Shown here in pieces: positions 1 to 64,000 of a DNA stretch of 64,000 nucleotides. Below the pieces are notes generated by a model. The model did no database searches and was not told the DNA's origin. It saw only the letters and a program-made list of their open reading frames with translations. Source of the stretch: Sapria himalayana (lineage: Eukaryota > Streptophyta > Magnoliopsida > Malpighiales > Rafflesiaceae); NCBI GenBank assembly GCA_029783825.1, contig JAREIK010005402.1, positions 1 to 64,000 of the forward strand, written 5' to 3'. A program made the translations under genes and the position numbers. Position 1 is the stretch's first letter. Each line of letters starts with the position of its first letter.

Positions 1-2324
1 CTAACAGACTAAGCCAAAGTGTACCCCTATGTGTTGAAATAGCTAGTTGTGAGGATGTTATTTATATTGATTATTGTAATTACTCCTAAAATATCTCTCA
101 TGCACACACTCAAAGTAATTTTTTAAAACATAGTTCACCTCTAAAAAAATAACCACCTTGTAGCTTATTAGAACAACCTAGCCCCTTGGTGGGTTATGTA
201 GGGCAAGAAGTATGGGCTCTCTTTCAATCAAGAATCAAAAAATTTATTTTATTGGCATGTCTAAGCCTTTTTTTATCCTCATGGATATGAAAATTATCAT
301 TTCTTTCTTTTTATATTAAATGAGTTATGTATACAAGCTCACAATACCCAAAAAGGTATAAATGAATCATATTCAAATGTATAAAAGGTTTTAATTATTG
401 CTCAAAATATTAGTCTTGCATATTGACACTTGAGGTCACAAATCAAATGAAAGAGCCATAGTAATATTTCCAATCCGAAGAATTTTAGCTATAGTAAGTT
501 AAAGAGTAGTACTCGAGCTTTAACTATTTCTAGGTTCAACACCTTTGCTCTCGAGGAATGTCCAACGTTACAATCATTCTAGTGCAATGACTTTACAATA
601 TAAAGATAAAATGCACAAGCTATGGTCATATCCAATACTATGACCCAGTATTATAGTGATTAAATATGTATTCATGATCATTCTTTGTTCCATAACAATA
701 TGTTCAACTAAGAGACACAAGTTATGGCATATTCTAATCGATATGATTTTGGGTTCTAAAGACAAAATATACAATCATGACGATTGCAAATGCTACAATA
801 ATCTAAAGCAAGAAAGAGACATAATCCATAACTCACCCTTGAGTCATGAATTTGTGTTAAATATACAAAAAGATAAATCTGTGACATTCCTAAAAGTTGT
901 GAAATTCAATTTAAATTTAACACTTAGTCATTTGATTAAAAAAGTGCAAAACATTAGATTTAGGAGTTAGGGTTTATGGATTATGGTTATAGTTTATGGT
1001 TTAAGGTTTAGGATTTAAAGTTTAGGGTTTATGGTTTTTTTTTTGTATTTTTGTTGGAAAAACACACATTATTTATCATTTAGGCACACAACTTACAAGA
1101 GACTAAAAGGATGACTAATTTAGGCCACCCTACCAATTTCTCTGCACCTTAATGATTCTATGCATAAAATAAATAAAAAAACATAATGCCTAATAATTCC
1201 AAGCAACGAATACAACTAAAATCAACTGGCATTCCCGGACTTCAGAGTTGGCATTGAGCCATTATGCGCACTACGTCCTTTCCATTTGGATTTGTCCAAG
1301 CCTTTTTGAGGAACCTGAATGATGCACCATATTAATACTATGCAAATATAAGATTGTGCATGTGTGTGGCAAGCAACATCAAGCATTTGCCTATGTCATT
1401 GCTATGCAATATAATACATGTAAAACTGAATACCCATAAATCAACAAGTCTATATATACGGCACTTTGTCAATTCATTCTCACCTCTGAATTACACATTC
1501 TTTTGCTCGAATGATTCTCAAAAGAGTATCTCTTGGGTTAGAATGCTTCCTTCTCGAGCTCCAAGAAGTGGCTGTATGTTGCACCGACAAAATATCAAAA
1601 AATATGCATGCATCGGTGTGCATGTGTGATGAGGTCCATCTCATAGTCTGATTATCTATCCATACAACCAAGCTAGAATACAATTAAAATTACAAAATGC
1701 TATAAAGATGGGTCTTCTGCTCCCGGGAGTGTAGCATTGCCTAATGTGTATTTACAAAATGCATTAGTGGGCCCTACTTAGAAATACTCATGGGTCCAGT
1801 TGCCCTCATTTCATGCTACATAGAGAACAGACAAGATTGTGTGTGTGAGTATGTCATTATCCGTCTCTACAAGTACATGGTGCATACAAAGTCCAAAATA
1901 CAAATAAGACTACAAACATAAACTACAAGTTTGAATCTTTCGCTCCCGTGTGGCTGGTCTGGACTCCATTGCTCACTAGCACTGCTTGATGATGCTTAGG
2001 ATTTTGTCGGGTCTCCAATTAATCATGGATTACCCGTTACTCCTATTGGGCGATGGTTGGGTGGCCCTCTATGCTGCCTGATAAGTCAGTGGGACCCACT
2101 CCTAGCTACTCCTAGGTTTACTCCCGACCACTTTGCTCGGTCTCGTCAGTTGTCTATATGTTATCATCCCGGCTTGCTAGTGGGGCCCTATACAAGCTGG
2201 TGGCCCATACTTCTGGCTGCTTCCAGGACTTGCTAGCCCCTCTAAATGCCCACCAAAATGGAAAAGAATATGTGCACGTGTGTACTATGGTCCATCACTA
2301 TGTGTGTGTGGTGCAGCATTATCA
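1..2324 (+). repeat. Block U, left copy: non-satellite terminal arm
   Basis: This is about 2.3 kb of ordinary-composition DNA, clearly richer in G and C than the satellite, especially from about 1200 to 2324. It is repeated in inverted orientation at 60281-62616. The first 120 bp align at about 91% by hand count, with scattered substitutions and 1-bp indels. Short open frames occur (574-774 minus, 1354-1629 plus, 2158-2340 plus), but none resembles a known protein, and their partners in the right copy differ in length. No transposase, reverse transcriptase, tRNA or rRNA is visible. The block ends sharply at ...cattatca, after which satellite begins with gggtttaggagtttag. Its left limit is unknown because it touches the window edge. 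Confidence 0.8.
958..1036 (+). repeat. Degenerate telomere-like repeat tract in U (left)
   Basis: About 80 bp consists of loose variants of the plant telomere unit TTTAGGG, such as ttagggtttatgg, aaggtttagg and tttagggtttatgg. They are spaced at roughly 7 bp, with many changes to TTTATGG and TTTAAGG. The G-rich strand is the plus strand. A matching C-rich tract lies in the inverted copy. This is a decayed interstitial tract, not a functional telomere. Confidence 0.6.
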
Positions 2325-3233
2325 GGGTTTAGGAGTTTAGTAATTTAAGTATTTTGGTATTTTGTAGTTTATAGGTTTTATTTAAATAATTAAATAACAA
2401 AAAATTATTTTTATTATTTTTTCTAATTTTCAAGGTTATAACTATTGAAAATATTATAATTTTTATTTTTTTTCAAATGTTAATACAATATGTAATTATA
2501 ATATTCATAAAGATTATATTTCATGTAAATTAAATATAAATAATTTTATTTATCGATATTATTAAAATGATCATAAAATAGATTAATAAACTATTATTAA
2601 TAAGATAGATATTAATTAAAATATATTTGCAAAACCTAAAACAATTAAAAATCAAAGTAAAATATATTACAATATAATAATTTTTTATTTTTAAATTTTT
2701 GATTCTTTTTATAATCTTATAAATTTTTATGATGAAGATAAATTATTTAAATTATAGTTGTCTCATTCATAATTTTATTTTGCAATTAATATTTTTATAA
2801 AAATAAACTAATAATAATTAAAATGAATATTGAAATTATAATGAATACAAATAAAAATGAGATTTATGATTAATTATTTAGGGTATAAAGGTCTAATGGT
2901 TTAAGTATTTATAAGTTTAGGAGTTTAGTGATCTAAGTGTTTAGGCATTTAGTAGTTTATATGTTTTATTTAAATAAAGAAATAACAAAAAAATTATTTT
3001 TCCAATTTTTTATCAATTTTGAAGTTTACCTTTATAAATATAATTTTTAAATTTTTTTCAAATGTGAATACAATATTTAGTTTTAATAAGCTTAATAGTT
3101 ATATATCATTAAAATTAAAATAAACAATTTTATTCATAGATATTAATAAACTAAATATAAATATAAATATAAAATGATCAAAAAATAAATTAATAAACTA
3201 TTATTTATTGATAGATATTTATATATTATTTAT

Positions 3234-3276
3234 AAATACTTAAACCTTTAAAGATGGTTTAAATGTTTAAGTATTT
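3234..3276. repeat. Micro-inversion hairpin in the satellite (left arm)
   Basis: An imperfect 19-bp inverted repeat surrounds the 5-bp loop gatgg: aaatacttaaacctttaaa at 3234-3252 and tttaaatgtttaagtattt at 3258-3276, pairing at 18 of 19 positions. The left stem is a short piece of satellite in reverse orientation within an otherwise forward monomer, as expected from a template switch during replication. The same event is present at 59325-59367 in the opposite arm. Confidence 0.85.
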
Positions 3277-4337
3277 AATGGTTTTGTGGTTTAGGGGTTT
3301 TGGAGTTTAATGATTTAAGCATTTAGGCATTTAGTAGTTTATAGGTTTTATATAAACAATAAAATAACAAAAAATTTATATTTGTGATTTTATTTCATTT
3401 TCAAAGATGATAACCTTTAAAAATATAATAATTTTTAAATTATTTTCAAATGCAAATATAATATTTAGTTATAATAATCTTTATAATTATATATCATGTA
3501 AATTCAATATAAAAATTTTATTGATAAATATTCTAATAATGATCAAAAAATAAATTAATAATCTAATATTAATAAGATAAATATCAATTAAAATATATTA
3601 CAAAACCTAAAATAATTTAGAAGAAAAGCAAATTATATTACTATATAATAATTTTTTGTATGGAAATTTTTTTTTCTTTTAAAAAGTGTATCTATAATTT
3701 TTTGATGAAAAATAATTTATATAAATTATTCTTGTCTAGCTCAAATTATTTTGTAATTTATATTTATATATAAAAAAAACAAATAAATAATAAAAATGAA
3801 TATTTAAAATTATAATGAAAAAAATGAGATTTATTATTTATTATTTAGGGATATTATTTTAATTTAAATTAGATCTGTCTCACTAATAAATTATTTTGTA
3901 ATTAATATTTCTATAAAAATACACTGATAAATAATTAAAATAAAAATTTAAAATTATACTGAATAAAAATTAAAATGAGATTTATGAATTATTATTAATG
4001 TTTACCAGTTTAATGGTTTAAGTATTTAGAAGTTTTATCATTTAGGAGTTTAGCGATTTATGTTTTTAGGTATTTAGTGGTCTATAGGTTTTATTTTACA
4101 ATGAAATAACAAAAAAAATATTTTTGATTTTTTTTTTCACATTTTTAAAGGTTATAACCTTTGAAAATATAATAATTTTAAATTTTTTAAAAAATGTGAA
4201 TACAATATATAGTAATAATAATCATTATAATTATATATAATAAAAACTAAATATAATTAATTTTATTGATAGATATGATATCAATTATCAAAAAATAAAT
4301 TAATATGATATTATTAATATGATAGATAAAAATTAAA

Positions 4338-4404
4338 ATATAATTAAAAAACCTAAAATGATTCAAAAAAAATATAATTAAAAAACCTAAAATGATTCAA
4401 AAAC
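4338..4404 (+). repeat. Short tandem duplication (about 34 bp) in a monomer
   Basis: The segment containing taattaaaaaacctaaaatg is repeated once with a period of 34 bp (taatta starts at 4341 and 4375). It is a local slippage duplication in one monomer and I see no wider role. Confidence 0.75.
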
Positions 4405-5411
4405 AATGTAAATTTTATTACTAAATAATAATTTTTTTTTTTAGTTTTTGCTTCTTTTTATAATCTTATATTTTTTTTGATGAAAAATAAATGATTTATA
4501 TTATATTTTATCACTCATAATTTATTTTGTCATTAATATTTCAATATATTATTTAAATTATATTTAAGGTTTACGAGATTAAAGGTTTAAGTATTTAAGG
4601 GATTCGGGGTTTAGGAGTTTAGAGATTTATGTGTTCAGGCATTTAATGGTTTATAAGTTTTATTTAAACAATGATATAACAAAAAATTTAATTTTGTTAT
4701 TTTTTATCATTTTTGAAGGTAATAACCTTTGAAAATATAACAATTTTTAAATTTTTTATTTGTGAATACTATATTTAGTTATGATAATCTTAATAATTAT
4801 ATATCATATAAATTCAATATAAACAATTATATTGATAGATATTATATTAATGATCAAAAAATAAATTAATAAACTTTTATTAAAAAGAAAGATTTTATTT
4901 AAAATATATTTGCAAAATGTAAATTTATTCAAAATCAAAATAAAATATATTACTAAATAATAATTTATTTGCTGTTTTGCTTCTTTTATTAAGTTTATAT
5001 TTTTTTTATCAAAATTAAATTATTTAAAGTATATATGTCTTCCTCAAAATTTATTTTTAATTTATAATTCTATAAAAATAAACTAATAAATAATTAAAAT
5101 GAATATTTAAAACTATAATGAATACAAATAAAATAGAGATTTATTATTTATTATTTAGGATATATTATTTTATTGTTTTAAGTATTTACGTGTTTTGGGG
5201 TTTAGTGATTTAAGTGTTTAGGCCTTTAGTGATTTATAGTATTTATTTAAAGAATAAAAAAATAAAAAATTTAATTTTTTGATTTTTTTTAAATTTTTGA
5301 AGGTTATAACCTTTGAAAATAAAATAATTTTTAATTTTTTTAAAATGTGAATATAATATTTAGATATAATAATTTTAATAATTATATATAATGTAAACTC
5401 AATATAAATAA

Positions 5412-5811
5412 TTTTATTAATACATATTATAATAATGATCAATAAAAAATTAGTAAAATATTTTTAATAAGAATGCTATAAATTAAAATATAATTGCAAA
5501 ATCTAAAATGATTCAAAAAAAAAATAAAATATATTACTAAATAATAAATTTTTGTTTTTAAAATTTTGCCTCTTTTTATAAGGATATATTTTTTTTTGAT
5601 GAAAAATAAATTAAAATATTTTATTAATACATATTATAATAATGATCAATAAAAAATTAGTAAAATATTTTTAATAAGAATGCTATAAATTAAATTATAA
5701 TTGCAAAATCTAAAATGATTCAAAATAAAAATAAAATGTATTACTAAATAATAAATTTTTGTTTTCAAAATTTTGCCTCTTTTTATAAGGATATATATTT
5801 TTTTTGATGAA
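5412..5811 (+). repeat. Recent 207-bp tandem duplication within a monomer
   Basis: The stretch starting tacatattataataatg at 5421 is repeated from 5628, giving a period of 207 bp. The copies differ at only a few positions, for example attaaaatat against attaaattat and aaaatatatt against aaaatgtatt. This is far less divergence than between neighbouring monomers, so the duplication is young. It explains the unusually long monomer step that ends near 6038. Confidence 0.85.
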
Positions 5812-8372
5812 AAATATATTATTTAAATTAGATTTATCTGACTAATAATTTATTTTTTAATTAATATTTCTATAAAAATAAACTAAGAAATAATTAAAAT
5901 AAAAATTTAAATTATACTTAATAAAAATTAAATTGAGATTTATGATTTTTTATAAATGTATACCTGTTTAATGGTTTAAGTATTTAGAAGTTTTATCATT
6001 TAGGAGTTAAGCAATTTATGTTTTTAGGCATTTAATGGTTTATAGGTTTTATTTAAACAATAAAATAACAAAAAAAATTGTTATTTTTTATCATTTTCAC
6101 AGGTTAAAACCTTTGTAAATATAATAATTTTAAGATTTTTTGAAATGTGAATACAATATTCAATTATAATAATATTAATAATTATATATCATATAAATTC
6201 AATATAAACAATTTTATTGATAGATAATATAATAATGATCAAAATTGAAATTAATAAACTATTAATAAAATGATTTATATTAATTAAAAAATATTTACAA
6301 AACACAAATTGATTCAAAATTAAAGTAAAATATATTTCTATATGAATTTTTAATTTTTAAATTTTTACTACTTTTATATGCGTAGATATATTATTTCATT
6401 AAAAATAAATTATTTAAATGATATTTGTCGCACTCCTAATTTATTTTGTAATAAATATTTCTATATAAATTAAACAATAAATAATTAAAATGATAATTTA
6501 AAATTATAATAAATAAGAATAAAAATTAGATTTATTAATTATTATGTAGTATATAGCGGTTTAATGGTTTATGTATTTAGGCATTATGAGGTTTAAATGT
6601 TTACTGATTTAATTATGTATGCATTTAATAGTTTATAGGTTTTATTAAAAAAATAAAATAATAAAAAATTTATTTTTATTATTTTTTGATATTTCAAAGG
6701 TTATAACATTTGAAAATATATAAATTTTTATATTTTTTTTAAATGTGAATACAATATTTAGTTATGATAATCATTATATTTATATATTAGATAAATTCAA
6801 TATAAACAATTTTATTGATAAATATTCTAATAATTATCAAAAATTAATTAATAATCTATTATTAATAAGATAAATATCAATTAAAACATAATTACAAAAC
6901 ATAAAATGATTTAGAAGAAAAGCAAAATATATTACTATATAATAATTTTTTTTTGAAATTTTATTTTCGTTTAAAAAGTTTATTAATTATTTTTTGATGA
7001 AAAATAATTTATATAAATTATATTTGTCCTAACTCGATTTATTTTGTAATTAATATTTATATATAAATAAACAAATAAATAATTTAAATTAATATTTAAA
7101 ATTATAATGAAAAAAATGAGATTTATTATTTATTATTTAGGACTACGGGTTTAATTTAACTTAGATCTCTCTCACTACTAATTTATTTGGTAATTAATAT
7201 TTCTATAAAAATAAAACTTATAATAAGTAAAATAAAAATTGTAAATTATACTGAATAAAAATTAAAATGAGATTTAAGATTTATTATTAATGTATATCCA
7301 GTTTAATAGTTTAAGTATTTAGAGGTTTGTCATTAGGAGTTTAGCGATTTATGTTTTTAGGCTTTTAGTGGTTTATAGTTTGTATATAAAAAAATAAAAT
7401 AACAAAAAAAATAATATATTTTGTATCATTTTCATAGTTATAACCATTGAAAATATAATAATATTTACAATTTTTTGCAAAACTGAATACAATATTTAGT
7501 TTTAATATTATTAATAATTATATATCATATAATTTCAATATAAACAATTTTATTGATAGATAATATAATAATGATCAAAAATTAAATTAATAAACTTTTA
7601 ATAAAAAGATAGATATTAATTAAAAAATATTTACAAAACCCAAATTGATTCAAAATTAAAGTAAAATATATTATTAGATAATAATTTTTAATTTTTAAAT
7701 TTTTACTTTTTTTAGAACCGTATAATTTTTTTATTAAAAATAAATTAATTAAATTATATTTGTCGCTCTGATACTTTATTATGTAATAAATATTTCAATA
7801 AAAATAAACAAATAAATAATTAAAATGAATATTTAAAATTATAATAAATAGAAATAATAATTAGATTTATTAATTATTAAGTAGTATATAGCAGTTTTAT
7901 GGTTTATGTATTAAGGCATTATGGGGTTTTGGAGTTTACTAATTTAACTATGTATGCATTTCGTGGTTTATAGGTTTTATTTACGAAAATAAATAAAAAA
8001 ATTATTTTTATTATTTTTTGATATTTTCAAAGATTAATAACCTTAGAAAATATAATATTTTTAAATTTTTTTAAATTGAATTAAATATTTATTTATAATA
8101 ATTCATAATAATTATATATCATATAAATTCAATATAAACAATTTTATTGATAGATATTCTAATAATTATCAAAAAATAAATTAAAATCTATTATGAATAA
8201 GATTGATATTACTTAAATATAATATCAAAACCTAAAATGATTCAAAAGCAAAGCAAAATATATTACTTAATATAATTATTTGTTTTTAAATTTGTATTCT
8301 TTTTATAAGCTTATTCTATTTTTGATGAAAAATAATTTTATAAATTATATTTTTAACTCATAATTTATTTTA

Positions 8373-8376
<4 letters not shown>

Positions 8377-8422
<46 letters not shown>
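8377..8422 (+). repeat. (TA)n microsatellite, about 23 units
   Basis: An uninterrupted TA run lies inside a satellite monomer of the type containing taactcataatttatttt. A shorter run sits at the homologous place of another monomer at 29579-29604. Related monomers near 23035 and 38885 have only traces of it. Confidence 0.95.
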
Positions 8423-8423
<1 letters not shown>

Positions 8424-9654
8424 CTAAACAAACAAAATGAATTTTTTAAATTAAAATTAAAACAAATAAAAATGAGATATATTAATTATTATTTAGGGGA
8501 TACCCATTTAAAACGATTATCTATATAGGGTATTGCGAGATTTTGTTGTTTAGTTATTTAATTGTTTAGGCATTTAGTGATTTATAAGGTTTTATTTAAA
8601 CAATGAAATAATAATAAAAAATATTTTATTTGTTTTTCACATGTTCAAAGGTTATAATCTTTGAAAATATAATAATTTTAAAATTTTTTCAAAAGTGAAT
8701 ACAATATTTAGTTATAATAATTATTAATATTATATTATCATATAAATTAAATATAAATATATTTATTGATAAATATTCAATTAATGATCAAAAATAAATT
8801 AATAATCTATTATTAATAAGATAGATATCAATTTAATATAATTACAAAACCTAAAATGATTCAGAAAAATGCAAAATATATTACTATATACTAATTTTTT
8901 GGTTTGAATTTTTTTTAAAGTGTATCTATATTTTTTATGAAAAAATAATTATATAATTATATTTGTCCTAACTCAATTTATTCTGTAATTAATAATTATA
9001 TAAAAATAATGAATAAATAATTAAAATGAATATTTTAATTAGAATGAAACAAATAATATTGAGATTATTATTATTAGGGTATATACCGGTTTAAAATGAT
9101 TATCTATTAAGGGTTTTCGAGATTTAGGAGTTATTAATTTAGTAATTAGGCATTTATGGGTTTATAGGATTTATTAAAATAATGAAATAATAAAAAAATT
9201 ATTTTTGTTATTTTTTCACATTTTCAAAGGTTATAACATTTGAAAATAAAATAATTTCAAAATTTTTTAAAAATGTGAATAAAATATTTAGTAATATTAA
9301 TTATTATAATTATATATATATAAACTAATTTAAATAATTTTATTGATAGATATGATATCAATTATCAGAAAATAAATTAATAAACTATTATTAATATGAT
9401 AGATATAAATTAAAATATAATTAGAAAATCTAAAATGATTCAAAATCAAAGTAAAATTTATTACTAAATAATAATTTTTTGTTTTTAAATTTTTACTTCT
9501 TTTTATAATATTATATTTTTTTTATTAAAAGTAAATTATTAATATTATATTTGTCTGACTAATTATTTAATTTATAATTAATATTTATTTAAAAGATAAA
9601 CTAATAAATATTTAAAATTATAATGAATACAAATTAAAATGAGATTTAAGATTT

Positions 9655-9659
9655 ATTAT
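9655..9659 (+). repeat. 5-bp target site duplication (left) of the solo LTR
   Basis: attat directly precedes the TG of the LTR at 9660 and is repeated directly after its CA at 10235-10239. Removing the LTR and one copy restores gatttattat-atatggtatacc, which matches a normal satellite junction such as gatttattatatgtagtata near 28480. Confidence 0.8.
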
Positions 9660-10234
9660 TGCTGTATATGTAATTTATTTTTTGATAATCTCTTTGTATA
9701 ACCAAATATTTTTTCTTTTTTAATATTTTCATGTAAGTGCAGGAAAGGAAATATTAGAGGCTGGGGATGCAGCAGTAGCACAATAACGAGGTCTCGCTAA
9801 CTGGACAGCATGCCAATTGGAGCAGAGCCTGACCCATCCTCATGATCCGACCTACTCCGGTTAAATGAACTGAGAGAAATTTAATATCAATGTTTTGTTA
9901 TTTTATTTGCGGGTGGCTGTTTTTGGACTCGTGGAACTTATTCATCGACTCTCTCTATTCTCTCTGAGCAATTTATCGTGACTATTCTGTGTGCTACATA
10001 CTGTAAGACATTTTCTGTTGCTTTAATCTGTAACACATAAGCATTTTCTGGTTAGATTTAGCTAGTTCGTACTGAGGACTAGCGAACCACATTATTTTCG
10101 GTGTTTATTTATTGTTTTTTGATTCCTATCATGTGCATGGTTGCTGAATTGGGATATATATATTGCATGTTTTCTGTTATTTCTGTATTTCTGTATTCTC
10201 AATATCACTACCATGGAAGCACAATTGCCCAACA
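9660..10234. mobile_element. Solo LTR (575 bp) of an LTR retrotransposon
   Basis: This is the longest non-satellite insertion in the left array apart from the hAT. It begins TGCTGTATATG and ends CCCAACA, so it has the canonical TG...CA ends with a short imperfect inverted repeat (TGCTG/CAACA). A 5-bp direct duplication, attat, flanks it on both sides. Its base composition is much less AT-rich than the surrounding satellite. No primer-binding site, gag or pol, and no second LTR, are present. It is therefore best read as a solo LTR left by recombination between two LTRs. The TGTTG/CAACA-like ends are common in Copia elements, but superfamily and orientation cannot be assigned from the LTR alone. 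A non-autonomous element with similar ends is less likely. Confidence 0.8.
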
Positions 10235-10239
10235 ATTAT
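10235..10239 (+). repeat. 5-bp target site duplication (right) of the solo LTR
   Basis: attat follows the terminal CA of the LTR and matches 9655-9659. Satellite resumes at once with atatggtataccag. Confidence 0.8.
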
Positions 10240-13200
10240 ATATGGTATACCAGTATTAATGGATCCATTATTTAGGGGTTTTGTCGTTTAGGAGGTTTAG
10301 CAATTTATGTTTTTAGGCAAGTTAGAGGTATATAGGTTTATTTATGTAATAAAAATAAAAAATTTATTTTGATTTTTTTTAGATGTTCAAAGTTTATAAC
10401 CTTTAAAAATAAAATAATTTTTAAAATCATTTTGAAATGTGAAACCATGTATAATTATATTAATCTTATTAATTATATATCATATAAATTCAATATAAAT
10501 AATTTTAATGATAGATATTATAATAATGATCAAAAATTAAATTAATAAACTATTATTAATAATATAAATAATAATTAAAATATATTTATATAACCCAAAA
10601 AGATTCAAAATCAAATAAAATATATTACTAAATAATAATATTTAATTTTTAATTTTTTCCATCTTTTTATAAGCTTAAATTTGTTTATGATTAAAAATGA
10701 TTTATTTAAATAAAATCTGTCTCACTCAAAATTTATCTTGTAATTAATTTTTCTAAAAATAAACATATAACTAATTAAAATGAATATTTAAAATTATAAT
10801 AAATAGAAATAAAAATGAGATTTATTATTTATTAAGTAGTATACAGCTGTTATAAGGTATATGTATTTAGGGGTTTCGTGTTATATGAGCTACTGGTTTA
10901 AGTAAGTAAACATTTAGCGGTCTATAGGTTTTATTTAAAAAAGAAAAAACAAAAATTTATTTTTTGTATTCTTTCTCATTTTTTAAGATTAAAACCTTTG
11001 AAAATATAATAATTTTTAATTTTTTTTCAAAAGTGAATACAATATTTATTATAATAATAATAATAATTATATATTATATCATATAAATATCAATATAAAC
11101 AATTTTATTGATAGATATTCTAATAATTATTAAAAAATAAATTAAAATTCTATTATCAATAAGATTGATATTCTATATTGGGGTATAGGTATTTTGTGAT
11201 TTAGTGATATAAGTGTTTAGGTATTTAGTGATTTATACGTTTTATTTAAATAATGAAATAACAAAAATAAAATATCTTTTTTTATTTTTTTCACATGTTC
11301 AAAGGTTATAATCTTTGAAAATATAAAATTTTAAACTTTTTTCAAAGGTGAATACAATATTTAGTTATAATAATTATTAAATTTATATATCATATAAATT
11401 CAATATAAACTATTTTTATTGATAAATATCTAATAATGATCAAAATAAATAATAATTATATTAATAAGTAGATATCAATTAAAATATAATTAACAAACCT
11501 AAAATGATTCAGAAACAAACAAAATATATTACTATATAATATTTTTTGTTTTTAACTTTTTTATTCTTTATTAAGTTATCTATATTTTTTGTTGAAAATT
11601 AATTTATATAAATTATATTTGTATAACTTATAATTTATTTTGTAAATTAATATTATATAAAATAAACAAATAATAATTAAAATGAATATTTAAAATTATA
11701 ATTAAAAAAATAAAATGAGATTTATTATTTATTATTAGGATATACATGTTTTAAAAATTATATATTTATGGTTTTCGAGATTTAGAAGTTATTGATTTTA
11801 AGTATTAAGCATTAATGTTATAGGTTCTATTCAAACAATGAAATAACAAAAAAATTATTTTTGATATTTTTTCAAATTTTCAAAGTTTATAACATTTGAA
11901 AATATAATAATTTTAAAATTTTTTAAAAATGTAATACAATATTTAGTATTAATAAATATTATAACTATATAATATAAAACTAAATATAAACAATTTTATT
12001 AATAGATATTATATTCAATTATTAAAAAATAAATTAATAAACTATTATTAATATGAGAGATATAAATTAAAATATATTAAAAAACCTATAATAATTCAAA
12101 ATCAACGTAAAATTATTATTAAATAATAATTTTTTTTAGTTTTGCATTATTTTATAAGCTTATATGTTTTTTTGATGAAAATATATTATTTAAATTATAT
12201 TTGTCACTCATAATTTATTTTGTAATAATATTTCTATAATTATTTAAATTATATTTAAGGGTTACGAGTTAAAAGGTTTAAGTATTTAGGGGCTTCGGGG
12301 TTTTGGAGTTGAGATATTATGTATTAGGCATTTAATGGGTTATAGTTTTATTTAAACAATGATAGAACAAAAAATTTTTTTTGTTATTTTTTCTCAATTT
12401 TGAAGGTTATAAACTTTAAAAATATATCAATTTTTAATTTATTTTATATGTGAATACTATATTTAATTATGATAATCTTAATAATTATATATCATATAAA
12501 TTCAATATAAATAATTATATTGAAAAATATATATTAATGATCAAAAATTAAATTAATAAACTATTATTAATAAGATAGATATTATTTTAAATATATTTGC
12601 AAAACATAAATTTATTCAAAATCAAAGTAAAATATATTACAAAATAATACATTACTTGATGTTTTGCCTCTTTTTATAAGTTTATATTTTTTGTTATTAA
12701 AATTAAATTATTAAATTATATTTTTCTTCCTCATAATAATTTTTAATTTATAATTCTATAAAATAAACTAATAAATAATTAAAATGAATATTTAAATTAT
12801 AAAGAATACATATAAAATAGAATTTATTATTTATTATTCAGGATATACTAGTTTAATAGGTTTAAGTATTTAGGGGTTTGGGGTATTAGTGATTTAAGTG
12901 TTTAGGCCTTTAATGATTTATAGTTTTTAGTTAAAGATGAAAAAATAAAAAATTTAAATTTTGATTTTTTTTTTAATTTTTGAAGGTTATAACCTTTGAA
13001 ATTATAATAATTTTAATTTTTTTTAAATGTGAATATAATATTCAGTAATAATAATCTTAATAATTATATATAATATTAACTCAATATAAAGAATTTTATT
13101 AATAGATATTATAATAATGATCAATAAAAATTAATAAACTATTATTAATAAGAATGATATAAATTAAAATATAATTGCAAATCAAAAATGATTCAAAATA

Positions 13201-15356
13201 AAAATAAAATATATTACTAAATAATAAATTTTGTTTTTAAAAATTTGCCTCTTTTTATAATGGATATAAATTTTTGTAATTAATATTTCTATAAAAATAA
13301 ACTGATAAATAATTAAATGAAAATTAAAAATTATACTTAATAAAATTAAATTTAGATTTATGATTTTTTATTAATGTACACCTATTTAATAGTTTAAGTA
13401 TTTAAAGGTGTTGTCGTTTAGGAGTTTAGAAATTTATGTTTTTAGGCATTATTGGTTTATAGGTTTTTTTTAACAATAAATAACAAAAAAAAATTGTAAT
13501 TTGATCTCATTTTCATATGTTACAACATTTGAAAATATAATAATATTTAAAATTTTTTGAAATGTGAATACAATATTTAATTCTAATAATATTAATAATT
13601 ATATATCATATAAATTCAATATAAACAATTTTATTGATAGATAATATAATAATGATCAAATTTAAATTAATAAACTATTAATAAAAAGATTGATATTAAT
13701 TAAAAAATATTTACAAAACCCAAATTCATTCAAATTAAAGTAAAATATATTACAGGATAATAATTCTTAATTTTTAAATTTTTACTTCTTTTATAAGAAT
13801 TTTTTTTTTTGATTAAAAATAAATTAATTAAAATATATATGTCGCTCTCATAATTTCATTTGTAATTAATATTTCTATAATAATAAACTAATAAATAATG
13901 AAAATGAATATTAAATTTATAATAAATAGAAATAAAAATTAGATTATTAATTATTAGGTAGGATATAGCGGTTTAATGGTTTATGTATTTAGGCATTATG
14001 AGGTTTAGGAGTTTACTGATTTAACTGTGTATCCATTTAGTGGTTTATAGGTTTTATTAAAAAAATAATAATAAAAAATTTATTTTTATTATTTTTTGAT
14101 ATTTTCAAAGGTTATAACCTTTGAAAATATAATAATTTTTAAATTTTTTTTAAATGTGAATACAATATTTAGTTATAATAATCATTATATTTATATATCA
14201 TATAAATTCAATATAAACAATTTTTTTGATAAATATTCTAAAAATGATCATAAAAAAAATTATAACATATTATTAATAAGATAGATATCAATTAAAATAT
14301 AATTACCAAACCTAAAATGATTCAGAAGAAAAACAAAATATATTACTATATAATAATTTTTGGTTTGAAATTTTTTATTTTAAAAAGTTTATCAATAATT
14401 TTTTGATGAAAAATAATTTATATAAATTATTTTTGTCCAACTCAATTTATTTTGTAATTAATATTTATATATAAATAAACAAATAAATAATTAAAATGAA
14501 TATTTAGAATTATAATGTAAAAAATGTGATTTATTATTTATTATTTAGGGATACCAGTCTAATTTAATTAGATCTGTCTCACTAATAATTTTTTTAGTAA
14601 TTAATATTTCTATAAAATAAATTGATAAATAATTAAAATAAAAATTTAAAATTATACTGAATAAAATTAAAATGAGATTTATTATTTATTATTAATGTAT
14701 ACCAGTTTAATGATTTAAGTATTTGTAGGTTTTTCGTTAGGAGTTTAGCAATTTATGTTTTTAGGCTTTTAGTGGTTTATAGGTTTTATTTAAAAAAATA
14801 AATAACAAAAAAAAATTACCATAATTTTTATCATTTCATAGGTTATAACATTTGAAAATATAAAAAATTTAAAATTTTTGAAATTTTAATACAATATTTT
14901 GTTATAATCATATTATGATTATATATCATATAAATTTAATATAAATAATTTTATTGATAGATATTATAATAATGATCAAAAATTAAAATTTTAAACTATT
15001 AATATTAAGATAGATATTAATTAAAAATTTTTACAAAACCCAAATTGACTCAAAATTAAAGTAACTCATATTACTTGATAATAATTTTTAATTTTTAAAT
15101 TTATACGTCTTTTATAAGCATATTTTTTTATTAGATAAATAATATATTATTTAAATTATATTTGTCTCACTCATTATTTATTTGTAATAAATATTTATAA
15201 ATAAATACACTAATAAATAATTAAAATGAATATTTAAAAATATAATAAATAGCAATAAAAAATAGATTTATTAATTATTAAGTAGTATTTAGTGGTTTAA
15301 TGGTTTATCTATTTAGCCATTACAGAGTTTAGGAGTTTACTTATTTAACTTTATAT
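10240..15356 (+). repeat. AT-rich satellite array, forward orientation, between solo LTR and hAT
   Basis: Monomer landmarks lie near 10325, 10920, 11230, 11815, 12345, 12920, 13455, 14045 and 14775. The short step near 10920-11230 is a deletion, joining gattgatatt to ctatattggggtatagg. The series ends in the monomer type whose G-rich part reads tttaactgtgtatgcatttag. The hAT element inserted into that monomer at 15357. A particularly long perfect dyad lies at 14099-14130. Confidence 0.92.
14099..14130. repeat. Perfect 32-bp palindrome, example of the monomer dyad
   Basis: The core AAAGGTTATAACCTTT is flanked by ATATTTTC on the left and GAAAATAT on the right, giving 32 bp of perfect dyad symmetry. 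Most monomers keep 14-30 bp of this palindrome. It could extrude as a cruciform or bind a dimeric protein. I cannot tell which from sequence alone. Confidence 0.9.
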
Positions 15357-15364
15357 GCATTTAG
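15357..15364 (+). repeat. 8-bp target site duplication (left) of the hAT element
   Basis: gcatttag immediately precedes the hAT end and is found again immediately after the right end at 36092-36099. Eight bp is the target duplication length of the hAT superfamily. The octamer is also part of the satellite consensus. However, the flanks on both sides (tttatatgcatttag on the left, gcatttagtggtttata on the right) rejoin into one monomer of the expected type. Confidence 0.85.
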
Positions 15365-15382
15365 TAGGGCTACTCACGGGAC
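15365..15382 (+). repeat. hAT left terminal inverted repeat
   Basis: TAGGGCTACTCACGGGAC starts right after the target duplication. The reverse complement of the right end is TAGGAAAGCTCATGGGAC. The two agree at 13 of 18 positions, including the outer TAGG and the inner CTCA.GGGAC. Short, imperfect terminal repeats are normal for plant hAT elements. Confidence 0.85.
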
Positions 15383-16080
15383 TTGGAGATTCACGACCTG
15401 ACCCAAAGTCTTGTCCCGAAAGAATTGAGACTATGAAAAATCCGTTGACTTTGACTTTTCCCGTCCCATTCTCTCAAGTATTTTTTGTTTTGGGATGGTT
15501 ACGATCTTAAGCAATATCCATCCCGAGAAGCATCCCATCCTAAAAAACCGATATTAGAACCAGAAATATATATATACATAACATGAAGATGCCACCAATT
15601 CCGCTACTGCCCATCCAATTCCGATGCAACTATTGCTGTTCCAACGAGTTCCTGGCCACCTAATGCCGTCCCAGCCAGTGTTAGTTAGGTCCAAGCCTTG
15701 TCCGTCGCACTTCTGGTTGCCAGCCACCATGTCCCAGATGCCACCAGCCTTTTGGTTTGTTTTTCTGATGAGAATTGAGTAATTAATTATTATTATTATG
15801 TGTCTCAGTCAGTTTTGTTGAGTATTGGTTGTGGTGTTGTGGTTGGGCCGAAAGAGTGGGCTGAATGTGTTACAGTCAGTTTTGTAGAGTTTGCTTGTTT
15901 GAAATATTTATATGTATTTATGTTTAACATTTCATATTAATTAATGGCAATGGAGATGGCACAATCCAGCTGTAACTGAAAAATATAATAAATTGTAGAT
16001 GATCACATCTCAAATGAACAAAGTACTGGTAAATCCAATCATCATCTTTTCACGAACCCTCCTATTGTTATGGTAGGTTC
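15383..16080 (+). other. hAT 5' non-coding region
   Basis: About 700 bp lie between the left terminal repeat and the first recognisable transposase codons. The first 160 bp contain several gtcccg, cccgtccc and tcccatcc words, which resemble the words near the right end (ccatcccgttacgtccc). These are plausible subterminal transposase-binding repeats. From about 15590 the DNA is C-rich with loose repeats around ccaattccg. No clear promoter or start codon can be fixed, because the reading frame is already broken. Confidence 0.6.
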
Positions 16081-17769
16081 TTCAATTCCAATTGTAAAAG
16101 AAAGTCAAGGTACATCTGAACCTGAAGCTCATAAAAGTATAGGTCTGCTGTTTGGGAAACTTATGAGATATTAGTTGATTCAGAGGGAAATGAAACTGGA
16201 TGGGCAGCTTGTATATGGTGTAGGAAAGAATACTTGGGAAAAAAGTGATCAAGGTACTTCGGGTTAATAGAAATACTTTAGAAAGACTTGTAGGAAATTT
16301 CAACACAAAAAGAATTAATAGAAACTCAGAAAGGTAAAGACAAGTCACAATCTTTGTTGAGTTTCACGAAACGTACTAGTTCATAGGATAACAAATTAAC
16401 TTGTTGGCAATTTGATCAACAACTAGTTAGGGAGGCTTTGGTGAAAATGATCATAAAAGATGAATTGTCTTTTTGTTTTGTTGAGATGGATGAGTTTAAG
16501 GAGTTTTGTGAAGTTAGTGTGCCTCAATTTAAAATTCCATCTAGGCACTCTGCGTTGAGAGATTTTTTTTCTTTCATTGTGAAGGAAAAATAGAAATTAT
16601 TTGATAGCATATCATCTCATTGTTGTAGAGTTTCATTGACTATGGACACTTGGACTAGCATTCAAAATTTGTCTTATATATGTTTGAATGTTCATTTCAT
16701 TGATTCTCAATGGAATATGCATAAAATGCTTTCGAACTTTTGTGTAATTAAAAGTCATTATGGAGTTAATATTAGAAATGCTATTGAGTTTTGCATGAAT
16801 GAAAGGGGTTTGAGAAAGTTGATGTGCATTACTGTTGACAATGCATCAAATAATGATATTGTAGTTGACCAATTGAAAACAAAGGCTTGAGAAGAAAAGT
16901 GATGTACCTTTGAGAGGCGAGCATTTTCATATGAGATGTTGTGCTCATATCCTAAACTTAATTGTCAGAGATGGCGTTGCAGTAGTTGAGGGTGTTATTC
17001 AAAAAATTAGAGGCGTGGTGAAATATGTGAGGAGCATTCCTAAAAGATTAGATATTATTAAGTTATGTGTTGAAGAAGCAAACTTGACATTTGGATCTAC
17101 ATTACAATTAGATTGTCCTATAAGATGGAATTCAACTTATTTGATGCTACAAACTGATATAAAATATCAAAAAGAATTTGATAAGTTGGAGGACAAAGAC
17201 AAAAGGTTTTTGAAGGAGTTTGGTTCAAACGTTCCAACTGAGAGAGACTTAACTAACGCCAAAATTTTGGCTCGTTTCTTGAAAACTTTTTAGGAGGTAA
17301 CTTGTAAATTTTCTGGCTCGTAATATTCTACCTCTAGTGTTTATTTTCCAGAAATTATTGATTTTGAAAAAAATTGAGCTTTGTGAAAATAGTAGAGATA
17401 CAATGGTTTCTGAAATGGCTATGAAAATGAGGCATAAATTCAACAAATATTGGGGTTCTCGTCAGTCAACAAATATTAAGCTATTTGTAGCAGTAGTGTT
17501 GGATCCTTTATATAAGCTCAAATATCTCAAGGTTAAGTAGACTTAGCATTATGGAGAGGAATTGGCTAAAAATTTGGTGAAAAGGTTATAAATGCTTTAA
17601 ATGAGATGATAGATGATTATAAAGATTTAAATGAAGATGAATCAAAAGAAGATGATTTCTCTTCTATTGTGTTGAAGAAAAATGTTGATTTCTTTGATGG
17701 TAGTGATACTTATGTTGATGATTTTTTTTATTGAATTAGAGAAAGAAAAGAAGTTCTGGCTTTGGACGA
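16081..17769 (+). pseudogene. hAT transposase, N-terminal and catalytic part, broken
   Basis: This is the remains of a plant RICESLEEPER-like transposase read in several frames. At 16144-16242 it encodes a BED zinc finger start (SAVWETYEILVDSEGNETG, then ACIWC). The two zinc-binding Cys codons are at 16210 and 16219. Downstream a frameshift occurs, and the expected His of the ...GLNRH motif reads Asn. At 16636-16890 comes the RNase-H-like core with DTWTS (Asp codon 16645) and TVDNAS (Asp codon 16837). At 16910-17293 follow the CAHILNLIV motif and RWNSTY (Trp codon 17126). At about 17399-17540 comes the KFNKYW...VVLDPLYKLKY part typical of the domain just before dimerisation. A TAG near 16590, stops at about 16888 and 17291, and at least three frameshifts rule out a working protein. 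It could not dimerise, since that domain lies in the other half. The assignment to hAT is firm; subfamily placement is by motif memory only. Confidence 0.9.
17576..17769 (+). repeat. Duplicated transposase linker segment, left copy
   Basis: Starting at ggtgaaaaggttataaatgc, these 194 bp match 34724-34918 in the same orientation, with roughly 9-10% difference by hand count including one indel. The segment encodes the acidic linker (for example DLNEDESKEDDFS) between the catalytic core and the dimerisation domain. It is the last hAT DNA before the satellite block and the first after it. Confidence 0.9.
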
Positions 17770-20700
17770 TTATAACAAAATATTTAGGCATTTTATGGTT
17801 TATAAGTTTTATTTAAATAATGATATAACAAAAAATTTATTTTTGTTATTTTTTCTCATTTTGAAGGTTATAACCTTTGAAAATATAATAATTTTAAATT
17901 TTTTTATGTGTATATATATTTAGATATGATAATCTTAATAATTATATATCATGTTAATTCAATATAAATAATTATATTGATCGATATTATATTAATCATC
18001 AAAAAATTAATTAATAATCTATTATTAATAAGATAGATATTTTTTAAAATATATTTGCAAAATATAAATTTATTCAAAATCAAAGTAAAATATATACTAA
18101 ATAATAATCTTTTTGATGTTTTGCGTCTTTTTATAAGTTTATAATTTTTGCTATTAAAAGTAAATTATTTAAATTATATTTGTCTTCCACGTAATTTATT
18201 TTTAATTTATAATTATATAAAAATAAACTAATAATAATTAAAATAAATATTTAAAATTATAATGAATACAAATAAATTGAGATGTATTATTTATTATTCG
18301 GGATATACTAGTTTAATGGTTTAAGTATTTATGTGTTTTGGGGTTTAGTGATTTAAGTGTTTAGGACTTTAGTGATTTATAGTTTTTATCTAAAGAATAA
18401 AAAATAAAAAATTAAATTTTTCATTTTTTTTAATTTTATTTAAATGTTAATATAATATTTAGTTATAATATTCTTAATAATTATATATAATGTAAACTCA
18501 ATAGAAATAATTTTATTAATAGATATTATAATAATGATCAATAAAAAATTAATAAACTATTGTTAATAAGAATGATTTATATAAAATATATTTGCAAAAA
18601 CTAAAATGATTCAAAATTAAAATAAAATATATTACAAAATAATAAATTTTTGTTTTTAAAATTTTGCCTATTTTATAAGCACATATATTTTTTCTGACAA
18701 AAAATAAATTATTTAAATTAGATTTGTCTCACTAATAATTTATTTTGTAATGAATATTTCTATAAAATAAACTGATAAATAATAAAATAAAATTTAAAAT
18801 TATACTTAATAAAAATAAAAATGTGATTTATGATTTATTATTAATGTATACCAATTTAATTGTTTATGTATTTAAGAGTTTTGTTGTTTAGGAGTTTATC
18901 GATTTATGTATTTCGGCATTTAGTGATTTATCGGTTTAATTAAAACAATAAAATAACAAAAAAATTTGTAATTTTTTCACATTTTCATAGGGTATAACCT
19001 GTGAAAATATAATAATATTTAAATTTTTTAAATATGAATACAATATTTAGTTATAATAATTTAATAATTATATATCATATAAATTTCAATATAAAAAATT
19101 TTATTGAAAGATATTATAATAATGATCAAAAAATAAATTAATAAGCTATTAATAATAAGATTGATATTAATTAAAAAATATTTATAAAACCCAAATTGAT
19201 TCAAAATTCAAGTAAAAAATTTTACTGTATAATAATTTTTAATTTTTAAATTTTTACTTCTTGTATAAAAGTATATATTTTTTTGATTAAAAATAAATTA
19301 TTAAAATTATATTTGTAGCACTCATAATTTATTTTGTAATAAATATTTCTATAAAAATAAATTTATAAATAATCAAATTAATATTTAAAATAATAATAAA
19401 TTGAAATAAAAATTAGATTTCTTAATTATTAAGAGCCTATAGTGGTTTAATGGTTTATTTATTTAGGCATTACGGGCCTTAGAGTTTACTGATTTTACTG
19501 TGTATGCATTAAGTGGTTATAGGTTTTATTTCAAAATTAAAATAACAAAATATTTATTTTTATGATTTTTTGATATTTTCAAAGGTTATAACCTTTGAAA
19601 ATAAAATAATTTTTAAATTTTTTTCAGAAGTGAGTTCAATATTTAGTTATAATAATCATTATATTTATATATCATATAAATTCAATATAAACAATTTTAT
19701 TGATAAATATTCTAATAATGATCAAAAATAAATTAATAATCTATTATTAATAAGATATATCGAATAAAATATAATAAAAAACATAAAATGATTCAGAAGA
19801 AATCAAAATATATTACTATATAATAATTTGTTGTTTTGAAATTTTTTTTTTCTTTTAAAAAGTTATCATATTTTTTTGATGAAAATTAATTTATATAAAT
19901 TATATTTGTCTAGCTCATAATTTATTTTTTAAATAATATTTATATAAAAATAAACAAATAAATAATTAAAATGAATATTACAATTATAATTAAAAAAATA
20001 TTGAGATTTACATCTTTATTATTTGGGTATACCAGTCTAATTTAAATTAGATCTGTCTCACTAATAATTTATTTGTAATTAATATTTCTATAAAAATAAT
20101 TATAAATAATTAAAATAAAAATTTAAAATTATACTTAATAAAAATTAAAAAAGATTTATGAATTATTATTAATGTATACAAGTTTAATGGTTTAAGTATT
20201 TAGAGGCTTTGTCGTTTAGAAATTTAGCGATTTCTTTTTTAGGCATTAAGTGGTTTATAGGTTTTATTTAAACAATGAAATAACAAAAAAATTATTTTGA
20301 TATTTTTTCACATTTTCAAAGATTATAACATTTGAAAACATAATAATTTTTAAATTTTTTTCAAATGTAAATATAATATTAAGTTACAATAATCTTAATA
20401 ATTATAAGTCATTTAAATTCAATATAAATAATTACATTGCTAGATATTATAATAATGATCAAAAAAATTTAATAAACTATTATTAATAAGATAGATATTA
20501 TTTAAATATATCTGCAAAATCTAAATTTATTCAAAATCAAAGTAAAATATATTACTATATAATAATTATTTTTTAATGTTTGGTTTTTTTATAAGTTTAT
20601 ATTTTTGTTTTAAAAATAAATTATCTAACTTATATTTGTATTACTCATAATTTATTTTGTAATTTATAATTCTATAATAATAAACTAATAAATAATTAAA

Positions 20701-23700
20701 ATGAATATTTAAAATTATAATGAATACAATAAAATTGGGATTTATTATTTATTATTCAGGAAATACTAGTTTAATGGTGTAAAGTATTTAGGTGTTTGTG
20801 GTTTAAGAGTTTAGTGATTTAATTGTTTAGACCTTTAGTTATTTATAGTTTTATTTAAAGAATGAAAGAACAAAAAGATTTAATTTTTGATTTTTTTTAA
20901 TTTTTGAAGGTACTAACCTTTGAAAATATAATAATTTTTAATTTTTTTTAAATGTGAATATAATATTTAGTTATAATAATCTTAATAATTTTATATAACG
21001 TAAACTAAATATAAATAATTTATTAATAAATATTACAATAATGATCACTAAATTAATTAATAAACTGGTATTAATAAGAATGATATAAATTAAATATAAA
21101 TGTAAAATCTAAATGATTCAAAATCAAAATAAGATATATTAATAAAAAATAATTTTTATTTTTAAAATTTTGCCTCTTTTTATCAGCATATATATTTTTT
21201 TTGATGAAAAATAAATTATTTAAATTTTATTATCTCACTAATAATTATTTTGTAATTATATTTCTATAAAATAAACTGATAAATAATTAAAATGAATATT
21301 TAAAATTATAATGAATACTAATAAAAATAAGAATTATGATTTATTATTTAGACTATACTAATTTAATGTTTTGAGTATTTATGAGCTTCGGGATTAGGAG
21401 TTTAAGTCATTTAGTATTTAGTCATTTAGTGGTTTATAGGTTTAATTTAAATAATAAAATATAAAAAAAAAGTATTTTTGTTATTTTTTTCTCATTTTTG
21501 AAGGTTATAACCTTTGAAAATATAATAATTTTTAAGTTTTTTTTTGAAACTGAATACAATATGATGTTAATAATCATAATAATTAAATATCATATAAATT
21601 CAATATAAATTATTTTATTGGTATATATTATAATAATGATCATAAAAAAATAATAAACAATTATTAATAAGATAAATATTGTATAAAATATATTTGCAAT
21701 ACCTAAAATGATTCTTAATCATAGTGAAATATTTACTAAATATTAATTTTAAATGTTTAAATTTTTTTATCCATTTATTTGCTTATATATTTTTGATGAA
21801 AAATAAATTTTTTAAATTATATTTGTCTTACTAATAATTTATTTTTTAATTTATATTTCTATAAAAATAGACTAATGAATAATTAAGTGTATGTTTAAAA
21901 TTATAATGAATACTAAAAAATGAGATTTATTATTTATTATATATCGTATACCAGTTTAATGGTTAAATTATTTAGGGGTTTTATCGTTTAGAAGTTTAGC
22001 AATTTATGTTTTTAGGCATTTAGTGGTTTATAGGTTTTATTTATATAATAAAAATAAAAATAATTTTTTTTGATTTTTTCTGATTTTCAAAGGTTATAAA
22101 CTTTAAAAAGAAAATAATTTTTAAAATTTTTTGAAATGTGAATACCATGTATAATTATATTAATGTTTCTAATTATATAGCATATAAATTCAATATAAAC
22201 AATTTTAATGATAGATATTTTAATAATGATAAAAAATTGAATTAACAAACTATTATTAAAATCTAAATATTAATTAAAATATATTTACATAACACAAAAT
22301 GATTTAAAATCAAATCAAAATATATTACTAAATAATAATATTTAATTTTTAAATTGGCCTTCTTTTTTTAAGCTTATATTTTTTTTTGATTAAATATAAA
22401 TTAGTTAAATATTATTTGTCTTATTCGAAATTTATTTAGAATTGATTTTTCTAAAAAATTAAACTATAAATAATTAAAATGAATATTTAAAATATAATAA
22501 ATAGAAATATAAATGAGATTATTATTTAATAAGTAAAATATAGCTATTAAAAAGTTTATGTATTAATAGGCTTTCGGGGTTTATGAGCTTACTGATTTAA
22601 GTAAGTAATCATTTAATGATCTATAGGTTTTATTTAAAAATAAATAACACAAAATTTATTTTTATTATTTTTTCTCATTTTTAGGTTATCACCTTTAAAA
22701 TATAATAATTTTTAATTTTTTTCAAAAGTGAATACAATATTATTTATAATAATCATAATAATTATATATCATATAAATCAATATAAACAATTTTATTGAT
22801 AGATATTCTACTAACTATCAAAAAATAAATTTAATATCTATTATGAAAAAGATTGATATTACTTAAAATATAATATCAAAACCTAAAATGATTCATAACC
22901 AAGCAAAATATATTACTAAATAATAATTATTTGTTTTTAAATTTTTATTCTTTTTATAAGCTCATCTATTTTTTGATGAAAATAATTTTTATAAATTATA
23001 TTTTTAACTCATAATTTATTTTATAATTAATACAAGTATACAAATAAAAAACTAAAAATCAAATAATTTTTGTAAATTATAATGAAAACAAACAAAAATA
23101 AAATTTTTTAATTATTATTTATAGTATACCGGTTTTAAAAGATATGTATATAAGGGTATCGGATTTCATAGTTTAGTGATTTAACTGTTAAGGCATTTAG
23201 TGGTGTATAGGTATTATTTAAACAATGAAATAATAAAAAATATTTTTTTTTATTTTTTCACATTTTCAAAGGTTATAACCTTTGAAAATATCATAATTTA
23301 AAATTTTTTTCAAAAGTGAATATAATATTTAGACATAATAATCATTATATTATATATCATATAATTCAATATAACCCATTTTATTGATAAAAATTCTAAT
23401 AATGATAATAAATAAATTAATAATCTATTATTAATAAGATATATATCATTTAAAACATTAATGAAAATTATTAAAATGATTCAGAAGCTTAGCAAAATAT
23501 TTTACTATATAATGATTTTTTATTTTAAAATTAGCTTTTTAAAAATTATATATATATTTTTTATGATGAAAAATAATTTATATAAATTATATTTGTTTAA
23601 CTCATAATTTATTTTGTAATAAATATTTATATAAACATATACAAATAAATAATAATTGAATATTTTAAAATTATAATGAAAAAAAAAAGTTTTATTATTT

Positions 23701-26700
23701 ATTATTTAGGGTCTACCGGTTTCATTTAAATTACATCATTCTAACTAATAGTTTATTTTGTAATTAATATTTCTATAAAAATAAACTGATAAATAATTAG
23801 AATATATATTTAAAATTAAATTGAATAAAATTAAAATGAGATATATGATTTATTATTAATGTATACAGTTTAAATTTTTAATTATTTAGAGGTTTTGTCA
23901 TATAGGAGTTTAGCGATTTATGTTTTTAAGCATTTAAGGTTTATAGGTTTTATTTAAACAATAAAATAATAAAAAAAAGTTGTAATTTTTCTCATTTTCA
24001 TTTGTCATAACCTTTGAAAATATAATAATATTTAACATTTTTTTAAATGTGAATATAATATTTAGTTATAATAATATTAATAATTATATATCATATAAAT
24101 TCAATATAAACAATTTATTAATAGATATATAATAATGATTCAAATTAAAGTAAAATATTAAAAATATTAATAGATATTAAAAATATTTACAAAACCCAAA
24201 TTGATTCAAAATTAAAGTAAAATATATTACTTAATAATAATTTTTAATTTTTTTCTTATTTTATAAGCATAAATATTTTTATTGATTAAAAATAAATTAT
24301 TGAAATTATATTTCCGCACTCATAGTTTATTTTGTAATATATATTTCTATAAAAATAAATTATTAAATAATTAAAATGATAATTAAAATTATAAAAAAAG
24401 AAATAAAAATTAGATTTATATCATTAAGTAATATATACTGGTTTAATGGTTATGTATTTAGGCATTACGTGGTTTAGGAGTTTACTTATTTAACTGTGTA
24501 TGCATTTAGTGGTTATAGATTTTATTTAAAAATAAATAAAAAAAAACTTTTTTTATTATATTTTGATATTTTCAAATGTTATAACCTTTGAAAATATAAT
24601 AATTTTTAAATTTTTTCAAAGTGAATTCAATATTTAGTTATAATAATCATTATATTTATATTTCATATAAATTCAATATAAATAATTTTATTGAAAAATA
24701 TTCTAATAATGATCAAAAAATAAATTAAAAATCTATTATTAATGAGATAGATATCAATTAAAATATAATTACAAAACCTAAAATGATTAAGAAAGAAAGC
24801 AAAATATATTACTATATAATAAATTTTTTGTTTGAAATTTTTTCTTCTTTTTATAAATTTATCTATATTTTTGATGAAAAATAATTTACATAAATTATAT
24901 TTGTCTAACTCATAATTTATATTGTTAATAATATTTATTAAAAATAAACAAATAAATAATTAAAATGAATATTTTAAATTATAATGAAAAAATTAATATT
25001 GAGATTTATTATGTATTATTTAGGGTATACTAGTTTAAAAGGATTATCTTTTTAGAGTTTAAAGATTTAGAAGTTATTGATTTAAGTGTTTAGGCATTTA
25101 GTTGTTAGTAGGATTTACTTAAATAATAAAAAACAAAAAATTATTTTTGATATTTTCTCACAATTTCAAAGGTTATAACCTTTTAAAATATAATAATTTT
25201 AAAATTTTTTAAAAATGTGAATACATTATTTTGTAATAATAATCATTATAATTATATATAATATAAACAAAATATAAAAAATTTTATTGATAGATATTAA
25301 ATCAATTATCTAAAAATAAATTAATATGTTATTATTAATATGATAGATATAAATTAAAATATAATTGCAAAACATAAAATTATTCAAAATCAAAGTAAAA
25401 TTTATTACTAAATAATAATTGTTTTTTAGTTTTTGCTTCTTTTTATAATCTTATATTTTTTTTTGATGAAAAATAAATTATTTAAATTAAATTTGTATCA
25501 CTCATAATTTATTTTGTAATTAATTTTTTAATAATTATTTAACTTATATTTAAGGTTTACGAGTTTAAATGTCTAAGTATTAGGGGCTTCAGGGTTTATG
25601 AGTTTAGATATTTATGTGTTTAGGCATTTAATGGTTTATAAGTTTTATTTAAACAAAATTATTACAAAAAATATATTTTTGTTATTTTTTCTCATTTTGA
25701 AGGTTATATCCTTTGAAAATATAATAATTTTTAAATTTTTTTCAAAAGTAAATATAATATTTATTTATAATAATCTTCCTAAATATAAGTCATTTAAATT
25801 CAATATAAATAATTACATTGCTAGATATTATAATAATGATCAAAAAATAAATTAATAAACTATTATTAATAATATAGATATTATTTAAAAAGTATTTGCA
25901 AAATCTAAATATATTCAAATCAAAGTAAAATATATTACTAAATAATAATTTTTTTAATGTTTTGCTTTTTTTATAAGTTTATATTTTGTTATTAAAAATA
26001 AATTATTTAAATTATATTGTCTTACTCATAATTTATTTTGTAATTTATAATTCTATAATAATAAACTAATAAATAATTAAAATGAATATTTAAAATTATA
26101 ATGAATACAAATAAAATTGAGATTTATTATTTATTTTTTAGGATATACCAGTTTAATGGTTTAAGTATTAAGGTGTTTTGTTGTTAAGCATTTTAGTTAT
26201 TTAATTGTTTAGACCTTTAGTGATTTATTGTTTTTATTTAAAGAATGAAAAAATAAAAATTTAATTTTTTGATTTTTTTTAATTTTTCAAGGTTATAACC
26301 TTTGAAAATATAATAATTTTAATTTTTTAAATATGAATATAATATTTAGTTATAATAATCTTAATAATTATATATAATGTAAACTGAATATAAATAATTT
26401 TATTGATAGATATTATAATAATGATCAATAAATAAATTAATAAACTAGTATTTATAAGAATGATATAAATTAATATATAATTATAAAATTTAAAATGATT
26501 CAAAATCAAAATAAGATATCTTACTAATAATTAATATTTATTTTTAAAATTTTGCCTTTTTTATCTGCATTTTTTTAATGATAAATAAATTATTTAAACT
26601 ATATTTGTCGGACTAATAATTTATTTAGTAATTAATATTCCTATAAAAATAAACTGATAAATAATTAAAATGAATATTTAAAATTATAATGAATACAAAT

Positions 26701-29578
26701 AAAAATTAGATTTATGATTTATTATTAGGACTATACTAATTTAATGTTTTAAGTATTTATGGGCTTCGGGGTTTAAGAGTTTAGTCATTTTAGAATTTAG
26801 TCATTTATTGGTTTATAGGTTTTATATAAAAAATAAAATAAAAAAAAATTCATTTTTGTTATTTTTTCTCATTTTTGAATGTTATAACCTTTTAAAATAT
26901 AATAATTTATCTTTTTTTTGAAAAGCAAATATAAAATGAAGTTATAATAATCATAGTAATTATATATCATATAAAATCAATATAAACTATTTTATTGATA
27001 TATATTATAATAATGATCATAAAAAAGTAATAAACAATAATTAATAAGATAAATATTGTTTAAAATATAATTTTAAAACCTAAAATGATTCAAAATCAAA
27101 GTGAAATATTTTACGAAATATTAATTTTAAATTTTTAAATTTTTGTATCCATTTAATAAGCCTATATATTTTTTGTTGAAAAATAAAATATGTAAATTAT
27201 ATTTGTCTCACTAATAATTTATTTTTTAATTTATATTTCTATAAAATTAAAATAATAAATAAATAAAATGTATATTTAAAATTATAATGAATACTATTAA
27301 AAATGAGATTTATTATTTATTATTTAGGGTATAACTAATTAATTGTTTAAGTTTTTTGTGGTTTTGGGGTTAATGAGTTTATTGATTATATGTTTACACA
27401 TTTAGGTGTTTATAGGTTTATTTAATCAATGAAATAACAAAAAATTTATTTTTATAAATTTTCGTGATTTTTAAATGTTATAAACTTTAAAAATATAATG
27501 ATTTTTTAATAGTTATAATATATACATACAATACTTAGTTATAATAATATTAAAATTATATTTGTTGTAAATTCAATATAAAAAAAATTTTAATATATAT
27601 TATTATAATGATCAAAAAATAAAATAATAAACTATTATTAATAAGATAGATATTAATTAAAATATATTTGCAGAAAACAAAATAATTCAAAATCAAACTA
27701 AATTATATTACTAAATAAAATTTTAAATTTTTGAAATTTTGTATATTTTTATATGCTTATTTTTTTAATAAAAAATAATTTATTTAAATTATATATGTCT
27801 CACTCATTATTTAATTTGTAATGAATATTTAAAATTATAATGAATACAAATAAAAATGAGATTTATTATTTATTATTTAGGTTATATATGTTTAATGGTT
27901 TAAGTATTTAGGGAATTTTGGTGTTTAGGAGTATAGAGATTTAAATGTTTAGGCATTTAGTGGTTTATAAGTTTTATTTAAATAATAAAATAATAAAAAA
28001 ATTATTTTTGTGATTTTTATCATTTTTGAAGGTTATAACCTTTGAAAATATAATAATTTTTAATTTTTTTTCAAATGTAAATATAATATTTAGTTATAAT
28101 AATCTTAATAATTATAAGACATTTAAATTGAATATAAGTAATTTTATTGTCAGATATTATAAAAATGATCAAATAATAAATTAATAAACTTTTATTAATT
28201 AGATTGATAGCAATTAAAATATAATTGCAAAACAATTATATAACAATTCAAAATCAAAGAAAAATATATTACTAAATAATACTTTTTTGTTTTTAAATTT
28301 TCATATCTTTTTATAAGCTTATATTTTTTTGATTAAAAATAAATTATTAAAATTATATTTGTCTAACTCATTATTTATTTTGTGATTAACATTTCTATAA
28401 AAAAAAAACTAATAAATAATTAAAATGAATATTTAAAATTATAATGAAAACAAATTAAAATGAGATTTATGATTTATTATATGTAGTATAGCAGTTTAAT
28501 GGTTTGATTATTTAGGAGTTTTGTCGTTGAGGAGTTTATCAATTTAAGTTTTTAGGTATTTAGTGGTTTATATATTTTATTTATATAATAAAACTAAAAA
28601 ATTTTTTTTCGATTTTTTCTGATTTTCAAATATTATAACCTTGAAAAATAAAATAATTTTTAAAATTTTTTGAAATGTGAATACTATGTAAAATTATATT
28701 ATTCCTACTAATTATATATCATATAAAATCAATATAAACAATTTTAATGATAGATATTATATTAATGATCAAAAATTAAATTAATAAATTATTATTAATA
28801 ATATAAATATTAATTAAAATATATTTACATAACACAAAATGATTCAAAATCAAATCAAAATATATTACTAAATAATAATATTTAATTTTTAAATTTGTCC
28901 TTCTTTGTATAAGCTTATATATTTTTTTGATTAAAAATAAATTATTTAAATAATGTTTGTTTCACTCAAAATTTATTATGTAATTAATTTTTCTAAAAAA
29001 TTAAACTAAAAATAATTAAAATTAATATTTAAAATTATAATAAATAGAAATAAAAATAAGATTAATTATTTATTAAATAGTATATTGATGTTATGATGTT
29101 TATGTATTTAGGGGTTTCTGGGTTAATGAGCTTACTAATTTAAGTAAGTATTTAATGGTCTATAGGTTTTATTTAAAAAATAAAATAACTTAAAATTTAT
29201 TTTTATTTTTTTTTTCTCATTTTTTAAGATTATAACCTTTAAAAATATAATAATTTTTAAATGTTTTTTAAAAGTGAATACAATATTTATTTATAATAAT
29301 CATAATAATTATATATCATATAAATTCAATATAAACAAATTTATCGTAGATATTATAATAATTATCAAAAAATAAATTAAAAATATATTATGAATAAGAT
29401 TGATATTACTTAAAATATAATATCAAAAGCTAAAATGATTTAAAAGCAAAGCAAAATATATTACTTAATAATAATTATTTGTTTTTAAATTTTTTTTCTT
29501 TTTATAAGCTAATTTATTTTTTGATTAAAAATTATTTTTATAAATTATATTTTTAACTTATAATTTATTTTATAATTA

Positions 29579-29604
29579 ATATATATATATATATATATAT
29601 ATAA
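29579..29604 (+). repeat. (AT)n microsatellite in a satellite monomer
   Basis: About 13 AT units lie at the position homologous to the longer run at 8377-8422. The same neighbouring words follow (aaaactta, aacaatcaaaatgaa). Confidence 0.9.
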
Positions 29605-31980
29605 AACTTAACAATCAAAATGAATTTTTTAAATTATAATGAAAACAAATAAAAATGAGATTAATTAATTATTATTTAGGGTATACCAGTTTAAAGGATT
29701 ATCTTTATATGGGTAACGGAAATTTGTAGTTTAGTGATTTAAGTGTTTAGGCATTTAATGATTTATAGGTTTTATTTCAACAATGAAATAACAAATAAAA
29801 ATATTTTTTATTTTTTCACATGTTCATAGGTTATAATCTTTGAAAATATAAAAATTTTAAAACTTTTTTCAAAAGTGAATACAATATTTAGTTATAATAA
29901 TTATTAAATTTATATATCATATAAATTCAATATAAACAATTTTATTGATAAATATTCTAATAAAGATCAAAAAATAAATTAATAATCTATTATTAATAAG
30001 TTAGATATCAATTAAAATATAATAACATAACCTAAAAAGATTCAGAAACAAAGCAAAATATATTACTATATAATATTTTTTTGTTTTTAATTTTTTTCTT
30101 CTTTTATTAAGTTTATCTATATTTTTTTGTTGAAAATTAATTTATATAAATTATATATGTATAACTTATAATTTATTTTGTAATTAATATTTATATAAAA
30201 ATAAACAAATAAATAATTAAAATGAATATTTAAAATTATAATTAAAAAAATAAAAATGATATTTATTATTTATAATTTAGGATATACATGTTTAAAAAAT
30301 TTATCTATTTAGGGTTTTCGAGATTTAGAAGTTATTGATTTAAGTATTTAGGCATTTAATCGTTTATAGGTTTTATTCAAACAATGAAATAACAAAAAAT
30401 TTATTTTTGATATTTTTTCAAATTTTCAAAGGTTATAACATTTGAAAATATAATAATTTTAAATTTTTTTAAAAATGTGAATACAATATTTAGTAATAAT
30501 AAATATTATAACTATATATAATATAAACTAAATATAAACAATTTTATTGATAGATATTATATCAATTATCAAAAAATAAATTAATAAACTATTATTAATA
30601 TGATAGATATAAATTAAAATATAATTAAAAAACCTAAAATGATTCTAAATCATTGTAAAATTTATTACTAAATAATAATTTTTTTTTAGTTTTGCATCTT
30701 TTTATAAGCTTATATGTTTTTTTGATGAAAAATATATTATTTAAATTATATTTGTATCACTCATAATTTATTTTGTAATTAATATTTTTATAAATTATTT
30801 AAATTATATTTAAGGTTTACGAGTTTAAAGGTTTAGGTATTTAGGGGCTTTGGGGTTTAGAAGTTTAGAGATTTATGTATTTAGGCATTTAATGGTTTAT
30901 AAGTTTTATTTAAACAATGATATAACTAAAAAATTATTTTTGTTATTTTTTGTTATTTTTTCTCATTTTTGAAGGTTATAACCTTTGAAATTATAATAAT
31001 TTTTAAATTTTTTTAAATGTGAATACTATATTTATTTATGATAATTATTATAATTATATTTCATATAAATTCAATATAAACAATTATATTGATAGATATT
31101 ATATTAATGATAAAAAAATTAATTAATAAACTACTATAAATAAGATAGATATTATTTAAAATATATTTGCAAAACCTAAATTTATTCAAAATCAAAGTAA
31201 AATAAATTACTAAATAATAATGTTTTTGATGTTTTGCTTCTTTTTATAAGTTTATATTTTTGTTCTTAAAAGTATATTATTTAAATTATATTTGTCTTCC
31301 TCATAATATATTTTGTAATTTATAATTCTATAAAAATAAACTAAAAATAAATTAAAATGAATATTTAAAATTATAATGAATATAAATAAAAGTGAGATTT
31401 ATTATTTATTATTTATTATTCAGGATATATAGTTTTAATGGTTTTGGTATCTTGGTGTTTTAGGGTTTAGTAATTTAAGTGTTTATGCCTTTAGTGATTC
31501 ATAGTTTTTATTTTATAAATGAAAAAACAAAAAATTTAATTTTTTGTTTTTTTTAATTTTTGAAGGTTAATACCTTTGAAAATATAATAATTTTTATTTC
31601 ATTTTAAATGTGAATATAATATTTAGTTATAATAATCTTAATAATTATATATAATGTAAACTCAATATAAAATAATTTTATTAATAGATATTATAATAAT
31701 GTTCAATAAATAATTAATAAACTATTATTAAAAAGAATGATATAAATTAAAATATAAATGCAAAATCTAAAATGTTACAAAATCAAAATAAAATATTTTA
31801 CTAAATAATAAATTCTTGTTTTTAAAATTGTGCCTATTTTTATAAGCTTATATTTTTTTTGATGAAATATATATTATTTAAATTATATCTGTGTCACGAA
31901 TAATTTATTTTGTAATTAATATTTCTATAAAAATATGATAAATAATTAAAATAAAAATATAAAATTATACTGAATAAAAA

Positions 31981-32110
31981 TTAAAATGAGATTTATGATT
32001 TATTATTAATGTATACCAGTTTAATGGTTTTGAGATTTATAATTTTCTGAAATGTGAATACAATATTTAGTTATAATATTATTAATAATCATACATCATT
32101 TAAATTCAAT
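31981..32110 (+). repeat. Satellite deletion junction shared with the right arm
   Basis: A monomer jumps from ccagtttaatggttttgaga directly to tttataattttctgaaatg, skipping most of its G-rich and dyad region. The reverse complement of 50455-50560 has the same join, and the 100 bp around it differ at only about three sites, including the shared rare word aatcatacatcat. Confidence 0.85.
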
Positions 32111-34723
32111 ATAAACAATTTTATTCATAAATATTATAATAATGATCGAAAATTAAATTAATAAACTATTAATAATAAGATAGATATTAATTAAAAAATA
32201 TTTACACACCCAAATTGATTCAAAATTAAAGTAAAATATATTACTTAATAATAATTTTAAATTTTTAAATTTTTACTTATTATATAAGCGTAAATACTTT
32301 TATTGATTAAAAAAATTATTTAAATTATATTTCTCATACTCATAATTTATTTTGTAATAAATATTTCTATAGAAATAAACTAATAAATATTTAAAATAAA
32401 TATTTAAAATTATAAAAATAGAAATAAATATTAGATTTTTTAATTTTTTAGTAGTATATAGCAGTTTAATGGTTTATGTATTTAGGCATTACGAGGTTTA
32501 GAAGTTTACTGATTTAACTGTATAATAAATTAATGATTAAGAAGGAAAGCAAAATATATTACTATATAATAAATCATTGTTTTTAAATTTTTTATTCTTT
32601 TTATAAGTTTATCTATATTTTTTGTTGAAAAATAATTTATATAAATTATATTTGTCTAACTCATAATTTATATTGTAATTAATATTTAATTAAAATAAAC
32701 GAATAGATAATTAAAATGAATATTTTAAGTTATAATGAAAAAAATAATATTGAGATTTATTATTTATTATTTAGGGTATACTAGTTTAAAAGGATTATCT
32801 TTTTAGGGTTTTCGACATTTCGGAGTTATTGACTTAAGTGTTTAGATATTAAGTAGTTTATAGGATTTATTTAAACAATGAAATAACAAAAAAAATTAAT
32901 TTTGATATTTCCTCACATTTTCAAAGGTTATAAGCTTTAAAAATATATAAATTTTAAATTTTTTTAAAAATGTGAATACAATATTTAGTAATAAGAATCA
33001 TTATAATTATATAAAATATAAACTAAATATAAACAATTTTATTGAAAAATATGTTATCAATTATCAAAAAATAAATTAATAAGCTATTATTAATATGATA
33101 GATATAAATTAAAATATAATTGCAAAACCTAAAATTATTAAAAATCAAAGTAAAATTTATTACCAAATAATAATTTTTGTTTTTTAGTTTTTGCTTCTTT
33201 TTATAAGCTTATATTTTTTTTTTGATGAAAAATAAATTATTTAAAATATATTTTAGGTTTACAAGTTTAAAGTTTTAAGTATTTAAGGGCTTTTGTGTTT
33301 AGGAGTTTATAGATTTAAGTGTTTAGGTATTTAGTGGTCTATAAGTTTTATTTAAACAATGAAATAACACAAATTTATTATTTTTTTTTAATTTTTGAAG
33401 GTTATAATCTTTGAAAATATCAAAATTTCTAAATTTTTTTCAAATGTAAATATAATATTTAGTTATAATAATATTAATAAATATAAGTCATTTAAATTCA
33501 ATATAAATAATCACATTGCTAGATATTATTATAATGATCAATAAATAAATTAATAAACTATTATTAATAAGATAGCTATTATTTAAAATATATTTGAAAA
33601 ATCTAAATTTATTCAAAATCAAAGTATATATTACTAAATAATAATTTTTTTTAATATTTTGCTTATTTTATAAGTTTATATTTTTGTTATTAAAAATAAA
33701 TTATTTAAATTATATTTGTCTTCCTCATAAATTATTTTGTAGTTTATAATTATATAAAAATAAACTAATAAATAATTAAAATAAATATTTAAAATTATAA
33801 TGAATACAAATAAAATTGAGATTTATTATTTATTATTTAGGATATACAGGTTTAATGGTTTAAGTATTTAGGTGTTTTGGGGTTTACGATTCTAGAGATC
33901 TAAATGTTTAGGTATTTAGTGGTTTATAAGTTTTTTTAAAAAAATAAAATAATAAAAAATTATTTTTGTGATTTTTTATCAATTTTGAAGGTTATAACCT
34001 TTGAAAATATCATAATTTTTAAATTTTTTTAAAATGTAAATATAATATTTAGTAATTATAATCTTAATAATTATAAGCATTTAAATTCAATATAAGTAAT
34101 TTTATTGTTAGATATTATAAAATTGATCAAATAATAAAATAATAAACTATTCTTAATAAGTATGATAATAATTAAAATATAATTGCAAAACCTATATAAA
34201 ATGATTCAAAATCAAACTAAAATATATTACTAAATAATAAATTTTTGTTTTTAAATTTGTACTTCTTTTTATATGCTTATATTTTTTTATGATTAAAAAT
34301 AAATAATTAAAATTATAGTTGTCTCGCTCATTATTTATTTTGTCATTAATATTTCTATAAAAAATAAACTTATAAATAATTAAAATGAATATTTAAAATT
34401 ATAATGAATACAAATTAAATGAGATTTAAGATCTATTATATGTGGTATAATGGTTTAATGGTATGATTATTTAGGAGTTTTGTCCTTTAGGAGTTTATCG
34501 ATTTATGTTTTTAGGTATTTAGTGGTTTATAGGTTTTATTTGTATAAAAAAAAATAAAAAAAATTTAGATTTTTTCTGAATTTCAAAGTTTATAACCTTT
34601 AAAAATAAAATAATTTTAAAATTTTTTTGAAATGAGAATACTATGTATAATTATATTAATCTTACTAATTATATATCATATAAATTCAAAATAAACAATT
34701 TTAATTATAAATATTATTATAAT

Positions 34724-34918
34724 GGTGAAAAAGGTTATAAATGCTTTAAATGAGATAATGGATTATTATAAAGATTTAAATGAAGATGAATCAAAAGAAG
34801 ATGATTTCTCTTTTACTGTGCTAAATAAAAATAATGATTTCTTTGATGGTAGTGATACTTATGTTGATGAATTTTTTTGTTGAATTGGAGAAAAAAAAGA
34901 AGTTGCAGCTATGGAAGA
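34724..34918 (+). repeat. Duplicated transposase linker segment, right copy
   Basis: This is the direct counterpart of 17576-17769. It begins ggtgaaaaaggttataaatg straight after satellite (attattataatg). It continues without a break into the dimerisation domain, which the left copy lacks. Confidence 0.9.
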
Positions 34919-35234
34919 GTTGGATACGTACTTGGAGGACAAACTTGAAAAAAATAGAATTGATTTTGATCTTCTAAACTGGTGGAAGGTAAATGAGGTT
35001 AGGTATCATTCTTTGGAAAATGTAGCAAGGGATGTATTTGCTATCCAAGCATCTACAGTGTCCTACGGATCTACATTTAGCACTAGGGGGAGAACTCTAT
35101 ATAAATTTAGTAGTACTTTAACACCTATTACAGCTGAAGTTCTCATATATCTAAAAGATTGGTTGAGAAGCTCACAGAAACCTATTGAAATTGAAGAATT
35201 AGTTCAAGACATTGATTATAATGAATCAAGTTAG
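34724..35234 (+). pseudogene. hAT transposase, C-terminal dimerisation domain, fragment
   Basis: Following the linker, the frame from 34911 to 35234 (107 codons) encodes ELDTYLEDKLEK...FDLLNWWKVNEVRYHSLENVA...RDVFAIQASTV. It then reads a changed SYGSTFSTRGRTL, and finally SSLTP-like and ALIYLKDWL-like text (SSTLTPITAEVLIYLKDWLR). This is the hAT C-terminal dimerisation domain. Its usual ASESAFS motif has become SYGSTFS. In the linker upstream, a TGA near 34880 interrupts the frame. The N-terminal and catalytic parts are absent on this side and lie at 16081-17769. The fragment ends at a TAG; a short last exon after an AT-rich intron ending ...ttttcag near 35321 is possible but unproven. It is not expected to make a functional protein. 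Confidence 0.9.
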
Positions 35235-36073
35235 TATACAAATATTGTAAATTTTAATTTCACGTTTACTTATTTTTATTCATTCAATTTAATAAAAATA
35301 TGGTTCAATTATAATTTTCAGAGGGGTCTCAAGATCCAAATATTCTTCCAACTATAGTTGGCCAACTAAATTTGGAATGGGTGTATTAAATTTTATAAGT
35401 TATTATTTTGTTGTTTTATTACTCTTTTATCTTAGAAATTTATGTCTATATGATTAACACATTTTCATCTTTGGTTGTCCTTATACAGTGGAGGAAGAAA
35501 GGGGAGGAGTTGTAGAAGAGATAATTAATTGAGTTTGGATTTTCGTTGCTATTCCGGGACAGACATTTGAAATGATTATTATCATAGTTGTTATTAGTTG
35601 TATTTTTTTGTTATATTAAGCTGCCTAATTTTAGCAATTAATTAAGTAGTAATTGTTGCTACCAATGTTTGTGGTCATCTTTAGCTATTCCTTAATATTT
35701 TCAGTATTTGTTTAAAAAATGAAGTATTGCTATTATGGTTAACTTTCACTCGGTTGAACAAAGCCAACTTGTGATAAAATAAAGAACCAAATTAAGCACA
35801 CAACTCGGTCCCATTCTATTTAACATTTCTATCCTTTTCTGCACATCAAAGCTTTTTACAAGGAAATGGAACTCGTTTGTGGTATTCAGCCTATTTAACA
35901 TTTCTATTTAACATTCCATTTCTATCCCGGAATCATTTTCTCATACCCAAAATCCTCGATCTTCATCCCGTCCCATCCTGATATTTTCAACCTATGGAAT
36001 GGGTCTGGATGTTCAAAAAAAAATCTTCGAACTGTGGGAAGGGACTGGAGATTTGTAATCCCCATCCCGTTAC
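35235..36073 (+). other. hAT 3' non-coding region
   Basis: After the dimerisation domain there is AT-rich sequence with an intron-like stretch ending ttataattttcag near 35321. A short possible last exon (ggtctcaagatccaaatatt onward) has a TAA at about 35387. A 3' trailer with several tcccatcc and cccgtccc words follows from 35930. These words resemble the left subterminal region. No other gene is seen here. Confidence 0.55.
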
Positions 36074-36091
36074 GTCCCATGAGCTTTCCTA
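36074..36091 (-). repeat. hAT right terminal inverted repeat
   Basis: The plus strand reads gtcccatgagctttccta, whose reverse complement TAGGAAAGCTCATGGGAC pairs with the left end at 13 of 18 positions. Confidence 0.85.
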
Positions 36092-36099
36092 GCATTTAG
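36092..36099 (+). repeat. 8-bp target site duplication (right) of the hAT element
   Basis: gcatttag is identical to 15357-15364. Satellite resumes with tggtttataggttttattt, completing the monomer interrupted at 15364. Confidence 0.85.
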
Positions 36100-39000
36100 T
36101 GGTTTATAGGTTTTATTTAAAAAATAAAATAACAAAAATTTAATATAACCTTTGAAGCTATAATAATTTTTAAATTTTTTTTAAATGTGAATACTATATT
36201 TAGTTATGATAATCTTAATAATTATATATCATGTAAATTCATTATAAACAATTATATTGATATATATTATAATAATGATCATACAAAAGATTAATAAATA
36301 ATTATTAATAAGATAAATATTGTTTAAAATATATTTACAAAACCTAAAAGGATTCAAAATCAAAGTGAAATATTTTACTAAATATTAATTTTAAATTTTA
36401 AATTTTTGTATCCATTTATAAGCTTATATATTTTTTGAAGAAAAATAAATTATTTAAATTATATTTGTCTAACTATTAATTTATTTTTTAATTTATATTT
36501 CTATAAAAATAAACTAATAAATAATTAAAATGTATATATAAAATTATAATCAATGCTAATAAAAATGAGATTTATTATTTATTATTTAGGGTATACCTAT
36601 TTAATGGTTTAAGGTTATTGTGGTTTTGGGGTTAATGAGTTTATTGATTTATAGGTTTACACATTTAAGTTTTATTTATTGATTTATAGGTTTTATTTAA
36701 TCAAAGAAATAACAAAAAATTTATTTTTATGAATTTTAGTGATTTTCAATTGTTATAAAATTTGAAAATATAATAATTTTTTAATAGTTCTAAAATATGA
36801 ATATAATACTTAGTTATAATAATCTTAATAATTATATTTGATGTAAATTCAACATAAAAAAATTTATTAATATATATTATTTTGATGATCAAAAAATAAA
36901 TTAATAAACTATTATTAATAAGATAGATATTAATTAAATTATATTTGTAGAACCCAAAATAATTCAAAATCAAAGTAAATTATATTACTAAATAAAATTT
37001 TAAATTTTAGAAATTTTGTTTATTTTTATAAGCTTATATTTTTTTTCATAAAAAATAATTTATTTAAATTATATATGTCTCACTCATTATTTATTTTGTA
37101 ATTAATATTTCTATAAAAATAAAATAAAAAATAATTAAAATGAATTTTAAAATTATAATGAATACGAATAAAAATGATATTTATTATTTATTATTTAGGT
37201 TATATAGGGTTAATTGTTTAAGTATTTAGGGGGTTTTGGGGTTTAGGAATCTAGAGATTTAAATGTTTAGGCATTTAGTGGTTTATAAGTTATTTTTAAA
37301 TAATAAAATAATAAAATAAATATTTTTTGTGATTTATTATCATTTTTGAAGGTTATAACATTAGAAAATATAAAAATTTTTAAATTTTTTTAAAATGTAA
37401 ATATAATATTTTGTTATTATAATCTTAATAATTATAAGACATTTAAATTCAATATAAGTAATTTTATTGTTAGATATTATAAAAATGATCAAATAATAAT
37501 TTAATAAACTATTTTTAATAAGATTGATAGCAATTAAAATATAATTAAAAAACCTATATATAATGATTCAAAATCAAAGTAAAATATATTACTAAATAAT
37601 AATTTTTTGTTTTTAAATTTTTACTTCTTTTTATATGCTTATATTTTTTTTTTATTAAAAATAAATTATTAAAATTATATTTGTCTCACTCTTTATTTAT
37701 TTTGAATTAATATTTTTATAAAAAATAAACTAATAAATAATTAACATCAATATTTAAATTATAATGAATACAAATTAAATGAGATTAATGATTTATTATA
37801 TGTGGTATACAGGTTTAATGGTTTTATTATTAAGGAGTTTTGTCGTTTAGAAGTTTATCAATTTATGTTTTTAGGTATTTAGTGGTTTATAGGTTTTATT
37901 TATATAATAAAAATAAAAAAAAAATTTTAGATTTTTTCTGATTTTCAAAGGTTACAACCATTAAAAATAAAATAATTTTTAAACTTTTTTGAAATGTGAA
38001 TACTATGTATAATTATATTATTCTTACTAATTATATAAGATATAAATTCAATATAAACAATTATATTGATAGATAATATAATAATGATCGAAAATTAAAT
38101 TAATAAACTATTATTAATAATATAAATATTAATTAAAATATATTTACATAACACAAAATGATTCAAAATCAAATCAAAATATATTACTAAATAATAATAT
38201 CTAATATTTAAATTTGTCCTTCTTTTTATAAGCTTATATTTTTTTTGATTAAAAATAAATTATTTAAATAATATTTCTCACTCGAAATTTATTTTGTAAT
38301 TAAATTTTCTAAATAATTAAACTATAAATAATTAAAATGAATATTTAAAATTATTATAAATAAAAATAAAAAAGAAATTTATTATTTATTAAGTAGTATA
38401 TAGATGTTAATATGTTTATGTATTTAGGGGTTTCGAGGTTTATGAGCTTACTAATTTAAGTAGGTAAGCATTTAATGGTCTATATGTTTTATTTAAAAAA
38501 TAAAATAACTAAAAATTTTTTTCTATTATTTTTTCGCTTTTTTTAAGATTTATAACCTTTTAAAATATAATAATTTTTAAATTTTTTTCAAAAGTGAATA
38601 CAATATTTATTTATAATAATCATAATAATTATATATCATATAAATTCAATATAAACAATTTTATTTATAGATATTCTAATAATTATCAAAAAATAAATTA
38701 AAAATCTATTAAGAATAAGATTGATATTACTTAAAATATAATATCAAAACCTAAAATGATTCAAAATCAAACCAAATATATTACTAAATAATAATTATTT
38801 GTTTTTAAATTTTTATACTTTTTATAAGCTTATCGATTTTTTGATGAAAAATAATTTTTATAAATTATATTTTTAAATACATATATAAAAATAAAAAACT
38901 GAACAATCAAAATGAATTTTTTAAATTATAATGAAAACAAATAAAAATGAAATTTATTAATTATTATTTAAGGTACACCCGTTTAATCAATTATCTATAT

Positions 39001-42000
39001 CGGGGTATCAGGATTTTGTAGTTTAGTGATTTAAGTGTTTAGGCATTTAATGATTTATAGGTAATATTTAAACAATGAAATAATAAAAAAAATTTTTTTT
39101 TGTTTTTTTACACATTCAAAGATTATAATCTTTGAAAATATAATAAGTTTAAAATTTTTTTCAAAAGAGAATACAATATTTAGTTATAATAATTATTAAA
39201 TTTATATATCATATTAATTAAATATAAATATTTTTATTGATAAATATTCTAATAATGATCAAAAAATAAATTAATAATCAATTATTAATAAGTTATATAT
39301 CAATTATTAATAAAATAATTACATTGCTAGATACTATAATAATGATCAAAAAAAATGTAATAAACTATTATTAATAAGATAGATATTATTTAAAATTTAT
39401 TTGCAAAATCTAAATTTTTTCAAAATCAAAGTAAAATATATTATTATATAATAATTATTTTTAATGTTTGGCTTTTTTATAAGTTTATATTTTTGTTTTT
39501 AAAAATAAATTATCTAACTTATATTTGTCTTACTGATAATTTATTTTGTAATTTATAATTCTATAATAATAAACTAATAAATAATTAAAATGAATATTTA
39601 AAATTATAATGAATACAAATAGAATTGGGATTTATTATTTATTATTCAGGATATACCAGTTTAATGGTTTAAGTATTTAAGTGTTTTGTGGTTTAAGAGT
39701 TTAATGATTTAATTGTTTAGACCTTTAGTTATTTATAGTTTTTATTTAAAGAATGAAAGAACAAAAGATTTAATTTTTTGATTTTTTTTAATTTTTAAGG
39801 TTGTAACATTTGTAAATATAATAATTTTAAATTTTTTTAAATGTGAATATAATCTTTAGTTATAATAATCTTAATAGTTATATCTAATGTAAACTAAATA
39901 TAAATAATTTTATTAATAGATATTATAATAATGATAAATAAATAAATTAATAAACTAGTATTAATAAGATTGATATAAATTAAAATATAATTGTAGAATC
40001 AAAAATGATTCAAAATCAAAATAAGATATATATCTAAATAAAAATTTTTTATTTTAAATTTTTTTTTTCATTTTATAAGCATATATATATTTTTGATGAA
40101 AAATAAATTATTTAAATTATATCTGTCTCACTAATAATTTATTTTGTAATTATTATTTCTAAAAAAATAAATTGATATATAATTAAAATGAATATTTAAA
40201 ATTATAATGAATACTAATAAAAAGATATTTATGATTTATTATTTAAGGTATACCTATTTAATAGTTTAATTTTTTTGTAGTTTTGGGGTTAAAGGGTTTA
40301 TTGATTTATATGTTTGAACATTTAGGTGTTTATAGGTTTTATTTAATCAATGAAATAACAAAATATTTATTTTTATGAATTTTCGTTATTTTCAAATGTT
40401 ATTACCTTTGAAAATATAATAATTTTTTAATCTTTCTAAAATATGAATGCAATAATTAATTATATTACTCTTAATAATTATATTTGATGTAAATTTAATA
40501 TAAAAAATTTTATTAATATATATTATTATAATGATCAAAAAATAAATTAATAAACTATTATTAATAAGATAGATATTAATTAAAATATATTTGTAGAACC
40601 CAAAATAATGCAAAATCAAATTAAATTATATTACAAAATAAATTTTAAATTTTTGAATTTTTGTTTATTTTTATAAGGTTATTTTTGTTTTCATAAAAAA
40701 TAATATCTTTAAATTATATGTCACACTCATTATTTATTTTGTAATTAATATTTCTATAAAAAAATACTAAAAAATAATTAAATGAATATTTAAAATTATA
40801 TTGAATACAAATAAAAATGAGATTTATTATTTATTATTTAAGTTATATAGGTTTAATGGTTTAAGTATTGAAGGTGTTTTGGGGTTAAGGAGACTAGATA
40901 TTTAAATGATTAGGCAATTAGTGCTTTATAAGTTTATTTAATTAATAAAATTATAAAAAATTATTTTTGTTATTTTTTATCATATTTGAAGGTTATAACC
41001 TTTGAAAATATAATAATATTTAAATTTTTTTTCAAAAGAGAATTTAATATTTAGTTATAATAATCATTATATATATATTTCATATAATTTCAATATAAAT
41101 AATTTTATTGATAAATATTCTAATAATGATCAAAAAATAAATTAATACTCTATTATTAATAAGATAGATATCAATTAAAATATAAGTTATAAAATCTAAA
41201 ATGATTCAGAAGGAGAGCAAAATATATTACTATATAATAAATATTTGTTTTGAAATTTTTTCTTCTTTTAATAAGTTTATCTATATTTTTTATGAAAAAT
41301 AATTTATATAAATTATATTTGTCTAACTCATAATTTATATTGTAATTAATATTTAATAAAAATAAACAAATAAATAATTAAAATGAATAATTTAAATTAT
41401 AATAAAAAAATAATATTGTGATTTATTATTTATTATTTAGGGTATACTAGTTTAAAAGGATTATCTATTTATGGTTTTGATATTTCATAGATATTGACTT
41501 AAGTGTTTAGGCATTTAGTAGTTTATAAGATTTATTTAAATAATGAGATAACGAAAAAATTATTTTTTATTTTTTATCACATTTTCAAAGGTTATAACAT
41601 TTGAAAATATGATAATTTTAATTTTTTTAAAAAATGATAATACAATATTAAGTAATAATAATCATTATAATTATATATAATATAAACGAAATATAAACAA
41701 TTTTATTGATAGATATGATATCAATTATCAAAAGATAAATTACTATGTTATTATTAATATGATAGATAAAAATTAAAATATAATTGCAAAACCTAAAATT
41801 ATTCAAAATCAATGTAAAATTTATTTCCAAATAATAATTGTTGTTTTTTAGTTTTTGCTTCTTTTTATAAGCTTATATTTTTTTTTGATGAAAAATAAAT
41901 TATTTAAATTATATTTAAGTTTACGAGTTTAAAGTTTTAAGTATTTAGGGGCTTTTGTGTTTAGGAGTTTATAGATTTAAGTGTTTAGGCATTTAGTGGT

Positions 42001-43247
42001 CTATAAGTTTTATTTAAACAATAATATAACAAAAAATTTATCTTTTTTTATAATTTTTGAAGGTTATAACCTTTGAAAATAAAAAAATTTTTAAATTTTT
42101 TTCAAATGTAAATATAATATTTAGTAATAATAATCTTAATAAATATAAGTCATTTAAATTCAATATAAATAATCACATTGCTTGATATTATAATAATGAT
42201 CAATAAATAAATTAATAAATTATTATTAATAAGATAGATATTATTTAAAATATATTAGCAAAATCTAAATTTATTCAAAATCTAAGTATATATTACAAAA
42301 TAATAATTTTGTTTAATATTTTGCTTATTTTATAAGTTTATATTTTTGTATTTAAAAATAAATTTTTAAATTATATTTGTCGTCCTCATGAATTATTTAG
42401 TAATTTATAATTCTATAAAAATAAACTAATAAATAATAAAAATAAATATATAAAATTATAATGAATACAAATAAAATTGAGATTTATTATTTATTATTCA
42501 GGATATTCAGGTTTAATGGTTTAAGTATTTAGGTGTTTTGGGGTTTAGGAGTCTAGAGATTTAAATGTTTAGGCATTTAGTGTTTTATAAGTTTTATTTA
42601 AATAATAAAATAATAATAAATTATTTTTATGATTTTTTATCAATTTTGAAGGTTATAACCTTTGAAAATATCATAATTTTTAAATTTTTTTGAAATGTAT
42701 ATATATTATTTAGTTATAATAAGCTTGATTATTATATATAATGTAAAATCAATATAAATAATTTTATTAATAGATATTTTAATAATGATCAATAAATAAA
42801 TTAATAAACTATTATTAATTAGAATGATATAAATTAAAATATAATTGTAGAATCTAAAATTATTCAAAATTAAATTACAATAAATTACAAAATAATAATA
42901 TTTTGTTTTAAAAATTTTGACTCTTTTTATAATCTTATATTTTTTTGATTAAAAATAAATTATTTATATTATATCTGTCTCACTAATAATTTATTTTGTA
43001 ATTAATATTTCTATAAAAATAAACTGATCACTAATTAAAATGAATATTTAAATTTATAATGAATACTAATTAAAATGAGATTTATTATTTATTATTTAGA
43101 GTATACCAATTTAAAGGCTTATGTATTTTTGGGCTTTGGGGTTTAGGAGTCTAGAGATTTAAATGTTTAGGCATTTAGTGGTTTATAAGTTTTATTTAAA
43201 TAATAAAATAATAAAAAAATTATTTTTGTGATTTTTTATCATTTTTG
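36100..43247 (+). repeat. AT-rich satellite array, forward orientation, right of hAT
   Basis: Landmarks lie near 36100, 36680, 37280, 37885, 38480, 39055, 39735, 40330, 40930, 41525, 42000, 42590 and 43185, at the same 585-bp period. The first monomer after the hAT has lost part of its dyad (tttaatataacctttgaagc). A rearranged join lies near 39300, where caattattaataaaataatt appears. The last monomer runs into the dyad at 43248-43261, where orientation reverses. Confidence 0.92.
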
Positions 43248-43261
43248 AAGGTTATAACCTT
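43248..43261. repeat. Palindrome at the orientation switch of the satellite
   Basis: AAGGTTATAACCTT is a perfect 14-bp palindrome. To its left the monomer reads in forward orientation (tttttatcatttttg). To its right the sequence is the reverse-orientation type (tgaaaatatcaaaaaaataa, as also near 57090). The head-to-head junction of the two arrays therefore lies within the conserved dyad. Confidence 0.85.
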
Positions 43262-46200
43262 TGAAAATATCAAAAAAATAATAAAAATAAATCTTTTGTT
43301 TTTTTATTTTTAAAATAAAACCTATAAACTACTAAATGCATACATAGTTAAATAAGTAAACTCCTAGACCCCGTAATGCCTAAATACAGTAACCATTAAA
43401 CTGATATATAATACATAATAAATAATAAATCTAATTGTTATTTCTATTTATTATAATTTTTAATATTCATTTTAATTATTTATTAGTTTATTTTTATAGA
43501 AATATTTATTACAAAATAAATTATGAGTACGACAAATATAATTTATATAATTTATTTTTAATGAAATAATATATATACGCATATAAAAGAAGTAAAAATT
43601 TAAAAATTTAAAATTATTATCTAGTAATATATTTTACTTTAATTTTGAATCAATTTGGGTTTTGTAAATATTTTTTAATTAATTTCTATCTTTTTATTAA
43701 TAGTTTATTAATTCAATTTTTGATCATTATGATAATATCTATCAATAAAATTGTTTATATTTAATTTATAAGCTATATAATTATTAATATTAAAATAAAT
43801 AAAATATAATATTTATATTTAAAAAAATTTTAAATATTATTATATTTTCAAAGGTTATAACCTATGAAAATTAGAAAAAATTATAAAATCTTATTTATTT
43901 TTTTATTGTTTAAATAAAACCTATAAACCACTAAATGCCTAAAAACATAAATTGCTAAATTTTCAAATGACAAAACATCTAAATACTTAAACCATTAAAC
44001 TGGTATACATTAATAATAAATCATAAATCTCATTTTAATTTTTATTCAGTATAATTTAAAATTTTTATTTTAATTATTAATCAGTTTATTTTTATAGAAA
44101 TATTAATTACAAATAAATTATTAGTGAGACAGATATAATTTAAATTAAACTGGTATACGCTAAATAATAATTAATAAATCTCATTTTTTTTTCATTATAA
44201 TTTTAAATATTCATTTTAATTATTTATTTGTTTATTTTTATATAAATATTAATTACAAATCAAATTATGAGTTAGAAAAATATAATTTATATAAATTATT
44301 TTTAATCAAAAAATATAAATAAACTTTGTAAAATAAAAAAAATTCAAAACAAAAAATTATTATATTTTAATATATTTTTATTTGCTTTTGAATTATTTTA
44401 GGTTTTGTAATTATATTTTAATTGATATCGATCATATTAATAATAGATTATTAAGTTATTTTTTGATTATTATTATAATATTTATCAATAAAATTTGTTA
44501 TATTGAAATTATATAATATATATATATATAATGATTATTATAACTAAATATTGTATTCACTTTTGAAAAAAATTTAAAAATATTTATATTTTCAAAGGTT
44601 ATAACCTTAAATAATGAGAAAAAATAATAAGAATAAATTTTTTGTTATTTCATTTTTTAAATAAAACCTATAGATCAATAAATGCTAAGTTACTAAAATC
44701 AGTAAGATAATAAATCCCGAAACCCCTAAATACAAAAACCTTTTAACAGCTATATACTAATTAAAAAATCATAAATCTCATTTTTATTTTTTATAATTTT
44801 AAATATTCATTTTAATTATTTATAGTTTAATTTTTTAGAAAAATTAATTACAAAATAAATTTCGAGTGAGACAAATATTATTTAAATAATTTTTTTAATA
44901 AAAAAAATATAAGCTTATAAAAAGAAGGAAAATTTTAAAAAATAAATATTATTATTTAGTAATGTATTTTGATTTAATTTTGAATCATTTTGTGTTATGT
45001 AATTATATTTTAATTAATATTTATATTATTAATAATAGTTTATTAATTCAATTTTTGATCATTATTATAGTATCTATCATTAAAATTATTTATATTGAAT
45101 TTATATGATATATAATTAGTAAGATTAATATATTTATACATTGTATTCACATTTCAAAAAATTTTAAAAATTATTTTATTTTCAAAGATTATAACATTTG
45201 AAAATCAGAAAAAATCAAAAAAAGAATTTTAAATTTTTATTATATAAATAAAACATATAAAACACTAAATGCCTAAAAACATAAATTGTAAACTCCTAAA
45301 CGACAAAATCCTAAGTAATCAAACCATTAAACCGGTATACCATATATAATAAATCATAAATCTCATTTTAATTTGTATTCATTATAATTTTAAATATTCA
45401 TTTTAATTATTTATTAGTTTATTTTTTATAGAAATATCAATCACAAAATAAATAATGAGTGAGACAAATATAATTTTAATAATTTATTTTTAATCAAAAA
45501 AAATAAGCTTATATAAAGAAGTAAAAAGTTAAAAACAAAAAATTATTATTTAGTAATATATTTTACTTTGATTTTGAATCATTATATATAGGTTTTGCAA
45601 TTATATTTTAATTGCGATCAATCTTATTAAAAATAGTTTATTAATTTATTATTTGATCATTTTTATAATATCAAACAATAAAATTACTTATTTTCAATTA
45701 AAATGTATTATAATTATTAAGTTATTATAACTAAATATTATATTTACATTTGAAAAAAATTTAAAAATTATTATATTTTCAAAGGTTATGACCTTCAAAA
45801 ATGATAAAAATCACAAAAATAATTTTTTATTATTTTATTATTTAAATAAAACTTATAAAACACTAAATGCCAAACATTTAAATCTCTAGATTCCTAAACC
45901 CCAAAACCCCCTAAATACTTAAACCATTAAACATATATAACCTAAATAATAAATAATAAATCTCATTTTTATTTGAATTCATTATAATTTTAAATATTCA
46001 TTTTAATTATTTTTTAGTTTATTATTATAAAAATATTAATTACAAAATATATAATGAGTGAGGCAGATATAATTATTATGATTATTATAACTAAGTATTG
46101 TATTCATATTTTATAACACCAAAAAAATTATTATATTTTTAAAGGTCAACCTTTTAAAAATCAAGAAAATTCATAAAATTAATTTATTTGTTATTTCATT

Positions 46201-49200
46201 GATTAAATAAAACCTATAAACGAGAAAATGTGTGGACATATAAATCAATAAACTCCTTAACCCCAAAACCACAAAAAACTTAAACAATTAATTAGTTATT
46301 CCATAAAAAATAAATCATAAATCTTAATTTTTTTAGTATTCATTATAATTTTAAATATACATTTTAATTATTTATTAATTTAATTTTATAGAAATATAAA
46401 TTAAAAAATAAATTATTATTGAGACAAATATAATTCTAAAAACTTTTTTTTTCATCAAAAAATATATAGGCTTATAAATGGATACAAAAATTTAAAAATT
46501 TAAAATTAATATTTAGTAAAATATTTCACTTTGATTTTTAGTCATTTTAGGTTTTGCAAATATATTTTAAACAATATTTATCTTATTAATAATTGGTTAT
46601 TTTTTTTATGATCATTATTATAATAAATATCAATAAATAGTTTATATTGAATTTATATGATATATAATTATTATGATTATTATAACTTCATATTGTATTC
46701 ACTTTTCAAAAAAAATTTAAAAATTATTATATTTTCAAAGGTTATAACCTTCAAAATTGAGAAAAAATAACAAAGATAAATTATTTGTTATTTTATTTTT
46801 TATATAAAACCTATAAACCACTAAATGACTAAATACTAAAATGACTAAACTCCTAAACCTCGAATCTCATAAATACTTAAAACATTAAATTAGTATAGTC
46901 CAAATAATAAATCATAAATCTCAGTTTTATTAGTATTCATTATAATTTTAAATATTCATTTTAATTATTTATCAGTTTATTTTTATAGAAATATTAATTA
47001 CAAAATAAATTATTAGTGCGACATATATAATTTAAATAATTTATTTTTATCAAAAAAAATGCTCAAAAGAAGAGGCAAAGTTTTAAAAATAAATAATTAT
47101 TATTTAATAATATATCTTATTTTGATTTTGAATCATTTTAGATTTTACAATTATATTTTAATTTATATCATTCTTATTAATACAAGTTTATTAATTTATT
47201 TATTGATCATTATTATAATATCTATCAATAAAATTATTTATATTGAGTTTACATTATATATAATTATTAAGATTATTATAACTAAATATTATATTCACAT
47301 TTAAAAAAAATTAAAAATTATTATATTTTCAAAGGATATAAACTTAAAAACTTAGAAAAAATAATAAAAATAAATTTTTTGCTATATCATTGTTTAAATA
47401 AAACTTATAAACCACTAAATGCCTAAACACTTAAACATCTAAACTCCTAAACACAAAAGCCCCTTAATACTTAAACCTTTAAACTCGTAAACCTTAAATA
47501 TAAGTTAAATAATTTATTAAAATAGTAATTACAAAATAAATTATGAGTGATACAAATATAATTTAAATAATTTATTTTTCATCAAAAAAATATATAAGCT
47601 CATAAAAAGAAGCAAAAACTAAAAAAAATAAATTATTATTTAGTAATACATTTTACTTGGATTTTGAATAAGTTTAGGTTTTGCAATTATATTTTAATTT
47701 ATATCCATCATAATATTAATAACATATTAATTTATTTTTTGATAATCGATATTATATCTATGAATAAAATTGTTTATATTTAGTTTAAATTATATATAAT
47801 TATAATGATTATTATTACTAAATATTTTATTCACATTTTTAAAAAATTTTAATATTATTATATTGTCAAAGGTTATAACCTTTGAAAATGTAAAAAAATA
47901 TCAAAAATAATTTTTCTGTTATTTCATTGTTTAAACAAAACCTATAAACCACTAAATGCCTAAAAACATAAATCACTAAAGTCCTAAACTGACAAAACCT
48001 CTAAATACTTAAAATATTAAACTGGTATACATTAATAATAATTCATAAATCTCATTTTAATTTTTAATCAGTATAATTTTAAATTTTTATTTTAATTATT
48101 TATCAGGTTATTTTTATTGAAATATTAATTACAAAATAAATTATTAGTGAGACATATATAATTTAAATTGAACTAGGTATATCCAAAATAATAAAGAATA
48201 AATCTAATTTTTTTCATTATAATTTAAATATTCATTTTAATTATTTATTTGTTTATTTTTATATAAATATTAATTAAAAAATAAATTATGAGTTAGACAA
48301 ATATATTTAATATAAATTATTTTTCATAAAAAAATATAAACAAACTTATTAAAAGAAAAAAAAATTAAAAACAAAAAATTATTATATATTATTATAATTT
48401 GCTTTGCTTCCGAATCATTATAGGTTTTGTAATTATATTTTATTTGATATCTATCTTATTAATAATAGATTATTTATTTATTTTTCTCATTATTAGAATA
48501 TTTATCAATAATATTGTTTATATTGAATATATATGATATATAAATATAATGATTATTATAACTAAATATTGAATTCACATTTGAAAAAATTTAAAAATTA
48601 TTATATTTTCAAAGGTTAATCTTTGAAAATATAAAAAAATAATAAAAATAAATATATTGTTATTTTAATTATTAAATAAAACCTATAAACCACTAAATGC
48701 ATACACAGTTAAATCAGTAAACTTCTAAAGCCCGTAATCCCTAAATACATAAACCATTAAACCGCTATATACTACTTAATAATTAAGAAATCTAATTTTT
48801 ATTTCAATTTATTATAATTTTAAAAATTCATTTTAATTATTTATTAGCTTATTTTTATATAAATTTTTATTACAAAATAAATTATGAGGGCGACAAATAT
48901 AATTTAAATAATTTATTTTTAATAAAAAAAAATATAAGCTTATAAAAGAAGTAAAAATTTAAATAATTAAAAATTATTATCTAATATTATTTTTTACTTT
49001 AATTTTGAATCAATTTGGGTTTTGTAAATATTTTTTAATTAATATATATCTTATTCTTAATAGTTTATTAATTTAATTTTTGATCATTATTATAATATAT
49101 ATAATAAAATTGTTTATATTGAATTTATATGATATATAATTATTAAAATTATTATAACTAAATATTGTATTCACATTTCAAAAAATTTTAAATATTATTA

Positions 49201-50570
49201 TATTTTCAAAGGTTATAACCTATTAAAATGAAAAAAAATTACAAATTTTTTTTGTTATTTTATTGTTTAAATAAAACCTATAAACCGCTAAATGCCTAAA
49301 AACATGAATCGCTAAACACCTATACGACAAACCCTCTAAATACTTAAACTATTAAATTGGTATACATTAATAATAAATCATAAATCTCATTTTAATTTTT
49401 ATTCAGTATAATTTTAAATTTTTTTATAATTATTTATCTGTTTATTTTTATAGAAATATTAATTACAAAATAAATTATTAGTGAGATAGATCTAATTTAA
49501 ATTAGACCGGTATATCCTAAATAATAAATAATAAATCTCATTTTTTTTCATTATAATTTTAAATATTCATTTTTATTATTTATTTGTTTATTTTTATATA
49601 AATATTAATTAAAAATAAATTATGAGTTAGACAAATATAATTTATGTAAATTATTTTTAATCAAAAAAATATAAATAAACTTTTTAAAATAAAAAAATTA
49701 CAAAACAAAAAATTATTATATAATAATATATTTTGGTTTGCTTATTAATCATTTTATGTTTTCTAATTATATTTTAATTGATATCTCTCTTATTAATAAT
49801 AGATTATTAATTTATTTTTTGATCATTATTAGAATATTAATCATTAAAATTGTTTATATTGAATTTATATGATATATAAATATAATGATTATTATAACTA
49901 ATTATTAAATCACTATTGAAAAAAATTTAAAAATTATTATATTTTCAAAGGTTATCACCTTTGAAAATATAAAAAAATAATAAAAATAAATATTTTGTTA
50001 TTTTAATTTTTAAATAAAACCTATAAACCACTAAATGCATACACAATTAAATCAGTATACTTCTAAACCCCGTAATACCTAAATACATAAACCATTAAAC
50101 CACTATATAATACATAATAATTAATAAATCTAATTTTTATTTCTATTTATTATAATTTTAAATATTCATTTAATTATTTATTAGTTTATTTTTATAGAAA
50201 TATTTATTACAAAATAAATTATGATAAGACATATAATTAAATAATTTATTTTTAATCAAAAAATATATATAAGCTTATAAGGGAAGTCAAATTTAAAAAT
50301 TAAAAATTATTATTCAGTAATATATTTTACTTTAATTTTGAATCAATTTGGGTTTTGTAAATATTTTTTAATGAATATCTATCTTATTATTAATAGTTTA
50401 TTAATTTAATTCTTGAACATTATTATAATAACTATCAATAAAATAGTTTATATTGAATTTATATGATGTATGATTATTAATAATATTATAACTAAATATT
50501 TTATTTACATTTCAGAAAATTATAAATCTCAAAACCATTAAACTGGTATACATTAATAATAAATAATAAA

Positions 50571-50690
50571 TCTCATTTTAATTTTTATTCAGTATAATTT
50601 TAAATTTTTATTTTTAATTATAAATCATAATTCTCATTTTAATTTTTATTCAGTATAATTTTAAATTTTTATTTTAATTATTTATCAGTT
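50571..50690 (-). repeat. Short tandem duplication (about 61 bp) in a monomer
   Basis: tctcattttaatttttattc starts at 50571 and again at 50632, with a nearly unchanged 61-bp unit. It is a local duplication next to the deletion junction at 50515. Confidence 0.8.
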
Positions 50691-53600
50691 TATTTTTATA
50701 GAAATATTAATTACAAATAAAATTATTAGTGAGACAGTTATAATTTAAATAATTTATATTTCATCAAAAAAAATATAAGCTTATAAAAATAGGTATAATT
50801 TTAAAAACAAAAATTTATTTTTTAGTAAAATATTTTATTTTAATTTTGTATCATTTTATATTTTGCATATATATTTTAATTTATATCATTCTTTTTAATA
50901 AAAGTTTATTAATTATTTATTGATCATTATTATAATATATATTAATAAAATTATTTATATTGATTTTACATTATATATAATTATTAAGATTATTATAACT
51001 AAATATTTTATTCACATTTAAAATGAATTAAAAATTATTATATTTTCAAAGGTTATAACCTTCAAAAATTAAAAAAAAACAAAAAATTAAAATATTTATT
51101 TTTTAATTCTTTAAATAAAAACTATAAATCACTAAAGGCATAAACACTTAAATCACTAAACCCCAAAACACCTAGATGCCTAAACCATTAAAACTGTATA
51201 TCCTGAATAATAAATAATAAATCTCACTTTTATTTGTATTCTTCTAATATTAATTATTCATTTTAATTATTTTTTAGTTTATTTTTATATAATTATAAAT
51301 TAAAAAATATATTATGAGGAAGACAAATATAATTTAAATTATATACTTTTAAGAACAAAAAATATAAACTTATAAAAAGAAGCAAAACATAAAAAACATT
51401 ATTATTTAGTAATTTATTTTACACTAATTTTGAATAAATTTAGGTTTTGCAAATATATTTTAAATAATATCTATTTTATTTATGATAGTTTATTAATTTA
51501 TTTTTTGATCATTAATATAATATCTATCAATATAATTCTTTATATTGAATTTATATGATATATAATTATTAATATTATCAAAACTAAATATTATATTCAC
51601 ATTTCAAAAAATTTTAAATATTAATTTATTTTTAATGGTTATAACCTTTGAAAATCAGAAAAAAATCTAATATTTTTTTGTTTATTTTTATTATAAAAAT
51701 AAAACCATTAAACCACTAAATGCCTAAATACATAAATTGATAAACTCCTAAACGACAAAACTCCTAAATAATCAAACCATTAAACCGGTATACCTCATAT
51801 AATAAATCATAAATCTCATTTTAATTTGTATTCATTATAATTTTAATTATTTATTAGTTTATTTTTTATAGAAATTTTAATTACAAAATAAATAATGAGG
51901 TAGACAAATATAATTTTAATAATTTATTTTTAATCAAAAAAAAAGCATATAAAAAGAAGTAAAAATTTAAAAACAAAAAAGTATTATTTAGTAATATATT
52001 TTACTTTGATTTTGAATCGTTATATAATTGTTTTGCAATTATATTTTAATTGCTATCAATCTTATTAATAAAAGTTTATTAATTTTTTATTTGTTCATTT
52101 TTATAATATCTGTCAATAAAATTACTTATATTCAATTTAAAATGTCTTATAATTATTAAGATTATTAAACTACATATTATATTTACATTTAAAAAATATT
52201 TAAAAATTATTATATTTTCTAAGGTTATAACCTTCAAAAATGATAAAAAATCACAAAAATAATTTTTTTATTATTTTACTATTTAAATAAAACTTATAAA
52301 CCACTAAATTCCTAAACATTTAAATCTTTAGACTCCTAAACACCCAAATCCCCTAAATACTTAAACTATTAAACCTATATAACCTAAATAATAAATAATA
52401 AATTTCATTTTTATTTGTTTTCATTATAATTTTAAATATTCATTTTAATTATTTTTTAGTTTATTTTTATAAAACTATTAATTACAAATTAAATATTGAG
52501 TGAGACATATATAATTTAAATAAATTATTTTTTATCAAAAAAAAAAGCTTATAAAAATAAGCAAAATTTCAAAAATTTAAAATTTTATTTAGTATATAAT
52601 TTAATTTTATTTTGAATTATTTTGGTTTCTGCAAATATATTCTAATTAATATCTATCTTATTAATAATAGTTTATTATTTTATTTTTTGATCATTATAAT
52701 AATATATATTAATAAATTTTATTATATTGAATTTACAAAAAATATAATTTTTAAGATTATTATTACTAAGTATTGTATTCATATTTTAGAACTATTAAAA
52801 AATTATTATATTTATAAAGGTCATAACATTTGAAAATCACAAAAATTCATAAAAATAAATTTTTTGTTATTTAGTTGATTAATTAAAACCTATAAACACC
52901 TAAATATGTAAACATATAAATCAATAAACTCATTAACCCCAAAACCACAAAAAACTTAAACAATTAAATACTTATACCCTAAAAAATAAATCATAAATCT
53001 CATTTTTATTAGTATTCATTAAAATTTTAAAAATACATTTTAATTATTTATTAGTTTATTTTTATAGAAATATAAATTAAAAAATAAATTATTAGTGAGA
53101 CAAATATAATTTAAATATTTTATTTTTCATAAAAAAATATATAGGCTAATAAATGGATACAAAAATTTAAAAATTTAAAATTAATATTTCGTAAAATATT
53201 TCACTTTGATTTTGAATCATTTTAGGTTTTCAAAATATATTTTAAACAATATTTATCTTATTAATAATTGTTTATTACTTTTATATGATCATTATTTAAA
53301 TATATATTAATAAAATAGTTTATATTGAATTTATATGATATATAATTATTATGATTATTATTACTTCATATTATATTCACTTTACAAAAAAAATTATAAA
53401 TTATGATATTTTCAAAGGTTATAACATTCAAAAATGAGAAAAAATAACAAAAATAAATTTTTTGTTATTTTATTATTTATATAAAACCTATAAACCACTA
53501 AATGACTAAATTCTAAAATGACTAAACTCCTAAACCCCGAAGCCCATTAATACTTAAATCATTAAATTATTATAGTCCAAATAATAAATCATAAATCTAA

Positions 53601-56600
53601 TTTTTATTAGTATTCATTATAATTTTAAATATTCATTTTAATTATTTATCTGTTTATTTTTATAGAAATATTAATAACAAAATAAATTATTAGTGCGAAA
53701 TATATAGTTTAAATAATTTATTTTTCATTAAAAAAATGCTGATAAAAAAAAGCAAATTTTTAAAAATAAATAATTATTATTTAATAATATATCTTATTTT
53801 GACTTTGAATCATTTTAGATTTTACAATTATATTTTAATTTATATCATTATAATTAATACTAGTTTATTAATTTATTTATTGATCATTATTATAATATCT
53901 ATCAATAAATTAATTTATATTGAGTTTACATTATATATAATTATTAAGATTATTATAACTAAATATTATATTCACATTTAAAAAAAATTAAAAATTATTA
54001 TATTTTCAAAGGTTATAACCTTCAAAAATTAAAAAAAATTAAAAAACATCAAAAAATTAATTTTTTTGTTTTTTCATTCTTTAAATAAAAACAATAAATC
54101 ACTAAAGGTCTAAACAATTAAATCACTAAACTTCTAAACCACAAAACACCTAAATACTTAAACCATTAAACCGGTATATCCTAATAATAAATAATAAATC
54201 TCAATTTTATTTTTATTCATTATAATTTTAAATATTCATTTTAATTATTTATTAGTTTATTATTATAGAATTATAAATTACAAAATAAATTATGAGTATG
54301 ACAAATATAATTTAAATAATTTATTTTTAATAACAAAAATATAAACTTATTAAAAAAGCAAAACATTAAAAAAATTATTATTTAGTAATATATTTTACTT
54401 TGATTAGAATAAATTTAGATTTTGCAAATACTTTTTAAATAATATCTATTATATTAATAATAGTTTATTAATTTATTTTTTGATCATTATTATAATACCT
54501 AGCAATTTAATTATTTATATTGAATTTAAATGACTTATATATTATAAGATTATTATAATAAATATTATATTTACATTTGAAAAAAATTTAAAAATTATTA
54601 TATTTTCAAAGGATATAACTTTCAAAAATTACAAAAAATAAAAAAATAAATTTTATGTTATATCATTGTTTAAATAAAACTTATAAACCACTAAAGCCCG
54701 AAACAGTTAAATCTCTAAACTTTTTAACACAAAAGCCCCTAAATAATTAAATCTTTAAACTCGTAAACCTTAATTATAATTTAAATAATTTATTAAAATA
54801 TTAATGAAAAAATAAATTATGAGTGATATAAATTTAATTTAAATAATTTATTTTTGCTCAAAAAAAAATATAAGCTTATAAAAAAATCAAATACTAAAAA
54901 ACAAAAATTATTATTTAGTAATAAATTTTACTTTGATTTTGAATAATTTTAGGTTTTGCAATTATATTTTAATTTATATCTATCATATTAATAATAGCAT
55001 ATTAATTTATTTTTTGATAATTGATTTAATATCTATCAATAAAATTTTTTATATTTTGTTTATATTATATATAATTATAATGATTATTATTACAAAATAT
55101 TGTATTTACATTTTTAAAAAATTTTAAAATTATTAAATTTTCAAAGGTTATAACCTTTGAAAATGTGAGAAAATATCAAAATAATTTTCTTGTTATTTCA
55201 TTATTTAAATAAATCTTATCAACCAATAAAATGCCTAAACACTTAAATCAATAACCCCTAAATTTCTAAATCTTAAAAAGATATTTATTTTAAACTATTA
55301 TACCTTAAATAATAAATAATAAATAATAAATCACAATATTTTTTTTTTCATTAAAATTTAAATTATTCATTTTAATTATTTATTCATTATTTTTATATAA
55401 ATATTAATTACAAAATAAATTATGAGTTTGAGAAATATAATTTATATAAATTATTTTTCTTCGAAAAATATAGATAAACTTATAAAAAGAATAAAAAATT
55501 TAAAAACTAAAATTTAATTTATAGTAATATATTTTGCTATCCTTCTGAATCATTTTAGGTTTTGTAATTATAGTTTAATTGATATCTATCTTATTAATAA
55601 TTGTTTATTAATTTATTTTTTGATCATTATTAGAATATTTATCAATAAAATTGTTTATATTGAATTTATATGATATTTAAATATAATGATTATTATAACT
55701 AAATATTGAATTCACTTTTGAAAAAAATTTTAAAATTATTATAATTACTTAGGTTATAACCTTTGGAAATATGAAAAAATAATAAAAATAAATTTTTTGT
55801 TATTTTATTTTTTAAATAAAAGCTATAAACCACTAAATGCATACATAGTTAAATGAGTAAACTTCTAAAACCTGTAATGCCTAAATACATAAACCATTAT
55901 ACCGCTATATACTACTTAATAATTAATAAATTGAATTTTTATTTCAATTTATTATAATTTTAATTATTTATTAGTTTATTTTCATAGAAATTTTTTTACA
56001 AAATAAATTATGAGTGCGACACATATAATTTAAATAATTTATTTTTAATCAAAAAATATATATACGCTTTTTAAAGAAGTATAAAACAAGTATTATTAAA
56101 AATTAAAAATTATTATCAACTAATATATTTTACTTTAATTTTGAATCAATTTGGGTTTTGTAAATATTTTTTAATTAATATATATATTATTATAAATTGT
56201 TTATTAATTTATTTTTTGATCATTATTATAATATATATCAATAAATCTGTTTATATTTATCTTATATGATATAGAATTATTAAAATTATTATCACTAAAT
56301 ATTGTATTCAAATTTCTAAATATTTTTAATATTATTAAATTTTCAAAGATTATAACATTTGAAAATCACAAAAAATTACAATTTTTTTTTATTTTATTGT
56401 TTAAATAAAACTTATAAATCACTAAATGCCTAAAAACATAAATTGCTAAACTCATAAACGACAAAACCTCAAAATACTTAAATCATTAAACTGGTATACA
56501 TTAATAATAAATCATAAATCTCATTTTAATTTTTATTCAGTATAATTTTAAATTTTTATTTTAATTATTTATCAATTTATTTTTACAGAAATATTAATTA

Positions 56601-59298
56601 CAAAATAAATTTTAGTGAGACAGATATAACTTAAATTAAACTGGTATACCCTAAATAATAATAATAAATAATAAATCTTATTTTTTTCATTATAATTCTT
56701 AATATTCATTTTAATTATTAATTTTTTATTTTTATATAAATATTAATTAAAGAATAAATTATGATTTAGACAAATATAATTTATATAAATTATTTTTAAT
56801 CAAAAAATATAGATAAATTTTTTGAAATAAAAAAAATCAAAACTAAAAATTATTATATAGTAATATATTTTGTGTTGCTTATGAATCATTTTATGTTTTG
56901 TAATTATATTTTAATTGATATTTATCTTATTAATAATTGATTATTAATTTATTTTTTGAACATTATTTGAATATTTATCACTAAAATTGTTTATGTTGAA
57001 ATATGATATATAAATATATTGATTATTATAACTAAATATTGAATTCACTTTTGAAAAAAATTTGAAAATTATTATATTTTAAAAGGTTATAACCTTTGAA
57101 AATATCAAAAAATAATAAAAATAAATATTTTGTCATTTTATTTTTTAAATAAAACCTATAAAACACTAAATGCATACACAATTAAATCAGTAAACACCTT
57201 AACCTCATAATACCTAAATACATAAACCATTAAACTGCTAGATAATACATAATAATTAATAAATCTAATTTTAATTTCTATTTATTATAGTTTATATATT
57301 CATTTTAATTATTTATTAGTTTATTTTTATAGAAATATTTATTATAAAATAAATTATGAGTGCGACAAATATAATTAAAATAATTTATTTTTAATCAAAA
57401 AAATATATACGCTTATAAAATAAGTAAAAATTTAAAAATTAAAAATTATTATCCAGTAATATATTTTACTTTAATATTGAATCAATTAGGGTTTTGTAAA
57501 TATTTTTTAATTAATATCTATCTTATTATTAATAATTTATTAATTTAATTTTTGATCATTATTATAATATCTATCAATAAAATTTTTATATTGAATTTAT
57601 ATGATATATAATTATTAATATTATTATAACTATATATTGTATTCACATTTAAAAAATTGTAAATATTATTATATTTTCAAAGGTTATAACATATGAAAAT
57701 GATAACAAATTATAAAAAATATTTTTATTATTTTATTTTTTTATATAGAACCTATAAACCACTAAAAGCCTAAAAACATAAATCGCTAAACTCTTAACGA
57801 AAAAACCTATAAGTACTTAAACCATTAAACTTATATACATTAATAATAAATCTTAAATCTCATTTTAATTTTTATTCAGTATAATTTTAATTTTTATTTA
57901 AATTATCTATCAATTTATTTTTATAGAAATATTAATTACAAAATAAATAATTAGTGAGACAGATCTAATTTAAATTAGACCAGTATATCGTAAATAATAA
58001 ATAATAAATCTCAATTTTTTTTCATTTTAATTTTAAATATTCAAATTTAATTATGTATTTGTTTATTTTTATATAAATATTAATTACAAAATAAATTATG
58101 TTTTACACAAATATAATTTATATAAATTATTTTTCATCAAAATAATATAGATAAACTATTTAAAAGATAAAAAATTTGAAAACAAAAAATTATTATATAG
58201 TAATGTATTTTGCTTTGCTTCTGAATCATTTTAGGTTTTATATATTTTAATTGATATCAATCTTTTTTTTAATTGAAATCTATCGTATTAATAAAAGATA
58301 ATAAATTTATTTCTTGATCATTATTAATAATATTTATTAATAAAATTGTTTATATTGAATTTATATAATATATAAATATAAAATTATTATAAATAAAGAT
58401 TGTATTTAATTTTTTAAAAAAATTTAAAAATTATTATATTTTGTTAGTTTATAACATTTGAAAATAACAAAAAATAATAAAAATATATTTATTGTTATTT
58501 TATTTTTTAAATAAAACCTATAAACCACTAAAAGCCTAAAAACATAAATTGCTAAATTTTTAAACGACAAAACCTCTAAATACTTATCCCATTAAATTGG
58601 TATAAATTAATAATAAATCATAAATCTCATTTTAATTTTTATTCAGTATAATTTAAATTTTTATTTTAATTATTTATTAGTTTATTTTTATAGAAATATT
58701 AATCACAAAATAAATTATTAGTGAGACAGTTCTAATTTAAATTAAAATGGTATCCTTAAATAATAAATACTAAATCTCATTTTTTTTCATTATAATTTTA
58801 AATATTCATTTTAATTATTTATTTGTTATTTATATATAATATAAATTACAAAATAATTTGATCTAGACAAGAATAATTTATATAAATTATTTTCTTCAAA
58901 AAAATTATAGATACACTTTTAAAAGAAAAAAAAATTTCAATACAAAAAATTATTATATAGTAATATATTTTGCTTTGCTTCTAAATTATTTTAGGTTTTG
59001 TAATTATATTTTAATTGATATTTATCTTATTAATATTAGATTATTAATTTATTTTTTAATCATTATTAGAATATTTATCAATAAAATTTTTATTTTGAAT
59101 TTACATGATATATAATTATAAAGATTATTATAACTAAATATTATATTTTCATTTGAAAATAATTTAAAAATTATTATATTTTTAAAGGTTATCATCTTTG
59201 AAAATGAAATAAAATCACAAAAATAAATTTTTTGTTATTTTATTGTTTATATAAAACCTATAAACTACTAGATGCCTAAATGCTTAAATTATTAAACT

Positions 59299-59322
59299 CC
59301 AAAACCCAAAACCCCAAAACCC
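59299..59322 (-). other. Potential G-quadruplex motif (minus strand)
   Basis: The minus strand carries tracts of 3, 4, 3 and 2 G separated by TTTT spacers (plus strand CC, CCC, CCCC and CCC at 59299, 59305, 59312 and 59320). This fits a two-tetrad quadruplex. It arose from the G-rich monomer segment by expansion and is absent at the matching place of the left arm (about 3285-3305). Confidence 0.6.
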
Positions 59323-59324
59323 TT

Positions 59325-59367
59325 AAATACTTAAACATTTAAACCATCTTTAAAGGTTTAAGTATTT
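59325..59367. repeat. Micro-inversion hairpin in the satellite (right arm)
   Basis: aaatacttaaacatttaaa at 59325-59343, loop ccatc, then tttaaaggtttaagtattt at 59349-59367. This is the inverted counterpart of 3234-3276, and it proves that this stretch was duplicated after the micro-inversion arose. Confidence 0.85.
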
Positions 59368-60280
59368 ATAAATAATATATAAATATCTATCAATAAATAA
59401 TAGTTTATTAATTTATTTTTTGATCATTAATATATTTATATTTATATTTAGTTTATTAAGATCTATCAATAAATTGTTTATTTTTAATTTACATGATATA
59501 TAATTATTAAGTTTATTATAACTAAATATTGTATTCACATTTGAAAAAATTTTAAAAATTATAATATTTATAAAGGTTATAACTTTCAAAATTGATAAAA
59601 AATTTGAAAAATAATTTTTTTTTATTTCATTATTTAAATAAAACTTTAAACTACTAAATGCCTAAACACTTAAATCAATAAACTTCTAAACTCCTAAATA
59701 CTTAAACCATTAAACCGGTATACCCTAAATAATTAATCATAAATCTTATTTTTATTTGTATTCATTATAATTTTAATATTCATTTTAATAATTTATTAGT
59801 TTATTTTTATAGAAATATTAATTGCAAAATAAAATTATGAATGAGACAAATATAATTTAAATAATTTATCTTCATCTAAAAATTTATAAGCTTAAAAAAG
59901 AATCAAAAATTTAAAAATAGAAAATTATTATTTAGTAATATATTTTACTTTAATTTTAAATTGTTTTAGGTTTTGCAAATATATTTTAATTAATATCTAT
60001 CTTATTAATAATAGTTTATTAATCTATTTTATGATTAGTATTATAATATCGATCAATAAAATTATTTATATTGAATTTACATGATATTTAATTTTTATAA
60101 TTATTAAAATTAAATTTTGTATTAACATTTGAAAAAAATTAAAAATTATAATATTTTCAATGGTTATAACCTTGAAAATGAGAACAAATCATAAAAATAT
60201 ATATTTTTTATTTAATTATTTAAACAAAAGCTATAAACCACAAAATACCTAAATATTTAAATTACTAAACTCCTAAACCC

Positions 60281-62755
60281 TGATACTACTGCACCACATA
60301 CACATAGCGACGGACCATAGTACACACGGGCACATATTCTTGTCCATTTTGGTGTAGCATTTAGAGGGGCCAGCAAGTCCTAGAAGCAGGCAGAAGTATC
60401 GGCCATGAGCTTGTAGAGGGCCCCACTAGAAAGTTGGGATGATAACATTTAGACAACTGACAAGACCGAGCAAAGTGGTCGGAAGTAAACCCAGGGGTAG
60501 CTAGGAGTGAGTCCCACTAGCCCTATCAGGCAGCATACAGGGCCACCCAACCATCGCCCAACAGGAGCAGCGGGTAATCCATGATTATTTGGAGAGGCTT
60601 CAAAATCCCAAGCATCACCAAGCAGGGCAAGTAAGCAATGGAGTCCAGACCAGCCACACGAGAGCGAATGATTCAAACTTATAGTTTATGTTTGTAGTCT
60701 TATTTGTATTTTGGACTTTGTATGCACCATGCACTTGTAGAGAGGGATCATGACATACTCACACACACAATCTCGTCTGTTCTCTATGTAGCAAGCAATG
60801 AGGGCAACTGGACCCATGAGTATCTCTAAGTGGGGCCCACTAATACATTTTGTAAATAAACATTAGGCGATGCTACACTTCCAGGAGCAGAAGACCCATC
60901 TTTATAGCATTTTGTAATTTTACTTGTATTCTAGATTGGTTGTACGCGTAGATAATTAAATTATGAGATGGACCTCATCACACATGCACACCGATGAATT
61001 CATATTTTTTGATATTTTGTCGGTGCAGCATACAGCCACTTCTTGGAGCTCGAGGAGGAAGCATTCTAACCCAAGAGATACTCTTTTGAAAATCATTGAA
61101 ACAAAAGAATGTGGAATTCAGGGGTGAGAATGAATTGACAAAGTGACGTAGATATGGACTTGTGGATTTTTGGGTATTCAGTTATACATGTATTCCATTG
61201 CATAGCAATGACATAGGCAAACGCTTGATGCTGCATGTCACACACATGCACAATCTTATATTTGCATAGTTTTAATATGGTGCACCATCCAGGTTCCTCC
61301 CAAAGGCTTGGACAAATCCGATTGGAAAGGATGCAGCGCGGATAATGACTCAATGAAAACTCTGAAGTCCGGGAATGCCAGGTTATTTTAGTTGTATTCG
61401 TACGCTTGGAATTATTAGGCATTATGTTTTTTTATATATTTTATGCTTAGAATCATTAAGGTGCATAGGATTTGGTGTGCTGGCCAAATTAGTTAGCTTT
61501 TTAGTCTCTTGTAAGTTTTGTGCCTAAATGATAAATAAAGCGTGTATTTTCCAAAAAAAAAGAACAAAAAAAAACCATAAACTCTCAACTTTAAATCCTA
61601 AACCTTAAACCATAAACTATAACCCTAACCAATAACCCCTAAATCCTAAATCTCATGTTTTGCACTTTTATAATCAAATGACTAAGTGTTAAATTTAAAT
61701 TGAAATTTCAACTTTTAGGAACGTCACAGATTTATCTTTTTGTATATGTTACACAAAGTCATGACTCATAGGGTGAGTTATTGATTCAGTCATTTTCTTG
61801 CTTTAGACTATTGTAGCATTAGCAATGGTCATGATTGTATATTTTGTCTCTAGAACACAAAATCATATCGATGAGAATATGCCATAACTTGTGTCTCTCT
61901 GTTGAACATATTGTTTTGGCACTAAGAATGATCATGAATACATATTTAATCACTATAATACTGGGTCACAGTATTGGATATGACCATAGCTGGTGCATTT
62001 TATCTTTATATTGCAAAGTCATTGCACTTGGAATGATTGTAACTTTGGACATTCCTCAAGAGCAAAAGTCATGACCCAATAAATAGTTAAAGCTCGAGTA
62101 CTACTCTTTATAACTTTCTATAGCTAAAATTCTTGGGATTGGAAATATCACTATGGCTTTTTCCTTTGATTTGTTACATTAAGTGTCAATATGCAAGACT
62201 AATATTTTGAGCAATGATTAAAACCTTTTATAAATTTGAATATGATTCATTTACACCTTTTTGGGTATTATGAGCTTGTATACATAATTCATTTATTATA
62301 AAAAAAAGAAATGATACTTTTCATACCCATGAGGATATAAAAAAAAGGCTTAGACATGCCAATAAAATAAATTTTTTGATTCTTGATTGAAAGAGAGCCC
62401 ATACTTAATGCCATGATCAAACCACCCTAGGGTTAGTTTGTTCTAATAGGCTACAAGGTTGTAATTTTTTTAGAGGTGAACTATGTTTTTAAAAAATTGC
62501 TTTGAGTGTGTGCATAAGAGATATTTTAGAAGAAATTACAATAATCAATATAAATAGCATCCTCAACAACTCGCTATTTCAACACATAGGAGTACAACTT
62601 TGGTATAGTCTGTTAGCGTACATGTGTCAAATTAACTTTGATAGCAAAGTGATTCAACATCAAATATGATGAGACATAATTGAGATAATGTAAAAGCTTC
62701 TATTATTTTGGTTAGAGCTTTAGCAATCATTCTAGAGTTGAGAGAGGAACAAAAT
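60281..62755 (-). repeat. Block U, right copy, inverted
   Basis: The part 60281-62616 is the reverse complement of 1-2324, with scattered differences. A further 139 bp of non-satellite sequence (62617 to about 62755, cgtacatgtgtcaaatt to gagaggaacaaaat) has no partner inside the window. Satellite in the same reverse orientation lies on both sides, so U interrupts the array here. On the minus strand the satellite stops at ...aattattctgaataatt and restarts at gggtttaggag, so about 70-80 bp of monomer are missing. No target duplication is visible. Short open frames (60449-60676 minus, 61093-61422 minus, 61835-62074 plus) have no recognisable product. Confidence 0.8.
61571..61655 (-). repeat. Degenerate telomere-like repeat tract in U (right)
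   Basis: C-rich counterpart of 958-1036, with words such as aaccctaacc, aatcctaaacc and aacccctaaatcc on the plus strand. It shows that the tract was present before the two U copies separated. Confidence 0.6.
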
Positions 62756-64000
62756 AAATTATTTTAATTATTCAGAATAATTTTAATTTTAATTTTATTT
62801 ATTTATCAGTTTATTTTTATTGAAATATTAATTACAAAACAAATTATTAGTGAGGTAGATATAATTTAAATTAAACAAGTATACCCTAAATAATAAAGAA
62901 TAAATCTCATTGTTTTTCATTATAATTTTAAATATTCATTTTAATAATTTATTTGTTTATTTTTATATAAATATTAATTGAAAAATAAATTATGAGTTAG
63001 ACAAATATAATTTATATAAATTATTTTTCATAAAAAAAATATAGATAAACTTTTTAAAATAAAAAAAAATTAAAAAAAAATATTATTATATAGTAATATA
63101 ATTTGCTTTGCTTCTAAATCATTATAGGTTTTGTAATTATATTTTAATTTATACCTATCTTATTAATAATAGATTTTTTATTTATTTTTTAATAATTATT
63201 AGAATATCTATCAATAAAATTATTTATATTGAATTTATATGATATATAATTATTATGATTATTATAAATAAATATTGTATTCACATTTGAAAGAAATTTA
63301 AAAAATATTATATTTTCAAAGGTTATAACCTTTGAAAATAGCAAAAAATAATAAAAATAAATATATTGTTATTTTAATTTTTAAATAAAAACTATAAACC
63401 ACTAAATGCATAAAGAGTTAAATCAGTAAACTCTTAAAGCCCGTAATGCCTAAATACATAAACCATTAAACTGTTATATACTACTTAATAATTAAGAAAT
63501 CTAATTTTTATTTCAATTTATTTTAATTTTAAATATTCATTTTAATTATTTATTAGTTTATTTTTATATGAATTTTTCTTACAAAATAATTTATGCGTTA
63601 TACAAATATAATTTGTGTAAATTATTTTTAATCAAAAATTTATAGATAAACTTTTTAAAAGGAAAAAAAATTTCAAAATAAAAATTATTTTATAGTAATA
63701 TATATTTTTTTGCTTCTGAATCATTTTAGATTTTGTAATTATATTTTAATTGATATATATCTTATTAATAATAGATTATTAAGTTATTTTTTCATCATTA
63801 TTAGAATATTTATCAATAAAATTCTTTATATTGAATTTATATGATATATAAATATAATGATTATTATAACTAAATATTGAATTCGCTTTTGAAAAAAATT
63901 TTAAAATTATTATATTTTCAAAGGTTATAACCTTTGAAAATGTGAAAGATTAAAAAAAATAATTTTTCTTTGTTATTCTATTATTTAAATAAAACCTATA
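62756..64000 (-). repeat. AT-rich satellite array, reverse orientation, outside the right U block
   Basis: Satellite resumes with aattattttaattattcag and holds two more monomers, with landmarks near 63390 and 63990. They include the marker type with ctaaatgcataaag and cattaaactgttatatac near 63410-63480. Clear dyads lie at 63311-63340 and around 63930. It runs to the window edge. Its presence shows that U is embedded in the satellite domain and does not mark the domain's outer limit. Confidence 0.9.

What the first reader, a model, noticed from the sequence alone, without database searches (positions are those of the whole stretch)
1..62616. A 62.6-kb inverted, foldback-like structure built from satellite DNA
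Unique caps (U) face each other in inverted orientation at the two ends, and the satellite between them points inward from both sides. Known foldback transposons have long terminal inverted repeats rich in tandem repeats, but usually measure a few to some tens of kb. Either this is an exceptionally large foldback element, or a satellite domain underwent an inverted duplication. Both would be unusual for an array with 585-bp monomers.
Basis: partly seen in the sequence, partly recalled or inferred. Interest (0 to 1): 0.85.

Follow-up and report, generated by a model that had tools for sequence, protein, structure and literature searches.

The report
Plant satellite array with inversion junction
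What looked like a giant 62-kb foldback transposon is a stretch of multi-copy plant satellite DNA whose repeats flip direction once, at a short palindrome that most of the repeats carry; the matching "caps" are two of many copies of a block embedded in the satellite.

Summary
The opposed U blocks and the orientation change are real; the 62.6-kb element is not. The window is the first 64 kb of a 160-kb contig, so position 1 is an assembly end and 62,616 is only where that cut base falls in the second U. U runs on to about 62,764, and satellite continues beyond it in unchanged orientation. U is embedded in satellite and co-oriented with it in 12 of 12 copies examined, so an opposed pair only means that a strand switch lies between two copies.

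That switch (43,248-43,261) is off centre (41 kb / 17 kb). The half-monomers meeting there are 80% identical, which is background. Each side has its own unbroken relative elsewhere on the contig (92%), and both share with the junction 23 bp of a palindrome that is 28 bp long in the consensus. So this is an inversion-type join of two different array positions, not a mirror duplication. It recurs on 8 contigs at 95-100%. None of five further switches nearby uses this palindrome.

Foldback transposon: rejected. Best reading: a plant higher-order satellite remodelled by segmental duplication and inversion, here assisted by a palindrome (inferred).

The parts
1..2304 (+). left copy of block U, truncated on its outer side by the contig end; inner edge joins satellite at profile position 150
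2305..43274 (+). satellite in + orientation (595-bp monomers, about a dozen recurring monomer types), interrupted by insertions
9668..10211 (+). 0.55-kb insert; relatives (87%) at C5378 158405-158973 and on C9126
15365..17753 (+). 5' part of a decayed hAT transposon (starts TAGGGCTACTCACGGGAC after satellite octamer GCATTTAG); one stretch matches PF14372 hAT-like_RNase-H
34733..36091 (+). 3' part of a hAT copy (one stretch matches PF05699, dimerisation region), followed by GCATTTAG
39285..43270 (+). end of the + arm; inverted relative of contig 65473-69465 (91.9%), where the sequence runs on unbroken
43248..43261 (.). strand-switch junction at the palindrome AAGGTTATAACCTT; the + profile match ends at 43274 (position 304), the - match begins at 43241 (position 298)
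43241..46062 (-). start of the - arm; direct relative of contig 103083-105895 (92.0%)
43241..60293 (-). satellite in - orientation
60294..62764 (-). right copy of U (about 2.47 kb), lying inside satellite (profile 102 | U | 156)
62765..64000 (-). satellite continuing past U in the same - orientation; apart from insertions the contig stays - to 131.8 kb

Best explanation
This is part of a large AT-rich (about 13% GC), higher-order satellite array of a plant, with 595-bp monomers. Old insertions (block U, a hAT transposon, a 0.55-kb insert) became part of the array and were multiplied with it by segmental duplication (shown by shared flanks for U; by resemblance of flanks, judged by eye, for the hAT; inferred for the small insert). 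The orientation change at 43.25 kb is an inversion-type join between two different places of the array. It lies in a palindrome, 28 bp long in the monomer consensus, which makes the two strands identical over 23 bp here (shown by comparison with unbroken relatives of each side). The likely mechanism is repair or replication switching strands at this palindrome (inferred). The join is present on 8 contigs (shown); that it arose once and was then copied is inferred from its identical structure. On two contigs the shared segment is about 69 kb (shown); on the others only marker positions and 2.7-3.3 kb around the junction were seen. The opposed U blocks follow because every U examined is co-oriented with its satellite and a switch lies between these two.
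For: Map and single switch in the window. Window = start of contig C5378; the U query gave 40 listed places, the scoring cap, of 9,341 candidates, some of them partial. U co-oriented with its satellite in 12 of 12 copies examined: 8 loci L001-L008 (L002 is the window's own left U) plus 3 further on C5378 and 1 further on C9126. U and neighbouring odd monomers shared at 88-97%. Same-orientation neighbouring U copies at 92334-94793 and 96462-98923. Junction half-monomers no more alike than random ones. Unbroken relatives of each side, 4.0 kb at 91.9% and 2.8 kb at 92.0%, both ending at the junction, sharing 23 bp AAGGTTATAACCTTTGAAAATAT with it. 28-bp consensus palindrome, next longest 12 bp; 207 sites within 6 mismatches in 160 kb, 22 of them exact, 0 in one shuffled sequence. 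Junction on 8 contigs over 299-301 of 301 bases at 95-100%, same architecture in 8 of 8, pairwise 95.6-98.7%. C9126 co-linear over 69 kb at 97.5-98.2%. U, hAT-truncation marker and junction at matching distances on C5741 and C8265. One LEAFY locus, against whole-genome multiplication as the source of 8 copies.
Against: None of the five other switches seen on the two contigs uses this palindrome (one lies in a (TA)n palindrome), so a general role is unproven. The palindrome window ranks only 77th of 556 in conservation. Mirror-rank pairing about the junction gives the highest mean of 17 offsets (0.817 against 0.791-0.812), and only 8 of 60 rotations equal or beat the collinear chain score, a weak hint of residual symmetry. 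On C13193 and C1125 the marker-junction distance is about 4.7 kb shorter than in the window, so copies are not all co-linear. No raw reads were seen. One single-copy gene does not exclude that some satellite contigs are alternative haplotypes.
Confidence: 0.85

Rival explanations
1. Giant foldback (TIR) transposon of about 62.6 kb with U as terminal caps.
For: Opposed U copies at 91.5%; U and the junction recur together on other contigs.
Against: The left end is a contig end. U lies in satellite in all 8 loci examined of 40 listed (outer side not visible in L001 and L002, which reach contig ends), also as same-orientation neighbours. The outer flanks are inverted relatives of each other (185 match, 15 mismatch; left flank taken from a copy on C5741), not short direct repeats. 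No ORF of 120 aa or more in U.
Confidence: 0.02
2. Inverted duplication of the satellite domain with its centre at 43.25 kb, later made unequal by deletions and expansions.
For: U plus about 2.2 kb of satellite is shared between arms. Mirror-rank mean identity is the highest of 17 offsets. 39285-43270 is an inverted copy of 65473-69465.
Against: Sequence next to the junction is at background identity, whereas a mirror duplication as young as the U pair would be expected to give about 91% (inference). The closest relatives of the two sides lie at different places. 8 of 60 rotations score as well or better.
Confidence: 0.1
3. Assembly artefact: a misjoin or inverted chimeric reads.
For: The contig begins inside U at the same base at which contig C9126 ends, so assembly breaks do occur in this repeat.
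Against: Inverted chimeric reads would be expected to give near-identical arms; these are about 80%. The junction was assembled on 8 contigs with 95-100% identity. C9126 carries it within 69 kb that are about 98% co-linear.
Confidence: 0.03

Closest known systems
Pea centromere 6 satellite FabTR-10 (PMC10027222; passages seen)
   Same: Plant satellite arrays mostly of one orientation, one array containing an inverted portion, and a neighbouring pair explained by duplication plus inversion
   Different: Different satellite as far as the passages tell; no palindrome-located switch is mentioned in the passages seen
Tribolium madens TmSat1/TmSat2 macro-dyad symmetries (PMC13081366; passages seen)
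   Same: Orientation switches inside satellite arrays at conserved, many-times-copied inversion sites; dyads of kb to tens of kb (longest 75 kb)
   Different: Thousands of copies of the inversion sites there; here 8 copies found, arms unequal and not mirror images next to the junction
Cuscuta europaea CUS-TR24 heterochromatin (PMC8091179; passages seen)
   Same: Plant satellite fragmented by transposons, with segmental duplications and inversions in the authors' model
   Different: LINEs there inserted repeatedly at target sites; here the hAT copies look like one insertion multiplied with the array
Tetris foldback transposon of Drosophila virilis (PMC4079207; passages seen)
   Same: Inverted arms that contain tandem repeats
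   Different: Discrete element with 8-10 bp target-site duplications; not met here

Membership tests
Foldback (FB-type) transposon | inverted termini that are real element ends | tested here: not met
   Left end is a contig end; satellite continues beyond the right U and outside the left U in copies L003 and L004
Foldback (FB-type) transposon | target-site duplication | tested here: not met
   Outer flanks (left one taken from collinear copy L004) are inverted relatives of each other, not short direct repeats
Foldback (FB-type) transposon | dispersed copies bounded by both termini | tested here: not met
   U lies in satellite in all 8 loci examined of 40 listed, and occurs as same-orientation neighbours on C5378; the other 32 listed places were not looked at
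Higher-order satellite DNA | head-to-tail monomers of fixed period | tested here: met
   Median spacing 595 bp, n=49; 296 profile matches in 160 kb
Higher-order satellite DNA | distinct monomer types recurring in order | tested here: met
   Same-type pairs 88-90% against 80% overall; multi-monomer runs shared. The unit length is not constant (lag table shows no single sharp period)
Higher-order satellite DNA | centromeric location or CENH3 binding (if claimed) | not testable with these tools
   no ChIP or FISH data
Macro-dyad satellite array (Tribolium type) | recurrent, conserved inversion sites | tested here: met
   One junction found on 8 contigs; five other switches were not tested for recurrence
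Macro-dyad satellite array (Tribolium type) | roughly symmetric opposed subarrays forming a dyad | tested here: not met
   41 kb against 17 kb to U; half-monomers next to the junction at background identity

The most novel reading that the evidence does not exclude
The 28-bp palindrome of the satellite consensus is a built-in strand-switch site. It lets repair or replication flip array orientation, and such flipped junctions are then amplified as fixed parts of very large (60 kb or more) satellite units, giving a plant counterpart of the conserved inversion sites of Tribolium macro-dyads.
Probability: 0.25. Interest if true: 0.55.

Novelty: new member of a known kind. Interest (0 to 1): 0.3.

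Why it matters
It replaces a claimed giant transposon by a readable series of ordinary rearrangements, and it gives an unusually clear strand-switch junction: unbroken relatives of both sides are present and the shared 23 bp can be read off. If switches prove enriched at the palindrome genome-wide, the question of how satellite arrays change orientation becomes countable from an assembly.

Tried and rejected
Foldback element, mirror-type inverted duplication and assembly artefact: see rival explanations.

A single hAT split by a 17-kb satellite insertion was considered (two hAT parts sharing about 170 bp, GCATTTAG next to both). The two flanking half-monomers resemble different types, and relatives with both ends and similar flanks exist at C5378 119 kb and on C9126, so duplication plus separate truncation is simpler. 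Repeated targeted hAT insertion at GCATTTAG was set aside because the three 5' flanks (15 kb, 119 kb, C9126) resemble each other and the four 3' flanks (36 kb, 119 kb, 142 kb, C9126) resemble each other, judged by eye. This is as expected from one amplified insertion; two of the four 3' flanks read GCATTGAG.

Rfam and tRNA scans gave nothing. Pfam gave nothing on the longest ORF alone nor on two of five stop-free hAT stretches; a third had only sub-cut-off matches. I do not claim that palindrome-located switches in plant satellites are undescribed; in the listings of searches I recognised no title describing one.
Full report
What the window is. It is the first 64,000 bases of contig C5378 (160,111 bp) in an unnamed 2.06-Gb, 18,497-contig assembly. 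One match to the plant LEAFY family (PF01698, 1 match of 2 candidates) and hAT domains in the window (PF14372, PF05699) mark it as a plant. The LEAFY reading frames look angiosperm-like to me (recollection, not tested).

Satellite. An iterated profile (585 positions) finds 117 pieces in the window and 296 in the whole contig. The spacing of complete monomers is 595 bp (median of 49, range 564-611). The 90 long monomers are 80.0% identical on average, but fall into types with 88-90% identity within type (12 types of three or more members at the chosen cut-off). Runs of types are shared, for example a 7.4-kb antiparallel match at 85.7%. Same-type identity does not depend on arm: ++ 0.883 (103 pairs), -- 0.895 (25), +- 0.889 (110).

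Orientation. In the window the array is + up to 43274 and - from 43241 on. Apart from insertions it stays - to 131.8 kb, then switches at 131.8, 137.4 and 147.0 kb. The fetched 100 kb of C9126 repeat the window's switch and have two more, at 70.08 and 72.81 kb. That makes six distinct switches in 160 kb of C5378 plus 100 kb of C9126, of which about 70 kb are shared. Only the window's switch (with its C9126 copy) lies at the 28-bp palindrome; the one at 147.0 kb lies in a (TA)n palindrome; the other four lie at other monomer positions.

U. Block U (about 2.47 kb) lies in satellite (profile 83-102 | U | 149-156; some 50-70 monomer positions are missing at the site). In 8 of 8 loci fetched, of 40 listed places, it sits in satellite with the same inner neighbours; L002 is the window's own copy, and L001 and L002 show only the inner side. 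On C5378 it occurs four times, two of them as same-orientation neighbours about 4.1 kb apart. In all 12 copies examined U points the same way as its satellite. The two window copies share U (91.5%), the next four satellite pieces (92.2-97.2%) and a fifth (88.0%), then lose special similarity; I read them as relatives by duplication of one block. The sequence just outside U on the left, read from a copy on C5741, is the inverted relative of that on the right (185 matches, 15 mismatches), so no target-site duplication is seen.

The junction. The two half-monomers meeting at 43.25 kb are 79.9% identical; 75 half-monomers compared pairwise give 79.2 +/- 4.3%, and 36% of the 2775 pairs are at least as similar. 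Each side has an unbroken relative on the same contig: 39285-43270 matches 69465-65473 (4.0 kb, 91.9%, inverted) and 43241-46062 matches 103083-105895 (2.8 kb, 92.0%, direct). Near the junction the identities are 95.0% and 92.7% on the proper side and 75-76% on the other; both relatives share AAGGTTATAACCTTTGAAAATAT with the junction. The satellite consensus holds a 28-bp perfect palindrome there, the next longest being 12 bp. In 160 kb, 207 sites are within 6 mismatches of it, 22 exact, and none in one shuffled sequence. As a whole the palindrome is only moderately conserved (0.911 against 0.875 overall, 77th of 556 windows). Five of its G/C columns are 80-89% conserved, while G/C consensus columns average 69%; its first C is only 56%. 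On mirror duplication: pairing monomers by rank about the junction gives 0.817, the best of 17 offsets but close to the rest (0.791-0.812), and 8 of 60 rotations of the left arm give as good a co-linear chain. Shuffled orders do far worse, as expected from shared monomer order. This leaves a faint possibility of old symmetry.

Copies. The 301-bp junction is present over 299-301 bases on 8 contigs (C5378, C9126, C13193, C14142, C5741, C1125, C8265, C16590) at 95-100% (40 of 1,903 candidates scored). 8 of 8 have the same + to - structure, pairwise 95.6-98.7% over 2.2-3.3 kb; three of them (C13193, C14142, C1125) depart from the window within about 1.5 kb on the right. C9126, reverse-complemented, is co-linear with C5378 for 69 kb at 97.5-98.2%; after a shift of about one monomer the match runs on at 99.4% to C9126's own extra switch at 70.08 kb. 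A marker at the hAT truncation (17640-17940) has 20 matches over 298-301 bases at 93-100%, on 19 contigs (40 of 3,129 candidates scored). U, marker and junction lie at matching distances on C5741 (118982, 136687, 162169) and C8265 (46481, 28977, 3939, reversed); U and marker on C12725, C1660 and C2929. On C13193 and C1125 the marker-junction distance is about 20.8 kb instead of 25.5. I infer that the junction was made once and copied within a large segment. One LEAFY locus argues against polyploid copies, but uncollapsed haplotypes cannot be excluded for satellite contigs.

How it most likely works. Shown: segmental copying of U with its satellite neighbours; an inversion-type join within a palindrome; presence of that join on 8 contigs. 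Inferred: at the palindrome the two strands are identical over 23 bp, so a broken end or a stalled copy can pair with the opposite strand of another monomer and continue in reverse; later duplication spread the result. Nothing seen suggests mobility of the 62.6-kb stretch as a unit.

Comparison. Passages of the pea CEN6 paper describe an inverted portion of a satellite array and a duplication with inversion. Passages of the Tribolium madens paper describe conserved inversion sites in satellites. Passages on Cuscuta describe a transposon-ridden satellite with segmental duplications and inversions in the model. Chionographis centromere units mix forward and reverse arrays (passages). The finding is a further member of this kind, with an unusually legible junction.

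Noticed in passing
G000 contig C2538, 72170-72471 (+) and 112594-112895 (-): The hAT-truncation marker occurs twice in opposite orientation about 40 kb apart, each about 20 kb from the midpoint; the window's junction is not listed there (40 of 1,903 candidates scored). A possible true mirror-image duplication.
   Followed up: no
G000 contig C3602, 200654-200955 (-): Carries the hAT-truncation marker, so the junction would be expected near 175-180 kb, but it is not listed there. Possible copy without the switch.
   Followed up: no
window 15365-17753, 34733-36091; C5378 119251-123847, 142041-145511; C9126: Five copies or parts of one hAT family at the same monomer site, with GCATTTAG or GCATTGAG at the preserved ends; similar flanks suggest one insertion multiplied with the array.
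   Followed up: partly
window 1 (C5378 start) and C9126 end (129807): Two contigs that are about 98% co-linear stop at the same base inside U, a sign of an assembly break at a repeat boundary.
   Followed up: partly
satellite monomer, profile about 125-230; window 967-1037: Run of degenerate telomere-like units (TTTAGNNN, roughly 8-bp steps) in the monomer consensus (by eye); U also holds a degenerate 7-bp telomere-like tract.
   Followed up: no
satellite consensus columns, 296 pieces of C5378: G/C consensus columns are much less conserved (0.69) than A/T columns (0.91), as C-to-T decay would give; the four G/C of the palindrome core hold at 0.83-0.89.
   Followed up: partly
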